Shown: positions 1 to 64,000 of the stretch, one piece after another
Layout of the letters: each line of letters starts with the position of its first letter
How positions within the stretch are numbered: the stretch's first letter is position 1
Source: a bacterium SCSIO 12827
GTDB taxonomy: Bacteria > Pseudomonadota > Alphaproteobacteria > Rhodospirillales > Casp-alpha2
DNA length: 64,000 bases
Reading direction: 5' to 3'
NCBI GenBank assembly: GCA_024397995.1
Contig: CP073746.1
Coordinates: forward strand, 1,984,001 to 2,048,000
The notes under the pieces: model-generated
The model's input: the letters and a program-made list of their open reading frames with translations, nothing else
The model's database searches: none
Told to the model about the DNA's origin: nothing
Program-made: the position numbers and the translations under genes

Positions 1-971
1 TGCCCTTGCGTCTCTTTGAGCTCACGATTGGTCGCTTCCAACGCTTTATTCGCCAGTTCGAGATGCTCTGCAAGTTCCGCTTTTTCCTGGGCAGCTTCGC
101 GGGCCGCGCGTTCGCGCAGTATCTCTAATTCCTTATTCCGGAATTCCGTCATGATGCGTTCATGCTCATCCTGCAGGAATTTTCGCCGGAGAAGGGCTCG
201 TATTCTTGCCTTGATGATGTTGACATCATTTGCTTTGCTAACGAAATCATCCGCCCCTGCCTCCAGGGCACGCATCATTTCATCGTTAGAGTCCTGACCC
301 GTCACCATCAAAAGAGGGAAAGACAGCCCCGCATTTTGACGGAATCCATCAAGTCTTTTGCATAATTCAATCCCGTCGATTCCCGGCATGACCAGATCGA
401 CGATGATGCAATCAAAGAATTCCTTGTTAACTTCGGAAATGGCGTCTTCACCAGACAAGGCGGTTGCAACGCTATAACCCTCTTGTTCTAACGCATCCTG
501 AAGGAATGCCAGGTAAGTCCGGCTATCATCGACCAGCAATATACGCGCCTTCCGGAACCGCTCGCCTGTGCGCCATCCCTGCGCCGTCCATTTTCCACGG
601 TTGCGCAACAACGCGTGAATACGGGCCAGCATCGCATCCGCATCCATCGATTTCGAAATGTGATCATCGGCCCCGCTTTCCAGCCCCTGGAGTTCGATTT
701 CACCTTTCGTATCTTCGGTCATCATCAACAAAGGGGTGGATTCAGTCCCAGGATTCATACGGATATGGCGACAAAATTCATCGCCCTCCATTCCCGGCAA
801 ATGATAATCCACCATGATCAAGTCGGGCTGATACGAGGCGAGGCGATCAAGTCCATTTTCGGCGCTCGCCTCACGTTCGACGGAAAACCCCTCCTGTTCC
901 AGGATTGCCGTAACACGCAGGGCTTGCGTATCCGAGTCCTCGATAAGAAGGATATTGTGTGTTTTATCCAT
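1..971 (-). CDS. Double-receiver signalling protein (CheS3-like), 3' end beyond the window
   Basis: I translated this by hand; it is open to the window edge and about 323 residues are visible. A first receiver domain (residues ~5-125) has phospho-acceptor Asp55 in MVDYHLPG. A second follows (~143-260), with a VDLVMPG acceptor motif and a conserved Lys near its end. The visible part closes with a charged coiled coil containing LEATNRELKET. Such a linker often precedes a histidine-kinase core, so the missing part is probably a kinase; a GGDEF output as in PleD is the alternative. The start overlaps the cheB stop by one base (TAATG), so the two are translationally coupled. In the Che3 pathway of Rhodospirillum centenum, a double-receiver kinase called CheS3 follows CheB3 and receives phosphate from CheA3. 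The position and domain order here fit that role; the function is inferred. Confidence 0.8.
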   Translation of the reverse strand, partial: MDKTHNILLIEDSDTQALRVTAILEQEGFSVEREASAENGLDRLASYQPDLIMVDYHLPGMEGDEFCRHIRMNPGTESTPLLMMTEDTKGEIELQGLESGADDHISKSMDADAMLARIHALLRNRGKWTAQGWRTGERFRKARILLVDDSRTYLAFLQDALEQEGYSVATALSGEDAISEVNKEFFDCIIVDLVMPGIDGIELCKRLDGFRQNAGLSFPLLMVTGQDSNDEMMRALEAGADDFVSKANDVNIIKARIRALLRRKFLQDEHERIMTEFRNKELEILRERAAREAAQEKAELAEHLELANKALEATNRELKETQG

Positions 972-2050
972 TATCGGATCATCCCCATCGTCGCGGTCAG
1001 TTCTTTTAACCGCGGTCCAATTTTTGGCAGTGGCAGTTGCTCGCAAACTGCACCTAAACTGGCGGCCACTTTAGGCATGCCGTAAACCACGGCCGTCGAT
1101 TCATGCTCTGCGATCGTGAAGCCTCCAGCGTGTCGGATCGCGGCCAACCCTTCGGCCCCATCGTCTCCCATGCCAGTCAAAAGAACCCCAATGCCATTGC
1201 GCCCATGCGACGCCGCCATCGACTTTAAGAGAACGGTCCCTGCGGGCCTTTGACCTGATACCGGGGGCATTTGGTTCACCTTGGCTCTTAATCCATTGAT
1301 CTCGAGATGATGATCCGCGGCAGCTAGATAAATCACACCTGGTGAAAGGGGTTCGCTGTCACTTACAACGCGGGCTTCAAACCCTGTCGTAGCGGATAGC
1401 CACGATGAAAAGCCTCCTAAAAAGCTTGCTGTTATGTGCTGCACCATCGCGATCGGCAAAGGGAAACTGGGCGTAAGGTGTTTCAGTATTTCAACAAGCG
1501 CATTAGGCCCCCCGGTTGACGCGACAAGCCCTAAAACTCGGTACCCCCCCTGGCCAGACAAATGCCGCGTTTGCGGAGGCCGGATAGGCGCAGACGCCGA
1601 ACGTGAAATGATGGGTGAGCGTTGGCGTACCAGCTTTACATCGCTCATTAAAATGAGACTGCGGCACATGCGTTCCGCGATTTTGTCGTAATCCTTATTC
1701 GTAACGCCAACCGGTTTTTCCACCACGGCAAGCGCGCCCGCACGTAACGCGTTCATGGAAATTCCAAGATCCTCATCTTCTACATTGGCGGAGACGACGA
1801 CAATCGGCGTTGGGTGACGCCTCATTATTGTCCGCGTCAGCTCGAAACCGTTCATACCCGGAAGTCGAATATCCACTGAGATCACGTCCGGCTTAACGGA
1901 GGCTATATCGCTCAGGGCCTCTTCACCCGTGCGATATAAACCGACCAATTCCAGCCGAGGATCGCTCCGAATGATGTGTTCAAGAAGAACTTGAACCACC
2001 CTTTCATCTTCCACAATCATCACGCGGATAGGAGCGTTGGGTTCATTCAT
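971..2050 (-). CDS. cheB: CheB: receiver-methylesterase of the chemosensory operon
   Basis: 359 residues, the usual CheB length. The N-terminal receiver has an acidic pocket near residues 14-15 and acceptor Asp60 (SVDIRLPG). The C-terminal methylesterase/deamidase domain carries the Ser-His-Asp triad region: ASTGGPN, VQHI and GMGDDGAEG. It removes methyl groups from chemoreceptor glutamates once phosphorylated by CheA, opposing CheR, and so provides adaptation. The ATG overlaps the cheA stop by four bases and its own stop overlaps the next start. Its likely substrate is the chemoreceptor encoded two genes upstream. There is no truncation or missing catalytic residue. Confidence 0.95.
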   Translation of the reverse strand: MNEPNAPIRVMIVEDERVVQVLLEHIIRSDPRLELVGLYRTGEEALSDIASVKPDVISVDIRLPGMNGFELTRTIMRRHPTPIVVVSANVEDEDLGISMNALRAGALAVVEKPVGVTNKDYDKIAERMCRSLILMSDVKLVRQRSPIISRSASAPIRPPQTRHLSGQGGYRVLGLVASTGGPNALVEILKHLTPSFPLPIAMVQHITASFLGGFSSWLSATTGFEARVVSDSEPLSPGVIYLAAADHHLEINGLRAKVNQMPPVSGQRPAGTVLLKSMAASHGRNGIGVLLTGMGDDGAEGLAAIRHAGGFTIAEHESTAVVYGMPKVAASLGAVCEQLPLPKIGPRLKELTATMGMIR

Positions 2051-4314
2051 AACAATTGCAAAATTGTTTGTAATAAATCCGACTGATCGAAACGCTGTTT
2101 CACGACATAGGCGTCGGCACCTAGGGACAGACCTTTCTTTTTGTCTTCCTCATCATCGCGGGAAGTCACGAGAACGACAGGTATTCCTTTGAGGGCATGG
2201 TCGCGTTTGATTTCATGCAACAATCCAAACCCGTCCAATCTGGGCATCTCAATATCTGAAACGACGAGATCCGCAGGTTCAGATCGCAATTGTTCAAGGG
2301 CGTCCAGGCCATCGACACTCAGTCTGACCTTGTATCCATTCGCTTCTAATATACTCCGCTCCAACGTTCTCGTTGTTATTGAGTCATCCACCACAAGAAT
2401 TGTTGGAACACTTCGGGCCTGATGTTTCGCTTCAACAAACCGTTGTTGGTTTTGATCCGTGTTTCGAAACTTGGCTATTAAGCCGGAGGGATTGAGAAAC
2501 GGAACGACATCCCCGCCTTCAAGCATCACGCTACCGGCGACAAGCGCATTCTCAGGAAGAACATGGGTCAGATCTTCAACGAAAACATCCCGAACGGACA
2601 ATGCGTCGTTGATTGAGACCGCCAATCGAATGCCATCCGCAGACAGCACGGCAACGGTGACTTTACTGCCTGGCTTGAGTGGCGTCGGCGCAGCATCGAT
2701 TAAACTGCCGATATCGGTTGAATAGATGGGCTCGTCATCATTTTCAGGCAAAAAATAGGTGCTGCCTTCAACAAATTGGAATGAGCCCTCCTCACCATGG
2801 TGAAGGCGTTCAATGCAATTGGAGGGAAGGGCAAAAGTTTCTTGCCCGGCAGAAAATATTAGAACCCTTGTCGATGCGACAGAAAGCGGGACTGAAATCA
2901 AGATAACCAATCCGCCTGCATCTGCCGGCATAAGTGAAACCGTGCCCTGTAGGCGCGAAACCGCCCGTCGGACCACTGACATTCCAACGCCCCGGCCGGA
3001 TAGTTCGTCGACTACAGCCGTCGTGGAAAAGCCATCATGAAACAGCACGGGATATGCCCGCTCATAGCTGTCAATGTTCGGTTCATTTTCCCCTATCAGT
3101 CCGGACTTTCGGGCGGATCCGTTGATCGCCTCCAAATCCAATCCTCTGCCGTCATCCTCTATTCTTAGTTCCAGGCGACTTCCGCTCGTTGAGATATCGA
3201 CGCGTATTTTCCCTATGTCCGGCTTGCCCCTAGCCCGTCGTTCATCTGGAGATTCGATCCCGTGGCCCAGGGAATTTCGCAAAATATGAATAAGTGGGTC
3301 CTTTAAATCCTGAAGAACCATTCTATCGGCATGAATCCCACCACCCGTTAAGTAGAACTCGATCAATTTCCCTTCGTCCGCAGCGATATCTCGAACCATC
3401 TTACGCAAGACGCCGAAAACACTCTCCGCAGATACCATTCGAACTTTCTGTACTTCGTCCCGGAGTGATTTCCCCAATTTCAGCGACCGCCAGGAAGCCT
3501 CACGCTGTCGGTAGCCCACAGCGCCGATCTCCGAAATGAGTCTCCGCAAATCCCCCACCATTTGATGAATGGCACGATTTAAATCACCAGATTGTGAAAA
3601 ATTCTGCTCTCGCCCCGCCATCGCCTCAACTTGGTAACCGTCAAAATCATTCTTGAACCGTTCAAGCTGCGACACCATTCGGCGCAGATCATTCCCCACC
3701 CGATGGTGTTCGCCGGACGTCATCAAAATTTCTCCGGCACATTTCAAGAGACGATCCAAGCTTTCCACGTCAATGCGGACTCCCTCACGCAACGACGTTC
3801 CTGGGTTTTTTGGCGACGGCCCTTCTTGTGTCACCCCCAGACCAGGTGGCGAACTTGGCGCCTTATTCCGGTTGAGCGAAGAAGTTTTGATTTGCGCCCC
3901 TTGCGACGGTCGCGTGTCACCTGACACCTTGCTTCTTGCCGTTTCAGATTCAACAATCTGGGCGTCGAGATCAGGCAACGCCCCCCCTTCCACAAAAGCG
4001 GAAAACCAATCCTCTATGCCATCCAAGCCGTTTTGGATAAGACGCCTGTTTGGAAAATCGAGTCGCACGATTCCCTTTTGAATTTCCGAAACAAGCGTTT
4101 CCAACTGATGGGAAAGCGTTTCAATCGGCTTAAGGTCTGTTGCTCTCGCCGCACCTTTTAAACTGTGCAATCGACGGTGTAGTTCGGACAGATCAACCCC
4201 ATCCGGATTGGCATCTTCATCTTCAATATTTGACAGCATATCCCGTATAGCCGCGAGGTGTTCGCGATGCTCAATCGCGAATGCATCCAGCAACTTTTGA
4301 CGGATGTCGCTCAC
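2047..4314 (-). CDS. cheA: CheA hybrid histidine kinase with C-terminal receiver (WspE/CheA3-like)
   Basis: 755 residues. The N-terminal Hpt domain has phospho-acceptor His50 in LHSLKGAA. A low-complexity Ser/Pro linker (~130-175) follows and no clear P2 domain is seen. Next come the P3 dimerisation helices, the P4 ATPase (N-box HILRNSLGHGIE, G-boxes DDGRGLD and GRGVGMSVV), a P5 CheW-like regulatory domain (~480-610), and a C-terminal receiver (~625-755) with VVSDIEMPRLDG. The fused receiver is typical of the alternative-cellular-function class (WspE, CheA3) and may act as an internal phosphate sink or delay. The gene lies between the chemoreceptor and cheB with four-base overlaps on both sides, so receptor, kinase and esterase are co-translated. 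Expected partners are both CheW proteins, CheB and the double-receiver protein. Confidence 0.95.
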   Translation of the reverse strand: MSDIRQKLLDAFAIEHREHLAAIRDMLSNIEDEDANPDGVDLSELHRRLHSLKGAARATDLKPIETLSHQLETLVSEIQKGIVRLDFPNRRLIQNGLDGIEDWFSAFVEGGALPDLDAQIVESETARSKVSGDTRPSQGAQIKTSSLNRNKAPSSPPGLGVTQEGPSPKNPGTSLREGVRIDVESLDRLLKCAGEILMTSGEHHRVGNDLRRMVSQLERFKNDFDGYQVEAMAGREQNFSQSGDLNRAIHQMVGDLRRLISEIGAVGYRQREASWRSLKLGKSLRDEVQKVRMVSAESVFGVLRKMVRDIAADEGKLIEFYLTGGGIHADRMVLQDLKDPLIHILRNSLGHGIESPDERRARGKPDIGKIRVDISTSGSRLELRIEDDGRGLDLEAINGSARKSGLIGENEPNIDSYERAYPVLFHDGFSTTAVVDELSGRGVGMSVVRRAVSRLQGTVSLMPADAGGLVILISVPLSVASTRVLIFSAGQETFALPSNCIERLHHGEEGSFQFVEGSTYFLPENDDEPIYSTDIGSLIDAAPTPLKPGSKVTVAVLSADGIRLAVSINDALSVRDVFVEDLTHVLPENALVAGSVMLEGGDVVPFLNPSGLIAKFRNTDQNQQRFVEAKHQARSVPTILVVDDSITTRTLERSILEANGYKVRLSVDGLDALEQLRSEPADLVVSDIEMPRLDGFGLLHEIKRDHALKGIPVVLVTSRDDEEDKKKGLSLGADAYVVKQRFDQSDLLQTILQLL

Positions 4315-5987
4315 AGGCGATACCTCTCCACAGACTTTTGCAGTTGCGTGCTCATGGCGTTCAGACTCGCCGCGGATTGCTCCAGCCCACTGATCCCAGC
4401 AGCGATTTGTTCACTGGCTTCGCGAATATTCTGGACAGAGGAAGAGACCTGCTCGACCCCTATTTGTTGCTGATTGGTCGCCGCCATGATCTGCTCAAGA
4501 GTCGCGATGCTTTGTTCGACACTCTGAGCCAACTCGGTAATGGTGCCTTCTGTACGAGTAGACAAATCGGCCCCGTACTCTGCGCGCTTCACAGCCTCTT
4601 CTGTTTGCATAACGGCGGAATTGATACCCTGTTGTATTTCGCTCAACAGTCCGTGGACTTGACCTGTGGCCTCTTTCGCCTGATCGGCAAGGTTTTTGAT
4701 CTCATCCGCGACAATGGAGAAACTCGCTCCCGCTTCACCGGCAGACGCAGCTTCAATTGCCGCGTTCAAAGCCAACAAGTTTGAACGCTCCGCGATTTCG
4801 TTCACGCTTGCGATGATCTCCCCAATCGACTGGGTTTTTTCTGTAAGGGTTACGACCGTCCCGGCAACGCGCTCGGCTTGATCACGTACGGATTGAATGG
4901 CGCGGCTAGAATCCGAAACTGCCTGCAAACCAGCTTTACTCGCCGTCGAAGCGGCCTCCGCGCTTTGGGTGATTCCCTTGGCCCTTTCGGTGATTTGTCT
5001 TCCCGACTGGGTGATTTCTTCGAGAGTGCTTGTGATCTGTTGAACAGCAGCACTTTGCTCGCTGGTACTGGCCGCTTGCTGCTGGGCCGAGGCCTGCAGT
5101 TCAGCCGTCGCCGCGTTGAGGTTTTCCGTGGCCGTTTTGGTTTGTCCAGATACTTCGGCAAGGTTCTCGACCATTTCATTCAATGTCGCCCCCAAACTGC
5201 CAACTTCATCAGAGCCGGTGTTGCGCGCGCGTTGCGTCAAATCCCCCTGCCCGACAGCCGCCACGAACTCCATGAACCCACGAAGGGGCCGCGTTATCGA
5301 GCGGTAAATCAGCGTCGCGACGATCAGACCAATGATCAAGACAACGGCAATGGAAACGATGCTCGCCCGCTTCACCTCTTCGTACAATTGAACGATGTCT
5401 GTTTCCGCGCTGGTTGCGAGAGCTCCCGCTAAATCCTCCGTCTTGCGCACGGTTGCACGGAATTCATTCCGTAGCTCCTCCAAAACTTCAAACTCACCCC
5501 GAACGCTTTTTATTTCGTCTTTATCCATCTGGCCAAACTGCGCGATGGTGACCGACGCAATCTCACCTAAGGCTTCCCGATTGTCCTTAGCGTTTACGGC
5601 GATGTTACTCCAAAGCTCTTTACGCTCCGGACTGATCGGCGTTTCTCCTTGTTCGATTGCAAGTGTTTCAAGCTCCTTGAGGCGATGTAACGTTCGTTCG
5701 CGGGCCAAGTGCCATTGCCGCTGCGCGACCGATGTATCGAGATCGCCAGCCTCCGTTTTTCCTAACAGGTACGCAGCCCAGGCCCGTTCAAACTGGATGC
5801 GCATTTCTCTTTGGTTCATGCCGATATGCCGGACGAGTCGTAGCGCATGAAAATCCTTGCTGATCGTATTAGTCGCAAAGTCCCGCATCGTGGCCATGCT
5901 GTCGAATTGATAAACCCCCAACCCCAACGCCATGACCAACACCGAGCCGAACCCAAGAATCAATCGATGGGCAATTGTAAGAGTCAT
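4311..5987 (-). CDS. Methyl-accepting chemotaxis protein
   Basis: 558 residues. A membrane helix at ~8-29 and a second at ~207-229 bound a ~175-residue periplasmic, mostly helical sensing region rich in charged residues. A HAMP linker (~230-285, beginning RSITRPLRGFM) leads into the long cytoplasmic coiled coil. The signalling tip reads SNLLALNAAIEAASAGEAG, slightly divergent from the common [16 protein letters not shown]. It should sit in the inner membrane and pass a periplasmic signal to CheA through CheW. The ligand cannot be inferred. The receptor lies between the second cheW and cheA, whereas in Pseudomonas wsp it is the first gene. It overlaps neighbours by four bases on both sides. 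Confidence 0.93.
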   Translation of the reverse strand: MTLTIAHRLILGFGSVLVMALGLGVYQFDSMATMRDFATNTISKDFHALRLVRHIGMNQREMRIQFERAWAAYLLGKTEAGDLDTSVAQRQWHLARERTLHRLKELETLAIEQGETPISPERKELWSNIAVNAKDNREALGEIASVTIAQFGQMDKDEIKSVRGEFEVLEELRNEFRATVRKTEDLAGALATSAETDIVQLYEEVKRASIVSIAVVLIIGLIVATLIYRSITRPLRGFMEFVAAVGQGDLTQRARNTGSDEVGSLGATLNEMVENLAEVSGQTKTATENLNAATAELQASAQQQAASTSEQSAAVQQITSTLEEITQSGRQITERAKGITQSAEAASTASKAGLQAVSDSSRAIQSVRDQAERVAGTVVTLTEKTQSIGEIIASVNEIAERSNLLALNAAIEAASAGEAGASFSIVADEIKNLADQAKEATGQVHGLLSEIQQGINSAVMQTEEAVKRAEYGADLSTRTEGTITELAQSVEQSIATLEQIMAATNQQQIGVEQVSSSVQNIREASEQIAAGISGLEQSAASLNAMSTQLQKSVERYRL

Positions 5988-6592
5988 GTTCGAAACCTCT
6001 CTGAAAAAACTTGATGAGCACGAAGGCGATCCACATCGAGCGCGAACACCTCACTGGCAAGAACGCCGGCGATTACCTCACTGGATCCGAACGCGTCACC
6101 CGGCCCAGGTTTCATGGCGCTCATATCGAACGTTCCAATTCCTTGAATATCGTCGACACGGAATGCAGCATGTCGCGGCATGTCCCGCATGAACAAGATG
6201 CTGCCGCCGGGATCGGCAACGGGCAGTTCAGCCGCAATGATTTGGGCAAGGTCATACAAGCCCCAAATGATCCCACGTTGAGACAGAACTCCAAGGAGAG
6301 CGGGATTCGAATCTGGAATGCGGGAGGGTTTCTGCCAGGCATCAACCTTCACCAGGGCTTCCAACTCGATGGCATATCGTGTGCCTGATAAAAAGAAGAT
6401 GAGCATCCGCGTGGCGGAGTGCACAGCCTGTTTTGACACGCCGCGCTCGGCCAGTGCCCGGGCACGGGATTTTAGAATCAACGCCGACTGTTGAATGCTT
6501 TTCTCCAACGAGCCATCGATTAACTCTTGTGCCCGCGCCACCCGTTTCTTGGCGGCCTGCCAATCCACCTTCGTCATAGTCTCGTTCGTCAT
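5984..6592 (-). CDS. cheW: CheW-type adaptor (WspD-like, after CheR)
   Basis: 202 residues, longer than a minimal CheW. An extra N-terminal helical stretch (~1-55, including ILKSRARALAERG) precedes the CheW fold (~60-195; IFFLSGTRYAIELEALVKV is the first strand pair). Similar helical extensions occur in the CheW proteins flanking CheR in Wsp-type operons. It should link the chemoreceptor tip to the P5 domain of CheA in the cytoplasm. The start overlaps the cheR stop and the stop overlaps the receptor start, both ATGA-type. It is distinct in sequence from the other CheW of this operon. Confidence 0.9.
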   Translation of the reverse strand: MTNETMTKVDWQAAKKRVARAQELIDGSLEKSIQQSALILKSRARALAERGVSKQAVHSATRMLIFFLSGTRYAIELEALVKVDAWQKPSRIPDSNPALLGVLSQRGIIWGLYDLAQIIAAELPVADPGGSILFMRDMPRHAAFRVDDIQGIGTFDMSAMKPGPGDAFGSSEVIAGVLASEVFALDVDRLRAHQVFSERFRT

Positions 6593-8094
6593 TGCCGGCC
6601 CCTTGAGAGTTGCTGTCTTGCCAAGTTCTCAAGTTCTTCGCTGAGAAGCCCATCGCCTCCACGCACCGCCGTGCCGCGGGCAATCCCGGCAGAAATATCG
6701 ACAGAATTTTCAGTAAACCGATGAGACGATTGAAAATCTCCTTTCAAGGCGTAGAGGCGGCCAAGATGAAAGTGTGCAAGTGCATGGTGTCGATCCAGGT
6801 AGATGGTCCGTTTAAGCTCCTCTAACGCGGCAGTGGCATCACCACGATGTTCATGGACAAGGGCGAGGATGAAATGCCCATCCGGATCAAGCGGATGTTC
6901 AGCAATGTGCTCTTCACAGAACGTAACTGCGTATGACCAATTTCCCGCATCCGCATGCCGACGAGCCTCATCCAGGCGACTCGCCCGATTAATGGCCGAA
7001 GCCGTATTCGAAACCGTTTTCGAAGCGGGTTCGCCTGAATGGTCATCGACCGGCTGGACCCTCAATGGAGCTTGTTCTCTGAGCCACTGGGCGTCGTCAT
7101 CAACCGCAGAGAAGAGAAAAGGCGGCGGGGGCGTGAAAGGAAGGTGTGATTTTTTTGGGGTTCCAGCACCTGCCTTAACAACATTCCTGATGCCGGCGGA
7201 AATGCCCGGGGTCGAGTTTGACCGCACATTGTCGGTTTTTTGATATACCGTTGTTCCCGATACCGAGACAGGTGTCAGGAAGTGCGCGATTTCTAGAAAC
7301 GGCTCGGAATGACCGACGATCAACCACCCGCCATCCACCAGGAGAGAACGCAATTTCGCAAGAACGCGGCGCATGAGATCAACGTCGAAATAGATCAGGA
7401 CATTTCGGCAAAGAATAATGTCAAACTCTCCAGGAGAATCGTCAATCGGCCCTTCGCAAAGCGTTTTCAAGTTTTGCTGACGAAATTCAACGCGCCGCGC
7501 AAACCTCGAGTGCAATTGCCAATTTTTCCCGCGTTTATCAAAGCACGCATCCCTGATCTCGTCAGATAATCCCCGCATCTCCCATTCGGAGAAACGTGCC
7601 TGACGGGCGCGCATCAACCGTCGCTCGCAAATGTCGGACCCTGTAATCTGTACGTTCCATCCTCCCGATGCCGCAGGCCACTCACGCTCAAGCAAGATCG
7701 ATATGGAGTAAGGCTCCGCCCCGGATGCGCAGCCGGCACTCCAGATTCGAAGCGCTTTGTCTCCTACGCGTGCGGCGATACGGTTCGGCAGAATGTGGGT
7801 CCGTAAGGCGTCGAATTGCGCGGGATTTCGAAAAAAATAGGTCTCCCCGATCGCGATCAAATCCAATAGTTGATCAAGCTCTTCGCGCCCAGCCAGACTG
7901 CGGACGAAATCAACGTACTGGTCGATGTTTTGGAATGTGGTTTCAGATATTCGTTTCCGAACGTGTTGTGCCAGGACGGTGTCCTTGTCTTGGTAATATC
8001 CAAGCCCCGTCAATTCGATCAGATACGATTTAAAGTCCTGGAATGCCGGTGCTAGTGAAATCGTTTCAGGGTCGGGCGCATTCACAATCATCAC
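6589..8094 (-). CDS. cheR: CheR methyltransferase with C-terminal TPR domain (WspC/CheR3-like)
   Basis: 501 residues. The N-terminal CheR helical domain and SAM-dependent methyltransferase core (~20-275) contain IGETYFFRNPAQFDAL, the SAM-binding IWSAGCASGAEPYS, and DIILCRNVLIYFD. A Pro/Ser-rich linker follows, then a TPR-like helical domain (~375-470; YAVTFCEEHIAEHPLDPDGHFILALVHEHRG and a second similar repeat). It methylates chemoreceptor glutamates. A TPR tail on CheR is a hallmark of Wsp/Frz-like systems (WspC, FrzF) and may restrict activity to the cognate receptor. It sits between the two CheW genes with four-base overlaps, exactly as in wspB-wspC-wspD. Confidence 0.95.
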   Translation of the reverse strand: MMIVNAPDPETISLAPAFQDFKSYLIELTGLGYYQDKDTVLAQHVRKRISETTFQNIDQYVDFVRSLAGREELDQLLDLIAIGETYFFRNPAQFDALRTHILPNRIAARVGDKALRIWSAGCASGAEPYSISILLEREWPAASGGWNVQITGSDICERRLMRARQARFSEWEMRGLSDEIRDACFDKRGKNWQLHSRFARRVEFRQQNLKTLCEGPIDDSPGEFDIILCRNVLIYFDVDLMRRVLAKLRSLLVDGGWLIVGHSEPFLEIAHFLTPVSVSGTTVYQKTDNVRSNSTPGISAGIRNVVKAGAGTPKKSHLPFTPPPPFLFSAVDDDAQWLREQAPLRVQPVDDHSGEPASKTVSNTASAINRASRLDEARRHADAGNWSYAVTFCEEHIAEHPLDPDGHFILALVHEHRGDATAALEELKRTIYLDRHHALAHFHLGRLYALKGDFQSSHRFTENSVDISAGIARGTAVRGGDGLLSEELENLARQQLSRGRQ

Positions 8095-8579
8095 GCAACC
8101 TCCAGCCCGTTAAGTCTCGTCTGGGCTCTGTCTGCAAAGCTCCTGAGGCGCCGTGCCTCCTCTTCCGTGAGCAAAGCCTCAACATCAAGAAGCTGAGCGA
8201 TCGGGGTTCCGTCATTCAGCAATTCCGCTTTCACCATGCCGTTGAATGTCATGCCGTCAGGCAGTTCGGAAATTGAAATAGAGTTCCCGTCGACGACGGA
8301 AATAGTGCGTTCCACCAATACGGCCAAAGGAACCGGCGTACCCTTCAGCCAGATAATATGAGACCAAATACTTGGTTCGGCCGTCTCAACACCCAACAGT
8401 TCCCCCAAGTCCAGAACCGTGACAGCTTGCCCCCCGATATTGACCACTCCGGTCACCATTGACGCCGTCGTCGGCGGCTTGCTCAGCAAAACGAATGGAA
8501 GAATTTCCCGCACAGCGGCAAGAGACAACGCAAGCACCGGGCCGGCTTGAAATATCAGAAACTTGGCCGAGGCGTTCAT
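8091..8579 (-). CDS. cheW: CheW-type adaptor (WspB-like, first of the che genes)
   Basis: A start at 8579 gives about 162 residues beginning MNASAKFLIF, which matches the first beta strand of CheW. An AAGGA lies 11 bases upstream. The frame stays open to 8684, but the extra residues are Cys- and Arg-rich and not CheW-like. Conserved CheW features follow: VREILPFV, GVVNIGGQAVTVLDLGELLG and PLAVLVERTISVVD. The last ~35 residues form a charged helix. It should be a cytoplasmic scaffold between receptor and CheA. It follows the receiver/GGDEF/EAL gene by about 120 bases, the largest gap in this array, so the che genes may also have their own promoter there. Confidence 0.87.
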   Translation of the reverse strand: MNASAKFLIFQAGPVLALSLAAVREILPFVLLSKPPTTASMVTGVVNIGGQAVTVLDLGELLGVETAEPSIWSHIIWLKGTPVPLAVLVERTISVVDGNSISISELPDGMTFNGMVKAELLNDGTPIAQLLDVEALLTEEEARRLRSFADRAQTRLNGLEVA

Positions 8580-8702
8580 CGGATTGCTATTCCTCGCAAG
8601 GCTATAGCAGATTGATTTCAAACACAGAGGAGGCCTTAGTCCGCATCGGACAATCTGAGAAAGGTTCCCCTGCCCACATCCCACAATTCCCTCTTTTCGA
8701 GC

Positions 8703-10364
8703 TCAACTGAGGATGTACTTTCTGGTCAACTCATACGGCTGCACGGGTGCGTCACGAATATCACCGATGACCCGGCCGCTAATCAGGCTGAAGCCGGCTT
8801 GCATCGCTGATCGCACTGTGGCCAGGGAATTCAAACCATATGCCGTGGTGTGAAATCCCTGTGCTTTGGCCCGTTTACCGAAATCCAGAATACGGAGAAG
8901 AATTTGCTTCTCAGTCTGTGTCTGCCAATCGGCCTCGACATCTAAGACAAGCATATCGGCACCGTTTGCCTTGAATAGATGTGCATGCCTATCCTCAGGC
9001 GCTAAACGCACGGATGTGCGGGAGCTTATCCGCTTGACAAACTCCAGCACCCGGCGGATTGATGTCTCTCCCCTGGCCTCTGGAACTCCAATGATTTCAA
9101 CGGCGACGCGCCCCAAAAGACGGCTTTGCGGGACGGCCTTGAATATCTCCATCAGGCCGCCGAAATCATCCAATTTTAATGTTTCAAAATGCAATGGCAG
9201 CATGATCGCCGGCTCGTTTGCGGTCTGCTTTCCCGTGATCGTTTTGATCACCTGTGCCGCCATAACCGCATCAACGTGGACGGCCATCGGGTCCTGATCG
9301 CCGCCATGCAAAACGGCACTTCCGGAAAACACCCCATAGGCTGAACGCCGAAATGGATGACATTCGAATGCGACAACCAATTGGCGAAACGGGTTCCAAA
9401 GCGGGCGGAACTGAACGGACAGTTGCGTCGTGAACCAGGACACATCATTGCTGGCCTGACCCTCTTTTTCTTGGGCGATTTGGGTGGCTGCTTGGTGGTC
9501 GAATTCTCTCGCCAACAGATCCGGCGTGACCTTTTTGTTCTCTGCCGCAAGTTTGCTTACATCAATCGTATCGGCCGTAACCCCAATACCTCGATAATCT
9601 TTGTCCTTGCCCAAAAGTCGTTGACGTATCTCGACCGCTAATTTTTCTGCGCGCTTCTGCGAGGTTGCCAAATCTGCACCGGCGAACAGAATTAAAAATG
9701 CGTCTTCGCCGTGTTGCACGTATAAGTCATCTTTTCCCATCGCACCTCGGACAATTCCGTCAGAGATAGCCATGGCCTTATGACGCACCTTTTCCCAACG
9801 CCCCTTGAACAGATCGCGGAACTCTTCCAGCGACACGATCTTGAGACGGCCGGTTGCCTTTTCTCCCTCCGTTTTCATCAATTTATCGAGCCTCGCCTTG
9901 AAAGGCTCTGGAACCGATAGGGAACCCTCATCCGAGGTAGAAGGCGAGACTGTGCCCGAAACAGGCGCCCTGGTTTTTTCTGCTGCCGCCTGCTTCCGAA
10001 GGATGGCTTTGACTTTCATGCTGAGAACATCGTAATCGACCGGCTTCGTCACATAATCGTCAGCGCCAATCTTGTAACCAGCCGTCAAATATTTCTTGTC
10101 ATCCAATCCTGATAAAAAAATGAAGGGAGTGGTTGCAGGTTCCGTACCTGCTTCCCGGATTTTCCGGAGGACCTCGAACCCATTCAGTCCTGGCATCTTG
10201 ACGTCACAAATGATGAGCCTGGGGTTTTGCTTCTGGATCGCATTGACGCCTGCGATGCCGTCCGCGGCTTCCGCAACGACATGCCCCTCTTCCTCCAGAA
10301 TGTCTCGGATCGTTAGCCGGACCAACTCATCGTCATCGATGATTAGAACATCTGGCGCGCCCAT
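8703..10364 (-). CDS. Receiver with degenerate GGDEF and EAL domains (c-di-GMP-type regulator)
   Basis: 553 residues. A receiver (1-130, acceptor Asp54 in LIICDVKMPG, Lys in YVTKPVDYD) is followed by a ~40-residue linker. Next is a GGDEF-like region (~170-290) in which the signature position reads QHGEDAFLILF, so the catalytic GGDEF is absent. A C-terminal half (~310-550) resembles an EAL barrel by its ending (QAGFSLISGRVIGDIRD) and by VAVEIIGVPE near the ELTE position. The EAL motif and metal-binding acidic residues are not apparent. Both enzymatic domains therefore look inactive; it could bind c-di-GMP or partner proteins as a phosphorylation-switched effector. It is encoded 22 bases downstream of an apparently active receiver-EAL protein. 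Confidence 0.8.
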   Translation of the reverse strand: MGAPDVLIIDDDELVRLTIRDILEEEGHVVAEAADGIAGVNAIQKQNPRLIICDVKMPGLNGFEVLRKIREAGTEPATTPFIFLSGLDDKKYLTAGYKIGADDYVTKPVDYDVLSMKVKAILRKQAAAEKTRAPVSGTVSPSTSDEGSLSVPEPFKARLDKLMKTEGEKATGRLKIVSLEEFRDLFKGRWEKVRHKAMAISDGIVRGAMGKDDLYVQHGEDAFLILFAGADLATSQKRAEKLAVEIRQRLLGKDKDYRGIGVTADTIDVSKLAAENKKVTPDLLAREFDHQAATQIAQEKEGQASNDVSWFTTQLSVQFRPLWNPFRQLVVAFECHPFRRSAYGVFSGSAVLHGGDQDPMAVHVDAVMAAQVIKTITGKQTANEPAIMLPLHFETLKLDDFGGLMEIFKAVPQSRLLGRVAVEIIGVPEARGETSIRRVLEFVKRISSRTSVRLAPEDRHAHLFKANGADMLVLDVEADWQTQTEKQILLRILDFGKRAKAQGFHTTAYGLNSLATVRSAMQAGFSLISGRVIGDIRDAPVQPYELTRKYILS

Positions 10365-10386
10365 GGCATTATCTCCCGCTTCAGAG

Positions 10387-11637
10387 TTAACTATTTAAAA
10401 GTCTCGTTTTCCGGGTATCTGGTTCGTCCGCTAGTTGGAACCCGCAAAGTGCCTGAGCAGCATCCGGATTAACGGGACGGCTTAAATAAAATCCCTGCGC
10501 GGTGTCACAGCCGAATGATTTTAACAGGGTCAGTGCCTCGGCCGTTTCCACGCCTTCAGCGCAGACTTCCAAGCCCAGGTTGTGGGCCAAATCAATAATC
10601 GAGCGGACGATGGTATCTGCGTCCTTATTGACCCCGAGTTCGAACACGATCGACTTGTCGATCTTCAATTCATTGAACGGCATCTTGTGAAGTTGAACCA
10701 GAGAGGAATATCCGGTTCCAAAATCGTCCATCGCCAAGCGAAAATTGCGTAGCCTTAGCCGGCTCAAAACGCTCATTGCCTGGGCCGCATTCTCCATCGC
10801 GGCCGTCTCCGTTACTTCCAATACGATACTGTCGTGCGTAATCCCCTTCGCTTCGGCCAGTTCTGAGATGCGGTCCGGGACGGCGGAATCGACGGCCAGA
10901 TGTGCCGGAAGATTAACGGCGATTACCGGATCAAATCCGTTTTCCCGCCACACGGCGGACTGATGAAGAACATTTTCAACAACTTTATAAGAGAACAAAT
11001 GGACGAGGTTTGAGGCCTCGATCATCGGGATGAACAAGTCCGGCGACAACGTGCCGTATACCGGGTGTTGCCAACGTATCAGCGCCTCAAACGAATCAAG
11101 TGGGTAGGAACCGGCGCGGAGGGAAAGTGTGTGCTCAGCCTTCTTGCCGGTATCTGGTGCAGCAAGGCGGGCTTTCGGCTGAAAATCGAATACAAACTGC
11201 CAATCCGAGATAGCGGTCTCGATATCGGAAATCGTGATGGTTTTTGCATCCGACTGAATGCGGGTCAGCAGAACCGATAAGTCATCCATTCGGATCGGTT
11301 TCTGCAGCACGCCAGCCATACGTAAGCCCGTTTCCTTTCCAAACCGATTGGCGGCGCCAAGGACGCGGGCATCGTAACCGCTCATCACGACGATATCTGC
11401 TCGGCACCCTGTTTCACTCAACAGGCGAAGATACTCAAGGCCGTCCTTATCCGGCATTTGCAGATCAAGGAGTAATCCCGAAAAGGTCTTTGGGTCATAA
11501 ACCTTCTTAAAACCTTCGAACGTCGATACGACAACCGCAGAGAACCCCGCATCTTCCGCAACATCTTGAATAAACGCCCCGATGTCCGGTTCATCATCAA
11601 TGATCAACAGTGCATTGGCATTCGCAACTGGTGTCAT
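10387..11637 (-). CDS. Receiver-EAL protein, probable c-di-GMP phosphodiesterase
   Basis: 416 residues. The N-terminal receiver (~5-130) has acceptor Asp58 in LLLDLQMPDKDG. The C-terminal EAL domain (~150-400) keeps the catalytic signatures: FEALIRWQHP, EVTETAAM, AMDDFGTGYSSL, LKIDKSIV, CAEGVET and AQGFYLSRP. It should hydrolyse c-di-GMP to pGpG under control of receiver phosphorylation. The start has a good AGGAG at six bases and overlaps the preceding receiver gene by four bases. A hybrid kinase upstream in the operon, or CheA downstream, is the likely phosphate source. With the Wsp/Che3-type cluster it points to c-di-GMP control of surface or developmental behaviour. Confidence 0.92.
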   Translation of the reverse strand: MTPVANANALLIIDDEPDIGAFIQDVAEDAGFSAVVVSTFEGFKKVYDPKTFSGLLLDLQMPDKDGLEYLRLLSETGCRADIVVMSGYDARVLGAANRFGKETGLRMAGVLQKPIRMDDLSVLLTRIQSDAKTITISDIETAISDWQFVFDFQPKARLAAPDTGKKAEHTLSLRAGSYPLDSFEALIRWQHPVYGTLSPDLFIPMIEASNLVHLFSYKVVENVLHQSAVWRENGFDPVIAVNLPAHLAVDSAVPDRISELAEAKGITHDSIVLEVTETAAMENAAQAMSVLSRLRLRNFRLAMDDFGTGYSSLVQLHKMPFNELKIDKSIVFELGVNKDADTIVRSIIDLAHNLGLEVCAEGVETAEALTLLKSFGCDTAQGFYLSRPVNPDAAQALCGFQLADEPDTRKTRLLNS

Positions 11638-12113
11638 GACACACTCCTAAAAGCAGGCGCATCTGCTGTTGTCCCCAATCGGCTTGATGCGGCATCGCAA
11701 GCAAAGGCTTGATCGATGCGGTCACGAAGACCAGAAACGGAAAAAGGCTTATTCAAAACGCCGACCATGTTCAGGCCGCGTTCAGATCCGAATTTTTGCG
11801 CAATCGCGAGCATGGTTTTGTCGAAGCCACTCATCATCAGAATGGGCAGACTTGCAAAGCCCTCCATCCGTGCCATCATTTCCAGACATTCCACGCCATC
11901 CCGGTCAGGCATGATCAGGTCAATAATCATCAGGTCCGGCAAGCCGCCTTCCAGCACTCGAATCATTTCATGCGAATTGTTCGCGTGCGCGGCCTGATAG
12001 CCTGCACTTTCGACAACCTCTGCAATGAAATCGCAAATGCCCTGATCGTCGTCCACGATCAAAACCCGCTTCATCTCATCCCACCCCTGGTTTGATTTTT
12101 CTGTCTTCATCAT
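11634..12113 (-). CDS. Stand-alone receiver domain protein
   Basis: 159 residues from the ATG that overlaps the upstream stop (ATGA). An in-frame ATG at 12074, with a G-rich stretch upstream, begins MKRVLIVDDD and gives a more standard single-domain receiver; both starts are credible. The acceptor Asp lies in LMIIDLIMPDRDG, with a conserved Lys in VLNKPF. There is no output domain, so it probably acts as a phosphate shuttle or CheY-like signal between the hybrid kinase and the receiver-EAL protein. The wording around the acceptor and Lys (GVLNKPF here, GVLQKPI in the receiver-EAL protein) suggests the two receivers are related duplicates. Confidence 0.9.
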   Translation of the reverse strand: MMKTEKSNQGWDEMKRVLIVDDDQGICDFIAEVVESAGYQAAHANNSHEMIRVLEGGLPDLMIIDLIMPDRDGVECLEMMARMEGFASLPILMMSGFDKTMLAIAQKFGSERGLNMVGVLNKPFSVSGLRDRIDQAFACDAASSRLGTTADAPAFRSVS

Positions 12114-14968
12114 GCTTGACCACCATCTGTCGCCCTGTATCTCAAGGCTTCGTTTATTTTTTCTCTCAGATGACGTTCTGTGTACGGCTTGGCCAACCAG
12201 ATACCGTCCGGCGCATCGTGATTGGCATTTTTAAGCGCCTCCTCCGCATATCCAGATGTGTATAGAATTTTGATTTCGGGCCAGCGGGCCCGCACCTCTC
12301 GGGCGACATCAATGCCTGACATACCACCAGGCATGACAATGTCCGTCATTACGAGGTCGAACCCTTGATCCGTTTCCAAACGTAATATCGCGGCCGCGCC
12401 GTCAGGTGCACTGACGAAGTCATATCCCATGGAATCAAGGAGGTTTTCTGCGGTCTCGCGCACCTCCTCATCGTCTTCGACAATCAATATTCGGCCGGTG
12501 AGGGTGTCTTCCGTAGCATCCGCATCAATGTCTAAATCACACTGCCCATTGGTATATAATGGCAGATACAGGCGGAGCGTGGTCCCCTGCCCGACTTCGC
12601 TGTAAATATTTATGTGCCCACCTGACTGTTTGATGAATCCGAAGATCATCGCCAAACCAAGACCAGTGCCTTTTCCCGATTCCTTCGTAGTAAAGAAGGG
12701 CTCAAAAACCTTGTCCAATACAGCCGGCGGCATGCCCGTTCCTGTATCAGTGACGGCAATCATCACGTAATCGCCAGGCACGACGTCTTGGTGTTTCCGC
12801 GCATAACATTCATCCAGTTGAACATTTGCCGTTTCAATGGTGAGCAGGCCGCCATCCGGCATGGCATCACGGGCATTGATGGACATGTTCAAAATCGCAC
12901 TTTCCAATTGGCCCGGGTCGACGCGAACAGTGTCCAGAGTTGCCATTGGTTTGACGGTGATTTCGATATGCTCACTGATGGAGCGGGCGAGCATTTCCTC
13001 CATGCCGCGGACCGTTTCATTCAAGGCAAGCACAGTCGGCTCGAGGACCTGACGCCGGGAGAATGCGAGAAGCCGCGCCGTCAGATCGCCCCCGCGCGCG
13101 CCCGCACGGCGCGCCGTGTTGATCCAACGTGAAATCTTCGGGTCCGCCATGGCTTCTGTTTTTTTAGCCAATAGCTCCAAATTTCCATTGATGACCGTAA
13201 GCAGGTTGTTGAAATCATGCGCAACCCCCCCGGTGAGTTGCCCCAGGGCTTCCATTTTTTGTGCTTGTTGCAATTGGTTCTGCAATGCCCGGTGCTCGGT
13301 AACATCAACCAAATTGCCGCAGGTTGCGATGCCGTCATCCCAGGGCACCAGGGTCACCCGGTTTTCAAGAATGATCTCGGTGCCGTCCTTTTTGACGCCG
13401 CGGATCTCGTATTCATTCGGCACGTATTCACCCGCTACTCGCGCCGCATTGAAGTCCTTAAGGCGTTGGTGTTCATCCGCATGGAAAAATTTAAGAAGGG
13501 ATTTTTGCGCCATCGCATCATCGATACTGTCGTACCCAAAAATGCGGGCGAACGATTCATTGATGAAGATCAATTCAAACTTCCGCATGACGAAGACCCC
13601 TTGATGGGACTTCTCCATGATCATCGCGAAACGTTCTTCGGTTCGGGTCAGGCGTTCCTCTGTGAACCGCCGGGAAATGGATTCCCCGATTTGCATGGCG
13701 ATCGATGAGATCAGGGTCGAGAATTGTTCGTTCTTACATCGCCTTGTCTTGCTGAACAGGCATATCACAGACAAGACATTCCCCTTGCCGTCCATGACGG
13801 GAACGGCAACCCCAGACCTCAGCCCACACTGAACAGCCTGCTCTCTCCGTATGAACTTACCGCCCGGCGCCTGGAGGTCTTCGATCCAATCGATCGCTTC
13901 ATGCTGCCATGCCCGCCCCGGCATGCTTTCCCCTAGCCGGAAAGAAAGCCCCTTGCTTGCGTCGGCGAACGGCATGAATTCATCTGACGCGAGGTAGTAC
14001 CCAAGATAAGTGCGCAGGACTTCGGCATCCGGATCGAAATACCAACCTTCCGCAACATCCCAGCCGGTAATCTCCGCAATGGACCGAAGTGCGCCCGCAA
14101 TGGCATCCCCCACCCGTTCGGCAAATGCCACCTGCTCCGTAACCCTAAAAAGAAGCTCAAGCTGCTGTTGTTGGCATTTGAGGGCGGTGATGTCCCGTGT
14201 GATGGTGACAAGACCGCTGATCTTTCCTCGTTCGTCGTAAATGGCGGTTTTATTGGTTGAATTCCAACGTGGAAACCCGCCCTCACCGATTTCCCGTTTC
14301 TCTGCGTTGAGGGCCGCCCGGCCTGTTTCGAAAACCTGTTTGTCTAATCTTTCCCTCTCGACAACCCAATCTTCTCCAAGCATCTCCGTCGCGCGCCGGC
14401 CGATTGCCTGGAACGGGCTATCCAGTTGGAGGATATCCGCCACCACGTCATTTACGCGGAGATACCGGCCATCCGCATCTTTGATTGAAATCCCATCCGC
14501 ACTGCTGCTCATCAGGGCCTTCATGTACGACCGTTCGGCTGCAAGCTCCCTGTTCACCTGTGACAGTTCGGCAGCATGGTGAACCGTCACCTTTAAACCT
14601 TCCGGGTCCCACGGCTTGGAGACATAGGCAAATACCTTGCCATCGTTAATGGCACGGACGACTGCGTCAAAATCCGCATAACCTGTGATCAATATACGGG
14701 TCGCGAAGGAGAATTCTCTGGCGCGCGCCAAAAACTCATCACCCGTAATCCCCGGCATCCGCTGATCACTCAGAATGACGGCGATTAACGGGTCATTCTC
14801 GGCAATGGTCAGCGCTTTCGCCGGCGACGTCGTGGTGATGACGTCGAATTCGTCCTCTAGGATATCCTCGATCGCCGCCAGAACTTGCTGTTCATCATCG
14901 ACGATCAGAATCCGTTTGAGTGTACCTGGCCTGGGAACATCTTCGGAGGAGGGGGTAGCATGAGACAT
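12110..14968 (-). CDS. Hybrid sensor histidine kinase (REC-PAS-GAF-PAS-HisKA-HATPase-REC)
   Basis: About 952 residues from the ATG at 14968, which has AGGGAG six bases upstream; the frame continues to 15028 but without such a site. In order: an N-terminal receiver (SDQRMPGITGDEF, then VSKPWDPEG, typical of RpfG/HD-GYP-associated receivers), PAS, GAF-like domain (~290-440), PAS (~455-580), HisKA with GGVAHDFNNLLTVING (His phosphorylation site), ATPase (NMSINARDAMPDGG N-box; DTGTGMPP and GKGTGLGLAM G-boxes), and a C-terminal receiver (LVMTDIVMPGGMSG). No membrane helix was seen, so it is cytoplasmic. It heads the 15-kb signalling array and overlaps the next gene by four bases. It probably phosphorylates the lone receivers downstream; PAS/GAF ligands are unknown. 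Confidence 0.93.
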   Translation of the reverse strand: MSHATPSSEDVPRPGTLKRILIVDDEQQVLAAIEDILEDEFDVITTTSPAKALTIAENDPLIAVILSDQRMPGITGDEFLARAREFSFATRILITGYADFDAVVRAINDGKVFAYVSKPWDPEGLKVTVHHAAELSQVNRELAAERSYMKALMSSSADGISIKDADGRYLRVNDVVADILQLDSPFQAIGRRATEMLGEDWVVERERLDKQVFETGRAALNAEKREIGEGGFPRWNSTNKTAIYDERGKISGLVTITRDITALKCQQQQLELLFRVTEQVAFAERVGDAIAGALRSIAEITGWDVAEGWYFDPDAEVLRTYLGYYLASDEFMPFADASKGLSFRLGESMPGRAWQHEAIDWIEDLQAPGGKFIRREQAVQCGLRSGVAVPVMDGKGNVLSVICLFSKTRRCKNEQFSTLISSIAMQIGESISRRFTEERLTRTEERFAMIMEKSHQGVFVMRKFELIFINESFARIFGYDSIDDAMAQKSLLKFFHADEHQRLKDFNAARVAGEYVPNEYEIRGVKKDGTEIILENRVTLVPWDDGIATCGNLVDVTEHRALQNQLQQAQKMEALGQLTGGVAHDFNNLLTVINGNLELLAKKTEAMADPKISRWINTARRAGARGGDLTARLLAFSRRQVLEPTVLALNETVRGMEEMLARSISEHIEITVKPMATLDTVRVDPGQLESAILNMSINARDAMPDGGLLTIETANVQLDECYARKHQDVVPGDYVMIAVTDTGTGMPPAVLDKVFEPFFTTKESGKGTGLGLAMIFGFIKQSGGHINIYSEVGQGTTLRLYLPLYTNGQCDLDIDADATEDTLTGRILIVEDDEEVRETAENLLDSMGYDFVSAPDGAAAILRLETDQGFDLVMTDIVMPGGMSGIDVAREVRARWPEIKILYTSGYAEEALKNANHDAPDGIWLAKPYTERHLREKINEALRYRATDGGQA

Positions 14969-15124
14969 TGCCAACTCCCTATATGCCAAACCGGATTGGT
15001 GCGGCGCTCTCCACTTCAGACCTCCCACAGCCTAAGTTAGCCTGCGGCGACGCAGGCTCCATCAAGGCAGGGCCAAGGGTAGCGAAAACTTCGGAAGAGT
15101 CAGCAAATAGATAATACGTAGTTA

Positions 15125-15142
15125 CTTATACGTACGTATAAG
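15125..15142. promoter_or_regulatory. 18-bp perfect palindrome upstream of the hybrid-kinase operon
   Basis: CTTATACGTACGTATAAG is a perfect 18-bp palindrome in the AT-rich gap (14969-15250) between the 3' end of the LuxR-type gene and the hybrid kinase, about 157 bases before the kinase ATG. Further AT-rich sequence with repeated ATAC/ATACAT follows. It is a plausible operator for a dimeric regulator, perhaps one of the two LuxR-type proteins nearby. A related ACGTACGT core occurs at 20000-20009. Binding is inferred. Confidence 0.5.
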
Positions 15143-15250
15143 AAAAACACAAAAAAATACATACATATATATTCAGCAATACATGCATGGTATCTCAATT
15201 AAACATACGAACGTATTCTTCACGAGGTAAATACAGATGCCATGCACCGG

Positions 15251-16705
15251 TCAACGGCCAAACGTCGACCCGAATATCGCGCTCACCTGGGAAAATGACC
15301 TAACATCCAATTTTTGCATGATAGATGCTCGATGAGATTCAACCGTGCGATGGCTGATTTTCAGCTTTCTGGCGACCTGTTTGCTTGTCAATCCAAGCAA
15401 CGATTGGCGCAAAACCTGACGCTCCCGCGGCGTCAAGATCGCGAGAAGAGCCTTGTTATCCCTGTTTCTTATCGTTCCTTCCGATGGGCGATCAAAGAAC
15501 GCCGCCTCTAGCGCCCGCCCACAGTGCCAGAATTTAATTTCCGTGCGTAATACGCCCCAATGGGGATCACCAGATTCATCAATATAGCGGTAAGGGGTGT
15601 AGGTCGGGTGGTACATGGTATCCGGAAGGATTTTTGACGTATCGCATAACTGCCGGCCTTGCATAATTTCCTGATCCAGCAGCATCCCGTCGAAGTTGGT
15701 AATTTTCCCATATGCCCACCGCGCATGATCCGCTTGGACAACATCCCAAATTCGCATCGTTTGTGGGTCGCAAATCAATTGGATGGTCGCATTCTTGAGA
15801 TCGGATGCGCGGAGCTTCCGTGCATCCCCGCTAAGAGCATTTGATGGCACCGACTGTGGAAACAGAGCGAGAGTGCTCAAGGCTTCGTCAATTTTGCTAA
15901 TAACCTCAGCATCTTTTATCCGGGGTTTGTCGGAAAAAAATGCCGCGACGGCCTGCACCTCGCCATCATGAATTACAGGAACCGCCAAGACTGAATGGAG
16001 ATTAGCCGCCTTGGCGGCAAAGCTGCGCCGAAAAACCCGCCGGGGGTTTTTCTGAATATCCTCGACCCATTCAGGTGTACCAGAAAGCCATGATCTGCCA
16101 GGCGCACCTTCTCCTAACTCCAATCCAAGCATGGCGCTCATTCTCTGGAATGTTCTTGTGCGTGAAGGAAGTATCGACCAGCTTGCTTCGACTTTGAGGT
16201 GCCCAGCAGGGTCAAGCCGCCAAATTTCACCCAAAACCCAATCGCATTGATGGCAAATTCGCTCCAAAATTGGCCGATGGGACATTCCTTCCGAGGTTTC
16301 AGAATCCGTCTCCTCAGAAAAATCAATTTCTGCAACCGGATTGATGACACCGACCGCAATTCCGGGGCCGTGATTTGCCTTCAAAACAAGGACACGGACA
16401 TCCGCCATGAAAATCGATCTGTCTCGTCTACGCATCGGAATGCGTCGGATGAAAATTCCTTGTTCGTCCAGGCTCCTATGACTTTCTTCGCCAAATAAAC
16501 GGAATCCACTTGGGTCTGCGTGCAAGTGCTCGGTCACATCCCCGATCAAATCTTCCTCGGGATGCCCAAACAGTTGTTCAGCTGCCAGATTACACGCAAG
16601 GACGATGCGGGTACCGTACTCGACGATCAAAACAGGCTCATCCGTCGCGCTCAGCGCGGCCTTAATTGATGCATTCCTCAAACCGCTGCTTCTACTCGAG
16701 TCCAT
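15251..16705 (-). CDS. PAS-GAF-LuxR transcriptional regulator (paralog 1)
   Basis: 484 residues. A PAS-like domain (~15-130; NLAAEQLFGHPEEDLIG), a GAF-like region (~145-285; AVPVIHDGEVQAVAAFFSD), a central region (~310-400), and a C-terminal LuxR/FixJ helix-turn-helix (~415-475) with LTPRERQVL, SKQVARKLKISHRTVESH and IMQKL. It is cytoplasmic and DNA-binding. It is clearly paralogous to the gene at 20076-21539: same domain order, shared phrases such as GAPGRSW/GAPGRVW and RRVFRRSFAAKA/RHVFRRAFVAKA, and near-equal length. There is no receiver, so control is probably by PAS/GAF ligand binding. The region 14969-15250 downstream holds a palindromic candidate target. Confidence 0.88.
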   Translation of the reverse strand: MDSSRSSGLRNASIKAALSATDEPVLIVEYGTRIVLACNLAAEQLFGHPEEDLIGDVTEHLHADPSGFRLFGEESHRSLDEQGIFIRRIPMRRRDRSIFMADVRVLVLKANHGPGIAVGVINPVAEIDFSEETDSETSEGMSHRPILERICHQCDWVLGEIWRLDPAGHLKVEASWSILPSRTRTFQRMSAMLGLELGEGAPGRSWLSGTPEWVEDIQKNPRRVFRRSFAAKAANLHSVLAVPVIHDGEVQAVAAFFSDKPRIKDAEVISKIDEALSTLALFPQSVPSNALSGDARKLRASDLKNATIQLICDPQTMRIWDVVQADHARWAYGKITNFDGMLLDQEIMQGRQLCDTSKILPDTMYHPTYTPYRYIDESGDPHWGVLRTEIKFWHCGRALEAAFFDRPSEGTIRNRDNKALLAILTPRERQVLRQSLLGLTSKQVARKLKISHRTVESHRASIMQKLDVRSFSQVSAIFGSTFGR

Positions 16706-16834
16706 TGCCGTTACCCAAAATGGTGATGGGGCAGAATCAGGTCAGGCCAGAGGTACGTTCTGCCAATGCCCAACTCTGTAATGCCGAATGGTTTCTGTTC
16801 GTCGCGTTGACGTACTGAAGATTCGCGATACTGA

Positions 16835-17266
16835 CTACCGATTATGAAGGCGAGCCGGCACTGGCAAAGATAGTTTCTCTACGGCTAAGTCCGGCAACGG
16901 CACCCGCATAAGTTCCATCGCTGTTGCTACCAAGTCCACTAGTAAAAAAGGCTTCTCGATGATGTGATTGGCACCGAACTCCAAGGTCATTTTAAGGAAC
17001 TGGAGATACACGCCCCGACCTCCACCTGAGATCATAATGACTGGCACATTTCTATCACGCCTCCGTATTTCGAAGAGTACCTCTATGCCATCCATTCCCG
17101 GCATAAAGACATCGACGATCACTAGATTGGGCGACACCAGATCAAATGCCGTAATGCCGTTGAACCCATTCGAGGCCTCGTGCACCGTATGACCTAATCC
17201 CTGAAACCCATCCGCGATGACATCGCGAACATCCGTTTCATCATCGATGACTAGAATTTTTCCCAT
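16835..17266 (-). CDS. Single-domain response regulator
   Basis: About 143 residues from ATG 17266 (MGKILVIDDETDV). The frame can be read five residues further from a TTG at 17281, but no ribosome site favours it. The receiver core has an acidic pocket (IDDE), acceptor Asp in LVIVDVFMPGMDG, a switch region MISGGGRG, and Lys in IIEKPF. The C-terminal tail (~115-143) is Pro/Leu-rich and not an output domain. It lies 29 bases downstream of a chemoreceptor gene on the same strand, so it may be co-transcribed and act as a CheY-like output or phosphate sink. Confidence 0.88.
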   Translation of the reverse strand: MGKILVIDDETDVRDVIADGFQGLGHTVHEASNGFNGITAFDLVSPNLVIVDVFMPGMDGIEVLFEIRRRDRNVPVIMISGGGRGVYLQFLKMTLEFGANHIIEKPFLLVDLVATAMELMRVPLPDLAVEKLSLPVPARLHNR

Positions 17267-17295
17267 TTCAAATGAATTCAAGTCGGGTTTCGATA

Positions 17296-19308
17296 TTATG
17301 CCGCTCGCACATCGGCCAGGAACTTTTCCACCTGTGCCTTCAGGCGGTTCGACTTCTCGTTCAGATCACCAGCCACGCTTTGTACCTGGCTCGCCGAGGT
17401 TCCGGTTTCGCCTGCGGCCGAGGACACATCGGCGATATTCGTCGTCACTTCCTGTGTCCCGGATGCCGCCTGCTCCACGTTGCGCGCGATTTCCTGGGTC
17501 GCCGCACTCTGTTCCTCTACGGCCGAGGCTATGGCAGACGTAATCTCATCCATGGACTTAATCGTCTGCGCGATCGATTGGATCGCGGTCACCGCCTCCT
17601 TCGTCTCAGATTGGACGCTGCCGATTTGTTGGGCGATTTCGCTGGTTGCTTTTGCTGTTTGGTTGGCCAAGCTTTTAACCTCGCTGGCAACGACGGCGAA
17701 GCCTTTGCCCGCCTCGCCTGCCCGCGCAGCCTCAATAGTCGCATTAAGGGCCAGAAGATTGGTCTGTTCGGCGATGTCCGAAATCAAATCGACCACTTCT
17801 CCAATCTGCTGAGCAGCTTGTGCCAAGCCTTGGACCTGCTGATCCGTCCTCGACGCCTGGTCCGATGCTCGGGTCGCTATCTCTGAGGACTGATTGACCT
17901 GGCGGCCGATTTCTTGAATGGAACTGGTCAGTTCCTCGGTGGCAGTAGCGACGGTCTGCACGTTGGCAGATGCTTGCTCTGCCGCACTGGCGACCGAACT
18001 TGAACGCACATTTGTCGTCTCGGCAATTTTCGACATGGATGCCGCCGTGGCCTCCATTTCGGTTGCTGAACTGGCGAGTGCGCGTAACAGCTCTGACACA
18101 TCATTATCGAAATTAACTGTCATCTCCTCTATCGTGCGCGCGCGTTCTTCCCGATCTTTAGCGGCCTCCATCTCCCTTGCCGTCATCTCCTCAGCTTTGA
18201 TCATGCTTTCCTTGAAGATAAGCACGGTCCTGGCCATCTCGCCGATTTCATCACGATGATCCTGGGCTGGGATATCGACGGTCTTGTCTCCGTCGGCGAG
18301 AACACGCATCGTCCTCGTTATGGCGCCGATGGGCCGGGAAATCCCCCCCCCGATTAACCAGGCGGCGACAATCCCAATGATCAGTCCTACGATCACAACG
18401 GTGCTCATCACGTATACGGCCCGTCCCATGGCGGCGCTGGTTGCCGGACCCACGGTATCCTGCTCCATCCTGATTTCGGTCTTCAGTTTGCCCATGTCCT
18501 TGGTAACGGAGTACCCGATAGGAATCAGGGTATTGTGGAGAAGTTCATTTCGTTCGGTCAGAACCGCATGCACCTGATGGATGCCGCCTGCGTACGTCTT
18601 GCCCAATGCAGCAATATTGCCAACTCGCTCGCGCATGCCGGGGTCGGTCATTTCCCCAGCCAAGGCCAAAAGACCTTTTTCTAGATCTCCAGCTTCCTTG
18701 ATCGCCCGTTCATAGGCAGCGTACTCGCTTGTATCGATGTATTTGGTGACATGAAGGCGCATTCGGAGAAGTTCTTGCTGAACTTTTCCTGCCGAATACG
18801 CAGTCGTGAATTGCAGATCGTTAGCGGCGCGCTCCATGATGCCGGTGAGTTCTCGCCTCATTTCCGGGCCGAACTTGTTCAATGTATTCTCGACGATATC
18901 CTTTTCCCGAACGTCCAACTTGATGATCTCTTCGAAAGCTTTAGCGTAGCCTTGAATCTTCTGTGAAGCCGCGTCGATGAATGCCTGCCTTTCCATCATG
19001 TTGACCATCTCAGCTAGCTTTTCATTGCTGGCTAGGGTTTCTGTTACTTCCTTTTTTGCCTTCTCAATTGCTTCCGTCGACCGCGTCACTAGATACTCCT
19101 GAACCGCGATTTGCACGTCTGCCAATTCGTTCTGGACACGGGATGCTTGATTCGATTGAAGGGCGATTTTCCGATAGCGCGTAAAATTATCATCACCGTT
19201 ATTGAGACTAATGGCGCCCGTTACTCCGACCGCAACCAGCAACGCTAAAATAATCCCAAACCCAAGAGATATTTTCGCAAGCACCTTGATGTTCTTTAAG
19301 AAGGCCAT
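17296..19308 (-). CDS. Methyl-accepting chemotaxis protein with four-helix-bundle sensor
   Basis: 670 residues from ATG 19308 ([12 protein letters not shown]), with AGGA eight bases upstream; an upstream in-frame extension to 19350 lacks a ribosome site. A membrane helix at ~10-33 is followed by a long helical periplasmic domain, a second membrane helix (~305-330; [22 protein letters not shown] split across the boundary), HAMP ([15 protein letters not shown]), and a canonical signalling domain with [25 protein letters not shown]. The C-terminus lacks an obvious NWETF-type tether. It is encoded away from cheA but next to a lone receiver and two LuxR regulators, so it may feed the che operon at 1-8.6 kb or another array. 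Confidence 0.93.
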
Positions 19309-20075
19309 GTCCGTAGTCCTACCCCATGATGCCGGTGCATTAGCCGGCAAGTTTAAGTGCGACCGAAAACTGAAATTGCGATGCAGTTATCGGCAAATAT
19401 TTAATGAGACTGTTAAAAGTATGAGGCTGGCACTTCGCCCCATTGCCGCTGACACATAAGGAAGCCACAGTTTTGTCCAGCCCCGGCCAGCTCATCGAAC
19501 TCTGCGGTTTTCATGAATGTTGAAATGATCGCATCAATTGACTGCGACGCTATACCCAAGCGCCGTGAAACGACATCGCCCTGACATCCGTAAACCGGAC
19601 ACTAGGTGTCCCGACCGGCTCCACGTTGGTGCTGGGTTCCTTGAACGGCAGCAACGCATCCGGGATGCCCTTCGTGATTATGCAGCAACCGTTGTCGGTG
19701 ATCAGAATACCTTCCGGTTTTTGATCCCCATCTGCGTCAAGCAAGCCAGTCCAAAACAGCGTTTCCCGCCGCGCAGAATCAGCGACAGAGTGCTCCAAGA
19801 TATCTGCGTTTTGATAGGTCATCGTAAAAAAGAAAGACAAGGGCTCGCCAGTTGATATGAACTATGAACACGGGCCCTGACGTACGCCTAAACGACCTAA
19901 CAAACACCACGTGATTACACGTGCCCCAAAAGGGGGCCGTAAGAAGTGATAGATAAAAAATTAAATAATGCTAAGTGGGCACGAGCACGTAGGCATTATC
20001 ACGTACGTGCTTTCTGCCGTCGCTGAAACAAGCGCCTTGCCAATGAGCCAGATAAAGAAATGGTGCCGAAACGCC
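19309..20075. other. Long intergenic region with palindromic sites; no secure gene
   Basis: 767 bases between a chemoreceptor and the second LuxR gene. A minus-strand frame at 19550-19840 (96 residues, containing DADGDQKPEGILITDNG) has some protein-like character but no ribosome site or recognisable family; I leave it as possible only. Two CACGTG hexamers lie at 19908-19913 and 19918-19923, followed by a GCCCC-AAAA-GGGGGC hairpin (19923-19937). The CACGTACGTG palindrome is at 20000-20009. The region probably contains the chemoreceptor promoter. Confidence 0.5.
19985..20010. promoter_or_regulatory. Inverted repeat with ACGTACGT core
   Basis: GCACGTA (19985-19991) and TACGTGC (20004-20010) form 7-bp inverted arms separated by 12 bases. 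The right arm is itself part of the CACGTACGTG palindrome. The ACGTACGT core matches the centre of the 18-bp palindrome at 15125-15142. Both lie just downstream of a LuxR-type regulator gene and upstream of a signalling gene. A shared regulator is an inference. Confidence 0.4.
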
Positions 20076-21539
20076 TTATTCCTTGCTGTTAATCAGCGGT
20101 CCGTACAATTTAATAATCTGAGCAATCGAACTTAGACCCAGCTTCCGCATTATTGCACTTCTGTGCGTCTCTACGGTTCTATGGCTAATGCCAAGCCTCC
20201 GCGCAATTTTTTTGCTGGATAAACCGTTGATCACTAACGCAACGATTTCGCGTTCACGTAACGTGAGTGACCTAAATTTTTCTGTGTTGGGGGTGACTAA
20301 GGAGGGCGATCCCGCTGGCGTGTCTATTGCTTGAGCAGATAAAGCGTATCCGTTGTGCCACGGGATGAAATAACACTCCAATATACCCCATCTTTCACTC
20401 CCATCATCCGGCGTGAACCGATATGGGGAGTAGCTTTTTGTATGCATGCTTCGGGGCACGATCTCTTGGTCGCCCACAAGATGCCTTCCCTGCCGCTCTA
20501 AACACTCCAGTAAATTGGACCGAAGACAGCGAATGTGATTTTGCTGGCAATCGGTCTGGACGACTTGGTTGGCGTCCAGTACGACCAACGTGTTCGGTTC
20601 ACAGACCCATCTAGGAGCATCCTGTTTCAAATGATCAGATGGAGACAGCGCATCGACCTGCTCGACAAAGCCACCGGCACTTAGGTGACTGATGACCTTC
20701 TCCTGAAGGCAATTGAGTTCAGAATGGGTTGCAACCAATTCGTCAACCGCCTGGTGCCGAACATCGCAACCAAAGAACGTTGCGATTGCCACGATATCGC
20801 TCCCAGCCATAATCGGGATACTCAAGCAGGAACGTAACCCGAGCGCCTTGGCAACGAAGGCCCGCCGGAATACATGCCGCGGCGCCCCCCATAGGTTAGT
20901 GAGAAGTTCCGGCCGGCCAGATTCCCAAACACGTCCCGGGGCACCTTCACGCAGCTTAAAGCGAATTGAATATGTAATTTCCTGCAGCGGACGTGTGAGT
21001 TTTGAATCCATCGACCATGTTGTGCACAATTCTAGATACCCCTCCGGGTGCGGTAGCCAGACTTCTCCGTAAACCCAACCGTGCGTCCTGCATATGCGTT
21101 TCAATATCCCCTGAATCTCCAATTCGACCTGCGATCCAGCATCCCTTTTTGCGGCTCCCGATTCAGGTGTAGGCCGGATGATGCTGATTACAATTCTGGA
21201 GGATGAGTAAGTCTCCAGGGGAATAACGTGGGCGTCCGCTAACAACAGCTTGCCCATTTTATCGCGAAGCGGAATTCGCCGTAAAAAGCTCGGATCATTC
21301 TCCAGTGCTAACGAGGCTTCCTCCCCGAACAGATTATAAGACACAGAATCCAAATGAAGGTTTTGAGATGTCTCTCCAATCAATTCAGAGGCATCGTAGC
21401 CGAACAACCGTTCTGCAGCGCTGTTACACGTGAGAATTGTGCGCGAATCGAAATCAACGACCAAGACAGCATCGGTTGTCTGGTCAATCGCATCGCAAAA
21501 CGACGGTATGTTCAAAGGCTTGCGTTTTCTGTTAGGCAA
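20076..21539 (-). CDS. PAS-GAF-LuxR transcriptional regulator (paralog 2)
   Basis: 487 residues from a TTG at 21539, the only start upstream of the PAS domain, with a weak GGA nine bases away. The PAS domain (~12-125) contains NSAAERLFGYDASELIG. The GAF-like domain (~145-280) includes SIPIMAGSDIVAIATFFG. A divergent middle is followed by a C-terminal LuxR helix-turn-helix: LTLREREIVALVINGLSSKK, IARRLGISHRTVETH and IMRKLGL. It matches the regulator at 15251-16705 along its whole length. It is the last gene before the tRNA-remnant region. Targets are unknown; the ACGTACGT palindromes are candidates. Confidence 0.88.
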   Translation of the reverse strand: MPNRKRKPLNIPSFCDAIDQTTDAVLVVDFDSRTILTCNSAAERLFGYDASELIGETSQNLHLDSVSYNLFGEEASLALENDPSFLRRIPLRDKMGKLLLADAHVIPLETYSSSRIVISIIRPTPESGAAKRDAGSQVELEIQGILKRICRTHGWVYGEVWLPHPEGYLELCTTWSMDSKLTRPLQEITYSIRFKLREGAPGRVWESGRPELLTNLWGAPRHVFRRAFVAKALGLRSCLSIPIMAGSDIVAIATFFGCDVRHQAVDELVATHSELNCLQEKVISHLSAGGFVEQVDALSPSDHLKQDAPRWVCEPNTLVVLDANQVVQTDCQQNHIRCLRSNLLECLERQGRHLVGDQEIVPRSMHTKSYSPYRFTPDDGSERWGILECYFIPWHNGYALSAQAIDTPAGSPSLVTPNTEKFRSLTLREREIVALVINGLSSKKIARRLGISHRTVETHRSAIMRKLGLSSIAQIIKLYGPLINSKE

Positions 21540-22013
21540 AGTGAATTATCCAATTCTGCTCGATTTTTTGGCGGCCTTCATATTTTGCGCGACTATCAAG
21601 ACCACAATCTGAACGCTTAACGAAAAATCTGCTGTAGATCAAAGTGGGCATATACGTCAGTGATGACGGTCAATTGGAACCAATTTCTAAAGATTTCGCC
21701 TTCCAATCTCCCTCTGTTGCTATGGCTCCAGATAGTACGTTTGGGAAATGACCTGAACCCCTATTTCCCTCCCCCATACCGTTTCGGGTGCTGAGGGTTA
21801 GTGCTGACTTACTGTGTTTCTGTATTTGCTGTTCTCGGGTTCGATCAGATCGCCGGAGAATGTCAGCGTAGCAAGGTCGCTGTTAGGGCCGCCACCTGCT
21901 TCCACATTGCTTCCACGCACAACAAAACGCCTTAGCCGTTTCGGGCAAAGCCGTTAATATTATTGGTTGGGGGGGCAGGATTTGAACCTGCGACCATAAA
22001 GTTATGAAATCAA
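21540..22013. other. Intergenic boundary region with protein-like scrap and tRNA relic
   Basis: I see no intact gene. A short minus-strand open stretch ending at a TAA at 21798-21800 reads protein-like (GGGPNSDLATLTFSGDLIEP) but has no start or body and may be the tail of a lost gene. Around 21750 a TGACCTGAACCCC string resembles TGACCTGAGCCCC before the IS3 scrap at 22.3 kb, hinting at old IS ends. A weak hairpin (AACGGC/GCGTT-like) at ~21935-21955 precedes the tRNA relic and resembles one at 43168-43186. Confidence 0.5.
21964..22008 (-). pseudogene. 3' remnant of an initiator-type tRNA-Met
   Basis: Reading the minus strand, the sequence runs from a CAT anticodon (TTTCATAAC) through an intact T-arm (GCAGGTTCAAATCCTGC) to an acceptor end CCCCCAACCA. 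The 5' half is missing and the anticodon stem cannot form, so the similarity begins in the anticodon loop, a frequent crossover point for tyrosine recombinases. It is the best preserved of four such relics (others at 30091, 31977 and 43267). It abuts the tRNA-Ser-type repeat. Confidence 0.65.
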
Positions 22014-22260
22014 ACCTCCGAACCGCACCTTAGGACAAATCAGGGACAATTAGAGTCGTCAACGTTCATAAACGATCGCAAACGACCATATTCCATCGCA
22101 TTGTAATTGCGCTATTTTTTCCGAATCAGCACAGCATGTAATGGTTAAACGCAAGTCTTGAAAACCAGCAAGGATGCAAGTCCTTCGTGGGTTCGAATCC
22201 CACCCCATCCGCCATTTTTTCAATGCCTTAGGCAGGCACTATCACTGATTCAATCTTGTC
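22014..22260 (+). repeat. Direct repeat copy A ending in a tRNA-Ser 3' fragment (candidate att site)
   Basis: The first 201 bases match 41035-41235 with about 13 differences by my count, at a constant offset of 19,021 bases; weaker similarity continues to ~22260. The last part (22157-22214) is the 3' portion of a serine tRNA with TGA anticodon: anticodon loop CTTGAAA, long variable arm, T-arm GTGGGTTCGAATCCCAC and acceptor CCCATCCGCCA. No complementary 5' half precedes it, so it is not a functional tRNA. This is what integration into a tRNA anticodon loop leaves at the distal end of an element. Confidence 0.8.
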
Positions 22261-22340
22261 CCCTATTGCTGTTCAGTGACCTGAGCCCCATTTTCTCCGC
22301 GAATTTTGGATAGAGTCCATCATTCGAAGAGGAGATGGAT

Positions 22341-22487
22341 ATGAAGAGTTCACGATTCACGGAAAAGTAGATCATCTGGATGCTGTGGGAGCAGGAAGCA
22401 GACCAGAAGACGGCGGACGTTTGCCGTCGGCACGGCATCTCTGAAGGCACTTTCTACAAGTGTAAGTCCGAAAAGCTCTGGGGCCCC
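22341..22487 (+). pseudogene. IS3-family orfA fragment
   Basis: Starting at ATG 22341 (after GAGGAG), the reading is MKSSRFTEK, then an in-frame TAG, then IIWMLWEQEADQKTADVC and RRHGISEGTFYKCK. This is the N-terminal helix-turn-helix of IS3-family transposase orfA. The usual KAKYGGMEV continuation is lost. No orfB follows. It is a dead remnant just inside the left repeat. Confidence 0.8.
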
Positions 22488-22632
22488 CGGCGGCTGCGGA
22501 TGAGACCGCAACCCCGGATCGCTCTAAAGGTTTTGCTCATCGGTTTGTCATTCAGGAATGAAGGGACCATGGCAAAGCGCGGTTATTGCTGCGGTGGAGG
22601 CTCTTATCCGCGGACGCGCCATTCAATAGACG

Positions 22633-23109
22633 TCAATTCTTAGTGTTGACGCCGTGCCCATCTGTCGTGGGGTGGTGGCCCTGCTCGTCCATCATCATGA
22701 CCCCATCGAATATGGAAAACTTCGCCCTGAGGACGGGGGCAAGTTTCGACTCCGCCATTTCTGTCGCGGCGGCGAGTTTCTGCGCTTGGGCGGCAGGCAG
22801 ACCGAAATCCACTAAAGCAGCCGCGTCTTTCAGCGCGTCGCCGCTGCACAGAACGATTTCCCAAACACCGTGCTTGTTTCGCATCAGTGCGCGGCCCCCT
22901 CTATCGCCCTGTGCCCAGCCGACGACAGCAGCATCCCCAATGATCGTGACGGGATCGACTGTCAACGGCGCTTCCGGTTGATCGAACGTCGAATGCAGCA
23001 GGTGCCGGATGGCGCCCGCATCCCCTGCATCGTCGGCTTGAACGGCGCCCGGACAAACAAACACGATCATGCCAACCAGGAAAAGAAGGCGCAGGGAGAT
23101 GGTATTCAT
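22633..23109 (-). CDS. Small exported protein, copper-uptake-associated family (tentative)
   Basis: 158 residues with a clear Sec signal peptide (LRLLFLVGMIVFVCPGAVQA, cleavage near residue 25). The mature part contains IRHLLHSTFDQPEAPLTVDP, AVVGWAQGDRGGRALMR and WEIVLCSGDALKD, and ends in GHHPTTDGHG. I recognise this pattern from small alphaproteobacterial proteins annotated as copper uptake system-associated. The His-rich end fits metal binding, but that assignment is from memory and the biochemical role is unknown. It is divergent from the B12 operon, with the riboswitch leader between them. It could be periplasmic and metal-related or simply a neighbour. Confidence 0.75.
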   Translation of the reverse strand: MNTISLRLLFLVGMIVFVCPGAVQADDAGDAGAIRHLLHSTFDQPEAPLTVDPVTIIGDAAVVGWAQGDRGGRALMRNKHGVWEIVLCSGDALKDAAALVDFGLPAAQAQKLAAATEMAESKLAPVLRAKFSIFDGVMMMDEQGHHPTTDGHGVNTKN

Positions 23110-23221
23110 GCGAGGTGGCTCCTTATCGATCCGCGGCTAGTAACCGCATTTGGTCATCGCCATCAAGCTCTGCAACGAAAAACATGCGCTTGCCATTATC
23201 GACAACTTCCCGTAACACGAT

Positions 23222-23430
23222 AGCGTCCTTGGTTCCCCGTCAACGGATTGTGTCGGGGGGATCAAAAGGGAACGCAGTAGGGCCTTACCCATCAGGGGGG
23301 CTTAATCTGCGGCTGTCCCCGCAACTGTGAGCGGCGAGACGGCGGTCGCATAGCGCCACTCGGGCCCGTCCCGGGGAAGGCAGATCGCCATCGACGACCC
23401 GCGAGCCAGGAGACCTGCCAAGGAACGCGT
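23222..23430 (+). ncRNA. Cobalamin (B12) riboswitch
   Basis: The conserved core is present: GCGGCTGTCCCCGCAACTGT at ~23311-23330, a GCCACTCGGGC segment, GGGGAAGGC, and the terminal B12 box GAGCCAGGAGACCTGCC (23403-23419). The closing P1 helix is visible: CCTTGG near 23226-23231 pairs with CCAAGG near 23418-23423. GGTTCCC also pairs with GGGAAC at ~23267-23272. It should bind adenosylcobalamin or another cobalamin and lower expression of btuB and probably the whole operon. About 330 bases separate it from the btuB start, which is long. Confidence 0.93.
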
Positions 23431-23726
23431 CGCCCAGCCGCCGATCGGGATTTGTCGGAGGCGCGGTAGAGACCGTTTGTGGTGACGCCTTGTTGGTGCG
23501 GCAGACCGCCGTCGTCGCCACGGGGTGTCCTGATCCGCTTCTCGGGTTCGGGAAGCGTCCATCTCCCCAAATCGATGCCGACGGTCCGTTCGTGCACTTG
23601 GTGTGTGCCGGACGGTCCCCTGAACGCGCGAACGAGGTGTCTGAATCCCGTATTGGGTTCGGCGCCGGTGATCGGCCCGTTCCAGGGATTCAAGGTGGCA
23701 TCCTGCGCGCGCGTCATGCGGCCCGT

Positions 23727-23750
23727 CCGGTTGTTCGAGCGAACAACCGG
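23727..23750 (+). promoter_or_regulatory. 10-bp perfect hairpin abutting the btuB ribosome site
   Basis: CCGGTTGTTC and GAACAACCGG flank a GAGC loop and form a perfect 10-bp stem. The next bases are AGGAGG (23751-23756), six bases before the btuB ATG at 23762. The stem does not itself hide the Shine-Dalgarno site. It could define the 5' border of the ribosome-binding region or serve as part of the riboswitch expression platform with a competing pairing in the leader. Confidence 0.6.
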
Positions 23751-23761
23751 AGGAGGTTCTA

Positions 23762-25723
23762 ATGAATGCTCGTGTTCAGAAAGTCAGGTTCACTGCGCCC
23801 CGCGCAGTGGGCATCATATTGTTTTCCACTCTTTTCTCCCTGCCGACGGTGGCGACGGCAGATGAACGCCGTGCCGTTGAATCGGCCCATCATCTGCCGG
23901 AAGTCGTGGTTTCCGCGACCATGGTGCCAACGCCCGCCGACGCCGTGGGCAGCGCCATCACGGTGATCACGGCGGAGGAGATCGAACGCAAACAGGTCCG
24001 CGTTCTATCGGACGTACTGCGCGAGGTTCCCGGTCTGGCCGTCAACCGGTCAGGCCCCGTGGGGACCCTCACCCAGGTCCGCATCCGCGGCGCCGAAGGC
24101 AACCACACACTGGTCATCATCGACGGCATCGAGGTCAACGACCCCAGCGGCGGATCGGAGTTCGATTTCGGCCAGTTGCGCGCCGCCGACATCGAACGGA
24201 TCGAAGTTCTTCGGGGCGCCCAATCAGCGCTTTACGGCAGTGACGCGATCGGCGGCGTCATCAACATCGTGACCAAGAAAGGCAAGGGCCCGGCGACCGT
24301 CGAGGCCAACGCCGAAGGCGGTTCCTTTGCGACAAGCATGGGTTCCGTCAGCCTGCGTGGCGGCACCGAAAAATACCACTATTCCATCGGCGCGAGCGGT
24401 TATCGCACAGCCGGCATTTCTATCGCCCCGGAAGAAGACGGCAATACCGAACTGGATGGCAATGAAAACGCCACCATAAATTTCAAGGTCGGTGTCACCC
24501 CCCTAGATAACCTGTCCTTCGACCTATTCGGGCGCTACGTGAAGGATTCCACGGAAACGGACAATCAGCCCTCCGTTGGCGGAATCATCAAGACCGTGGA
24601 TGCCGATAAACAGACGGATACCATCCAGCGCAGCGGCGGGATGCTCGCGACGTACGGATTGTTCGACGGCGCCTGGGTGCAGTCATTCGGCGGCGCCGTT
24701 CACACGGACCGCGCCGATTCTCGCACCAACGGGATCGAGACCTACCACGCCGACGGCGACAAGTGGCGGTTCCACTACAAAAGCGATCTGTCCTTCGACA
24801 CGCCGGATATCGCCGAAGCACGGCACGGCCTGACCTTCCTGGCGGAACGGGAGGATGAAACCCAGTTCACCAAAAGCAACTTCAGCACGTCGGACCGGGA
24901 CATCACCAACTACGGCTATGTCGGGGAATACCGCGTTTCCCTGTGGGACAGTCTGCACCTGACCGGCGGCATCCGTTACGACGACAACGACATCTTCAAC
25001 GACAAACGCACCTACCGGATGACGGCGGCTTACGTCCACCACGAAACCGGCACCCGCCTGCATGGCAGTTACGGCACCGGGGCCAAAAACCCGACCCTGT
25101 CGGAACTGTTCGGCTCCACCGCCACCTACACGGGCAATCCGAACCTGCGGCCGGAAACCAGCCGTGGCTGGGATGCCGGTGTCGAACAAGGTTTCCTCGG
25201 CGACCGGCTGATTGCCGACCTGACCTATTTCAACAACCGCATCACGGACCTGATCTCGGGCAGCGGCAATACCTCGGTCAACCTGGACGGGATCACAAAA
25301 ATTCAGGGGGTCGAGTTGTCCGTCGCAGCGGACCTGGGCCATGGCCTGAGCCTGAAAGGCCAATACACCTATACGGACGGGCAGGACGCCAACCGCAAGG
25401 AATTGGTTCGGCGGGCGAAGCATATCGCAAGCATGAACCTTGCCTATGCGTTTCTGAACGGCAAGGCAAAGGTCGATCTGGGGGTCGATTTCAACGGCGT
25501 CCAACGCGATATGGAGTTCTCGAACTCTTACGGCACGAGCCGATCGATCAGGTTGGACGAGTACTTTTTGGTCAACATCGCCGGCTCCTACGAGATCAAG
25601 GACGGGGTGGAACTGTTCGCCCGGGTGGAGAACCTGCTCGACCAGAAATACCAGGAAGTCCTGTTCTACGACGAGCCGGGGATCGCTGGCTATTTCGGCA
25701 TTCGCACCCGGTTCGGCCTCTAG
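23762..25723 (+). CDS. btuB: BtuB: TonB-dependent outer-membrane vitamin B12 receptor
   Basis: 653 residues. A signal peptide (~1-34) is followed by a TonB-box-like VVVSATMVPTP. The plug domain (~45-165) contains GLAVNRSGPVG, VRIRGAEGNHTLVIIDGIEV and IERIEVLRGAQSALYGSDAIGGVINIVTKK. The rest is a 22-strand-type barrel rich in alternating aromatic strands. The final residues are TRFGL; many receptors end in Phe or Trp. The start has a strong AGGAGG. It is first in an operon with btuF, btuC and btuD and sits behind a cobalamin riboswitch, which secures the substrate. It imports B12 across the outer membrane using TonB-ExbBD, which is not in this window. Confidence 0.95.
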   Translation: MNARVQKVRFTAPRAVGIILFSTLFSLPTVATADERRAVESAHHLPEVVVSATMVPTPADAVGSAITVITAEEIERKQVRVLSDVLREVPGLAVNRSGPVGTLTQVRIRGAEGNHTLVIIDGIEVNDPSGGSEFDFGQLRAADIERIEVLRGAQSALYGSDAIGGVINIVTKKGKGPATVEANAEGGSFATSMGSVSLRGGTEKYHYSIGASGYRTAGISIAPEEDGNTELDGNENATINFKVGVTPLDNLSFDLFGRYVKDSTETDNQPSVGGIIKTVDADKQTDTIQRSGGMLATYGLFDGAWVQSFGGAVHTDRADSRTNGIETYHADGDKWRFHYKSDLSFDTPDIAEARHGLTFLAEREDETQFTKSNFSTSDRDITNYGYVGEYRVSLWDSLHLTGGIRYDDNDIFNDKRTYRMTAAYVHHETGTRLHGSYGTGAKNPTLSELFGSTATYTGNPNLRPETSRGWDAGVEQGFLGDRLIADLTYFNNRITDLISGSGNTSVNLDGITKIQGVELSVAADLGHGLSLKGQYTYTDGQDANRKELVRRAKHIASMNLAYAFLNGKAKVDLGVDFNGVQRDMEFSNSYGTSRSIRLDEYFLVNIAGSYEIKDGVELFARVENLLDQKYQEVLFYDEPGIAGYFGIRTRFGL

Positions 25724-25743
25724 ATCCCAGGAAAGAACGACCC

Positions 25744-26685
25744 ATGCATCACCACTCACGGATTCTCCCCGTACTCTCCCCGGCGTGGGGGCTGATGGTC
25801 GCGGCGGCCGTTCTTTCCATGGCGCCTCTGGGCGCCCCACTGGCGGGAGCACCGGTTGGTGCTCCCGCCTCCTTCCCGGCCGAGACCGTGAGTGTCAAAC
25901 CGCGGAGGATCGTGTCCATGAACCTTTGCACGGACCAGCTTGTCCTGCTGCTGGCCGAACGGGACCGGATCACCTCGATCTCCTATATGGCATTCGATCC
26001 GGAGATCTCCCACCATGCGCTCCTGGCACAGGGACTGCATGCAAACCACGGCCAGGCCGAGGAAATCCTGCCCCTGCGGCCCGACTTGGTTTTAGCCGGC
26101 ACCTACACCACACGTGCCACGACGACGATTCTGCGCCGCTTCGGACATCCCGTTCTGACACTGAACCCGGCAAGTGGCTTCGACGCCATTCGCGCCAATA
26201 TCCGCCGCGTGGCCGGAGCCCTGGGCGAGCATGCAAAAGCGGAACGCATCATCGCCGATTTCAACCGACGCCTCGCCGCCATCCTTGCCCAACGGGCCGG
26301 CGACGATCGCGATCAACCCCACGCCATCGTCTTACAACCGCGCGGCATGACCACGGGCCCGGGCTCCTTGATCGACGGTATCCTACATGCTGCGGGCCTG
26401 CTTAACCTGCCCACCGACTTGGGCGTGACGGGCATCGGCTTTCTGCCGCTGGAACGGGTGATCGCGGCCCGGCCGGATATTGTGGTCGTTGCCGCGCGCC
26501 CGGCGGGAAGGCCGTCGCTCACCCATCAGGCGCTGCATCACCCGGCCCATGCGGCCTTAAGTGGTGCAGGCCGCATCGACCTGCCGGCCAGTCTTTGGAC
26601 CTGCGGCGGGCCTCAAGCCATCGACGCGATCCTGCGTCTTGCCTGCGCAGCCGACGCATGGCGTGAAGGAAATCCGTTGCCATGA
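25744..26685 (+). CDS. btuF: BtuF: periplasmic B12-binding protein of the ABC importer
   Basis: 313 residues from ATG 25744; the frame is open upstream inside btuB, but this is the first start with a signal peptide (hydrophobic ~12-40, Ala/Pro-rich). The mature part is a cluster A-II binding protein: PRRIVSMNLCTDQLVLLLAERDRI, DLVLAGTYTT and RPDIVVVAARP. It starts 20 bases after btuB and its stop overlaps btuC (ATGA). It delivers B12 to BtuCD. The length is ordinary for the family, and related heme- or siderophore-binding proteins are excluded mainly by the riboswitch context. Confidence 0.92.
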   Translation: MHHHSRILPVLSPAWGLMVAAAVLSMAPLGAPLAGAPVGAPASFPAETVSVKPRRIVSMNLCTDQLVLLLAERDRITSISYMAFDPEISHHALLAQGLHANHGQAEEILPLRPDLVLAGTYTTRATTTILRRFGHPVLTLNPASGFDAIRANIRRVAGALGEHAKAERIIADFNRRLAAILAQRAGDDRDQPHAIVLQPRGMTTGPGSLIDGILHAAGLLNLPTDLGVTGIGFLPLERVIAARPDIVVVAARPAGRPSLTHQALHHPAHAALSGAGRIDLPASLWTCGGPQAIDAILRLACAADAWREGNPLP

Positions 26686-27704
26686 TCTCTCCTCACCTGT
26701 CGCCAGCGCCCCGTGCGATGACCTTCCCTTTGCTGCTGGCCGGGCTGGCGGTGCTGACGGTGTGTTTGTTCATGGCCTCGGTCGTGTTCGGGCGGGCGGG
26801 CATTCTGTTGCCTGACATGGGGTTGCTGACCACCATGCCGGCCACGCCTGAAGCCGTGATCCTGCGCGAACTACGCCTGCCCCGCGCCATTCTGGCCACC
26901 GCCATCGGCGCGGCGTTGGGTATGGCTGGCGCGGCGTTGCAGGGACTGCTGCGCAATCCGCTCGCCGAACCGGGGTTGATCGGAGTGTCAGGCACGGCGG
27001 CGCTGGGCGCGGTCGCCACTTTTTATTCGGGGCTTTCCGCCGTCTTTCCGCTGGCCCTGCCCCTGGGTGGTATGGCCGGGGCCGGGCTGGCGGTGGTCTT
27101 TCTTTATCTTCTGGCCGGACGGGACTCGCCGATCCTCACCCTGATCCTAGCCGGGGTCGCAATCAATGCCATGTCGGGCGCATTGACGACCCTGGCGCTC
27201 AACCTGTCGCCCAATCCTTATGCGGCCTTCGAGGTCTTCTTCTGGCTGCTGGGGGCGCTCACCGACCGCAGCATGGACCATGTCGCCCTGGCCCTGCCGT
27301 TCATCGCCTTGGGCATGGGCCTGCTGGCGACCACGGGACGCGGTCTAAACGCCCTGACCTTGGGCGAGGACGTCGCCCGCAGCCTGGGTATCGCCATCGG
27401 CGGCTTGCAGGCGCGTGTGATCGTCGGCACCGCCCTGGCGGTGGGCGCGGCCGTCGCGGTTTCCGGCGTCATCGGGTTCATCGGTCTGGTTGTGCCACAC
27501 CTTCTGCGTCCCACCGTTGGCCATGCCCCCGGGCGCCTGTTGCCAGCGGCGGCATTGGGCGGCGCGGCCCTAACGCTGGCCGCCGATATCGCCGTGCGCT
27601 TCGCGACCGACGGTACGGAACTGCAACTGGGCGTGCTGACCGCGTTGATCGGCGCACCGTTCTTCCTGACCCTGGTTCTGAGAACGCGGAGGGAGGGACA
27701 ATGA
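26682..27704 (+). CDS. btuC: BtuC: B12 ABC transporter permease (FecCD family)
   Basis: 340 residues with about ten hydrophobic segments typical of FecCD/BtuC permeases. Family landmarks are LRLPRAILATAIGAALGMAGAALQGLLRNPLAEPGLIGVS near the N-terminus, and GFIGLVVPHLLR with AVSGVIGFIGL toward the C-terminus, which forms the coupling helix to the ATPase. The ATG overlaps the btuF stop and its stop overlaps the btuD start. Start choice is supported by the four-base overlap. It is the inner-membrane channel for B12. Confidence 0.93.
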   Translation: MISPHLSPAPRAMTFPLLLAGLAVLTVCLFMASVVFGRAGILLPDMGLLTTMPATPEAVILRELRLPRAILATAIGAALGMAGAALQGLLRNPLAEPGLIGVSGTAALGAVATFYSGLSAVFPLALPLGGMAGAGLAVVFLYLLAGRDSPILTLILAGVAINAMSGALTTLALNLSPNPYAAFEVFFWLLGALTDRSMDHVALALPFIALGMGLLATTGRGLNALTLGEDVARSLGIAIGGLQARVIVGTALAVGAAVAVSGVIGFIGLVVPHLLRPTVGHAPGRLLPAAALGGAALTLAADIAVRFATDGTELQLGVLTALIGAPFFLTLVLRTRREGQ

Positions 27705-28480
27705 CCATATTGTCAGCCCGCGATCTAGTGGTGATGCGAAACGGGTGCCGCCTGCTCGACGGCGTTTCCGCCGATTTCGCGCCGGGCAGCCTGACCGGAC
27801 TGATCGGCCCCAACGGGGCAGGCAAGACCACCTTCCTCAAGGCGCTTCTGGGGCTCGTCCCAATCGATGGTGGCGACCTGCGTCTGGACGGAAAGGCTCT
27901 CACAGGATTCCATCCCGCCGAGATCGCCCGCCGCGTCGGCTACCTGGCGCAGGGTGCGCCCTGCCATTGGCCCATGTCGGTCGAACGGATTATCGCCCTG
28001 GGCCTGTTGGCGAACGGCCAGGACCGCAGGGCGAACATCGCGGCCGGGGACGAAGCCGTGGCGGCGGCCCTGGCCGCGACGGGAACCGCCCCCCTGCGGC
28101 GCCGCGCCGTGACGACTTTGTCCGGCGGAGAGAGAACATTGGTCATGATCGCCCGCTGCCTGGCCGGCGGCGCGCCGATGTTGTTGGCCGACGAACCCGT
28201 CACCGGACTGGACCCGCGTCACCAACTCGACGTCATGGAAATCCTCCGCGATCGGGTGTCCGAGACGGCGGGCACCGTCGCGGTCCTGCATGATCTGACC
28301 CTAGCGGCGCGTTATTGCGATCGGCTGATCCTGATGACGGATGGGCGCATCGTCGCCCAGGGAAGCCCCGCTGCCGTGCTGAGGCCGGAAAACCTTGCGG
28401 CGGTCTACCGCATCGAGGGCGGCCTGCATTTCATTGGCGGCCAGCCTATCGTTCTTTCGGAATCACCCAAGGAGACCTGA
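27701..28480 (+). CDS. btuD: BtuD: B12 ABC transporter ATPase
   Basis: 259 residues. Walker A GPNGAGKTT, Q-loop YLAQGAP, signature LSGGERTLVMIAR (SGGE rather than SGGQ), Walker B MLLADEPVTGLDP, and switch His in VLHDLTLAARYCDR are all present. The C-terminal ~40 residues (AVLRPENLAAVYRIEGG) are typical of the BtuD/FhuC/HmuV group. It powers import through BtuC. It overlaps btuC by four bases, and the next gene starts two bases after its stop, so all belong to one operon. Confidence 0.94.
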   Translation: MTILSARDLVVMRNGCRLLDGVSADFAPGSLTGLIGPNGAGKTTFLKALLGLVPIDGGDLRLDGKALTGFHPAEIARRVGYLAQGAPCHWPMSVERIIALGLLANGQDRRANIAAGDEAVAAALAATGTAPLRRRAVTTLSGGERTLVMIARCLAGGAPMLLADEPVTGLDPRHQLDVMEILRDRVSETAGTVAVLHDLTLAARYCDRLILMTDGRIVAQGSPAAVLRPENLAAVYRIEGGLHFIGGQPIVLSESPKET

Positions 28481-28482
28481 AA

Positions 28483-29448
28483 TTGATCAGCGACGAGTAT
28501 TTCATCGACGCCGTGGCGCTGGTGCAACGGCATTTGAAAACCGCGGCCACCGGTTGGAGCATCGGCTCCTTCGGTGTGATCGCAGAATTCCATCGTGACG
28601 CGGAAGATGCAGCGGAGGTTCTTGTGTCCGACGGTGGCGGCACGGTGGTCACGGGCAAAGGCGCGATCCGCATCGACCTGAAAGAAGACGCGACGGTCTT
28701 TCCCTATGAAACGCCATCACGCAACCGAAACCGCTGGAACCAGGGCGTCAACATCTGCCTGCCCGACGACGAGGCGGGGCACATGGCTGGGCGCGTGGGG
28801 CTGACGGAGATCGGACCCGACAACGATGCCGTTCGCAAAGAAGACCGAGGTGCGGTGCTGTTCGACCTAGGTTTGAGACTGCCCCATGTGGATGCCTGCG
28901 TGCGGACCCGCGATCCCGACCTTATTAAAACGCTGCGCGCCCATGGCGGCGCCGACATGCTGGCCTTCGAAGGCCCGGCGATGGCGGCAGTCATCGCGAA
29001 AAGCCCGCACCGGGTATTTTTGTCTCGCCTGGGCCGGGTCGAGGTCTATCAATACATTCCGTCGCAGGCCAACGGCCTGCCCACCCCCCATGGCCCGCAC
29101 ACACACCTGCTGCCGCGTCTGGCGGCGCACCAACGCACTCATGCCGCCAACGTGCCCTTGCCCGAGGGCTGGCTGCCCTGCCTGTCGATGTATCCGGCCA
29201 ATCCGCTCAGCGACGGCCTGGGCAACACCCGGCCGTTCGATCCGGACGCGCACGATGCGTTCCAGGACATCGTCCTGCGGTTTGCTCATGCCGATTACCT
29301 GCACCTAAAGCGCCGAGTGATCGAGGCCGTCGGCCAAGGCCGGATGATCAACATGACGGATATGGACCGCCCGCACCGGGCCCTTGTGCGTGCATGTCTG
29401 CGTCAGCTTCGCTACGCGGACTGGCGAGTTTCGACCGAAGAATGCTGA
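28483..29448 (+). CDS. Conserved protein of unknown function, last gene of the B12-uptake operon
   Basis: I place the start at TTG 28483: AAGGAG lies eight bases upstream and the btuD stop is two bases before, giving 321 residues. The frame is open further upstream but inside btuD. No signal peptide or membrane segment is seen, so it is probably cytoplasmic. Features include a ~65-residue N-terminal part (FGVIAEFHRDAEDAAEVLVS), NRNRWNQGVNICLPDDEAGH, VYQYIPSQANGLPTPHGPHT and an Arg/His-rich C-terminus. I cannot assign a family or reaction. Tight coupling to btuFCD suggests a role in cobalamin handling or repair, but this is inference from position only. Confidence 0.85.
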   Translation: MISDEYFIDAVALVQRHLKTAATGWSIGSFGVIAEFHRDAEDAAEVLVSDGGGTVVTGKGAIRIDLKEDATVFPYETPSRNRNRWNQGVNICLPDDEAGHMAGRVGLTEIGPDNDAVRKEDRGAVLFDLGLRLPHVDACVRTRDPDLIKTLRAHGGADMLAFEGPAMAAVIAKSPHRVFLSRLGRVEVYQYIPSQANGLPTPHGPHTHLLPRLAAHQRTHAANVPLPEGWLPCLSMYPANPLSDGLGNTRPFDPDAHDAFQDIVLRFAHADYLHLKRRVIEAVGQGRMINMTDMDRPHRALVRACLRQLRYADWRVSTEEC

Positions 29449-29500
29449 GTTCTTAATCCTGTGGATGGTTGCGGGAAAATTGGCTTCGTTGCCGTGTTCT

Positions 29501-29914
29501 TTAGGTGTGCATCTCGAATGTCTTTCCATATGCTTTAAACGCCTCGGCATAGGCGGGCACGGCCTCGTTGATCCGAGGGTCATCTTCAGCGTTCTGGATC
29601 ATGAGCGCCGCCGTGAGTTTCGGGACATCGGCTGTCATCGCAGCGCGACCGTAATAAGGAACAGCGACAGTGCGCGCGTCACCCATTTCGACCGCAAGGG
29701 CGTTGACCACTCCGCCCCAGAAATGGAACCCTGTCGCGCCAAGCCTGCCGGTCGAAAGCGCGTGGGAGTTTATGAAGCGTGCCCCATTCAACAGATCGGT
29801 GAAAAGTTACTGCTTGTCTAGCCGGCTTTGCATACCCTTGCCGTCCTCGTCCTTTCCGGGATAGCCACCGACCCGATAGGCCTGCTTGACACAATTCACG
29901 AATGCCTCATCATC
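29501..29914 (-). pseudogene. Dienelactone hydrolase family pseudogene
   Basis: Two reading-frame pieces of an alpha/beta dienelactone hydrolase are visible. The upstream piece (about 29815-29914) reads DEAFVNCVKQAYRVGGYPGK and ends at a stop. The second (29501-29791) reads STGRLGATGFHFWGGVVN, then PLMIQNAEDDPRIN-like sequence (ALMIQNAEDDPRINEAVPAY) and ends EMHT. The family nucleophile motif GxCxGG is altered to GFHFWGG, so the catalytic Cys/Ser is gone, and both ends of the protein are missing. It is decayed and not expressed as an enzyme. Confidence 0.8.
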
Positions 29915-30053
29915 CTAGTCATGATCGGTCCTGCGTAGAGTTTTGATTCATCCCCGCGACGCCTTCCACCTTGCTCAAACTTGCAGGAACTTGATTTCAC
30001 CTGATTCCCATAGGTTGACCCCTGGGTTTTTGGGGCTGCGCTTTGCGCAAACA

Positions 30054-30087
30054 AAAAGCCCCTAACCTTTTGGTTTAGGGGCTTTTT
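30054..30087. terminator. Bidirectional terminator, relic of the initiator tRNA-Met gene
   Basis: AAGCCCCTAACC and GGTTTAGGGGCTT pair around a short loop, with A/T runs on both sides. On the minus strand it directly follows the CCA end of a tRNA-Met relic (30091-30110), as a native tRNA terminator would. A decayed version lies at 43222-43258 and a trace at ~31964-31974. It may still terminate transcription between the pseudogene and the MscS unit. Confidence 0.75.
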
Positions 30088-30090
30088 TGT

Positions 30091-30110
30091 TGGTTGCGGG
30101 GGCACGCAAC
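30091..30110 (-). pseudogene. Initiator tRNA-Met acceptor-end relic
   Basis: On the minus strand the sequence ends in TGCCCCCGCAACCA, the acceptor end of bacterial initiator tRNA-Met, followed by its terminator. Only about 20 bases remain and the T-arm is lost. With 31977-32007 it brackets MscS unit copy A. Confidence 0.5.
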
Positions 30111-30249
30111 CACATTTACTTTCTCCCATGGTCACTTACTTCAGGATTAAGACGGTTTTTCATCCGTCTTATCCCATCGACCACATCACGCATACTTAAG
30201 CTGAGATGCCATCACAAGTTTATGGCCATTGACTTATGTACAGCCCCCG

Positions 30250-30400
30250 CCCATATCTCAGGAATGTTGGTACACGAAGATCATTTTCGGTTTCTTCTTC
30301 TGACCCGCCTGTTTCCCCGGGCGGTTTAGGCGCGTTTACGCCTGTCGCACCTCCTGGGGCTTCCTCATCACCTTGAATTGAGCGCGTGATCATCGATCAT
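30250..30400 (+). promoter_or_regulatory. Conserved structured leader of the MscS unit (copy A)
   Basis: Upstream of the 71-residue gene two small hairpins are conserved between both copies of the unit: CCGCC/GGCGG (30305-30324) and AGGCG/CGCCT (30328-30343). The loop of the second differs by one base in copy B while the stems are unchanged. It may be a promoter-proximal terminator/attenuator or a structured 5' leader; no known riboswitch family is recognised. Confidence 0.4.
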
Positions 30401-30413
30401 GCGAGGAGCGATC

Positions 30414-30629
30414 ATGACCAACTTCCACATCCCTTACGATCCTGACCCGAATATCAATCTGACTCAAAATTGCTCTGCCCAATTTAGCGGTCGCTGTCTG
30501 TTGGCATCTGCCAACATTTTCGAGCGCCTCGCCACGGCAACGCCCCCCTCAACTGCGCGCGATATGGCTCAAGGCAAAACGGGTCTGGTCATCTGCGGCT
30601 TCTCCGGCGACAGCCCGAGACTTTTGTGA
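30414..30629 (+). CDS. Small conserved protein of unknown function, MscS unit (copy A)
   Basis: 71 residues from ATG 30414, with GAGGAG five bases upstream. It begins MTNFHIPYDPDPNINLT and has the same length as its copy at 41656, with no insertions. Many differences are amino-acid-conserving, which argues for real coding. Shared features are PYDPxPxINLTxN at the start and RDMAQGxTG plus PRxL at the end. There is no signal peptide, membrane helix or known family. It precedes a zinc-ribbon gene and an MscS gene. Confidence 0.7.
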   Translation: MTNFHIPYDPDPNINLTQNCSAQFSGRCLLASANIFERLATATPPSTARDMAQGKTGLVICGFSGDSPRLL

Positions 30630-30705
30630 CCGCCGCAGAGGTCACTTTCTCCAACCAAACGAAACTCACCCTGTCATCGGTCCTCTCGTGTTTCGGAGCG
30701 AACAC

Positions 30706-30945
30706 ATGGTTATGTATGCATTGCGCGAGACATGCGCTCGCTGCAACACCACTTTATCCTTTGCTGCGGCCAACAGATGTTCGTTTTGCCACAAAGCACT
30801 TTTCTTGAACTTTGGATCGATCCTCATCATCTGCCGACATTGCGACAGGGAACTTCCACGCGCGCACGCCGGTCGGTGCCTGTTTTGCACCACCACTAAC
30901 TTACATAGAACCGAAGCCATCTCCGGAGAAGGATGCGTACAATGA
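30706..30945 (+). CDS. Double zinc-ribbon small protein, MscS unit (copy A)
   Basis: 79 residues from ATG 30706, with GGAG seven bases upstream; this start matches copy B. Four CxxC knuckles are seen: CARC, CSFC, CRHC and CLFC, enough for two zinc ribbons or one four-knuckle fold. A hydrophobic stretch (FLNFGSILII) separates the pairs. Its stop overlaps the MscS ATG (ATGA), so channel translation is coupled to it. It could be a metal-responsive or protein-binding partner of the channel. I know no characterised homolog. Confidence 0.75.
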   Translation: MVMYALRETCARCNTTLSFAAANRCSFCHKALFLNFGSILIICRHCDRELPRAHAGRCLFCTTTNLHRTEAISGEGCVQ

Positions 30946-31874
30946 GCGCGAAACGGCATATGCAACGCCTTGTGTGGCCAACTATCCTGGCAACCGTCAA
31001 CTTCGGTCTGATTTTCTTTCGGTCTGATCTTAGCGATCATCTTGGAAATGACGAGACGCTCTGGCTCTGCATCAACGCCCTGGCATATTTCGCGGTTGCG
31101 TGGTTCATCAGCCGCGTTCTGTCGATCGCGCTCGATAAGACAACAGCGCATCGGCAACCCTACCCGCGACTCTTAAGAGAAATCATAACGGCGCTTTTGT
31201 TTCTGGTCGCACTCGCGGCGACCGCCGCGCTTTTCACAGGACAGGGTGCAGTTGGCGCGCTTGCCGGGTCAGGGCTTGTTCTCGCCATGTTCGGCTTCGC
31301 CATCCGCAACGTCGTGGCCGATACGCTGTCCGGAATTGCACTTGGTATCGAAGCTCCTTTCCGCATCGGAGATTGGATCGACATCGACGGGATGGCGCGA
31401 GGGAAGGTCATCGAGATCGGTTGGCGCACAACGCGGATCTTAACCCGTGACGCCACGTACATGATTCTCCCGAATAGTCAGATCGCGCGTCAGCGGATTA
31501 CCAACTATTCTGCACCAAAACCACATTACCGCGCACAGATCGCCATCACCCTTGACCACAATATGCCGATCACGCGAGCCCGTGAGCTCATGTTGAACGC
31601 GTTGAAGGAGGCAAAGCTCATTCAGCAGGACCCGTTGCCGGACGTCCGCGTTCAGGCCTATGAGGAAGGCGGCATCACTTATGCTTTACGCTATTGGCTT
31701 TCTCGCTTCGACCGCGACATCGACTGCCGCGATGAGGTCTTTAGTCTTGTCGACGACGCACTGCGCCAGGCCGGAACCATTGCACCATACAGGCGGATAG
31801 AGTTGGTTGGTCCCGCGATACCTACCTGTGCCACGCGGGGAAAAGACGCAGGCATGTTTTCTGAATATGGCTAG
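30942..31874 (+). CDS. Small-conductance mechanosensitive channel (MscS family), copy A
   Basis: 310 residues from ATG 30942, chosen because of the ATGA overlap and AAGGA eight bases upstream. Membrane segments lie at ~12-30, ~41-62 and ~82-100, followed by the pore helix region GAVGALAGSGLVLAMFGFAIRNVVADTLSGI (~103-133). The MscS beta domain follows (PFRIGDWIDIDG, GKVIEIGWRTTRILTRD, ILPNSQIARQRITNYS), then the C-terminal alpha/beta cage. It should open under membrane tension to release solutes. The last ~20 residues differ from copy B. Confidence 0.93.
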   Translation: MSAKRHMQRLVWPTILATVNFGLIFFRSDLSDHLGNDETLWLCINALAYFAVAWFISRVLSIALDKTTAHRQPYPRLLREIITALLFLVALAATAALFTGQGAVGALAGSGLVLAMFGFAIRNVVADTLSGIALGIEAPFRIGDWIDIDGMARGKVIEIGWRTTRILTRDATYMILPNSQIARQRITNYSAPKPHYRAQIAITLDHNMPITRARELMLNALKEAKLIQQDPLPDVRVQAYEEGGITYALRYWLSRFDRDIDCRDEVFSLVDDALRQAGTIAPYRRIELVGPAIPTCATRGKDAGMFSEYG

Positions 31875-31976
31875 CGCCTAATTCTCAGTGCGCGAGCCAC
31901 GCTTACCCAGATGCATCTCAACCGGCACCAACAGTAAAACATGTCCGCTTAATAGAGGGATATAGGGGGCTTTTAT

Positions 31977-32007
31977 TGGTTACAGGGCAGGAGTTGAACC
32001 TCTCCCT
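31977..32007 (-). pseudogene. Degenerate initiator tRNA-Met 3' relic
   Basis: Minus-strand sequence GAGGTTCAACTCCTGCCCTG followed by TAACCA and an A/T-rich stretch resembles a decayed T-arm and acceptor end. It is followed by a trace of the same GGGGC terminator seen at 30054. It ends right at the 3' end of the racemase-like gene. This is the weakest of four such relics. Confidence 0.4.
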
Positions 32008-33093
32008 TCAGACGATCAATCTGCTGATTTTTGCCTCGTCCCACTCCAGTCCGATACCGGGTTTATTCGGCACGTCAAAGGCGCCATCAACGACCTTGGG
32101 CGGCTCGACAAGAATGGCATCCGCCCAATCTACATATTCAAGCCAATGGGCCGTTGGTGTCGCGCACAGCAGATGCGCGCTGATCTCGGGCAATAGATGG
32201 CTCGACAATTCCAGGCCGCGCGCCGCAGCGATACCGGCGGCATGGATCCATCCCGTAACGCCGCCGATACGCACCGCATCCGGCATGACCCAATCGGCAG
32301 CACCGGCCGATATCGCGTCCGCCATTTGCCGTGGGCCGTCGAAATTCTCGCCGATCTGCAGCGGCACCTCCAAGGCGTCCGCAAGGGCGCGGTTACCTGC
32401 CCAGTCATCATGGCGGATCGGCTCTTCAATCCAGTAGATGCCTTCCGTTTCTATTGCCCGCCCCCGCGCCATCGCATCAGCGACGGTGAGTGCCTGGTTG
32501 TAGTCAACCATAATGGCGATTTCGTCGGGAAGCCGATTACGAACCGCGCGCAGGACGGCCAAGTCTTCTCTGAGCGTCGGATGACCAAGCCGCAGTTTCA
32601 CGCCCTTGAAGCCGCCTTCCAATAGCGCCTCCGCTTCATCCGCGGCGGCCTCCGGCGGCATTAAGCCCAGGCCGCTTGAATTGTAGGCCGGGACCGGCCG
32701 GGGGCTCGCCCCCAGCATCGCCGCCAGCGGCAGACCGGCCGCCCGGGCATTCGCATCCCAAATCCCCATGTCCAGGGCGGCAAGGGCCATGCGCGCGGCG
32801 CCAACCACCCCTAAAAGGGCAAACCGGCGAGCGAGCAGATCGCCGATAGCAACGGGGTCAGCCGTCATTCCCTTCACGACCTCAACCGCATCTTGCAAAA
32901 GAGCCGCAATGGCAACGCCGCCGCTGCGCCGGTAGGTAAACAGATAGGTCCGGCCGGTCACCCCTTCCCTTGTATGAAGATCGACAAGCAAAAGCGGAGC
33001 TGCCGTTACCCTTGCCGCGCTGGTTCCCAGGGCGAACCGTAACGGCACGTTCACTAGGCGTGTGGTCACGCCTGTTATCGTAAGTAGATCCAT
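32008..33093 (-). CDS. Mandelate racemase-subgroup enolase superfamily enzyme
   Basis: 361 residues from ATG 33093, the usual length for the family; an AGGGGA precedes it and the longer frame to 33222 would overlap the TRAP gene. It aligns from memory with mandelate racemase along its length: VNVPLRFALGTSA, metal ligands in IMVDYNQ, WIEEP and IGEN, and the His/Glu region SSHLLPEISAHLLCATPTAHWLEY. The base motif KxK of mandelate racemase reads KLR here, so the second Lys is replaced by Arg. It abstracts a proton alpha to a carboxylate; the product could be a racemised or dehydrated hydroxy acid. It is the last gene of the TRAP operon. Confidence 0.9.
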   Translation of the reverse strand: MDLLTITGVTTRLVNVPLRFALGTSAARVTAAPLLLVDLHTREGVTGRTYLFTYRRSGGVAIAALLQDAVEVVKGMTADPVAIGDLLARRFALLGVVGAARMALAALDMGIWDANARAAGLPLAAMLGASPRPVPAYNSSGLGLMPPEAAADEAEALLEGGFKGVKLRLGHPTLREDLAVLRAVRNRLPDEIAIMVDYNQALTVADAMARGRAIETEGIYWIEEPIRHDDWAGNRALADALEVPLQIGENFDGPRQMADAISAGAADWVMPDAVRIGGVTGWIHAAGIAAARGLELSSHLLPEISAHLLCATPTAHWLEYVDWADAILVEPPKVVDGAFDVPNKPGIGLEWDEAKISRLIV

Positions 33094-33166
33094 CGTTCCC
33101 CTACTCATCACGAGTGCCTCAGGGTTTGCACCGGAAAACACAGGACTTCTCCGCCCACCGATGACT

Positions 33167-35401
33167 TCATGGCTGAAGATTGCTTTCTTCATCCGCCAGG
33201 GCGACCGACCGGCCAATCGCAACCCCGCGCATGAGAAAGGCGACGACTGCGATCGACGCGCCGACGATATCCGTCACTAAGCCGCCTTTCATCATCAGGA
33301 CCGCCGCGACGACAAGTCCGATCCGGATGACATGATGAATCCGACCAAAGAACCAACCCTGGATCCCGGCGGCGAGAAAATAGATTCCGACCGAGGCCGT
33401 CATGCTCGCATAGGCAATGTCCCAAACGTCGCCGTTCAACAGCAATGCCGGCGTGTAGAAAAACATGAAGGGAACAATGAAGGCGGCGAGGCCAATCCGA
33501 AACGACGTTACCGACGTTTCCATCGCCCCGGCCCCAGAGATTGCCGCAGCGGCATAGGACGCTAATGCGACCGGCGGCGTGATCGCTGACACGACGGCGA
33601 AATAGAACACAAAGAAGTGCGCCGCCAGCGGGTCAATCCCCATGTTGATCAGCCCGGGTGCCACCACCGACCCTGCGATGGCGTAGGCCGCCGTGGTCGG
33701 CATCCCCATGCCCAGGATGATGGCGATGACCATGGCAAAGAACATGGCCAGGAGTTTGCCGTCGATGATCGTGGTCGACGATGCGATCCCCAGCAGAATA
33801 GACGAGAAACGCGCGCCCACTCCGGTCAACGCGATCACGCCGACGACGATCCCGGCGCAGGCACAGACGGCGATGATTTGTATCGACATCACTCCGGCCG
33901 CCGACAGGGCGCCGTAGATCGCCTTTGGTCCCATGCGAAACGAAGAAAGCCAGCTGACCATGACCGCGGCGATAACTGCCAGGGTCCCCGCGCGGATGAC
34001 CGAGTAGCCCATAAAAATCGTCGCGATCAGAAGGATGATGGGAAAAATCAGATATGCCTGCCGCAACATCGCCGACAGACGCGGCAACTGATCGGCCGGC
34101 AACCCTGTCATTTTCATCCGCGCCGCCGCGAAATCGACCATGAATAGAATAGAAAGGAAATACAGCACCGACGGAATAACCGCGGCAAGCGCGATGTCGG
34201 AATACGGAATGCCCGTGACCTCGGCCATGATGAAGGCACCGGCGCCCATGATCGGGGGCATGATCTGGCCGCCCGTCGACGCCGCGGCCTCGATCGCGCC
34301 GGCCATACGCGGCGCATAGCCGACACGTTTCATAAGAGGAATGGTCAACGAACCGGTTGCCACCACATTCCCCGCGGACGTGCCGTTGATCATGCCGGTA
34401 AGACCCGACGCAAAAATCGCGACTTTCGCCGGCCCACCTCGCGTTCGTCCGGCTGCGGCAAAGGCCAGATTAATGAAAAACTCACCGACGCGCGACGCCT
34501 GAAGGAAGGCAGCGAAAATTATGAACAGAATTATGTAGGTCGAGGATACCGCCGTCGTTGGGCCAAGGATTCCGTTATCCGTATAGATGTAGGTAAAGAA
34601 GCGATCGACGGAGAATCCATTGTGCCGAAGGAAGCTTGGCAACCACGGCCCAACAAAGCTGTAGGCGATGAAACAGACCGAGATAACAACAAGCGAGAGC
34701 CCGGCAAGACGGCGCGTGAACTCGCAGATCAGCACCACACCCACGATTGCGGCATAGGTGTTCGCCTCAGCGGCGAAGGGGGTGCCGGCCCGCATTCTCA
34801 GCGCCGCCCCATCAAGCGCGCAGATCAGATAGCCGGAGGAGACCAAGGCCGCCAGAACAAGAACGATGTCACAGGGATGCACCTTGCCGCGCGCGCGCCC
34901 AGGCAACATCCAAGCGCCGACGGTTGCCAATGCGGTTCCAACAGAAAGAGGGATGCCGAATCCCCACCGCTCCCAGTCACCACCAAGTTCCGACCCGGGG
35001 ATAAGTATATACGCCGTCACCGGCCAGGCCGCGTACACGACCGGCAGACCGGCGATCATTCCCCAAAACAATGCCCATTGGCGCTGCCGCCGACCGTCGC
35101 CCTGGGGCGGCGCATTTTTGTCAAAGACATGGGCTGAGAACAGAAGGAAACCGATCACCATGGCGCCCAAGACATGGATCATCCGAAAGGTCCACGTTTC
35201 GATCGGGTACATGTTCAAGCTGACGATATGAAATGCGGTATAGCCGAACGTCAGAAAAGCCACAGAGGCCGCCGACCAGCCGGTCATGATCCTCTGGTTC
35301 GCGACAATCGGCTCTTCGATGACACCGACCTCGACAACCGCCGCGTCCGCCGGGAGATCGCGATTTCGCGGTGCCCCCTCAATTGATCCCTCGTTGGGCA
35401 A
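33167..35401 (-). CDS. TRAP transporter fused permease (TAXI type, DctQM fusion)
   Basis: About 744 residues from TTG 35401 (GGAGAG six bases upstream); the frame also opens at a TTG at 35425 without a ribosome site. The first ~250 residues hold membrane helices corresponding to the small DctQ-like subunit plus extra helices. The rest is the DctM-type large permease, with GLTGMINGTSAGNVVATGSLTIPLMKR and the helix-rich GMGMPTTAAYAIAGSVVAPG region. About 18 hydrophobic segments in all. TAXI systems use a Na+/H+ gradient with the binding protein encoded 210 bases upstream. The substrate is probably a small organic acid, given the enzyme genes around it. Confidence 0.92.
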   Translation of the reverse strand: MPNEGSIEGAPRNRDLPADAAVVEVGVIEEPIVANQRIMTGWSAASVAFLTFGYTAFHIVSLNMYPIETWTFRMIHVLGAMVIGFLLFSAHVFDKNAPPQGDGRRQRQWALFWGMIAGLPVVYAAWPVTAYILIPGSELGGDWERWGFGIPLSVGTALATVGAWMLPGRARGKVHPCDIVLVLAALVSSGYLICALDGAALRMRAGTPFAAEANTYAAIVGVVLICEFTRRLAGLSLVVISVCFIAYSFVGPWLPSFLRHNGFSVDRFFTYIYTDNGILGPTTAVSSTYIILFIIFAAFLQASRVGEFFINLAFAAAGRTRGGPAKVAIFASGLTGMINGTSAGNVVATGSLTIPLMKRVGYAPRMAGAIEAAASTGGQIMPPIMGAGAFIMAEVTGIPYSDIALAAVIPSVLYFLSILFMVDFAAARMKMTGLPADQLPRLSAMLRQAYLIFPIILLIATIFMGYSVIRAGTLAVIAAVMVSWLSSFRMGPKAIYGALSAAGVMSIQIIAVCACAGIVVGVIALTGVGARFSSILLGIASSTTIIDGKLLAMFFAMVIAIILGMGMPTTAAYAIAGSVVAPGLINMGIDPLAAHFFVFYFAVVSAITPPVALASYAAAAISGAGAMETSVTSFRIGLAAFIVPFMFFYTPALLLNGDVWDIAYASMTASVGIYFLAAGIQGWFFGRIHHVIRIGLVVAAVLMMKGGLVTDIVGASIAVVAFLMRGVAIGRSVALADEESNLQP

Positions 35402-35458
35402 TTTACTCTCCGTCGATGCAGGCAAAGCCCGTGCGACCCGTCACCTGACTAAAATCCC

Positions 35459-35503
35459 GCTCCCCCCTCCCCGAATTATCTGAGGTCGTGTTCGGGAAGG
35501 GGG
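35459..35503 (-). promoter_or_regulatory. Intercistronic stem-loop between TRAP receptor and permease
   Basis: TCCCCCCTCCCCGAA and TTCGGGAAGGGGGA form an imperfect ~13-bp stem around a ~15-base loop, in the 210-base gap between the binding-protein and permease genes. There is no T-run, so it is unlikely to be a full terminator. Such stem-loops often stabilise the upstream message, giving more binding protein than permease. Confidence 0.5.
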
Positions 35504-35635
35504 AAAGACTGGGCAGGATCCAGGTTTGATTTCTGTCCGGCCCGGCCCTGCGCCATCTGCATCGGTCCGCCGGAAAGGTCCGGAACGTAAGAGAATGACG
35601 ACGGACCGAGGCGCTCACCCCGATCCGCCGGCATC

Positions 35636-36622
35636 CTATTTATTCAGGTTGTCCGAGATTTCGGCCCCGATCTCCTTGAAGTAACGCAGGGCGCCAGGAT
35701 GCCAGGGCAAGGTCTTGTTGAATTTTGCGTTGGCCGACACGGTGGTCTTTGCCGCTTTGTGGACATTCAACATTTTGGGGTTGTTCTCCATCGTCGTCTT
35801 GACCACCTCATAGATAAAATCATCCGGCAGGTCGGCGTTGGCGATGGCGAAATTCCACATGGAAACCGTATTGATGACTTGGTTATTCGCCTTCAAGGTT
35901 TTGTAGGTGGTCGACGGCACCTTGTAGGCCGATACCGGGAAATTGGCCTCGATCTGGGAAACTTGTTCCGGCGTGAAGCTTAGGAAGTTGATTTCGTCGG
36001 TGGCTTCGAGCTCCGTCGCGGCCGGAACCGGCACGCCGGCACCAAAGGCAATCGCGTCAACCAACCCATCCTTCAATTGACCGGCAAGGTCCGACCAACC
36101 GGCGTTTCGGGTTTTCGCATCGACACCAATCTGCTTCAGCATGCCAGGCCAGTAAGCATCACCCGTGCCACCGGCAGGCCCGACGCCAACCCGCACGCCC
36201 TTCGGCAGCTTTGCGAAGCTATCGACACCGGACCGCTTCAAGGTAATGAAGGTGAACGGCGTGACATACATCGGGAAAATCGCCCGCACTTTGTCCATCT
36301 TAACGCCCGGCGCCGCGGGGCTCTTTCCTGCCAACGCGTCTGCAGCGGGCCCAAGAGTCGTAAGCCCGAATTCGGCTTTGCCGACCTGCACTAACGCCAG
36401 GTTTTGGACGGGGCCGCCTGTTACCTCGGCACTTCCGACGACCGAGGTCTGTTTACTGATGATATTGGCCCAGCCGGATCCATACTGAAAGAACGTGCCG
36501 CCTTGGCTGGCAGTCGCAACGGTGAAGGACTTCGGCCAGTTCGCCTTCTGGGCTGAAGCAATGCCCGTCATCGCGAAACTCGCCACCGCTAAAATGGCAA
36601 CAAATCCGATAAGCTTCTTCAT
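35636..36622 (-). CDS. TAXI-family TRAP transporter solute-binding protein
   Basis: 328 residues from ATG 36622 (MKKLIGFVAILAV), with GAGGAG six bases upstream; an ATG six codons earlier has no such site. The signal peptide is cleaved after IASA near residue 24. Family features: SFTVATASQGGTFFQYGSGWANII at the start of the mature protein, VRVGVGPAGGTGDAYWP, a segment on KDGLVDAIAFGAGVPVPA, and a C-terminal PWHPGALRYFKEIG. It captures the ligand in the periplasm and hands it to the fused permease. Ligand unknown. Confidence 0.93.
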   Translation of the reverse strand: MKKLIGFVAILAVASFAMTGIASAQKANWPKSFTVATASQGGTFFQYGSGWANIISKQTSVVGSAEVTGGPVQNLALVQVGKAEFGLTTLGPAADALAGKSPAAPGVKMDKVRAIFPMYVTPFTFITLKRSGVDSFAKLPKGVRVGVGPAGGTGDAYWPGMLKQIGVDAKTRNAGWSDLAGQLKDGLVDAIAFGAGVPVPAATELEATDEINFLSFTPEQVSQIEANFPVSAYKVPSTTYKTLKANNQVINTVSMWNFAIANADLPDDFIYEVVKTTMENNPKMLNVHKAAKTTVSANAKFNKTLPWHPGALRYFKEIGAEISDNLNK

Positions 36623-36727
36623 GACTGTCTCCTCTTTCATTTTCTCTGGCGAATGCCAGTATTTTTCTGCAAGTCGTTCGAAGGCGGGCGACCTCCCAGG
36701 TACCCATCGACTCGCAACAATCCCTGT

Positions 36728-37660
36728 TCAGGCTGCGGCCGCCGGTCCATCGGCATGAGGGGCCAAGGTTGCGACAATGAATTCGTTCGCCGGCGTTGGA
36801 ACATTCACCTCCCGCCCCAGGTCGACGACCCCGCCACTCAGCCAACGCAGTTCAAGAGGCTTGCCCGCTTCCAGATCGTGAAGCATGGATGCCTTCATCG
36901 TATCGGGCAGCGTGTCGACAAAACGCATGCGGTCTTGGGCATAATCTTCAGGCAGGGAAACGCCGCGGGCTCGGCCCACAGCCACGGCTTCGGAGATGAT
37001 CGCATTCAAAAGGTTCCGCGATTCCGCCGTTGAACGGATGGCCCCGATGGGCATACGGGTGGCTGCGGTCATTGCCGACAAGCCGACCAGGAACACGAAC
37101 TTTTCCCAAAGCACGCTTTCGATGTCCTGCGATGCGGTGGATTTCAGGCCGGTCGCGGCCAAGCCATCGACCAGCGTCTGCACCCGTTCGGAGATGGTGC
37201 GGTCATATTCGCCGATGACAATTTCCTGGAGCTTGCCGGTCTGGCCGATCACGCCCGGTCGGGCAATGGAAGTCGCGACGTAACCAACACCGCCGAGAAC
37301 CGCCTTTTCGCCAAACCGCTTTTTGAGAATGATGTCTTTGATGACGCCGTTCTGCAAAGACAGAACTGCCGTGCCGTCACTGACTACCGGCTTTACAAAA
37401 TCGGCCGCTGTTTCCGTGTCCCACATCTTCACGGCGAACAGCAAAAGGTCGGCCTTTCCGATGGTCCGGGGATCATTCGTCGCCTCGACGTCATACTGAT
37501 TGGTACCGCCATCCGTCAGGTTTTCGATGATCAATCCATTGTTCTGAATTTCTTCGAGATGCGCCCCTCTGGCGATGAACGCCACGTGATGGCCGGCTTC
37601 CGCTAATTTGGCGCCAAAGAACCCTCCGACGCCGCCGGCGCCCATAACTGCCACTCTCAT
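36728..37660 (-). CDS. Ketopantoate reductase family oxidoreductase (ApbA/PanE)
   Basis: 310 residues. The N-terminal Rossmann motif VMGAGGVGGFFGAKLAEAG binds NADP(H). The C-terminal helical domain holds the family Lys and Asn/Ser region (VLWEKFVFLVGLSAMTAATRMPIG) and SMLHDLEAGKPLELRWLSGGVV, matching PanE-type active-site helices. Family members reduce 2-dehydropantoate or related 2-oxo acids. Here it is first in an operon with a TRAP transporter and a racemase-like enzyme, so it more likely handles the imported hydroxy/oxo acid than pantothenate. A GAGG lies eight bases before the ATG. A FadR-type operator lies 21-44 bases upstream of the start. Confidence 0.88.
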   Translation of the reverse strand: MRVAVMGAGGVGGFFGAKLAEAGHHVAFIARGAHLEEIQNNGLIIENLTDGGTNQYDVEATNDPRTIGKADLLLFAVKMWDTETAADFVKPVVSDGTAVLSLQNGVIKDIILKKRFGEKAVLGGVGYVATSIARPGVIGQTGKLQEIVIGEYDRTISERVQTLVDGLAATGLKSTASQDIESVLWEKFVFLVGLSAMTAATRMPIGAIRSTAESRNLLNAIISEAVAVGRARGVSLPEDYAQDRMRFVDTLPDTMKASMLHDLEAGKPLELRWLSGGVVDLGREVNVPTPANEFIVATLAPHADGPAAAA

Positions 37661-37680
37661 TTGGTTGGCCTCATTTCGTT

Positions 37681-37704
37681 AATTGGTTAATTAATTTACC
37701 AATT
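37681..37704. promoter_or_regulatory. Candidate FadR-type operator upstream of the panE-TRAP operon
   Basis: AATTGGTT and TTTACCAATT are arms of a near-perfect inverted repeat spanning 24 bases, centred on AATTAATT. A closely matching 24-base element at 38597-38619 precedes the GntR-family gene. TGGT...ACCA arms are typical of FadR-subfamily operators. The shared element implies autoregulation plus control of the transport operon. Confidence 0.65.
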
Positions 37705-37893
37705 AAGCCTATGAGTGAGATTTTTGGTTGTCAATAATTATCCCGACGCAGGCCAATAGGCAGCTGCGCCGCGAACAGCCGAACATCGACCGCGCCAAGG
37801 CAGCCGACAAACAGAGACCTCATTGGAGATGGCTCAATTCTGCCGGACCGGTTCCCGGCAAACGATCAAGGACAGCTGATCACACCACGGCCC

Positions 37894-38589
37894 TCATACG
37901 CTCAGCATGGCAACCATGATTTTGTTGAGATGCGTTTGCACCAGCGCTTCCGCTTCGTCGGCGTCACGATTTAGAATCGCGTTCAGGATATGCCGGTGTT
38001 CGCGCCGTGATTCTTCCCGCCTTTCCGGGGTCAGGAACCGTTTACGCATCGACCCCCAGATAACGGCCCGGCGCTCTCTTTCCACCACTTCATACAGCGC
38101 CACCATCAGCAAATTCCCGGTCGCGTGAGCCAAGCATCGGTGGAATTCCGCGTCTGCCAGCTCATATTCATCGAACTTCTTCGCCATTTCGCATTTTACG
38201 GCCGCCGCTTCAAGCGCCTCCAAATCTTCGCCCTTAGCCCCCATGACGGCAAAACGCGCAAGCCTCGGCTCAATCAAAAAGCGCGCTTCCATGACTTCTT
38301 TCGGGCCGAACCCGAAATGCACTTTCCGCTGCTCGTCACCATACGCCGGCACGCGGCCGACGTATGTCCCGCTTCCGGGCCGACGCACGACGATGCCTTC
38401 CTCCTGAAGGACCGCCAGCGCGTCGCGCACGGCACTGCGCGACACCTGCAGATTGTCTGAAAGCGCGCGTTCGGTGGGAAGACGTTCACCGACTGAAAAA
38501 CGGCCGGTCTCGATCCCCTCTTCCAGATACACGCGAACCGTTTGGCTATCTTTCACCTTGATCCCCCGGAATTCATAATTAGATGGCAT
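37894..38589 (-). CDS. GntR-family regulator, FadR subfamily
   Basis: 231 residues from ATG 38589 (MPSNYEFRG). A GTG at 38622 adds eleven residues but lies on top of the candidate operator. Neither start has a strong ribosome site. An N-terminal winged helix (~20-85) contains LPTERALSDNLQVSRSAVRDALAVLQEEGIVVRRPGSGTYV. The C-terminal FCD effector domain (~105-225) has metal-binding His candidates in DAEFHRCLAHATGN and EHRHILNAI. Ligands of FCD domains are usually small organic acids, which fits the neighbouring operon. It probably represses that operon and itself through the paired operators. Confidence 0.9.
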   Translation of the reverse strand: MPSNYEFRGIKVKDSQTVRVYLEEGIETGRFSVGERLPTERALSDNLQVSRSAVRDALAVLQEEGIVVRRPGSGTYVGRVPAYGDEQRKVHFGFGPKEVMEARFLIEPRLARFAVMGAKGEDLEALEAAAVKCEMAKKFDEYELADAEFHRCLAHATGNLLMVALYEVVERERRAVIWGSMRKRFLTPERREESRREHRHILNAILNRDADEAEALVQTHLNKIMVAMLSV

Positions 38590-38596
38590 CTTATAT

Positions 38597-38619
38597 AATT
38601 GGTTGACCACTTTACCAAA
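38597..38619. promoter_or_regulatory. Candidate FadR-type operator at the regulator's own promoter
   Basis: AATTGGTTGACCACTTTACC continues to CAAA. It shares AATTGGTT-A--A--TTTACCAA with the site at 37681-37704 and contains TGGTTGACCA, a perfect 10-base palindrome. It sits 8-30 bases before the ATG at 38589, suggesting autorepression. Confidence 0.6.
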
Positions 38620-38771
38620 CACAAACCTCTATCCCGGCGCCCAGGCTTCCCGGTTGGCGTAAGTTTTCAATATTTCTCGGGAACATTTTTCGAACAAAAT
38701 CCATCTAATGGGCGTGAATGCAACAGCGAGCCGCTTGAAATCGCACCTTTCGGCATTAGGAACAAATCTTC

Positions 38772-39389
38772 ATGAACACATCTCTACAAACGTTGGAACG
38801 GACCAAATCCTCGAGCCAGTCCGACATTCAGCCAAGCCGGGTCGATGTCGAAGCCGCGTTTCGAACCATTATCCGCTGGGCAGGAGACGATCCCAGTCGT
38901 GACGGACTGCTCGAAACACCAGCGCGTGTGGCACGGGCGTTCGAAGAATTCTTCGTCGGCTATTCCCAAGATCCCGCCGATATCCTGCAGAAAACCTTCG
39001 AAGAAATCGACGGCTACGACGAAATGGTGCTGCTGCGGGGCATTCGGTTTGAAAGCCATTGCGAGCATCACATGGCGCCCATCATCGGCCAGGCCTGGGT
39101 CGCCTATGTTCCTGACAACCGCGTGGTGGGCATCAGCAAGCTGGCCAGGGTCGTCAATGTTTATGCCAAGCGCTTGCAGATTCAGGAACGAATGACGGCG
39201 CAGATCGCCAATACGGTGAACGAGGTCCTAAAACCCAAAGGGGTCGGCGTCATCATCAAGGCGTCGCATCACTGCATGACGACGCGCGGCGTCCACAAAC
39301 CGGAGTCGGATATGGTGACCAGCCGCATGCTCGGCTGCTTTCGGGATAATCCCCCGACCCGTCAGGAATTTCTCAGCATGGTCGGCTGA
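38772..39389 (+). CDS. folE: GTP cyclohydrolase I (FolE)
   Basis: 205 residues. It converts GTP to dihydroneopterin triphosphate, the entry to folate and pterin synthesis. Zinc ligands and active site are intact: FESHCEHHMAPIIGQAWVAYVP and SHHCMTTRGVHKP. Family phrases GDDPSRDGLLETPARVARAFEEFF and YAKRLQIQERMTAQIA are present. The ~30-residue N-terminal extension is poorly conserved. It is divergent from the FadR-type gene and 76 bases before a Rieske reductase on the same strand. This is probably a secondary folE copy, since it sits in an accessory interval. Confidence 0.94.
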   Translation: MNTSLQTLERTKSSSQSDIQPSRVDVEAAFRTIIRWAGDDPSRDGLLETPARVARAFEEFFVGYSQDPADILQKTFEEIDGYDEMVLLRGIRFESHCEHHMAPIIGQAWVAYVPDNRVVGISKLARVVNVYAKRLQIQERMTAQIANTVNEVLKPKGVGVIIKASHHCMTTRGVHKPESDMVTSRMLGCFRDNPPTRQEFLSMVG

Positions 39390-39465
39390 GACACGGCCAA
39401 GATGAACCTGCGCAATGAGTAGTCTCGCCATTGAAGCAGCTTAATAACCGAATGGAGAGTCGAAC

Positions 39466-40998
39466 ATGACGCAGGATATACCACCGCAACTTGGACCGGA
39501 TTTAAGCCAGGGAGTCGATGTCACCAGCTTTGTCGACGGCAAGCTTGTCGGCCATGTCGACGGCGATGAAGTTCTTCTGGTGGACGGGGAAAGCGGGATC
39601 TTCGCCGTCGATGCACATTGCTCCCACTATCATGCCTCCCTTGGCGACGGCCTGGTGACAGGGGATTGCATTCGCTGTCCGTGGCATCATGCGTGTTTTG
39701 ACTTGCAGTCTGGCGAAGCCACTTGCGCCCCGGCCATAACACCGTTGCCGTGCTGGACGGTTGAAACGCGCGATGGCCGCATCTTCGTTCACGAAAAAAG
39801 CAGCCCCGTCAAACCGGTCGCGAGCCCGCCTGTCAATGCACCGGAGAGCATCGTTATCATCGGTGGCGGTGCCGCCGGCTTCGCGGCCGCTGAAATGCTA
39901 CGGCGTCGCCAGTATCAAGGCAAAATCACCATGTTAAGCGATGATAGCGCCGCACCGGTGGACCGCCCCAATCTGTCCAAGGACTTCCTGGCCGGCAGCG
40001 CCCCGGAGGACTGGATTCCCTTATGCCCGAACTCGTTCTACGGCGAGGCCGGCATCGACCTGCGCCTGAACACCGACGTTACCAACATCGATATCGACGC
40101 ACGACGGATCATGACCGCCGCCAGCGACAGCTTGTCCTATGACCGCCTGTTGCTGGCAACCGGTGCGGAACCTGTACGCCTGTCCATTCCAGGCGCCGAT
40201 CTGCCGAACGTGCATACCCTTCGTTCTCTTGCCGACTGCCGGGCCCTCATCGCTGCCGCCGAGGATGCCCGTCGGGCTGTCGTGATCGGCGCAAGCTTCA
40301 TTGGTCTGGAAGCAGCAGCGGCGCTGCGCGCCCGAAACATCGAGGTGCATGTGGTGGCACCAGAGCCGCAGCCGATGGCGCGGGTGTTCGGGTCCGAGTT
40401 GGCAGACTTTATTCAAACCTTGCACGAAGATCACGGCGTCATCTTTCACCTGGAAGAAACCGTGGTCGATATCTCCGACCGACGCGTGACGCTCAGGACC
40501 GGCACCGTGCTGCATTCGGATTTCGTCGTCGTTGGGATAGGCGTCCGGCCGAGGTTGACGTTGGCGGAGAACGCCGGGCTTACGATCGACCGCGGTGTCC
40601 TGGTCGACACCTATCTGGAAACCAGCGCCCCCGGGGTATATGCCGCCGGAGATATCACCCGTTGGCCCGACCCGTATTCAGGCGAGGCGATCCGCGTTGA
40701 GCACTGGGCCGTGGCGCAACGACAAGGACAGACAGCGGCCCTCAACATGCTCGGCCATCGCCAGAAGTTCGACGCGGTCCCGTTCTTCTGGAGCCAGCAT
40801 TACGACGTGCCCATCAATTATGTCGGCCATGCCGAGGAATGGGACGAGATTTCGATCGAGGGAGATATCGCATCGAAAGATTGTTTAGTGATATACAGGA
40901 ACAAAGGCCGGGTGCGCGCCGTCGCGTCGATTTTCCGTGATATACCGAGCCTGCAAGCCGAGATTGAAATGGAGCACGCAACGGCAGCGGGGAGATGA
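39466..40998 (+). CDS. Rieske-FAD/NAD(P)-dependent reductase (AIFM3-like)
   Basis: 510 residues. An N-terminal Rieske [2Fe-2S] domain (~12-108) has ligands C-x-H in DAHCSHYHASLGDG and C-x2-H in IRCPWHHACFDL. Two nucleotide-binding domains follow: FAD site IVIIGGGAAGFAAAEMLRR (~125) and NAD(P)H site AVVIGASFIGLEAAAALRA (~270), with GVYAAGDITRWPDP closing the FAD domain. The C-terminal dimerisation domain has FFWSQHYDVPINYVGHA. The fold is that of ferredoxin reductases fused to their own Rieske ferredoxin, like vertebrate AIFM3. It probably supplies electrons to an oxygenase or redox partner not seen here. A GGAGAG precedes the ATG. Confidence 0.93.
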   Translation: MTQDIPPQLGPDLSQGVDVTSFVDGKLVGHVDGDEVLLVDGESGIFAVDAHCSHYHASLGDGLVTGDCIRCPWHHACFDLQSGEATCAPAITPLPCWTVETRDGRIFVHEKSSPVKPVASPPVNAPESIVIIGGGAAGFAAAEMLRRRQYQGKITMLSDDSAAPVDRPNLSKDFLAGSAPEDWIPLCPNSFYGEAGIDLRLNTDVTNIDIDARRIMTAASDSLSYDRLLLATGAEPVRLSIPGADLPNVHTLRSLADCRALIAAAEDARRAVVIGASFIGLEAAAALRARNIEVHVVAPEPQPMARVFGSELADFIQTLHEDHGVIFHLEETVVDISDRRVTLRTGTVLHSDFVVVGIGVRPRLTLAENAGLTIDRGVLVDTYLETSAPGVYAAGDITRWPDPYSGEAIRVEHWAVAQRQGQTAALNMLGHRQKFDAVPFFWSQHYDVPINYVGHAEEWDEISIEGDIASKDCLVIYRNKGRVRAVASIFRDIPSLQAEIEMEHATAAGR

Positions 40999-41034
40999 AC
41001 GCGATGGCACTGCTACTCCGCGTCGCGCTGAACG

Positions 41035-41281
41035 ACCTCCGAACCGCACCTTGGGACAAATCAGGGACAATTGGAGTCGTAAACGTTCATAAACGATCGC
41101 AAATGACCATATTCCATCGCATTGTAATTGCGATATTTTTTCCAAATCAGCACAGCATGTAGCGGTTAAACGCAAGTCTTGAAAACCAGCAAGGGTTAAC
41201 GCCCTTCGTGGGTTCGAATCCCACCCCATCCGCCATTATTTCAACGGCTTAGATAGAAATCACCACCGATTTAATTGTACC
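41035..41281 (+). repeat. Direct repeat copy B ending in a tRNA-Ser 3' fragment (candidate att site)
   Basis: This matches 22014-22260 at a constant offset. The tRNA-like part is 41178-41235. The variable arm differs from copy A in a paired way: AAGGG-TTAACG-CCCTT here against AAGGA-TGCAAG-TCCTT there, so the stem is kept. The 5' half of the tRNA is again absent. It starts 36 bases after the Rieske reductase stop and marks the right border of the 19-kb interval. Confidence 0.8.
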
Positions 41282-41346
41282 AGGCCGACTTCATCCTCGC
41301 GCAGCATGCGGATGGGCTGTCTTGGGGTACAGCGTTTACGGCTCAT
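41276..41346 (-). pseudogene. IS3-family orfA fragment
   Basis: From an ATG at 41346 (AAGGA upstream) the minus strand reads MSRKRCTPRQPIRMLREDEV and about two further residues, the N-terminus of IS3/IS407-type orfA (usually MSRKRYTPEQIIxxLREAEV). Only about 24 codons remain. It differs in sequence from the scrap at 22341, so two different IS3 elements decayed at the two interval ends. Confidence 0.7.
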
Positions 41347-41655
41347 TCGTTCATCCTTCTCAAGGTCAGAATGCGCCAAACCCTTTCAAACGTCCTGGAT
41401 CACTTTTAGGGAGTGAGATCAAACCACTTCACGGATACTTAGGCTGAGACGTCATCTCAGGGCATGACCATTGACTTGTCCATGGCCCCCGCCCATATCT
41501 CAGGGATGTTGGTCCATGAAGATCATTTTCGGTTTCTTCTTCTGACCCGCCTGTTTCCCCGGGCGGTTTAGGCGCGTCTACGCCTGTCGCACCTCCCGGG
41601 GCTTCCTCATTACCTTGAAATGAGCGCGCGATCATCGGTCACGCGAGGAGAGATC

Positions 41656-41871
41656 ATGGCCAACATCCAATTTCCTTACGACCCAAACCCGAAAATTAAT
41701 TTGACTCGAAACCGCCGTCCCCATTTTGGCGGGCACTGCCAGATGGCATCTGCCAACAATTTCGAGGGCGTCGCTGCGGCAACACACCCCCCATTTGTGC
41801 GCGACATGGCCCAAGGCAGAACGGGTCCGATCATCTACGAGTTTTCCGAAGACGGCCCTAGAATGTTGTGA
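41656..41871 (+). CDS. Small conserved protein of unknown function, MscS unit (copy B)
   Basis: 71 residues from ATG 41656, equal in length to the copy at 30414. It reads MANIQFPYDPNPKINLTRN and ends IIYEFSEDGPRML. Substitutions relative to copy A are frequent, yet the frame and length are kept, so the gene appears to be under selection. No motif or localisation signal is recognised. The ribosome site GAGGAG lies upstream, as in copy A. Confidence 0.7.
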   Translation: MANIQFPYDPNPKINLTRNRRPHFGGHCQMASANNFEGVAAATHPPFVRDMAQGRTGPIIYEFSEDGPRML

Positions 41872-41946
41872 CCTCCGTCAGGTCGCTTTCTCCAATCAAA
41901 CGAAACTCATCGTATCGTTGATCCTCTCGTTTTTCGGAGCGAACAC

Positions 41947-42186
41947 ATGACTACGTATGCTTTGCGCGAGACATGCACTCGCTGCAACAACGCTTTGCCA
42001 TTTGCTGCGGCCAACAGATGTCCGTTTTGCCACAAAGCACTTTTCTTGAACTTTGGATCGATCCTCATCATCTGCCGACATTGCGACAGGGAACTTCCGC
42101 GCGCGCACGCCGGTCGGTGCCTGTTTTGCACCACCACTAACTTACATAGAACCGAAGCCATCTCCGGAGAAGGATGCGTACAATGA
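41947..42186 (+). CDS. Double zinc-ribbon small protein, MscS unit (copy B)
   Basis: 79 residues. Knuckles are CTRC, CPFC, CRHC and CLFC. The first ~25 residues differ from copy A at several positions, whereas the C-terminal ~50 are identical in protein. GGAG precedes the ATG and the stop overlaps the MscS start, keeping the coupling. Function is unknown; zinc binding is inferred from the four CxxC pairs. Confidence 0.75.
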   Translation: MTTYALRETCTRCNNALPFAAANRCPFCHKALFLNFGSILIICRHCDRELPRAHAGRCLFCTTTNLHRTEAISGEGCVQ

Positions 42187-43094
42187 GCGCGAAACGGCAT
42201 ATGCAACGCCTTGTGTGGCCAACTATCCTGGCAACCGTCAACTTCGGTCTGATTTTCTTTCGGTCTGATCTTAGCGATCATCTTGGAAATGACGAGACGC
42301 TCTGGCTCTGCATCAACGCCCTGGCATATTTCGCGGTTGCGTGGTTCATCAGCCGCGTTCTGTCGATCGCGCTCGATAAGACAACAGCGCATCGGCAACC
42401 CTACCCGCGACTCTTAAGAGAAATCATAACGGCGCTTTTGTTTCTGGTCGCACTCGCGGCGACCGCAGCGCTTTTCACAGGACAGGGTGCAGTTGGCGCG
42501 CTTGCCGGTTCAGGGCTTGTTCTCGCCATGTTCGGCTTCGCCATCCGCAACGTGGTGGCTGATACGCTGTCCGGAATTGCACTTGGTATCGAAGGTCCTT
42601 TTCGCATCGGAGATTGGATCGACATCGACGGGATGGCGCGCGGAAAGGTTATCGAGATCGGATGGCGCACAACGCGGATATTAACCCGTGACGCCACATA
42701 CATGATTCTGCCGAACAGCCAGATTGCGCGCCAGCGGATTACAAACTATTCCGCGCCAAAGCCACATTACCGCACACAGATCGCCATCACTCTTGATCAT
42801 AATATGCCGATCAAGCGAGCCCGCGAACTCATGTTGGACGCACTGAAGGGGGCGACGCTGATCCAACAGGACCCATTGCCGGACGTTCGCGTTCAGGCCT
42901 ATGAGGAAAGCGGTATCACCTACGCCTTACGCTTTTGGCTTTCTCGCTTCGATCGCGACATTGATTGCCGCGACGAGGTCTATAGTCTGGTGGACGATAC
43001 ATTGCGCCGAGCCGGTACCACCGCACCATATAGGCGGATAGAGCTGGTCGGTCCCGCGACACCTGCCTGTGCCGTACAACATCCGGACACCTGA
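42183..43094 (+). CDS. Small-conductance mechanosensitive channel (MscS family), copy B
   Basis: 303 residues from ATG 42183. Nearly identical to copy A through the membrane part and beta domain (one Ala to Gly change in GIEGPFRIGD), with more substitutions in the cage domain (LMLDALKGATLIQQD) and a different, shorter C-terminus (PACAVQHPDT). The membrane topology is as in copy A. The start is set by the ATGA overlap. Having two functional-looking paralogs 11 kb apart suggests either heteromeric channels or redundancy after duplication. Confidence 0.93.
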   Translation: MSAKRHMQRLVWPTILATVNFGLIFFRSDLSDHLGNDETLWLCINALAYFAVAWFISRVLSIALDKTTAHRQPYPRLLREIITALLFLVALAATAALFTGQGAVGALAGSGLVLAMFGFAIRNVVADTLSGIALGIEGPFRIGDWIDIDGMARGKVIEIGWRTTRILTRDATYMILPNSQIARQRITNYSAPKPHYRTQIAITLDHNMPIKRARELMLDALKGATLIQQDPLPDVRVQAYEESGITYALRFWLSRFDRDIDCRDEVYSLVDDTLRRAGTTAPYRRIELVGPATPACAVQHPDT

Positions 43095-43450
43095 AGGCCT
43101 GCTGCTGACGATCACCGAAATCTCTACCGGTTAGCTTAAATTCAAGCCTTCTGGATAGCCCCACAGTAGCCCACGCACAAAACCGCCTTAGCGGTTTCCC
43201 ACTGAGACGTTAGCCTTGAGTAGCAAAAAGCCCCCTAACCTGATGGCCTAGGGAGCTTGAATTTGTTGGTTGCAGGGGCAAAATTTGGACCTGCGCAGTC
43301 TACGCTCGGGCCTTCCCGGCTCGTGCTCAAACACACCTTTCATTGCATGATTTCTTGACGCTCTCAGTCTTCAAGTTCTTCTCCTTCGGCTCATAACCCG
43401 AGGCCCAAGTCAGACCCGTTCTAAACTCAACAAAAAAAACCCAGAGTCGT
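43095..43450. other. Intergenic scar region with terminator and tRNA relics
   Basis: No gene. A hairpin AAACCGC-CTTA-GCGGTTT lies at ~43172-43190. A decayed AAGCCCCCTAACC hairpin is at 43222-43258. A tRNA-Met relic at 43267-43300 reads, on the minus strand, GGTCCAAATTTTGCCCCTGC then AACCA, with a damaged T-arm. The order relic-terminator on the minus strand matches 30054-30110. The giant gene's terminator begins at 43430. Confidence 0.55.
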
Positions 43451-43466
43451 TTACTTTGACTTCTGA
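43430..43466 (-). terminator. Rho-independent terminator overlapping the giant gene's stop codon
   Basis: On the minus strand CAGAAGTC and GACTCTG pair with one bulge, followed by GG and a run of eight T. The TAA stop at 43451-43453 lies in the loop, so the terminator stem is partly coding. It ends the secretin-giant operon. Confidence 0.75.
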
Positions 43467-46400
43467 GCGTTCTCGCCTCCGAACCGCCAATTTTGCGCCA
43501 GGGTGCCCGTAGTTTTGGCGCAAGTGCTCAAGGTCACTCGTGTTCCGTCCTGCCAATTGCCGCCACGGGCGCCCAGGCACAATTTGCTGTCCTGATGACG
43601 CAGACGGAATGCCCGATCAGTGGCAGGCCCCTTCGGGGTCTTGCCCGGCCCATTCCATAGAATCTCGAACTTCTGCGACGGACTATTCACCAGGCACGGC
43701 GCAAGAACCGCCGGCTTGCCGCCGCCGGCCACGGGCAAGGTCAGGCAGGCACCCGTTTCCTCGGCGCGCAGGGTGCCGTCGTCATAGCGGGCAAAGAGCG
43801 TCTGCCGCCGCCCGCTCCCGTAAGCCCTCAGCGTCACCCGACCATCCCGCTTGGCAACCGGACCGCTGATGCACATGTCGTTGCCGCCATTCAAGGTCAG
43901 ACCACGCCACCCTGCCATCGCTTTGGCCCGGGGCAGTTCGGCCATGGGCCGCCAATCCTGATCCGGCTGGCTGGACTTGTCCGCGCAGGCCGCCAGGGTC
44001 AGGCCGTTGCCTGCCGTCGCCTGACCTTGTTGCAGGGCGATGCAGCGTTTTTCCGCCACATGCTCCAATCGCAGGGCCCGCCCGCCGTCGGCGGCCTTGG
44101 GCGCCGCCTTGCCCTTACCAGTCCAATGCAGGCGCAGGCGTTGACGCGGATCGCGGTAGGAACAGGTTTCCCAAACCGCCGGCATGCGGTCGTTCTCGAA
44201 CGCGAGACACAGGCCGCTGGCATCGTCGCGGAAACTGTCGTCATCGAAATAGGTGAACCGGTCGGCACCGTCCAGCGCACAGGGCTGGATCGTCGCCGGG
44301 CCGCCGGCCTTGTTCGTCGGTCCGGCTAGGCAATGCCAAGCCTGCGCGACGGCGACAATCCCGGATAGCGGTCCGACCGGGGCCGCGCGGTAAGGCGCGA
44401 CCCAACCCTGCAGGCCCATGAAGGTATAGCCGCCCCGGCCCTTGTCGCCGCCGTATTCCCGGTCATCCACGGTCAGAAGATCGTCGCCGGTCTGATTGTG
44501 CCGGTAACGGCGCAGGGCCACGGCCCCCTTGGTTTCGTCCGCCAGCACGTATCCAAGGACACCGTCGAAGGCATAGCCGTCCTTGGCGAACCGGTAATCC
44601 AGGAAATCCGTAACATAAAGGTGCTGATCGCGGCCGGCATGACGATAGCGGTACAGAGGTCGCGTCTTCGCCGCCCGCTTGGGCAGGATCGTGCCCTGGG
44701 GAATCTCGATCTTGTAGCCTTGTTTGCCCGTTTCCCAATCCGCGGGGCCCAGCTTGAATACATGCGCCGCGCGGTTGCCCGTGCGCGCATAGCGCACCAG
44801 GGGCACCGGATCCGACGCGGCGACGGAACCCTCCATCCCCGGCGGCGTGAATTCGGGTCGTTTCGTGGTCAGGGTGAAGGCCTGCAGGTCGGGATCGCTG
44901 GTGGCGCAGGCATAGGCCCGGGTTTCAACCCCGTCCTGGCCCGAAGCATCGGCGATGCCCAGGCATTTTCCGGAGTCCGCATGGCTGATCCTGTGGGTCT
45001 TATCCCGCGCCGGTTTACCCAGGGTCCATTGTTGCGACCGCGTGTAGTCGCAGCGGTCGACGGTCACCGCCGCCCCCTTGGCCCCGCCCTTGCCCGGCGC
45101 CCGCAAGCTGAGGCACAGGCCGCTCGCGTCCTGGCGCAGGGTGCCGTCCTGCCACAAGGTCAGCGCATGCTTGCCGTCCTCCTTGCCGCAATAGCTGGAC
45201 AACAGCGGCCCGCCGTCCGTCCCGTCCGCATCCAGACAAGTCAGATTGCGATGGGTCGCGGCGAACAGAGCCTGATGGCCCTTGTCCGGCGTTTCGTCAT
45301 AAGGCGGCACCCAGGCGACGACGCCGTCATAGGCATATCCGTCCTTGCCCGCCTTGCCGCCGAGTTCGTCGGCATCGGCTGTCAGAAGATGATCGCCCCT
45401 CGCCTTATTGACGTAACGATGCAGGGCCACCGCGTCCTTGCGCTCGGCGCCATAGGCGAAGCCGACCCAGCCGTCATAGGAGACAGTGCCCTTGGCGAAG
45501 CGGAACTCGTGGAAGTCGCCCGTATAGATGGTGTCGCCGGTCTTCGTATCCTTGTAGCGGTAAAGCGGCCGTGTGCCCGGCGCACGGGTGGTGAAGATGA
45601 AGCCCTGGGCGGCCTGCATCTCATACCCGTTCTTGCCCAATCCAAAAAGTTCCGGCCCCGCCTGCATCAGGTGATCGCCCTTCCCGGCCTTGGCCGCATA
45701 GCGAATGAACGGCACCGGATCCGACGCGGCGACGGAACCCTCCATCCCCGGCGGCGTGAATTCGGGTCGTTTCGTGGTCAGGGTGAAGGCCTGCAGGTCG
45801 GGATCGCTGGTGGCGCAGGCATAGGCCCGGGTTTCAACCCCGTCCTGGCCCGAAGCATCGGCAATGCCCAGGCATTTTCCGGAGTCCGCATGGCTGATCC
45901 TGCGGGTCTTATCTCGCCCTGGTTTACCCAGGGTCCATTGTTGCGACCGCGTATAGTCGCAGCGGTCGACGGTCACCGCCGCCCCCTTGGCCCCGCCCTT
46001 GCCCGGCGCCCGCAGGCTGAGGCACAGGCCGCTGGCGTCCTGGCGCAGGGTGCCGTCCTGCCACAAGGTCAGCGCATGCTTGCCGTCCTCCTTGCCGCAA
46101 TAGCTGGACAACAGCGGCCCGCCGTCCGTCCCGTCCGCATCCAGACAAGTCAGATTGCCATGGGTCGCGGCGAACAGAGCCTGATGGCCCTTGTCCGGCG
46201 TTTCGTCATAAGGCGGCACCCAGGCGACGACGCCGTCATAGGCATATCCGTCCTTGCCCGCCTTGCCGCCGAGTTCGTCGGCATCGGCTGTCAGAAGATG
46301 ATCGCCCCTCGCCTTATTGACGTAACGATGCAGGGCCACCGCGTCCTTGCGCTCGGCGCCATAGGCGAAGCCGACCCAGCCGTCATAGGAGACAGTGCCC

Positions 46401-49400
46401 TTGGCGAAGCGGAACTCGTGGAAGTCGCCCGTATAGATGGTGTCGCCGGTCTTCGTATCCTTGTAGCGGTAAAGCGGCCGTGTGCCCGGCGCACGGGTGG
46501 TGAAGATGAAGCCCTGGGCGGCCTGCATCTCATACCCGTTCTTGCCCAATCCAAAAAGTTCCGGCCCCGCCTGCATCAGGTGATCGCCCTTCCCGGCCTT
46601 GGCCGCATAGCGAATGAACGGCACCGGATCCGACGCCGCCTCGGCGACCTCCATCCCCGGCGGCGTAAAGCGGGGCTGATTGGTACCGGCCGACCAGGTC
46701 TGGACATTGTCGCCGGGCGCCTTGCAAGATGTCAGAACGGCGGCGACGCCGTCCTGACCCGAGGCGTCGGCCAGGCCCAGGCATTTTCCGGAATCGACAT
46801 GAACGATCTGCATGGACCGGGTCGGGTCGGCGGCCTTGGGCGCTGTGCCCTGCCAAGCCGCCTTGAACTGCTGCGCCCGCGTATAGGCACAGCGCGCCAA
46901 CGTCACGCCGGCCTTGTCCGCATTCAGGCAGAGCTTGGTGCCGTCCTTGGTCCCGCCGTCGAAACGCAGGGTGCCGTCCCGCCAGAACGAGAACTTGGGC
47001 CTGTCATGATCGTGGCAGAAGGACGCGCGCACCGCCGCGCCCACTTTGGCCGCGCCGTCCAGGCAGCTCAAATTCTTGGCCGTCGCCAGGTAAAGGCCCG
47101 TGTAGCCGTCCGTCGGAGCTTCCGGATAAGCCGGGGCCCAGGCAGCGATACCTTCATACGCATATCCGGCGCGCCCGACCTTGCCGCCGAATTCATCGAA
47201 ATCGGACGTCAGCAGATGATCGCCCCGAACCTTGTTGACGTAGCGGTGGAGCGCCACCGTTCCCGGCTGCTTGTCCGCGTGCAGATACCCGGCGATCCCC
47301 TGGTAGGCGTAACCCGATGCGCCGTATCCCAGTTCGCGGAAGTCAGGTGTCCAGAAATGATCGCCCGTGGCCTTGTGGTGATACTGGTAGAGGGGCGCCG
47401 TACCCGCCGCCCGTCCGGCCCAGACATAGCCCTGCGCCGTTTCCATGACATAGCCGTCCCGTCCCAGACCCAGGGCATCCGGTCCCACGGTCAAGCGATG
47501 GTCGCCGCTTTTCGATTTGGCGCTGACATATCGGATCAGCGGCTGGGAATCAGCGTTGACCATCGGCGCGTCCGCCCCCGGCGCGGTAAACGTGGGCACG
47601 CCGCCATGGGCCCACCAAGTGCCCCGGCGGTCGTCCTTGGCGAACTTGCCGCAGGGCGCCATCACGGCGGGCACGCCGTCGCGGCCCGATCCGTCGGCCA
47701 AGGTCAGGCACGCCCCGGACAGCCAATGGGACAGCTGCATGGCCGTACGCCCACTGGGCTGTCCCGGCGCCTTACCGCCCTGCCACACAGGCGTCCAGCG
47801 CTGGGCCAGACTGTTGTCGCAGGCCGCAATTTCCGGCGGTGCGGTGCCCGCCCGATCGGTCGTCATGCACTTGCCGCCGCTCAGGTCACGCAGCGTGCCA
47901 TCGGTCCAGAACGCCAGGGGCTGATCCCCCTCGTCCTCGCAGCGGCGGGACGACAGACTGCCGCCTCCGTCCCGGGTCAGGCACACCATGCCGTCCCGGT
48001 TGGCCAAGTGAACTTTGGCCCAACCTTTGCGAACTTCCGCGCCAGTGCCCGGGGTATAGGCGGCAACGCCTTCGTAACGATACCCGTTCTTGCCATTGGC
48101 GCCGTCCAGTTCGTCCCCATCCGTCGTCACCAGGTGATCGTGGCGGGATTTGTTGAAGTAGCGGTGCAAGGGCAGCAATCCCGGTCCCTTGGCAGCCTGG
48201 ACATAACCCAGCACCCCGTCAAACCGATAGCCGTCCGAGGCGAACCGCAATTCGTGGAAATCGGCGGTGTACATATGATCGCCGTCCTTGGCCGCGACAT
48301 AGCGGTAGAGCGGCACCAGGTCCGCCGCCGCGCGGGTCGCAAACACCCGGCCCATGACGACGTCGGGCAGGAAACCGTCCTTGCCCCGGCCCAATTCGTC
48401 CAGCCCCAGCACCAAGCGATGATCTCCCCCCTTGGCCTTGGGATTGACGTAGCGCACCAGCAGTTCCGGGTCCGACGGCCGCACCGGCACGTCCGTGCCC
48501 GGCAGGTCATAGGCGGGAACCTCTTGACCTGCGCTCCAGAACTGAACCCCGGCCTTGCCCTCTGCCGCGCATTTCACGAGAACGGTCTCGACCTCGTCGC
48601 GGGCGCTGTCGTCGGCCAACCCTAGGCATTTGCCGCTCTGCCGATGAACGAGTTGGAAGCGGGCCGCCGGGTCCGGACGCGACGGTTTCTTGCCGCTCCA
48701 GCGGACATCCCATTGCTGGCCCGGCGAGTAATCGCAGGTATAAATCCCAACGTTGGCCGCATTGCCGCTTTGGCTGTTTGTGCCCAGGCACAAATCCTTG
48801 GGATCATGGCGCAGGGTGCCGTCGGACCAGAAGGTGAACCGCATGTTGCCGTCGTCGGCGCATAGGCGCGAGTCGAGTTCGCCGCCGTCCTGAGCCTGCG
48901 CGTAGAGGCAGCTGAAGTTCCGGTTGGTCGCGACATAAAGGTTGCGGAAGGCCGGCGACGGCGTCTCGTCATAGGCCGGAACATGGGCGATTATCCCGCC
49001 GCCCGCATAGCCGCTCTTGCCCGCGAACGCTCCCTTGTCGACGGTCAAGACATGACCGCCGTTGTCGCGGGTGTCGAACCGATGCAGCGGCACCGTCCCG
49101 GACCGCGCGTCGGGATAGACGAAGCCGGCCAGGCCCAGATAATCGAACCCGTCGCGACCGAACAACAGATCGCGAAAATCGGTCGTATAGCGGCGCACGT
49201 GGCTTTTGCCCCGGCCGTACTCGTAGAGCGGCACCGTACCGGGTGCGCGGGTCTTGAAGATGCGGCCCTGGGCCTGCTCGATCACCAAGTCACCCTTGCC
49301 GGTACCATAGGTTTCGGCCCCCGCGACCTGCACGTAGGCGCCGGGTTTCTTGTCGCGGTAGCGCACGAAGGGCACCGGCTTCGATGCTTTTTCCGGCTGC

Positions 49401-52400
49401 TCCAACCCCGGCGGGGTGAACGGTTTCACCCAGCCGATGACCCCCTGATAACGATAGCCGTCGCGACCCCGCTTGCCGTCGAGTTCGGCGAAGTCGGTGG
49501 TGACCCGCGTGTCGCCCGTGGCCTCGTTGACATAGCGATGAAGGGCGACCGTTTCCGGTCCTTCCTTGGCCTGGACGTAGCCAAGGATGCCCTCATAAAC
49601 GTAGCCGTCGGTCCCGTACCAACGTTCCGAAAAATCGGTCGCCACGTAGGTGTCGTTCCTGGATGCGCTGAAATAACGGTAGAGCGGCACCGTGCCCTTG
49701 GCGCGCTTCGGCCAGATGTGTCCCAGATAGCGGTCGGGCACATAGCCGCCCGCCCCCCGGCCGAATTCCTTGTCCCCGGCGGTCAGGCGACTGTCGCGGG
49801 TCTTGGCGTTGACGTAGCGGGCCAGGATCACCGGCGTGGATTGCACCACCGGTGTGTCGGCACCGGGTGCTTGGAATTCCGGCACCCAGCCGACGACGGA
49901 CTGTGCTGTATACCCGGGCTTGGTGTCTCCGTCCCGCGCCAGCATATGTTCGCGATTGGCCGACGAATGATAAAGGCGCAGCGCCACCGTGCCCGGCCGC
50001 TGCTTGTCATAGATCCAGCCGGCGATCCCTTGATAGGTCCATCCGTCCTTGCCCCAGGCCAGACCGTCGAACTTCGTCGTGTAATAGGTGTCGTTATTGG
50101 CCGCGTGGAAATAGCGGTACAGCGGCACCGTATCCTTGGCCTTTTTGCTGAAGATCATGCCCAGGGGTTTGTCCAGGACATAGCCGTCCGCCCCCTCGCC
50201 CATTTCCCCGAACCCAAGGGCGATCACGTGATCGCCGGTGCCCGGATGGTGATAGCGCAACATCATCTCGGGCTCGGACTTGACCGCCCGATCCTTGGCT
50301 CCCGGCGGCGTGACGGCGGGAACCCAGCCCTCGACCTTGACGTAACTGAAGCCCTTGGCGCCCTTCTTTCCACCGAACTCGTCGATGTCCGTGGTCAGCA
50401 GATTGTCGTTGCTCGCACCGTTGCGGTAGCGGTGGAGCGCCCGGCTGCCCTTCTGTTCCTTGGGATAGACATAGCCTTCCACGGCGACGAACTCGTAGCC
50501 GTCCTTGCCGTACCACAATTCCTGGAAATCGGTGGTGAAGATGTGGTCCTGCTTGGCCCCGTTCCAGTAACGGTAAAGCGGCACCGTACCCTGAACCCGC
50601 CCCGGGAAGATGGCGCCGGCGACGCCATCGCGGACGTAGCCGTCACGGCCGTCACCCAGCTGCGCCGGGTCGGCGGTGTACAGATGGTCGTTTGCCTTGG
50701 GATTGAAATAACGCAGCAAGGGCACGGGATCGACGCGCACGAGCTTAGCATCCTTGCCCGGGCCGTAGTCAGGCCCCGGGTAATGGCCCAGCCCGATATT
50801 CTTGCCGTACCGGCGCTGGATGATCGGCAGCGTGCCCGGTCGCTTGTCGGGGAACACATATCCGGCAATGCCCGCAAAATAGATTTCCGGCGAACCATAG
50901 CCATATTCCTTGAAGTCGCCCGACAGGATGTCAGGCGCCTGACGGCGACGATTCTCGATGCGGCCGTACAAGTATAGCGGCATCGTGCCTTCGGCCGGCT
51001 TGGGGAAGACCTGGATGTTCTTGTCGAACGCCAGGGGCACCGGGTTCGACGGTTCCACCGGCGGCGTCAGCGGCGGCTCTTCCTTGGGCAGGTACCCGGC
51101 GGTTCCCTCGAAACGCCAGGGCCCCCTTGGATTGCGCCCCAGCTGGTCGATGTCGCCGGTGTAAAAGTAGTTGGTGTTGTTGCTTTCGTGATAGCGGAAG
51201 AACGGCACCGTGTTGGGGATGTCCCTGTTGTAGACGTATCCCGCCACACCATCGAAGCTGAAGCCGCGCTGACCGCCTCGGAATCCGTTGGGCTCGGTCG
51301 TGTAGACGTGGTTCTGCCCCTTCCGCGCCGTTCGCCAGAAACGGAACAGGGGCACGGTTCCGGGCGCCCGCTTGTTGAAGATCATGCCGACCTTGCCGTC
51401 ATAGGCCCAGCCGTCGCGCCCGTTACCGAACTGTTCCGGATCGGCGGTATGGTAGTATTCGTTGGTGCTGCGCTTCCAATAACGCATGAACGGCACCGGC
51501 GGATCATTGCTGACCGGCGCCTTGTAAGCGGCCTCCAAGGCCTTGGCTTCCCGGTCGAGCGCCGGATTGACCACACGTCCCTTGAACGGGTCGAAGGGAA
51601 GCCAAAGATCCGTATGCTTGTCGCCGACGCGCCCGCATCCCCAAAGGACGATCTTTCCCCGATCGATGGCCAGGCAGGCCCCGCCGCTTCCATCCTTGCG
51701 GTGCGCGATGATCTGCCCCGTTGTCAGAAACTCCATCTTCAACACCGACGACGAACTGCAAGATTCCAGCGATACCACGCCGCCTTCATGGTACCTGCGG
51801 GCGCCCATGCAGCCGCCTTTCACGTTTCGCAGGTATCCATCGCCGTAGAACCGCCAGCTTTGATTCCATTTGCCGTGGCAGCCCCACGGAATCAGATCCA
51901 CGCCTGCCTGGTCTTTTGCACCTCGGATGTCGGCGCACCAGCCTTTATCGCGGTTCGCAATGGAATAATGACGCAGCAGGAAATTATCAGGAATCCAGCA
52001 GCGCTTGAGGCTGTCGCTCCAGCGCTCGCTGCCCCGGCAGTCAGACGGCCGCGGGCAATCGCCCAGGCGCAGCAACTTGCAGTCCAACGACTTCAGCCCC
52101 TTGATGATTTCTCCCGCCAAGTTTCCGACGGCGCCGACCACCACATTGGCCGCGTTCGCCACGTCGCGCAGGCCCTGGGCCGCCACATCGACCGCCGCCG
52201 CCGCCATACCGGCAACACGGCTACCGCACTGCAAAGCGTCCTTGGGCGACGGTAGGGAGATTTTCGGCTGAAACTTGACCGCCTGGATGAAATCGATGGG
52301 CAGGGCCGTTCCCTGATTGACCTTGAGCGCGAGGTTGCGGATGTCCCCTGCCCCCATGGTGGTCTGAGAGGAAAAGCGCGCACAAGGATGGGTCGAGCGG

Positions 52401-55400
52401 AACGAGACGTTGGTTTCCGTCAAGTCGCCATCCAGATTGAAATGGATCGAGTCCTTGAAACCCAGCGCAGCCGTCGACATGTCGAGCTTGATCTTATGGC
52501 TGACCCCGGCCGGGTTCAGTTCGTAGTGCAACGTGGTTTCGCTGCGCGCCAGATTTCCCAGCACGCCGAGCGGTAGACCGACATTGATCTCGGTTTTTGA
52601 ATCGAGCGTCAGCCCCGATTTATTGTCAAGATAGGCCGTCGTTTGCGAGAACGGCAGCCCCAGGGCATTGAGCTTGCCGGTGATCTTGAAACGGCTCGAC
52701 GTATCCCGTTCCGCACTCAGGCTGGCGCTTTCCAACGACACCAGCCCCAGGTTGATCTTGCCCAACGCGAAGGGGTGATCGATCAGATAGGCAAAGAAGC
52801 TTTTCCCCATGGCGTCGCCGATGGCGGCGGCGGGCAGAACCTCAACCGGATTGCTCGACGCCCAGGCCGGCTTGACCTTGGCCACGGCCGGTTCCTTCAT
52901 GCGCGTGCCGAAGAAGCTGTGATCGATCTCCAGCGTCACCTCGCCGCCCTTGAGGAAGTCCACCAGCTTGCCGCGGAACTTGGCGCCATGGATGAAGATC
53001 GGAGTCGACGATTTGATGGCGTCGAACACGACCTTCGGAATGCCCATGCGGGGGAAGACTTCGTCCGAGATCAGCTTGTCGATCTCCGTCTTGGTATCGG
53101 CCTCGACCAGGAACTCACGTGCGCCGAGCACATCCCCGCTGTCTGTTTGCGCCAGGAACCTAGTCTTGATCAGGCGGCCCAGGTCCCGTTCCAGTTCGAA
53201 ATGGATGCGATCCTTGGAAAACTCGATATCGATGTTTTCCTTGGCGCCCAGGAAATTGGTGTTCCCCGATACCTTGAAATGGGGCAGTTGCTTGATGTTG
53301 GCGACGATGTCGACTTTGGCATTCTGCACCTTGAGAATCGGCGGCAAGGTGATGTCGGCAAGATCGCCTTTCAAAATCAGGCCATCCGACAGGGTCAGAC
53401 GCAGGTCCGCACCGCCCAGGCGTTTCTTGTTGCCGAACAAGGACATGTAAGCGCCGCCGCCGACGCGCATGCCCATGGTATCCAGCGTATCGTCACGCCC
53501 GGGAATCTTGGCCCCCGGCGTGGCGAAGAAGATGACCGGATCGACGACGCTCAAGGTCGGCAGAGGCAGTTCATCCACGCGGATGATGTCGAAAATGCTG
53601 CGCTTGAGGATTTCCGTCTGGAGGTACTTGGCGGCGTCGCGGGATTTCTTGTCGGGCAGGACCTTGAGAACCTCATTGGCCATCGGCCCGCCCAGGACAC
53701 CCTTGAAGTTGGCCTCCATCATTTCCAGCGACGTCCATTGGCTCAACTCGCCTTTGACCTTGTAGGCGACTGCCAGTTTTTTCGGCAGCGGGATGGAGGT
53801 AGAGAAGTTGATGTTGACTAGGAAATCCGCATCCGCCGTTACCGTGCGGTCCTGTTTGCGGCCCAAACCGGTCACGATCGCCGAAGCCCCAACACCGAAT
53901 TCAACGCTGCCTTCGGAATCAAATCCGATCAGGATCGCTGGGTTTCGGAAGGTGTGGTTCTTTGAAATTCCAAACGGCTGATGCCAGTCGCCCCGCATAT
54001 TAGCCGCCAGCTTGAAACTGCCGGCCCAGGACACGGCGTCGAACGACGTATACAGATCACCGCCGAACTTCAGCTTGTCGGACTTGGTCGGCGTGCTCAG
54101 GCGCGGCACGTCCAGGGTGATGTTGCCGTTGACGCCAAGGCCCATCTGCAGCTTCGGCACGTCGACGAACAGGAAGCCCTCGGCGCCGACGTTGTCGATG
54201 GACACCAGTTGGCGCCAAGGCTGGCCCTCGGGCAGTTTGAAATTGGGCAGGCGCGCGTCCAGGCGCGCTTCCAGGTTGCCGTCGAACACCCCCTTCAGGC
54301 TACCGGCCAGCAACAGCGGCCCATCCACCGCCTTGAAGATGTTGACGTCGCGGGTCGCGACCTGGCGGATCGCCGACGGCAGGTTTTCTTCCGACAGGGC
54401 CGCGATCAGGGACACCCCCGCGCCGAACGGTAGGGTGCGTTTGTCCCCACCCGATTTCGGCATCAGCCCCTCGACCATGGACAGCAAGCCTGACGGCAGG
54501 TCCCCGACGGGGACATTCGACAGATCCGCCGTGGAAATGGCGAAGACCGATTCAGGCAGGGAAATCTGGGCCGCCCCTTCCAACACCTGCTTGAACTTGC
54601 TGGCCGGGCCCGAGTTACCGACCAAGTCGGTGATCTTGAACGGGTCCGCCTTGACCAGGGCAATGGGCTTGCCGCCGTGCAGGAAGATCGCCCCCTCACC
54701 GCCGATGCCCAACTTGTCGATACGCACCTTGCCGCCCAGGCCACCGGTGCCGATCCACAGATTGGCGAAACTCAGCTCGTTGATGCCCTTGAGCCCGCCG
54801 ACCAGCGGCAGTTTGGCGACGTCGATCTTGCCGGGGATCGTGAACCGCAATTCCGGGGCGGCATTGGACTTGAGGGTCAGGGAACTGACGGCCTCGAACT
54901 CCTGCTTGTCGAGCCGCGCCATGGTTGAAAGCGATGCATCCAACAGCGCCCGGCCCTCCGCCGTGCGCTCGATGGCGCCGCTCAGGGCCAGATTGTTCAG
55001 CCCCAGGAACGGCAGACCGAAGGCCTTGTCCCAGTTCACCGTGGAGGTCGACCGCACGGCCAGCCGGAACGCCTTTCCGCCCGTGGTCTTTTCGATGTCG
55101 ATGCCGCCGTCGAAGGCCAGCGCATGCCCCGGCAGGTTCAAGATCAGGTCGCCGGCCATGCCGACGCGCAACCTGACCTCGCCCGTGGACTGGCCCTTGA
55201 TATCGGTGACCGGCGTGCCCTTGATCAGGAAAGTCGGTGCGCCGAGTGTCAGCACCTTGTCGATGCCGGGCAGGTTGATGGCCGGCAGGCGGGCTTCCAG
55301 ATCGACCGCGGCGACAGCCTGTTTCAAGGCATCGCCGCTCAACCCCCGGCCGGCGCCGCCCGGCCGGGATGCCAGCGCGATAGACGGCAGCACCCCGGCG

Positions 55401-58400
55401 ACCTCCAGGGTATCTTCCTTGACCCCGACGAAGGCCAGGGCCTTGGCCAGGGGGCTCTCGGCCTTGGGTTCGACAATGAAGCCAGCGCGCAGCCCCTGGG
55501 ACGGCGGCAGCGCGCCGCCGCGCGACACCAGTTTCAGCGCCGCCGTGACACTGTCCGGATAGGCGTCGTTCTCAGGATACGCGTCTTTCTCGCCGGGCAC
55601 GTAGACCAACGCCCCCCGGGTCAGCTTGGCATTGTCTAAAGGCGTGCCACGCACACCCGGAATAAAATCAGCGGCATCCACACTTTCCGGCACCAGGGCG
55701 ACGAAGGGTTTCTTGTCCTTCTTGAAATCGAACACGGCCAGGGTCGTCTGAGAGCCGCGCAACTGGACCGTGCCGGAAATGACTTCCGAGCCGATGCGGG
55801 CGTCGGTCAGGGCCAGATCACCGATCCCGGGCACCGACGTGCCGATCAGGTCCTGCACGGTGATGTCCGACGCCACCGCCAATTGCAGGCGAGGGTCGGC
55901 CTTGTTCAAATTGACACTGCCTGTCAGACGCAAACGGTCGCTGCCGCCCTCCACATCCAGGCCGACACCATCCACCCGTGCCGCAAGCCGCAGGCTGCCC
56001 GCGAGGGCCAGCGGTGACACCCCCGGCAGCGTGACCTGCATGTCGCCGGTGATTCGGGTCACCAGGGCGACCTTTCCATTCTCCGACACCCCCTGAATAC
56101 GCAGAATGGGATCGTCAAAGGCGACCACATCACGGACACCCGGCAGGTTCACAGCCGGCAGCTTGGTTTCCAGGTCAACTTTCTGAACCAGGCCTGCGAC
56201 AGCCTCTTTGGCGCGGGTCTTGATGGCGCTGTTACCGCCACCGCCGCCGCCCGACACCAGGGATTTCAGCGCCTCTACCGGCAACACGCCCGATAGTTTC
56301 AGCGGCTGCCCACCCCCGCTGCCGGTGAAGGCGAACATTTTTTTCAGGGCCGGCAGATCGCTGGGCTTGAGGAAGCTTTTCAGGTTGAGGCCGGGGCGGA
56401 ACGAGGACCCACCGCCGCCGAAGGGATTGAGCAAGGGGCCGACGGCGGTTTTCACCTTGTCCGGTAGGGCCGCCACGTCGAACGGCAATCGCAGGGAGGT
56501 GCCGTCACCTGATCTGCCGGGGATGTAGGTGAACACGGCCTGCGGCAATGTCAGGCCGGCGATGGGCGACGACCCCAGGCCGGGAATGAATTCGGACGGC
56601 TTCAACCCGGCGGCGGATAGCGTCACCGCCCAGCGCCCTTCCGTGCGGAACGCGCCGACCGTGGTCTCGAAGCCCTTCAAGGCGATCTTGGCGACCAGAT
56701 AATCCGTGTCTCGTTCGACCTCTTTCAGGTTGAGATCGCCAATCACCGGAATGTCCACACCGAGCAGACTGGACAGGGTCTGCTCACCCGAGAACTTGAG
56801 CCTGAAATCGCGCGGTGATCCCGGCAAGGGCAGAGAGGCCTCGATAAGAGCCTTTCGTCCGCCCGGGTCGAGGGCTGAGCCCGCGAAGGTCAGCAGCCGC
56901 TTGCCCCCCTCCATCGGCTCGGTCGTGAAGGATCCGTCGCCTTCATAGACGCGCCCCGGTCCCGGCAGGGCAAAGCGGATGGAGGTATCGATGCGCGTAG
57001 TCAATCCCGTGTCGCTTCCCTTCAATGCCAGAACCGGGCGCGACGGGAAATCGATGGCCACGGGGCCGATCTTGTTGAAATTCAGGGTCGGCAGGGTCGC
57101 CGTCAGGTCGATGGCGGCGATCAGGTCCTTCCCCGACGCCGTGAAGGGATTGGCGTTGAACCGGCCTTCGATCTCGAGCGGGTCCGTCAGGCGGATGCCC
57201 AACCCGCCCAGCAGGTCCGCCAACTGGCCGCCTTGCTTCGGCCGCGCCATCAGTTCGGCATTGAAGCCGTCGCCGACCCTGGCCAGGTCGAAACGCCCGA
57301 CGAGTTCCGCCGGGAACCCGGTTTCGGACAAGGTCGCCTTGCGGCCGGGGGGCAGGTACAGGAAGGTCGTGCGTTCAAGCGTCGCCGCGTCCAGGGCCGT
57401 ACCGGCCACGGCGGGCAGGACCTGGGCTATATCCAGGTTCGCCGCGACCACAGCCAGGGCCGGCTTTTTGTCGCGGGCGAAATCAAAGGCCGTAGCCTGG
57501 AACGTCCCGCCCTTGACCATGATCTCACCACTGACCAGCCCAGCGCGAACGGCGGCCTTGGTCAGCGCCACATCCGACAGGCCGGGCACGTTCAGACCCA
57601 TGACATTGGCCAGGGTCAAGCCTTCGCCGTCCAGGGCAAGCGCCAGATCCGCCTTGCGCCCCCCGGCCGTGGCCAGCGATCCGGACAGGGTGAACTGCCC
57701 CGCCACGTTGTTCAGCCGCCCGGTGCCGTTGACCGCCGCTGCCAGATTGCGGCCCGCATCCAGGGTGAGCGTGATTTCATGGTCCAGGCTGCCCGACGTG
57801 GGCGTGCCCGGCAGAACGAAGTCGAAGGCGCCGGTGATTGCCGTGGTAAGGGCCGCGCCGTTCGCACCCTCGCCGCCCGTCAGCTTGATCTGGGCCGCCC
57901 GTGACGACAGATAGTCACCGACCCCCGGCAACTTGATCGCCGGAACCGGAATGGTGAGGTCCGTTTTCTGGATGATCTTGGCGACCACCGTCCCGGCCAG
58001 TTTCTTGGCCTTGGCCGCCGCCCCGCCGGACCCACCACTTTTACCCTTGGGCAATTTGCCGCGGATGAAGGCAAGCGCCTCGCCCGGCATGACCGCCTTC
58101 AGCTTGAACGGTTTGCCGCCACCGCCGGCCCCCAGTTTGGCCAACAAGTCGGACAGCTTGCCCAATTTGGCCGGATCAACGGCCGACACCAGGTTGAGGC
58201 CGGACAGCAGCCTGCCGCCGCCCGACGGTCCGGACAGCTTGCCCGCCAGATGCCTGATCCCCTCCGGCAGTTTGTCCAGGGCCAAGCCGTCCCCACCGCC
58301 GCCGCCGAGTGTCGGCAGATAGGCGAACACGAGATCACCCAAACGAACATCCGCCAGCGGCGTTGCCCCCAGGCCGGGAATCACCGACAGACCGGGCAGG

Positions 58401-61400
58401 TCCGAGACCTCCATCGTCATCAGCCGAGCCAGGGGGTTGCCGCCACCACCACCGCCACCAAGGGCTGCGAGGTTGACCGTGAATTTCGTGTCGCCCAGCG
58501 CCAGGGTCCCCTGGACATGACCGAGGGACAATTTCGCTTCGGCCAAGCGCAGGCTGCCGATGCCGGGGACTTCCGTGCCCAGTAGGTCCGACAGGGTCAG
58601 GCCGTTGTCGATGGAAACCGAGAAATCCTTGGCCTTGGCCAGGTTCTTGAAATTAAGCGGGGCTTCCGCCGTCAGGTGCAGCTTGGAGGCAGCCTCGATA
58701 TCCAGCATGGCCATGCGCTGGGCACCCTGCCCGGTAATGCGCGCGTCGACCTGTACCTGCTCATCACGCCTCACGATGGGAATGGTAAAGGTGCCCCCGG
58801 ATTTCAGGGCCAATTCCATGGCCCCGGCGGCGTCACTGGTCAGCGCCAGTTCCGTCACGTCCGACAGCTTGAACAGGTTTTCCAACCCCGGCAGGGTCAA
58901 TCGCGGCAGTTGCGCCTTCAAGGACAATCCGGCCAGGACCTTGGGCGCCCGCCCCCCGGCGACCGCCTTGACCACGGCGGCGGGGATGTCGCCCGACAGG
59001 AAGGCCGTCTCCGTTTTGGGCACGCCCAGACGCCGGGCCAGTCGCGCCAAGGGATCATCGCCGTCAAACGACAGGCGGCTGAGGAACGAAATCCCCGGCT
59101 TGAGAACAATGCCGCCGCCTTCCAGTGTTTTCTTCAAGGACTGGGCCATGGCGGCCGGCAGGCCATCGATCGCCTCCGCGCCACTGCCGGGCCCGGCAAT
59201 TAGGATCGCCGTTTCCGGTAACTCCAGATCGGCCAGGGGTGTGCGGTTCAACCCCGGCAGATAGGCAGCCGGGCGCACCCCGCGACTGACATCGATCACG
59301 GCCAGGCGCGCATCCGGCTTATCGACGATGGTGATGGTGGACCGGGCATTCCCCCGGCCCAAAGCACCAGAAATGACCTTACGGCTCAGATAGACGTCCT
59401 GAATTTCCAAATCCGCCAGGCCCGACACCTGGATTTGCGACAGATCCCCCAATCGGAATCCGCCGGCCAATGCCAGGCTCAAGTCAACCGGACGCTTATT
59501 GCGGATGCTCCCCGTCAGGGTGACCCGCTGGCCGCCCCGGATATCCTCGCCTTGGGCGTCGACTTCGTCGCCCTGCCAGCGGAATGCGCCGTCGGAACGG
59601 GCCGCGGCGGCGAATTCGAAGTAGCGCGGTACCTTGGCCCCCGGCAGCATCAACGTACCGCCGAAATCCAAGCCCGCCGACACCCTGCCTGACGAGCCGC
59701 CCTCGAAGACGAATTCCGCCCGGTCGGCGAGACGGAACAGGTTACTCAACCCAACACCTTCCAACCCCGTCACCTCACCCCGTAGGCGCAGGGTCGCCAG
59801 GACGCGCTTCAACCGCCCGCGCGCATCACCACTGCGCCAGGCCTCGGCTGCGGACTCATCCGGCTCGTCGAACACCAGGGGATCGATCTGGCCGACAATC
59901 TTGATCCCGCCTTCGTTGGTCCGCCCTTGGCGGAACAGCGACAGCAAGGTGGAAAACGGATGCTTTTCGTCAAAGCCGGAGGCCTGAAACAGGTTCATCC
60001 CCGGTTTGGCGCTGCTCAGATCCTTGTCCGTGAAGAATTCCTGGAACAAGGTTTGGAATGGCTTCGGCAGGTCCGACAGTTTGGGCGGACCCCGCCCCTT
60101 GGGCACGTAAAGGTAAACGGCGCGTCCCGTCTCGACCTTGCCCAGATCACCCAGGACATTTTTGGGCACCAGCATTTCGATGCCGCCGCCATCGACGGAC
60201 AAGGCCACATAGGCCGCGTCATTGTTGGTGACGGGCCCGATCACCAGCTTCGCCGGCTGGCCGCGGATGATCGTATCGACCGACACGGCGCGGCCCGTTG
60301 TCAGCTTCGGCACGGTGCCAAGTTTGATCTCATCGAACCCGGGAATGTCCAGGCCGGCGACGGCTTCCAGGGTGTTGCCGTCCAGCTTGAATAGATCTTT
60401 GCCGTCTTCCTCGTCCAATTCACCGGCAATGGGAATACGCTCGCCCGAGCGCTCGCCATAACCTTCGGCCCGCAGCTTGGGCACATAGGCATCATCCAGC
60501 GAGAACAGGAAGTCGATTTCCTTGGCCTGGGCGCCATCGACCTTGATATTGCGCAGGTCGCGCAGGCCCGCCTTGGCGGTCATGCGGAATACGGGCTCGC
60601 CATCGCCGGACACGGCATCGAAATCAAGCGTCCCGGCAGCCTTGACCTTGCGCGCGCCGAACCCGAACCGGGCCGCCGCCGTTCCCGTCATGTCCAGCCG
60701 TCCGTTGCTGTCCGGTGCGATCGTCAACGCCAGGTCTGCAGCATCGACGTAACGTCCGATCTTCGGCGGCCGGAATCCTTCCAGGTTGAACGTCAGCTTG
60801 ATGTCGTCATCCGTGACGTCCGGCTTTGCCGGCTTCACGCTAAGCCCGACAAGGCGGCGGAACATGCGATAGCTTACGTGCCCCTGCACCAGGACTTCCT
60901 TCTCCTTGAAATCCAGGGCCTTATCCAAATTGTCCAGGAACGAATTTTCACGGATGACCAGCCGGGCAAAGATCACGCCGCCCGCGGGCAGATCCATGGC
61001 GCGGCGTTTGGCGGTGACGAACTTCTTCAGATAGCGCGTTGTCGCGGGGGGTATACTCAGCTTGGACAAGCGGGTCTCGCGGGCTTCCGAACTGTAGATC
61101 AGCACGGCGTCCTTGAGCACCAGATCGATGGCGCCGGTCCGTCCTGCCGCGTCGGCGAACAGCCGGAGCGGCAGGCTCTCGCGCTTGTGCAGAAAATGAT
61201 AACTCCCCTTGACCGTGTCATCGTCCTGCCTCGACGCGGATGTGGCCGAAGCGGTGGGCGACGGCGGTGCGGGGGCATCCAAGGGGCGGCTTTCCACCTT
61301 GTCCACGGGCGCCGGGGTCGGGGCGCCGGGGACGAGGGGCTGGGTTTGTGGGGTCGTCTGCTGATCCGATGCGGCCGGAGACGGCACGGTGTTGTCGTCT

Positions 61401-61792
61401 TGCGCCCCATCGGGCAAATGGAAAAATTCGAGCTCGCCCTTGTTGCCGGATAATATCAGGGTCCGCGCCTTGCCGTCCTGACCCAGGCGGTCCAGATCCA
61501 GTCCCTTGAACAGGCCGGATTTCTTGAACGCCTTGGTGATCTCCTGTTGAAGTTCGGATTCAACCGACGACGGTGCCCCGGCATCCGGCGCCGCAACCTT
61601 GGGTGCCTCGACCGTGGGCGCCGTGACGCTGGGTGCGGCAAGGGCCGGCGCGCCGGATCCCTGGGTTTGCGCCTGGGACAGATCGGTCGGAAAAACCGCC
61701 AGGAGCCCAGCCACCACCAATGCCGTCACGGTGGTCAAAGCGCGTGTTCGAGGCCGGACCTGTCCGTCCCTGCGCGCGGCGTTATTACGCAT
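43451..61792 (-). CDS. Giant secreted repeat protein (6113 aa) with DUF5648-like repeats and ricin-type lectin domains
   Basis: One uninterrupted frame. Signal peptide ~19-41 (ALTTVTALVVAGLLAVFPTD), then Ala/Pro-rich linkers to ~185. Residues ~460-2370 repeat a beta-rich module with cores such as VPGIGDLAL and IPGLGATPLADVRLGDLVFAY; I know no family for it. Residues ~2370-3200 are also beta-rich. A ricin-type domain at ~3270-3408 opens the C-terminal part. It has ten triads of DUF5648-like repeats (LYRYxNxxxxDHxYTTDxxELG, then GYxYxGVxGYV), with seven more ricin-type domains after triads 5-10 and at the C-terminus (~4281, 4591, 4895, 5205, 5508, 5808, 5961), holding QxW and paired Cys. Lectin domains suggest binding to a polysaccharide. 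It follows a secretin gene by 23 bases. Function unknown; surface or extracellular location is inferred. Confidence 0.9.
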   Translation of the reverse strand: MRNNAARRDGQVRPRTRALTTVTALVVAGLLAVFPTDLSQAQTQGSGAPALAAPSVTAPTVEAPKVAAPDAGAPSSVESELQQEITKAFKKSGLFKGLDLDRLGQDGKARTLILSGNKGELEFFHLPDGAQDDNTVPSPAASDQQTTPQTQPLVPGAPTPAPVDKVESRPLDAPAPPSPTASATSASRQDDDTVKGSYHFLHKRESLPLRLFADAAGRTGAIDLVLKDAVLIYSSEARETRLSKLSIPPATTRYLKKFVTAKRRAMDLPAGGVIFARLVIRENSFLDNLDKALDFKEKEVLVQGHVSYRMFRRLVGLSVKPAKPDVTDDDIKLTFNLEGFRPPKIGRYVDAADLALTIAPDSNGRLDMTGTAAARFGFGARKVKAAGTLDFDAVSGDGEPVFRMTAKAGLRDLRNIKVDGAQAKEIDFLFSLDDAYVPKLRAEGYGERSGERIPIAGELDEEDGKDLFKLDGNTLEAVAGLDIPGFDEIKLGTVPKLTTGRAVSVDTIIRGQPAKLVIGPVTNNDAAYVALSVDGGGIEMLVPKNVLGDLGKVETGRAVYLYVPKGRGPPKLSDLPKPFQTLFQEFFTDKDLSSAKPGMNLFQASGFDEKHPFSTLLSLFRQGRTNEGGIKIVGQIDPLVFDEPDESAAEAWRSGDARGRLKRVLATLRLRGEVTGLEGVGLSNLFRLADRAEFVFEGGSSGRVSAGLDFGGTLMLPGAKVPRYFEFAAAARSDGAFRWQGDEVDAQGEDIRGGQRVTLTGSIRNKRPVDLSLALAGGFRLGDLSQIQVSGLADLEIQDVYLSRKVISGALGRGNARSTITIVDKPDARLAVIDVSRGVRPAAYLPGLNRTPLADLELPETAILIAGPGSGAEAIDGLPAAMAQSLKKTLEGGGIVLKPGISFLSRLSFDGDDPLARLARRLGVPKTETAFLSGDIPAAVVKAVAGGRAPKVLAGLSLKAQLPRLTLPGLENLFKLSDVTELALTSDAAGAMELALKSGGTFTIPIVRRDEQVQVDARITGQGAQRMAMLDIEAASKLHLTAEAPLNFKNLAKAKDFSVSIDNGLTLSDLLGTEVPGIGSLRLAEAKLSLGHVQGTLALGDTKFTVNLAALGGGGGGGNPLARLMTMEVSDLPGLSVIPGLGATPLADVRLGDLVFAYLPTLGGGGGDGLALDKLPEGIRHLAGKLSGPSGGGRLLSGLNLVSAVDPAKLGKLSDLLAKLGAGGGGKPFKLKAVMPGEALAFIRGKLPKGKSGGSGGAAAKAKKLAGTVVAKIIQKTDLTIPVPAIKLPGVGDYLSSRAAQIKLTGGEGANGAALTTAITGAFDFVLPGTPTSGSLDHEITLTLDAGRNLAAAVNGTGRLNNVAGQFTLSGSLATAGGRKADLALALDGEGLTLANVMGLNVPGLSDVALTKAAVRAGLVSGEIMVKGGTFQATAFDFARDKKPALAVVAANLDIAQVLPAVAGTALDAATLERTTFLYLPPGRKATLSETGFPAELVGRFDLARVGDGFNAELMARPKQGGQLADLLGGLGIRLTDPLEIEGRFNANPFTASGKDLIAAIDLTATLPTLNFNKIGPVAIDFPSRPVLALKGSDTGLTTRIDTSIRFALPGPGRVYEGDGSFTTEPMEGGKRLLTFAGSALDPGGRKALIEASLPLPGSPRDFRLKFSGEQTLSSLLGVDIPVIGDLNLKEVERDTDYLVAKIALKGFETTVGAFRTEGRWAVTLSAAGLKPSEFIPGLGSSPIAGLTLPQAVFTYIPGRSGDGTSLRLPFDVAALPDKVKTAVGPLLNPFGGGGSSFRPGLNLKSFLKPSDLPALKKMFAFTGSGGGQPLKLSGVLPVEALKSLVSGGGGGGNSAIKTRAKEAVAGLVQKVDLETKLPAVNLPGVRDVVAFDDPILRIQGVSENGKVALVTRITGDMQVTLPGVSPLALAGSLRLAARVDGVGLDVEGGSDRLRLTGSVNLNKADPRLQLAVASDITVQDLIGTSVPGIGDLALTDARIGSEVISGTVQLRGSQTTLAVFDFKKDKKPFVALVPESVDAADFIPGVRGTPLDNAKLTRGALVYVPGEKDAYPENDAYPDSVTAALKLVSRGGALPPSQGLRAGFIVEPKAESPLAKALAFVGVKEDTLEVAGVLPSIALASRPGGAGRGLSGDALKQAVAAVDLEARLPAINLPGIDKVLTLGAPTFLIKGTPVTDIKGQSTGEVRLRVGMAGDLILNLPGHALAFDGGIDIEKTTGGKAFRLAVRSTSTVNWDKAFGLPFLGLNNLALSGAIERTAEGRALLDASLSTMARLDKQEFEAVSSLTLKSNAAPELRFTIPGKIDVAKLPLVGGLKGINELSFANLWIGTGGLGGKVRIDKLGIGGEGAIFLHGGKPIALVKADPFKITDLVGNSGPASKFKQVLEGAAQISLPESVFAISTADLSNVPVGDLPSGLLSMVEGLMPKSGGDKRTLPFGAGVSLIAALSEENLPSAIRQVATRDVNIFKAVDGPLLLAGSLKGVFDGNLEARLDARLPNFKLPEGQPWRQLVSIDNVGAEGFLFVDVPKLQMGLGVNGNITLDVPRLSTPTKSDKLKFGGDLYTSFDAVSWAGSFKLAANMRGDWHQPFGISKNHTFRNPAILIGFDSEGSVEFGVGASAIVTGLGRKQDRTVTADADFLVNINFSTSIPLPKKLAVAYKVKGELSQWTSLEMMEANFKGVLGGPMANEVLKVLPDKKSRDAAKYLQTEILKRSIFDIIRVDELPLPTLSVVDPVIFFATPGAKIPGRDDTLDTMGMRVGGGAYMSLFGNKKRLGGADLRLTLSDGLILKGDLADITLPPILKVQNAKVDIVANIKQLPHFKVSGNTNFLGAKENIDIEFSKDRIHFELERDLGRLIKTRFLAQTDSGDVLGAREFLVEADTKTEIDKLISDEVFPRMGIPKVVFDAIKSSTPIFIHGAKFRGKLVDFLKGGEVTLEIDHSFFGTRMKEPAVAKVKPAWASSNPVEVLPAAAIGDAMGKSFFAYLIDHPFALGKINLGLVSLESASLSAERDTSSRFKITGKLNALGLPFSQTTAYLDNKSGLTLDSKTEINVGLPLGVLGNLARSETTLHYELNPAGVSHKIKLDMSTAALGFKDSIHFNLDGDLTETNVSFRSTHPCARFSSQTTMGAGDIRNLALKVNQGTALPIDFIQAVKFQPKISLPSPKDALQCGSRVAGMAAAAVDVAAQGLRDVANAANVVVGAVGNLAGEIIKGLKSLDCKLLRLGDCPRPSDCRGSERWSDSLKRCWIPDNFLLRHYSIANRDKGWCADIRGAKDQAGVDLIPWGCHGKWNQSWRFYGDGYLRNVKGGCMGARRYHEGGVVSLESCSSSSVLKMEFLTTGQIIAHRKDGSGGACLAIDRGKIVLWGCGRVGDKHTDLWLPFDPFKGRVVNPALDREAKALEAAYKAPVSNDPPVPFMRYWKRSTNEYYHTADPEQFGNGRDGWAYDGKVGMIFNKRAPGTVPLFRFWRTARKGQNHVYTTEPNGFRGGQRGFSFDGVAGYVYNRDIPNTVPFFRYHESNNTNYFYTGDIDQLGRNPRGPWRFEGTAGYLPKEEPPLTPPVEPSNPVPLAFDKNIQVFPKPAEGTMPLYLYGRIENRRRQAPDILSGDFKEYGYGSPEIYFAGIAGYVFPDKRPGTLPIIQRRYGKNIGLGHYPGPDYGPGKDAKLVRVDPVPLLRYFNPKANDHLYTADPAQLGDGRDGYVRDGVAGAIFPGRVQGTVPLYRYWNGAKQDHIFTTDFQELWYGKDGYEFVAVEGYVYPKEQKGSRALHRYRNGASNDNLLTTDIDEFGGKKGAKGFSYVKVEGWVPAVTPPGAKDRAVKSEPEMMLRYHHPGTGDHVIALGFGEMGEGADGYVLDKPLGMIFSKKAKDTVPLYRYFHAANNDTYYTTKFDGLAWGKDGWTYQGIAGWIYDKQRPGTVALRLYHSSANREHMLARDGDTKPGYTAQSVVGWVPEFQAPGADTPVVQSTPVILARYVNAKTRDSRLTAGDKEFGRGAGGYVPDRYLGHIWPKRAKGTVPLYRYFSASRNDTYVATDFSERWYGTDGYVYEGILGYVQAKEGPETVALHRYVNEATGDTRVTTDFAELDGKRGRDGYRYQGVIGWVKPFTPPGLEQPEKASKPVPFVRYRDKKPGAYVQVAGAETYGTGKGDLVIEQAQGRIFKTRAPGTVPLYEYGRGKSHVRRYTTDFRDLLFGRDGFDYLGLAGFVYPDARSGTVPLHRFDTRDNGGHVLTVDKGAFAGKSGYAGGGIIAHVPAYDETPSPAFRNLYVATNRNFSCLYAQAQDGGELDSRLCADDGNMRFTFWSDGTLRHDPKDLCLGTNSQSGNAANVGIYTCDYSPGQQWDVRWSGKKPSRPDPAARFQLVHRQSGKCLGLADDSARDEVETVLVKCAAEGKAGVQFWSAGQEVPAYDLPGTDVPVRPSDPELLVRYVNPKAKGGDHRLVLGLDELGRGKDGFLPDVVMGRVFATRAAADLVPLYRYVAAKDGDHMYTADFHELRFASDGYRFDGVLGYVQAAKGPGLLPLHRYFNKSRHDHLVTTDGDELDGANGKNGYRYEGVAAYTPGTGAEVRKGWAKVHLANRDGMVCLTRDGGGSLSSRRCEDEGDQPLAFWTDGTLRDLSGGKCMTTDRAGTAPPEIAACDNSLAQRWTPVWQGGKAPGQPSGRTAMQLSHWLSGACLTLADGSGRDGVPAVMAPCGKFAKDDRRGTWWAHGGVPTFTAPGADAPMVNADSQPLIRYVSAKSKSGDHRLTVGPDALGLGRDGYVMETAQGYVWAGRAAGTAPLYQYHHKATGDHFWTPDFRELGYGASGYAYQGIAGYLHADKQPGTVALHRYVNKVRGDHLLTSDFDEFGGKVGRAGYAYEGIAAWAPAYPEAPTDGYTGLYLATAKNLSCLDGAAKVGAAVRASFCHDHDRPKFSFWRDGTLRFDGGTKDGTKLCLNADKAGVTLARCAYTRAQQFKAAWQGTAPKAADPTRSMQIVHVDSGKCLGLADASGQDGVAAVLTSCKAPGDNVQTWSAGTNQPRFTPPGMEVAEAASDPVPFIRYAAKAGKGDHLMQAGPELFGLGKNGYEMQAAQGFIFTTRAPGTRPLYRYKDTKTGDTIYTGDFHEFRFAKGTVSYDGWVGFAYGAERKDAVALHRYVNKARGDHLLTADADELGGKAGKDGYAYDGVVAWVPPYDETPDKGHQALFAATHGNLTCLDADGTDGGPLLSSYCGKEDGKHALTLWQDGTLRQDASGLCLSLRAPGKGGAKGAAVTVDRCDYTRSQQWTLGKPGRDKTRRISHADSGKCLGIADASGQDGVETRAYACATSDPDLQAFTLTTKRPEFTPPGMEGSVAASDPVPFIRYAAKAGKGDHLMQAGPELFGLGKNGYEMQAAQGFIFTTRAPGTRPLYRYKDTKTGDTIYTGDFHEFRFAKGTVSYDGWVGFAYGAERKDAVALHRYVNKARGDHLLTADADELGGKAGKDGYAYDGVVAWVPPYDETPDKGHQALFAATHRNLTCLDADGTDGGPLLSSYCGKEDGKHALTLWQDGTLRQDASGLCLSLRAPGKGGAKGAAVTVDRCDYTRSQQWTLGKPARDKTHRISHADSGKCLGIADASGQDGVETRAYACATSDPDLQAFTLTTKRPEFTPPGMEGSVAASDPVPLVRYARTGNRAAHVFKLGPADWETGKQGYKIEIPQGTILPKRAAKTRPLYRYRHAGRDQHLYVTDFLDYRFAKDGYAFDGVLGYVLADETKGAVALRRYRHNQTGDDLLTVDDREYGGDKGRGGYTFMGLQGWVAPYRAAPVGPLSGIVAVAQAWHCLAGPTNKAGGPATIQPCALDGADRFTYFDDDSFRDDASGLCLAFENDRMPAVWETCSYRDPRQRLRLHWTGKGKAAPKAADGGRALRLEHVAEKRCIALQQGQATAGNGLTLAACADKSSQPDQDWRPMAELPRAKAMAGWRGLTLNGGNDMCISGPVAKRDGRVTLRAYGSGRRQTLFARYDDGTLRAEETGACLTLPVAGGGKPAVLAPCLVNSPSQKFEILWNGPGKTPKGPATDRAFRLRHQDSKLCLGARGGNWQDGTRVTLSTCAKTTGTLAQNWRFGGENAQKSK
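44811..45719 (-). repeat. 909-bp tandem repeat inside the giant gene, C-terminal copy
   Basis: This unit encodes one DUF5648-like triad plus one ricin-type domain (303 residues). It is almost identical to 45720-46628 at a 909-base offset; I count only a handful of base differences, for example GKPARDKTHRIS here against GKPGRDKTRRIS in the other copy. The length keeps the frame. The near-identity shows recent duplication or ongoing homogenisation. Confidence 0.9.
45720..46628 (-). repeat. 909-bp tandem repeat inside the giant gene, N-terminal copy
   Basis: Adjacent copy of the unit at 44811-45719. It carries FAATHGNLTCLDAD where the other has FAATHRNLTCLDAD. The flanking triads on either side are clearly related but much more diverged, so only this unit was recently copied. 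Confidence 0.9.
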
Positions 61793-61815
61793 GCCGCAAT
61801 CCTTACACCGACCAC

Positions 61816-63759
61816 TCAGTTGAAATAGAAGTACCGCAACAGTTCCGGGAAAAATCCGTCCTCATAGGTGTTGAGGAACCCGTTTCCGTCGTTGGCCAAC
61901 AGGCGGTCGAAATCACCGTCCTTGTCGTCATCTGAGAACTTGAGATCGCCCGTGCGAAACTCGCGGTAAAGGTCGGAATATGAAAGGCCGACCAACGCCT
62001 TGGTCAGATTGCTGGTCGGGTCGAACCAATTGCGGAACCTCTGACGTAACTGGCGCATAATATTACCGTCCGTCTTCACCCCTTGTTCCCCGGCGGCGGC
62101 ATCCACGGTTTCCCGGTCGTCCAGGCTTTCGGCCAGACGCGGCGTGACCAGGAAAATCAGCGAGGTGTCCTCTGTCGTCGACGTCTTCGAGCTGAAGAAA
62201 TACTGCAACAGCGGCACGCGGCCCAAAACCGGCACGTCATCCGACGACTTTGATTTTTCCTCTTCCGTGCCGCCCCCCAAAACCAGGGTCTGACCGATGG
62301 ACAGGATGGCCGTGCTGCTCAGGCGGTTCTTCAGGGTCGGGATGACGCGGTTGAAGGTGACGCTGGATGTCGATGTGGTGAAGGTATCGAACTCGGCCTT
62401 GGTTTCCAGACGCACCCTGCCGCCGTCGAGAATTTCCGGTGTCACCTCGAAGGAAATTCCGACTTCCTTGTCGAAGGAATCCGCACCGTCACCGTCCACG
62501 GAATAGGTGACTTCCTGCCCCAGGAAAAAGCTGCCTGTCTCACCTTCCAACACGGTGATCGATGGCCGGGCCAGAACCTCCGTGCGGTTGTCCGTGTTGT
62601 TGGCAATGTTCAGACTGTAATCAATTGAGCTTTGGGAATTGGTGCCCAACGCGATCTTGAACGCCTTTTGGATTCGCTTGGTCGCGGTGCTGCCCGACGT
62701 GCCGCTGTCCTGGGCGAACTGGAAAACGTCGCCGCTGAAACTCGCCTGAAGCTGGGAGATCAGATTGACGCCCCGCCGTTCGGACAGGGACGAGGCCTGA
62801 CGGATGATGATCGCGTCGACGACCAGCATGCCCGGCAGTTTCTTCAATTCTTCGGGCTTTTCCTCAGCTTCGGCCGCACCCTGTTGCCCTGTGGCCGGGC
62901 TCGTGCCCGAAGCAGTCCCCGGGGACTTGCTGGACGGCACCCCGGCAGGCGTCTTTCCGCCGAAGAATTGGGCCTGCTGGATGTGGCCCCCGCCGCGAAT
63001 GGCGGCGTTCTTCAGGGCGTTGTCGTGGAACCCCTGCCACTGCTGCACCCGCATGTTCAGGCGCCGGGCCTCCTGTTCGGAGACAAGGTCTCTATATTTT
63101 TCGACGAACTTGTCGGCATCTTCGCGGTCATTCAGGGCCGCATTGACCACGGCGCGGGCGCGCACGTTTTCAACCGTCTCGCCGGTCAGTTCGGCCGCTC
63201 GGTTCAGGAATGCCTCGGCAGCGGCGGCATCGAAATCCAGATAACTGGCTTCGGCCAGGGCCTCGAAGATTTCAGGGGAATCATCCTTGATCAACGCCGC
63301 TTCACCCAGCCACCGCAGGGCCTCCCCGTGCTCGCCGCGACGCATGTGCCACAGGCCTAGCCGATAGGCTGACGGCCAATGGCGCAGGTCGTTGTTCAAT
63401 GCGGCGATATAACCGGACTGGGCCAATTCGCTCACCCTTGCCCCTTCACTGCGGCTGCGCAGTTCGTAGACATAGGCGTTGAGGAAATGCAGGTCCGGGT
63501 CGGTCGGCGCCAGGTTGAGCGCCTGATTAAGAATGAAATTGGCTTCCGGAAGCGCCCCCCGACGGATGGCGTCCAGCGCTTTCCACAAGGGTTTTTCGTA
63601 ATCGTTCTCGGTCAGTTTCAGATGCGTTTTCGGCTTGGCCTCTGCCGATTCCGCGCCACCAAACCCCGTGGTAAGCCGCGGTTCATCCCCGGACATCTGC
63701 ATGCAGCCACCAAGCATGGACACGCCAACCATGGCCGCAGCCAATGTGTTCTTATTCAT
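61816..63759 (-). CDS. TPR-containing secretin lipoprotein
   Basis: 647 residues from ATG 63759 (MNKNTLAAAMVGVSMLGGCM); six extra upstream codons lack support. A lipobox LGGC predicts a lipoprotein. Residues ~45-240 are TPR-like helical repeats (ALDAIRRGALPEANFILNQALNLAP). A Pro/Gly/Ser linker leads to a secretin core (~310-560): RQASSLSERRGVNLISQLQ, VLARPSITVLEGETGSFFLGQEVTYSV, GISFEVTPEILDGGRVRLE, STAILSIGQTLVLGG, VPVLGRVPLLQYFF and SLIFLVTPRL. The C-terminal tail has DDDKDGDFDRLL and NDGNG, Ca-binding-like acidic loops. No N0/N1-type domains are obvious; TPRs replace them. It should form an outer-membrane pore. Its gene is 23 bases before the giant gene, so it is the likely export channel or anchor for that protein. 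Confidence 0.9.
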   Translation of the reverse strand: MNKNTLAAAMVGVSMLGGCMQMSGDEPRLTTGFGGAESAEAKPKTHLKLTENDYEKPLWKALDAIRRGALPEANFILNQALNLAPTDPDLHFLNAYVYELRSRSEGARVSELAQSGYIAALNNDLRHWPSAYRLGLWHMRRGEHGEALRWLGEAALIKDDSPEIFEALAEASYLDFDAAAAEAFLNRAAELTGETVENVRARAVVNAALNDREDADKFVEKYRDLVSEQEARRLNMRVQQWQGFHDNALKNAAIRGGGHIQQAQFFGGKTPAGVPSSKSPGTASGTSPATGQQGAAEAEEKPEELKKLPGMLVVDAIIIRQASSLSERRGVNLISQLQASFSGDVFQFAQDSGTSGSTATKRIQKAFKIALGTNSQSSIDYSLNIANNTDNRTEVLARPSITVLEGETGSFFLGQEVTYSVDGDGADSFDKEVGISFEVTPEILDGGRVRLETKAEFDTFTTSTSSVTFNRVIPTLKNRLSSTAILSIGQTLVLGGGTEEEKSKSSDDVPVLGRVPLLQYFFSSKTSTTEDTSLIFLVTPRLAESLDDRETVDAAAGEQGVKTDGNIMRQLRQRFRNWFDPTSNLTKALVGLSYSDLYREFRTGDLKFSDDDKDGDFDRLLANDGNGFLNTYEDGFFPELLRYFYFN

Positions 63760-63788
63760 TTTGGATACGCTCCACACTGGATGCCGAC

Positions 63789-64000
63789 TTACTTCGCGCT
63801 GCCGGGAAGGACAGTGACGTCGTTACCCAACTTGGCCGCACGGAATCCGACGGGCACCCAACGGCCCCGTTCCTCATCCAGGACCCAACTGCGGCCCGTT
63901 TCGCTGTCGATCATCATCGTGCCGTTGACCGTGCGCGGCCCCTTGTCCGCGTCGATATCGCGCTTGATGTTGACGATGCGGTAACGCCCTTCGTCATCAT
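63789..64000 (-). CDS. C-terminal part of an unknown gene upstream of the secretin
   Basis: Open from the window edge to a TAA at 63789-63791; about 69 residues are visible, including RYRIVNIKRDIDADKGPRTV and SGRSW-like sequence (DSETGRSWVLDEERGRWVPV), ending VLPGSAK. It is 29 bases before the secretin ATG on the same strand, so it is probably in the same operon. The fragment is short and beta-rich; I cannot assign a family. A small periplasmic partner of the secretin is one possibility. Confidence 0.75.
   Translation of the reverse strand, partial: DDEGRYRIVNIKRDIDADKGPRTVNGTMMIDSETGRSWVLDEERGRWVPVGFRAAKLGNDVTVLPGSAK

Follow-up and report, generated by a model that had tools for sequence, protein, structure and literature searches.

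The window analyzed here is a stretch of 64,000 nucleotides from the genome of the alphaproteobacterium SCSIO 12827, and positions below refer to it. Two copies of a unit lie in the window at 30.2 and 41.4 kb, in each of which a leader, an ORF of 71 codons, a gene for a 79-aa double zinc-ribbon protein (ZnR) and a gene for an MscS channel follow one another in the same order on the forward strand. A preliminary description of this DNA had reported this arrangement, the ATGA overlap between ZnR and MscS, and four CxxC knuckles in the 79-residue protein, and we confirm all three in both copies, with the CxxC pairs at C10/13, 25/28, 43/46 and 58/61. In copy 1 the leader contains an ORF of 21 codons (30264–30329) encoding MLVHEDHFRFLLLTRLFPRAV followed by a stop codon, which has 15 relatives on Rhodobacterales plasmids. 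The 71-aa ORF (30414–30629), ZnR (30706–30945) and a 310-aa MscS (30942–31874) follow. In copy 2 the leader ORF (41506–41571) encodes an identical peptide and is followed by the 71-aa ORF (41656–41871), ZnR (41947–42186) and an MscS of 303 aa (42183–43094) with a C-terminal tail unlike that of copy 1. A single 6113-aa ORF with long near-identical internal repeats adjoins copy 2 on the reverse strand (43451–61792).

These two copies are the only ones that a genome search identified in the 3.93-Mb genome. A third is found in a genome of the same genus, Rhodospirillaceae MAG SAT42 (contig PALN01000082.1; G001), which keeps the order leader, 71-aa ORF, ZnR and MscS, with identities to copy 1 of 61% for the 71-aa ORF, 71% for ZnR and 92–93% for MscS. 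When 150 genomes taken as relatives were searched, a set that includes that of the window, ZnR was found only in these two, and it is absent from the other six same-genus genomes listed. Of 385 genomes in a class-wide pattern search, which sampled few genomes per family, two matched: the one that holds the window and a doubtful AT-rich one (G368). A scan of genome contigs with two short exact patterns, by which distant relatives are missed, yielded one ZnR relative from 66 candidates, and no relatives were found among viral contigs. In G001 the MscS frame is open upstream through ZnR, giving 380 codons (L004, 569–1711, reverse strand); the window copies differ in this respect. By eye, the genes beside the G001 unit (L030, 11621–17248) look like copper oxidases and a 765-aa nitric oxide reductase, and may serve denitrification.

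Divergence between the window copies is uneven. A tract of about 460 nt (approximately 30780–31240 in copy 1 and 42021–42480 in copy 2) is nearly identical, and the remainder is about 70–98% identical. On both sides of this tract copy 2 is mostly nearer to G001 than to copy 1. Because the middle is near-identical while the flanks of copy 2 are nearer to G001, the alignment indicates gene conversion between the two window copies. When the two copies and G001 are aligned together, identity is 92–98% in the leader, 66–88% in the 71-aa region and 78–98% or more over most of MscS.

Selection on the three genes was assessed with a neutral test in which the observed number of substitutions was placed randomly on the inferred ancestor in 4000 runs. 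MscS shows 25 amino-acid changes against 78.5 expected, and none of the runs was as low; its dN/dS (NG86) is 0.08–0.09. ZnR shows 24 changes against 29.6 expected across the three genus copies (P 0.037; dN/dS 0.33–0.58), and all eight cysteines of its four CxxC pairs are kept. The 71-aa ORF has 49 changes against 50.3 expected (P 0.42; dN/dS 0.59–0.70), and it stays stop-free in 27% of the neutral runs. Given neutral changes and this frequency of stop-free runs, the intact frame is poor evidence for a protein. The 71-aa ORF changes much as near-noncoding DNA would and probably does not encode a functional protein. The preliminary description had argued from kept length and frame that both small proteins are probably functional, with dN/dS near 1 as the sign to the contrary; this does not hold for the 71-residue protein, which agrees with the neutral expectation, and the objection does not apply to ZnR, which is weakly constrained.

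The edges of both copies carry tRNA remnants. At the left edge of copy 1 a cut tRNA-Met(CAT) gene is represented by its final bases (30088–30104, reverse strand). The flank that ends there (29853–30104) is 87–93% identical to the DNA beside an intact tRNA-Met in G007 and G001; the window retains just the end of that tRNA, after which the unit follows. To the right of copy 1 lies a degenerate tRNA-Met 3' end with its terminator (31963–32011, reverse strand), in the same orientation as the left remnant. Copy 2 is bordered by remnants of two different tRNAs: a tRNA-Ser(TGA) truncated by about 13 bases at its start (41161–41259, forward strand; 91% identical to the intact tRNA-Ser locus of the genome) and a tRNA-Met 3' end/terminator remnant (43224–43295, reverse strand). 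An ORF on the reverse strand (29501–29791), to the left of copy 1 and close to the tRNA-Met remnant there, resembles by eye a fragment of a dienelactone hydrolase. The earlier suggestion of a mobile cassette is partly supported because copy 1 sits between tRNA-Met 3'-end repeats, and it is also favored by the occurrence of three copies in three contexts and by the grouping of MscS with plasmid genes of other orders. Against it, one of the repeats is degenerate and no integrase or recombinase was recognized by eye among window ORFs of at least 250 aa. The remnants are consistent with insertion at tRNA sites followed by decay.

The MscS of copy 1 scores above the curated Pfam cut-off in both domains (PF00924, 69.0 bits against 20.2; PF21082, 30.6 bits against 21), with E-values of 3.7e-19 for MS_channel_2nd and 4.7e-7 for MS_channel_3rd. 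It is 73% identical to an MscS on a Defluviimonas plasmid and 48–58% identical to those on Alloyangia, Roseibium, Roseinatronobacter and Cereibacter plasmids. In its own order, the best matches outside the genus unit are about 33–38% identical. Of 32 plasmid records with E-values up to 1e-45, 11 were opened, together with all six other genome loci at the same limit. In a tree of 28 rows, in which the fragmentary rows G134, G087 and G010 are poorly placed, the window and G001 proteins group with Defluviimonas (99/98) inside a 15-row clade (100/100) that consists mostly of plasmid genes and is separate from the MscS of the own order. Because it groups with plasmid homologs from Rhodobacterales and Hyphomicrobiales, the window MscS was probably acquired horizontally.

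ZnR accompanies this MscS clade. Using a stop-free CxxC-x8..13-CxxC pattern no more than 900 nt upstream of MscS, we identified ZnR in 14 of 16 clade loci (the 15-row clade, with the window copies, plus a truncated Sulfitobacter gene, L076) compared with none of 22 more distant MscS loci. In random stretches of all collected loci, many of which include ZnR itself, the pattern occurs in 185 of 3000. The two exceptions are L076, which has IS21 genes upstream, and G390. The pair was present in 11 of 13 loci beyond the genus, which refutes the possibility, raised in the preliminary description, that it does not co-occur elsewhere. A 4-nt start/stop overlap joins the two genes at 8 of the 14 loci (both window copies, G001, Defluviimonas, C. 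sphaeroides IL106, C. azotoformans, Nitratireductor and Phyllobacterium). The shared core of ZnR is approximately CxxC-x4-P-x-A-A-x2-RCPxC; the proteins of the window, G001, Defluviimonas, Alloyangia, Roseibium and Sulfitobacter also have a second ribbon. Two CxxC...CxxC ribbons are also the feature of the Pfam families DZR and DZR_2. However, the best Pfam score (16.3 bits, DZR_2, copy 2) is below the curated cut-off of 27, and we therefore describe ZnR as ribbon-like and do not assign it to the DZR family. The quality of the AlphaFold models obtained for ZnR and MscS was too low for use (mean pLDDT 52 and 37).

Genes of the Rnk family often occur nearby. The fullest operon, in Defluviimonas and Alloyangia, consists of the leader, an Rnk-like gene, rnk, ZnR and MscS. 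In Roseinatronobacter and Cereibacter the ZnR–MscS pair is preceded by rnk. On plasmid pA of the laboratory strain Cereibacter sphaeroides 2.4.1 a zinc-ribbon ORF lies between rnk and MscS, which makes the pair accessible to study there. The Rnk-like family is related to Rnk (profile comparison probability 96.4%). By tblastn, Rnk-family genes are near MscS at 9 of the 13 loci beyond the genus, on the opposite strand at two of these (P. denitrificans and Phyllobacterium), and none was found at Roseibium, G454, L076, Nitratireductor, the window units or in a 19-kb stretch around the G001 unit. A chromosomal Rnk-type gene, far away from the unit, is retained in both the window genome and G001. 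The 71-aa ORF was considered as an Rnk-like remnant and rejected, as only its position is in common: one of nine DNA comparisons with Rnk-like genes (copy 1 with Sulfitobacter) beat all 100 shuffles, a result not seen in copy 2 or G001, and none of 12 protein comparisons stood out. It would instead be a spacer at the place of the Rnk genes in relatives.

This context allows two readings of ZnR. It may act on the transcription side, together with Rnk/GreA-like factors on RNA polymerase, and stand beside MscS only through a shared stress operon. The frequent Rnk-family neighbors point this way, as do three Sulfitobacter plasmids on which rnk–ZnR occurs and the 7-kb stretches read contain no MscS, an arrangement that also counts against a partner role. 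However, no Rnk gene is found on the same strand at the ZnR–MscS loci of Roseibium, Nitratireductor, Phyllobacterium, P. denitrificans, G454 or the window genus, and the 4-nt overlap ties ZnR to MscS. We consider the transcription-side reading rather unlikely. Several lineages retain the pair with no Rnk gene on the same strand, and for this reason we favor a role for ZnR as a partner or assembly factor of MscS.

The leader was described previously as a set of hairpins. These hairpins overlap the 21-codon ORF, and the leader-peptide element had been missed. The leader consists of a TTGAC promoter, the ORF, and three segments that could form mutually exclusive helices. In copy 1 the promoter-like sequence (30229–30257, forward strand) consists of TTGACT (30229–30234) and a weak -10 box, CATATC (30252–30257), at the spacing seen in relatives. 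Helix A (30305–30324, forward strand) would be formed by segment 1 (30305–30310) and segment 2 (30315–30324), and segment 3 (30350–30359, forward strand) could instead pair with segment 2 as helix B.

A covariance model built from the three genus leaders matched those of Defluviimonas and Alloyangia. Peptide searches returned 11 and 10 plasmid records, all from Rhodobacterales except one Sphingobium match that is probably due to chance. In total, 18 leaders contain the core: the three in the genus and 15 on Rhodobacterales plasmids, the sample outside the genus being mainly plasmids. The first annotated or readable gene is Rnk-like or rnk behind 12 of the 15 plasmid leaders, where site 1 of S. 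indolifex was assigned by likeness of its start sequence to other Sulfitobacter sites. About 600 nt separate the leader from the Rnk-family gene in Loktanella and Roseinatronobacter. At three second Sulfitobacter sites a hypothetical protein comes first, followed by rnk in two of the three. Second, divergent leader copies occur on the same plasmids at L061 (1298–1455) and L062 (1075–1239), both on the reverse strand and each before another Rnk-like gene. Weak matches in the own order were judged to be chance; of those inspected, two were out of frame inside coding sequence, and the remainder showed no leader-like peptide or MscS. Rfam gave no convincing match to the leader.

TTGAC lies 34–36 nt before the ATG in all 18 leaders (39 or 36 in Pseudorhodobacter, depending on the choice between two ATGs), and a -10-like box is found shortly upstream of the ATG in each. 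A strict promoter pattern matches 12 of 20 leaders, a set that includes the two chromosomal rnk leaders found in the genus, and none of 916 ATGs in the window; the window leader copies also miss it. Because of the promoter spacing, the transcript probably starts at or next to the AUG, and the leader ORF would be leaderless. A longer leader ORF of 35 codons, beginning M(A/T)IDL, was rejected since comparison with the relatives identifies its first 14 codons as promoter. Upstream of the chromosomal rnk genes of the window genome and G001 (match G000:C1:2609435; L102, L101) we observed a leaderless-looking short ORF, MNTV(M/L)H(L/F)CVILRRQHPLAGG followed by a stop, with TTGACT and TATGGC at the spacing of the leader family. 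This suggests that the rnk genes of the genus have their own peptide leader.

The peptide and the RNA are both conserved. Residues 9–15 across 14 leaders read R F (L/I) L L (N/T) R, encoded with five codons for Arg9 and three each for Leu12 and Leu13. The core residues survive synonymous change, and the median dN/dS is 0.38 (84 of 91 pairs). There are three leucine codons and arginine codons with no dominant run of a single amino acid. This short ORF is conserved at the peptide level, a feature of leader-peptide attenuators. Segment 2 is CCCCGGG(C/T)GG, or GCCCGGGCGG in one leader, and in all 18 it has two possible partners, segment 1 within the ORF and segment 3 downstream of it. The downstream pairing was equaled by 0–12 of 200 shuffles. 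However, helix B is unprovable by covariation because segments 2 and 3 hardly vary. A small hairpin of varying sequence follows or contains the stop codon in most leaders.

Conservation of both kinds bears on whether the leader works instead as a structured RNA, either as a 5' region or a small RNA, with the ORF incidental. Codons 15 and 19–20 fall on invariant RNA segments, and the available text of PMC2965389 raises the possibility that greA and rnk leaders in other bacteria act in trans. However, residues 9–13 are kept despite synonymous variation, and codons 9–35 of the longer frame have one amino-acid change where 3.9 are expected (P 0.021), making a purely structural role quite unlikely.

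We infer the following model from the conservation, spacing, possible helices and gene order, with leaderless translation, pausing, signal and output as its predicted parts. Transcription would start at the AUG of the 21-codon ORF or right beside it, and a ribosome would read HFRFLLLTRLFPRAV on the leader. An early pause would cover segment 1, so that segments 2 and 3 pair, and a ribosome reaching the stop codon would cover segment 2 and leave segment 3 free. The choice between the predicted helices would set downstream expression, in the window that of ZnR and MscS, which would be translated together via the ATGA overlap. ZnR would be a small cytosolic metal-binding partner, an assembly or gating factor of MscS, and the channel itself an otherwise ordinary tension-gated one that releases osmolytes. 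The higher conservation of the leader than of the adjacent 71-aa region in the genus was counted in favor of this model. Folding of 15 leaders did not support release of the ribosome binding site by an early pause (9 of 15; mean -0.24 kcal/mol). No intrinsic terminator was seen in 15 leaders, the longest T run being 2–4 nt, and intrinsic termination is unlikely because no T run exceeds four in any leader. Rho-dependent control or mRNA stability remain as candidate outputs.

Taken together, we propose with intermediate confidence that the unit is a horizontally acquired ZnR/MscS operon of the Rhodobacterales-plasmid type without the Rnk genes, present twice beside tRNA scars and controlled by its leader, with ZnR as the channel partner. 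Neutral change in the 71-aa ORF, weak constraint on ZnR among the three genus copies and the share of copy likeness explained by gene conversion are consistent with MscS alone mattering and the small ORFs and leader being functionless remnants, but orthologs of ZnR in several orders and conservation of the leader well above the adjacent region make this very unlikely. A broader proposal, offered tentatively and somewhat doubtful as it stands, is that the leaders form a new leaderless family of arrest-type peptides with the core RFLLL(T/N)R that controls Rhodobacterales GreA/Rnk-type factors, and was captured here for an MscS gated or assembled by a zinc-ribbon subunit. The peptide family provides a defined, testable sequence for possible stress-gene switching on Rhodobacterales plasmids. 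The mostly unannotated ZnR gene is tied to one MscS clade across several orders, and if ZnR is a subunit or regulator, metal or redox state would become an additional input to a channel known for gating by tension.

A literature search, which included few subscription journals, did not find the peptide core FRFLLL, a known MscS–ZnR pair or MscS with small ORFs in this arrangement, or reports on Rhodobacter Rnk regulators or Rhodobacterales Rnk/GreA leaders so arranged. The accessible part of a study of the D. shibae FnrL/Dnr regulon (PMC5398030) does not mention rnk, greA or mechanosensitive genes. The window MscS matches the beta and C-terminal domains of MscS from Escherichia coli and its relatives; however, a ZnR gene overlapping or adjoining its start is a feature of the window clade.

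For the leader, the RAPP-type arrest peptides (PMC7897499, PMC10987492, PMC12992588) are similar, as far as the available text describes them, in that a short upstream peptide is proposed to work through the ribosome. However, the window peptide ends in PRAV, has no RAPP/RGPP motif and does not precede protein-localization genes. Two kinds of leader are close, judged from those parts of the sources that were available. In Sinorhizobium meliloti, trpL is an attenuator ORF at the extreme 5' end of a transcript that begins with ATG (PMC7298713), as in our model, but its 14-aa peptide, peTrpL, and the trp genes are unrelated to those described here. The greA/rnk leaders (Naville and Gautheret 2010, PMC2965389) are likewise regulatory leaders before GreA/Rnk-family genes, which is also the position of the plasmid relatives, whereas in the window the leader precedes ZnR–MscS. 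They are described as terminator/antiterminator elements in Gammaproteobacteria and Firmicutes, in contrast to a leader with a conserved peptide and no terminator seen. Attenuators that move to other genes are described in the same work, and the leader before ZnR–MscS would be one such transfer to a new gene.

What the first reader, a model, noticed from the sequence alone, without database searches (positions are those of the whole stretch)
43451..63759. Secretin plus giant lectin-repeat protein: candidate undescribed secretion or surface system
Two adjacent genes 23 bases apart encode a lipoprotein secretin with TPRs in place of the usual N0/N1 periplasmic domains and a 6113-residue exported protein with eight ricin-type domains and about 30 DUF5648-like repeats. 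No inner-membrane secretion ATPase or pilin gene is visible in the window, so the secretin may be dedicated to this one substrate or serve as its anchor. Domain identities are from motifs I can read; the partnership is inferred from gene order.
Basis: partly seen in the sequence, partly recalled or inferred. Interest (0 to 1): 0.88.

Follow-up and report, generated by a model that had tools for sequence, protein, structure and literature searches.

The report
Orphan TPR-secretins paired with lectin-repeat proteins
A marine-type bacterium carries a two-gene unit made of an outer-membrane pore protein of an unusual, widespread type and a giant probable sugar-binding protein; relatives of the pore lie beside other exported binding proteins in many bacteria, some of which lack the rest of every known secretin machine, so this may be a simpler way to put large proteins outside the cell.

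Summary
A TPR-secretin lipoprotein (647 residues from the likely ATG) lies 23 bases upstream of a 6113-residue exported protein with 8 ricin-type and about 11 DUF5648 domains. The secretin belongs to one deeply branching clade found across Proteobacteria and in Campylobacterota and Nitrospinota. Of 93 distinct members, 71 lie within 3.5 kb of a gene for a tectonin, pentapeptide-repeat, Cys-rich/ricin or giant beta-repeat protein. The giant is conserved beside the secretin in three genomes of the genus and near it in Thalassospira. Seven near-complete genomes have a TPR-secretin as their only secretin, with no T2SS/T4P/Tad platform protein or full-length matching ATPase; two of these also carry a giant. 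Best reading: a secretin with a built-in PilF/TadD-like TPR domain that exports or displays the neighbouring Sec-exported binding protein without an inner-membrane motor, working like (but not belonging to) Slam/type 11 secretion. Export itself is inferred, not shown. Against it: several giants occur in genomes without any TPR-secretin, and 22 of 93 secretins have no recognised partner nearby. I found no description of this family in the open literature searched.

The parts
61816..63759 (-). TPR-secretin lipoprotein gene (ATG at 63759; an in-frame GTG lies at 63777)
   Evidence: ORF, translation, Secretin PF00263 E 5.5e-34
63703..63705 (-). codon of the lipobox cysteine (C25 in the 653-aa numbering)
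   Evidence: invariant in 25 aligned members, nearly invariant in 72
62998..63597 (-). TPR domain, residues 61-260, 11 helices, PilF-like fold
   Evidence: AlphaFold2 pLDDT mostly above 90; Foldseek PilF 2ho1/2fi7 TM(target) 0.67-0.71
62134..62829 (-). secretin core strands, residues 317-548, with no N0/N1/N3 domain before it
   Evidence: PF00263; GspD, PilQ, InvG and RcpA matches
61819..62133 (-). C-terminal extension with conserved FR.GD motif; family C-terminus usually aromatic (here RYFYFN)
61793..61815 (.). 23-base gap between the two genes
   Evidence: the same gap in L075 and a 4-base overlap in L039
43451..61792 (-). giant exported beta-repeat and lectin protein, 6113 aa
   Evidence: ORF and translation
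61667..61792 (-). likely Sec signal peptide (about residues 1-42), by simple hydrophobicity and AxA heuristics
55193..61207 (-). array of divergent beta-repeat units (about 230 aa or more each), no Pfam match
   Evidence: iterative HMM and hhalign; no Pfam
53051..55150 (-). conserved terminal beta module, residues 2215-2914, shared by proteins beside TPR-secretins in other genera
   Evidence: model pLDDT 74
51665..51928 (-). first ricin-type domain, residues 3289-3376
44399..51460 (-). array of about 11 DUF5648-like domains with ricin-type domains interspersed, residues 3445-5798
   Evidence: PF18885 E 3.6e-130; positions
43475..43855 (-). last ricin-type domain, residues 5980-6106
44779..46596 (-). 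recent tandem duplication: two 909-base copies, 98.1% identical

Best explanation
The two genes are one export or display unit. The secretin is made as a lipoprotein whose N-terminal TPR domain, fused to the secretin core, replaces both the usual periplasmic N-domains and the separate TPR pilotin (PilF, TadD). The lipid and the TPR domain bring it to the outer membrane, where it forms a multimeric channel. The giant crosses the inner membrane by Sec, is recognised in the periplasm by the TPR ring, passes through the channel and folds outside, where its ricin and DUF5648 domains bind sugars. No inner-membrane ATPase or platform is dedicated to the step; folding outside could supply the drive, as proposed for two-partner secretion. 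Shown here: gene pair, domain make-up, monophyly, recurrent pairing with exported binding proteins, and absence of platform and full-length ATPase genes in several genomes. Inferred: lipidation, multimer, recognition, direction of transport, energetics and sugar binding.
For: Pair conserved in three genomes of the genus; Thalassospira orthologues at about 41-44% identity have a giant 3.4 kb away and a related AraC gene next to the secretin, with ricin and F5/8C domains in that giant. Of 93 distinct TPR-secretins, 71 lie within 3.5 kb of a tectonin (37), pentapeptide (24), Cys-rich (20) or giant (15) gene, often on the same strand with gaps under 50 bases; 25 other secretin loci show none of these. 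Giant and TPR-secretin co-occur in genomes (13 both, 5 giant only, 11 secretin only, about 71 neither; Fisher p 1.6e-6, phylogeny not corrected). Tectonin and giant modules are found in one protein in L162 and L137. Genomes G027, G052, G092, G099, G202, G203 and G232 (96-100% complete) have one secretin only, the TPR type, no T2SSF and no full-length GspE, PilB or CpaF match; G052 and G099 carry giants by it. One clade, SH-aLRT 100. TPR part resembles PilF and PilW. TPR lipoproteins act as pilotins (PMC10499894). DUF5648 is proposed to bind glycans (PMC12853789).
Against: Giants occur without a TPR-secretin in G011, G029, G031, G051 and G073, and in class members G383 and G191; G051 (99% complete) has no secretin at all. 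22 of 93 TPR-secretins, including those of several small genomes, have no recognised partner nearby. The partner classes were defined from the same neighbourhoods, and most control loci had only 2-5 kb of sequence. No common export signal shared by all partner classes was found. Signal peptides and lipoboxes were judged by simple heuristics. Many genomes are drafts. No experiment on any member is known to me.
Confidence: 0.5

Rival explanations
1. The TPR-secretin is an outer-membrane anchor or display scaffold rather than a translocator: the giant reaches the surface by another route and is held by the secretin's outer face or pore.
For: Giants exist in genomes without any secretin (G051), so another export route must exist there if they are surface proteins. 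Partner classes differ widely in fold, as docking could allow.
Against: The conserved secretin core suggests a pore. TPR-secretin-only genomes with giants lack other secretin machines.
Confidence: 0.15
2. The TPR-secretin borrows an inner-membrane motor from a Tad, T4P or T2SS apparatus elsewhere in the genome.
For: The window's genome has a Tad locus with CpaF-like ATPase and two T2SSF proteins. 13 of 44 TPR-secretin genomes have a full-length GspE/PilB-type match.
Against: Seven near-complete genomes with TPR-secretins have no T2SSF and no full-length GspE, PilB or CpaF match. The Tad locus has its own secretin, and N-domains known to dock platforms are absent.
Confidence: 0.12
3. The TPR-secretin exports a polysaccharide, and the lectin, propeller and pentapeptide proteins are its binding or processing factors, as TPR-porins do in synthase-dependent exopolysaccharide export.
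For: TPR domains together with an outer-membrane pore occur in exopolysaccharide export (PMC9384988, PMC8406197). Partner domains are sugar-binding types.
Against: No glycosyltransferase or synthase family appeared among the recurrent neighbour clusters that were examined. The core is of the protein- or filament-type secretin fold.
Confidence: 0.08
4. The two genes are neighbours and co-regulated but not functionally coupled; the giant is a periplasmic or cell-surface protein exported independently.
For: Giants without TPR-secretins and secretins without giants are common. No interaction evidence.
Against: Repeated adjacency of the family with exported repeat proteins in 71 of 93 cases, retention of giant and AraC neighbours across genera, and absence in control secretin loci.
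Confidence: 0.15

Closest known systems
Secretins of T2SS (GspD), type IV pili (PilQ, MshL), T3SS (SctC) and Tad (RcpA/CpaC)
   Same: Shared PF00263 secretin core and predicted core strands
   Different: No N0/N1/N3 domains, TPR lipoprotein domain instead; below NCBI cut-offs for GspD, PilQ, MshL and SctC; separate clade on a long stem; not in those loci
TPR pilotins PilF/PilW and TadD
   Same: TPR lipoprotein, similar predicted fold; TadD binds the secretin C-terminus and is needed for assembly (PMC10499894)
   Different: Here the TPR domain is covalently part of the secretin; below the PilW model cut-off
Slam / type 11 secretion (DUF560)
   Same: Works alike in outline: TPR plus outer-membrane pore in one protein with a cargo gene close by (PMC8406197, PMC5449769)
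   Different: Pore is a secretin, not a DUF560 barrel; partners are not of the TbpB-like surface lipoprotein type
Two-partner secretion (TpsA/TpsB)
   Same: Two-gene unit of outer-membrane protein and very large exported beta-rich repeat protein (own knowledge)
   Different: No FhaC-type transporter domain or TPS domain was found by Pfam
Secretin-like particles in outer-membrane tubes of Flavobacterium johnsoniae
   Same: Secretin-like outer-membrane complex reported without an inner-membrane energy source (PMC8455137)
   Different: Attributed there to a GspD-like protein; different phylum; no sequence link tested

Membership tests
Secretin superfamily (PF00263) | secretin core domain above the curated cut-off | tested here: met
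   117.6 bits against 27.5; 72 of 72 members match
T2SS secretin GspD | full-length GspD model above NCBI cut-off | tested here: not met
   84.5 bits against 351.35
T2SS | GspE ATPase and GspF platform encoded in the genome, ideally beside the secretin | tested here: not met
   Own genome: strong T2SSE and T2SSF hits only at the Tad locus near 1.72 Mb
Type IV pilus / MSHA secretins (PilQ, MshL) | PilQ or MshL model above cut-off | tested here: not met
   82.6 against 284.35; 66.6 against 250.2
T3SS secretin SctC | SctC model above cut-off | tested here: not met
   57.0 against 238.45
Tad secretin CpaC/RcpA | groups with CpaC and lies in a Tad locus | tested here: not met
   Separate clade with support 100; the Tad locus has its own secretin
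TPR pilotin (PilF/PilW/TadD) | TPR fold of the pilotin type | tested here: inconclusive
   PilF and PilW among the better natural matches, but generic TPRs score as high; PilW model 30.8 against 154
Slam / type 11 secretion | DUF560/SlipAM (PF04575) barrel | tested here: not met
   PF04575 not among P0001's matches up to E 1; the genome's only PF04575 hit is at 30 kb, far away
Two-partner secretion | FhaC-type transporter and TPS domain in the cargo | tested here: not met
   No such Pfam match in secretin or giant
AsmA/TamB-like repeating beta-groove proteins (for the giant's N-terminal half) | detectable profile similarity to TamB | tested here: inconclusive
   hhalign with 3 TamB sequences, probability 0.2%; the model shows long antiparallel strands but no confident PDB match
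Secretion system of any type | experimentally shown transport of a substrate across the outer membrane | not testable with these tools
   needs mutants and localisation

The most novel reading that the evidence does not exclude
A previously unrecognised, widespread outer-membrane secretion pathway in which a secretin with its own TPR lipoprotein domain acts as a stand-alone translocon, without any inner-membrane platform or ATPase, for an adjacent gene's Sec-exported binding protein (lectin, propeller, pentapeptide or giant beta-repeat).
Probability: 0.4. Interest if true: 0.88.

Novelty: new variant of a known kind. Interest (0 to 1): 0.74.

Why it matters
The well-studied secretins depend on an inner-membrane machine. 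A secretin clade that carries its own pilotin-like domain, recurs beside exported binding proteins, and persists in genomes that lack every such machine would mean that a secretin can work as a simple translocon, and would give a route to the surface for very large lectin-like proteins. Thalassospira isolates make the idea directly testable.

Tried and rejected
TamB/AsmA homology of the giant's N-terminal half: no profile similarity, and no confident fold match in PDB or viral models (Foldseek and VIA cannot exclude a missed fold). That the TPR-secretin serves as the secretin of T4P/T2SS-like machines in small genomes: those examined (G104, G230, G239, G380, G413, G417, G426) have another, non-TPR secretin. 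Plasmid carriage: no tblastn match. Phage origin: the only PHROG match is the secretin core, to filamentous phage pIV; none for the giant. Literature searches for TPR-secretin, tectonin, pentapeptide and DUF5648 combinations gave no description of the family. Promoter and terminator scan upstream of the secretin gave nothing. Several scripts failed on file reading and were redone; translating a TamB locus from base 1 failed and was redone by script. One Pfam call was over the residue limit and was repeated smaller.
Full report
Observation. The window is bases 1984001-2048000 of a 3.93 Mb single-contig genome. Pfam finds the Secretin core (residues 393-548) and weak TPRs, no N-domains, and in the giant 10 DUF5648 and 9 ricin stretches but nothing in residues 1-3000. 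My own iteration gives 8 ricin-type and about 11 DUF5648-like domains; two blocks are a 98% identical 909-base tandem duplication. Beyond the window follow a divergent gene that clusters with AraC-type neighbours of other loci, and ABC transporter genes.

Relatives of the secretin. In 100 related genomes a single-protein search finds full-length or near full-length relatives in about 24. A scan of 84,980 species genomes gave 250 relatives, of which the best 80 span alpha-, beta-, gamma- and delta-type Proteobacteria, a Sulfurospirillum (Campylobacterota) and a Nitrospinaceae bin (Nitrospinota); names of metagenome bins may be unreliable. In a tree with 26 Tad, T2SS/T4P-type and other secretins, the TPR-secretins are one side of a branch with support 100 and stem length 2.89. 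A lipobox cysteine is invariant or nearly so, and 48 of 74 members end in an aromatic residue, typically FLYY; the tail is mostly lost in those beside tectonin/Cys-rich pairs. In class-wide sampling 21 of 385 genomes have a member at E 1e-30.

Neighbours. Clustering the neighbours of 109 loci gives recurring families: tectonin propellers, pentapeptide-repeat proteins, Cys-rich proteins with a ricin domain, AraC regulators, NMT1-like binding proteins, FG-GAP proteins and giant-like beta-repeat proteins, some with ricin domains. After removing near-identical secretins, 71 of 93 lie within 3.5 kb of at least one of four partner families (tectonin 37, pentapeptide 24, Cys-rich 20, giant module 15). 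The same models find nothing near 25 other secretin loci, though most of those loci hold only 2-5 kb. Simple heuristics see a hydrophobic N-terminus in 47 of 51 partners checked.

The giant. Its first 2900 residues are divergent repeats of a beta unit plus a conserved terminal module; the same unit is found beside TPR-secretins in other genera, in 15 of the 93 neighbourhoods. AlphaFold2 models the module as long antiparallel strands at pLDDT 74; there is no confident fold match and no profile similarity to TamB. Three genomes of the genus keep the pair. Thalassospira orthologues of the secretin have a giant (2135-2140 residues held, cut by the locus end) with ricin and F5/8C domains 3.4 kb away, with ABC-transporter-type genes between, and a related AraC gene. 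Giant module and tectonin repeats are found in one protein in L162 and L137.

Machinery. Searches for T2SSE, T2SSF and Secretin over the genomes with TPR-secretins show that G027, G052, G092, G099, G202, G203 and G232 (96-100% complete) have one secretin, the TPR type, no T2SSF protein, and no full-length GspE, PilB or CpaF match; G092, G099, G203 and G232 have only hits in 330-356 residue frames, the size of VirB11-type ATPases (an inference). G052 and G099 also carry giants beside or near the secretin. In small genomes with PilB-type ATPases a different secretin is present. In the window's genome the only strong T2SSE and T2SSF matches are at a Tad locus.

Counter-evidence. Of 18 relative genomes with a giant, five (G011, G029, G031, G051, G073) have no full-length TPR-secretin; G051 has no secretin at all. 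So giants can exist without this secretin, or leave by another path. 22 of 93 TPR-secretins have no recognised partner nearby.

Mechanism. TPR lipoproteins are pilotins of PilQ and RcpA; TadD binds the four C-terminal residues of RcpA and is needed for assembly (PMC10499894). Fusing such a domain to the core would give a self-piloting secretin, and the conserved aromatic tail is a candidate ligand for the TPR groove; this is a proposal. TPR plus pore in one protein with a nearby cargo gene is the outline of Slam/type 11 secretion (PMC8406197). I therefore favour a motorless translocon or display unit for the adjacent Sec-exported binding protein, at confidence 0.5. DUF5648 domains are proposed to recognise glycans such as O-antigen (PMC12853789), so the giant is plausibly an adhesin or glycan binder.

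Novelty. By curated cut-offs the protein is not GspD, PilQ, MshL or SctC, and the family has no model of its own among the libraries searched. Literature searches in an open-access library found no description, which does not exclude one elsewhere. I rate it a new variant of a known kind (secretins), with a 0.4 chance that it is a distinct motorless secretion pathway.

Noticed in passing
G000:C1:3097239-3101920 (L007:6239-10920): A second TPR-secretin in the same genome, beside an 886-residue tectonin-type exported protein; other tectonin genes lie at about 2.47 and 2.57 Mb.
   Followed up: partly
L162:6360-10985; L137:14189-21704: Single proteins that match both the giant's beta module and the tectonin model, linking two partner classes.
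   Followed up: partly
L166-L170, L172 (genomes of 0.8-1.9 Mb): Reduced genomes keep one or two TPR-secretins with no recognised partner nearby, alongside a separate lipoprotein secretin and PilB-type ATPase.
   Followed up: partly
beside TPR-secretins, e.g. L041:18105-19112, L077:11752-12858: AraC-type regulator genes recur beside TPR-secretins (two neighbour clusters, 26 proteins), suggesting shared regulation.
   Followed up: no
L086:8919-9887 and similar; L099:2948-3757 and similar: NMT1/TAXI-like and SBP_bac_3-like binding-protein genes recur beside pentapeptide-type TPR-secretin loci.
   Followed up: no
L155:5162-13189 (G051): A 2675-residue giant with a ricin-type domain in a 99% complete genome that has no secretin of any kind.
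   Followed up: partly
C-terminus of TPR-secretins: Conserved aromatic C-terminus (FLYY type) in 48 of 74, mostly lost in members beside tectonin/Cys-rich pairs.
   Followed up: partly
window 971-15028, minus strand: Chemotaxis-type signalling operon: CheB, Hpt/histidine kinase, MCP, CheR with TPR, response regulators, EAL protein and a large PAS/GAF hybrid kinase.
   Followed up: no
window 44498-48625, plus strand: A 1375-codon open frame antisense to the giant gene, probably a by-product of G+C-rich repeats.
   Followed up: no
G000 and six of nine other genomes: No TamB (PF04357) match in 7 of 10 genomes tested, including this one.
   Followed up: no
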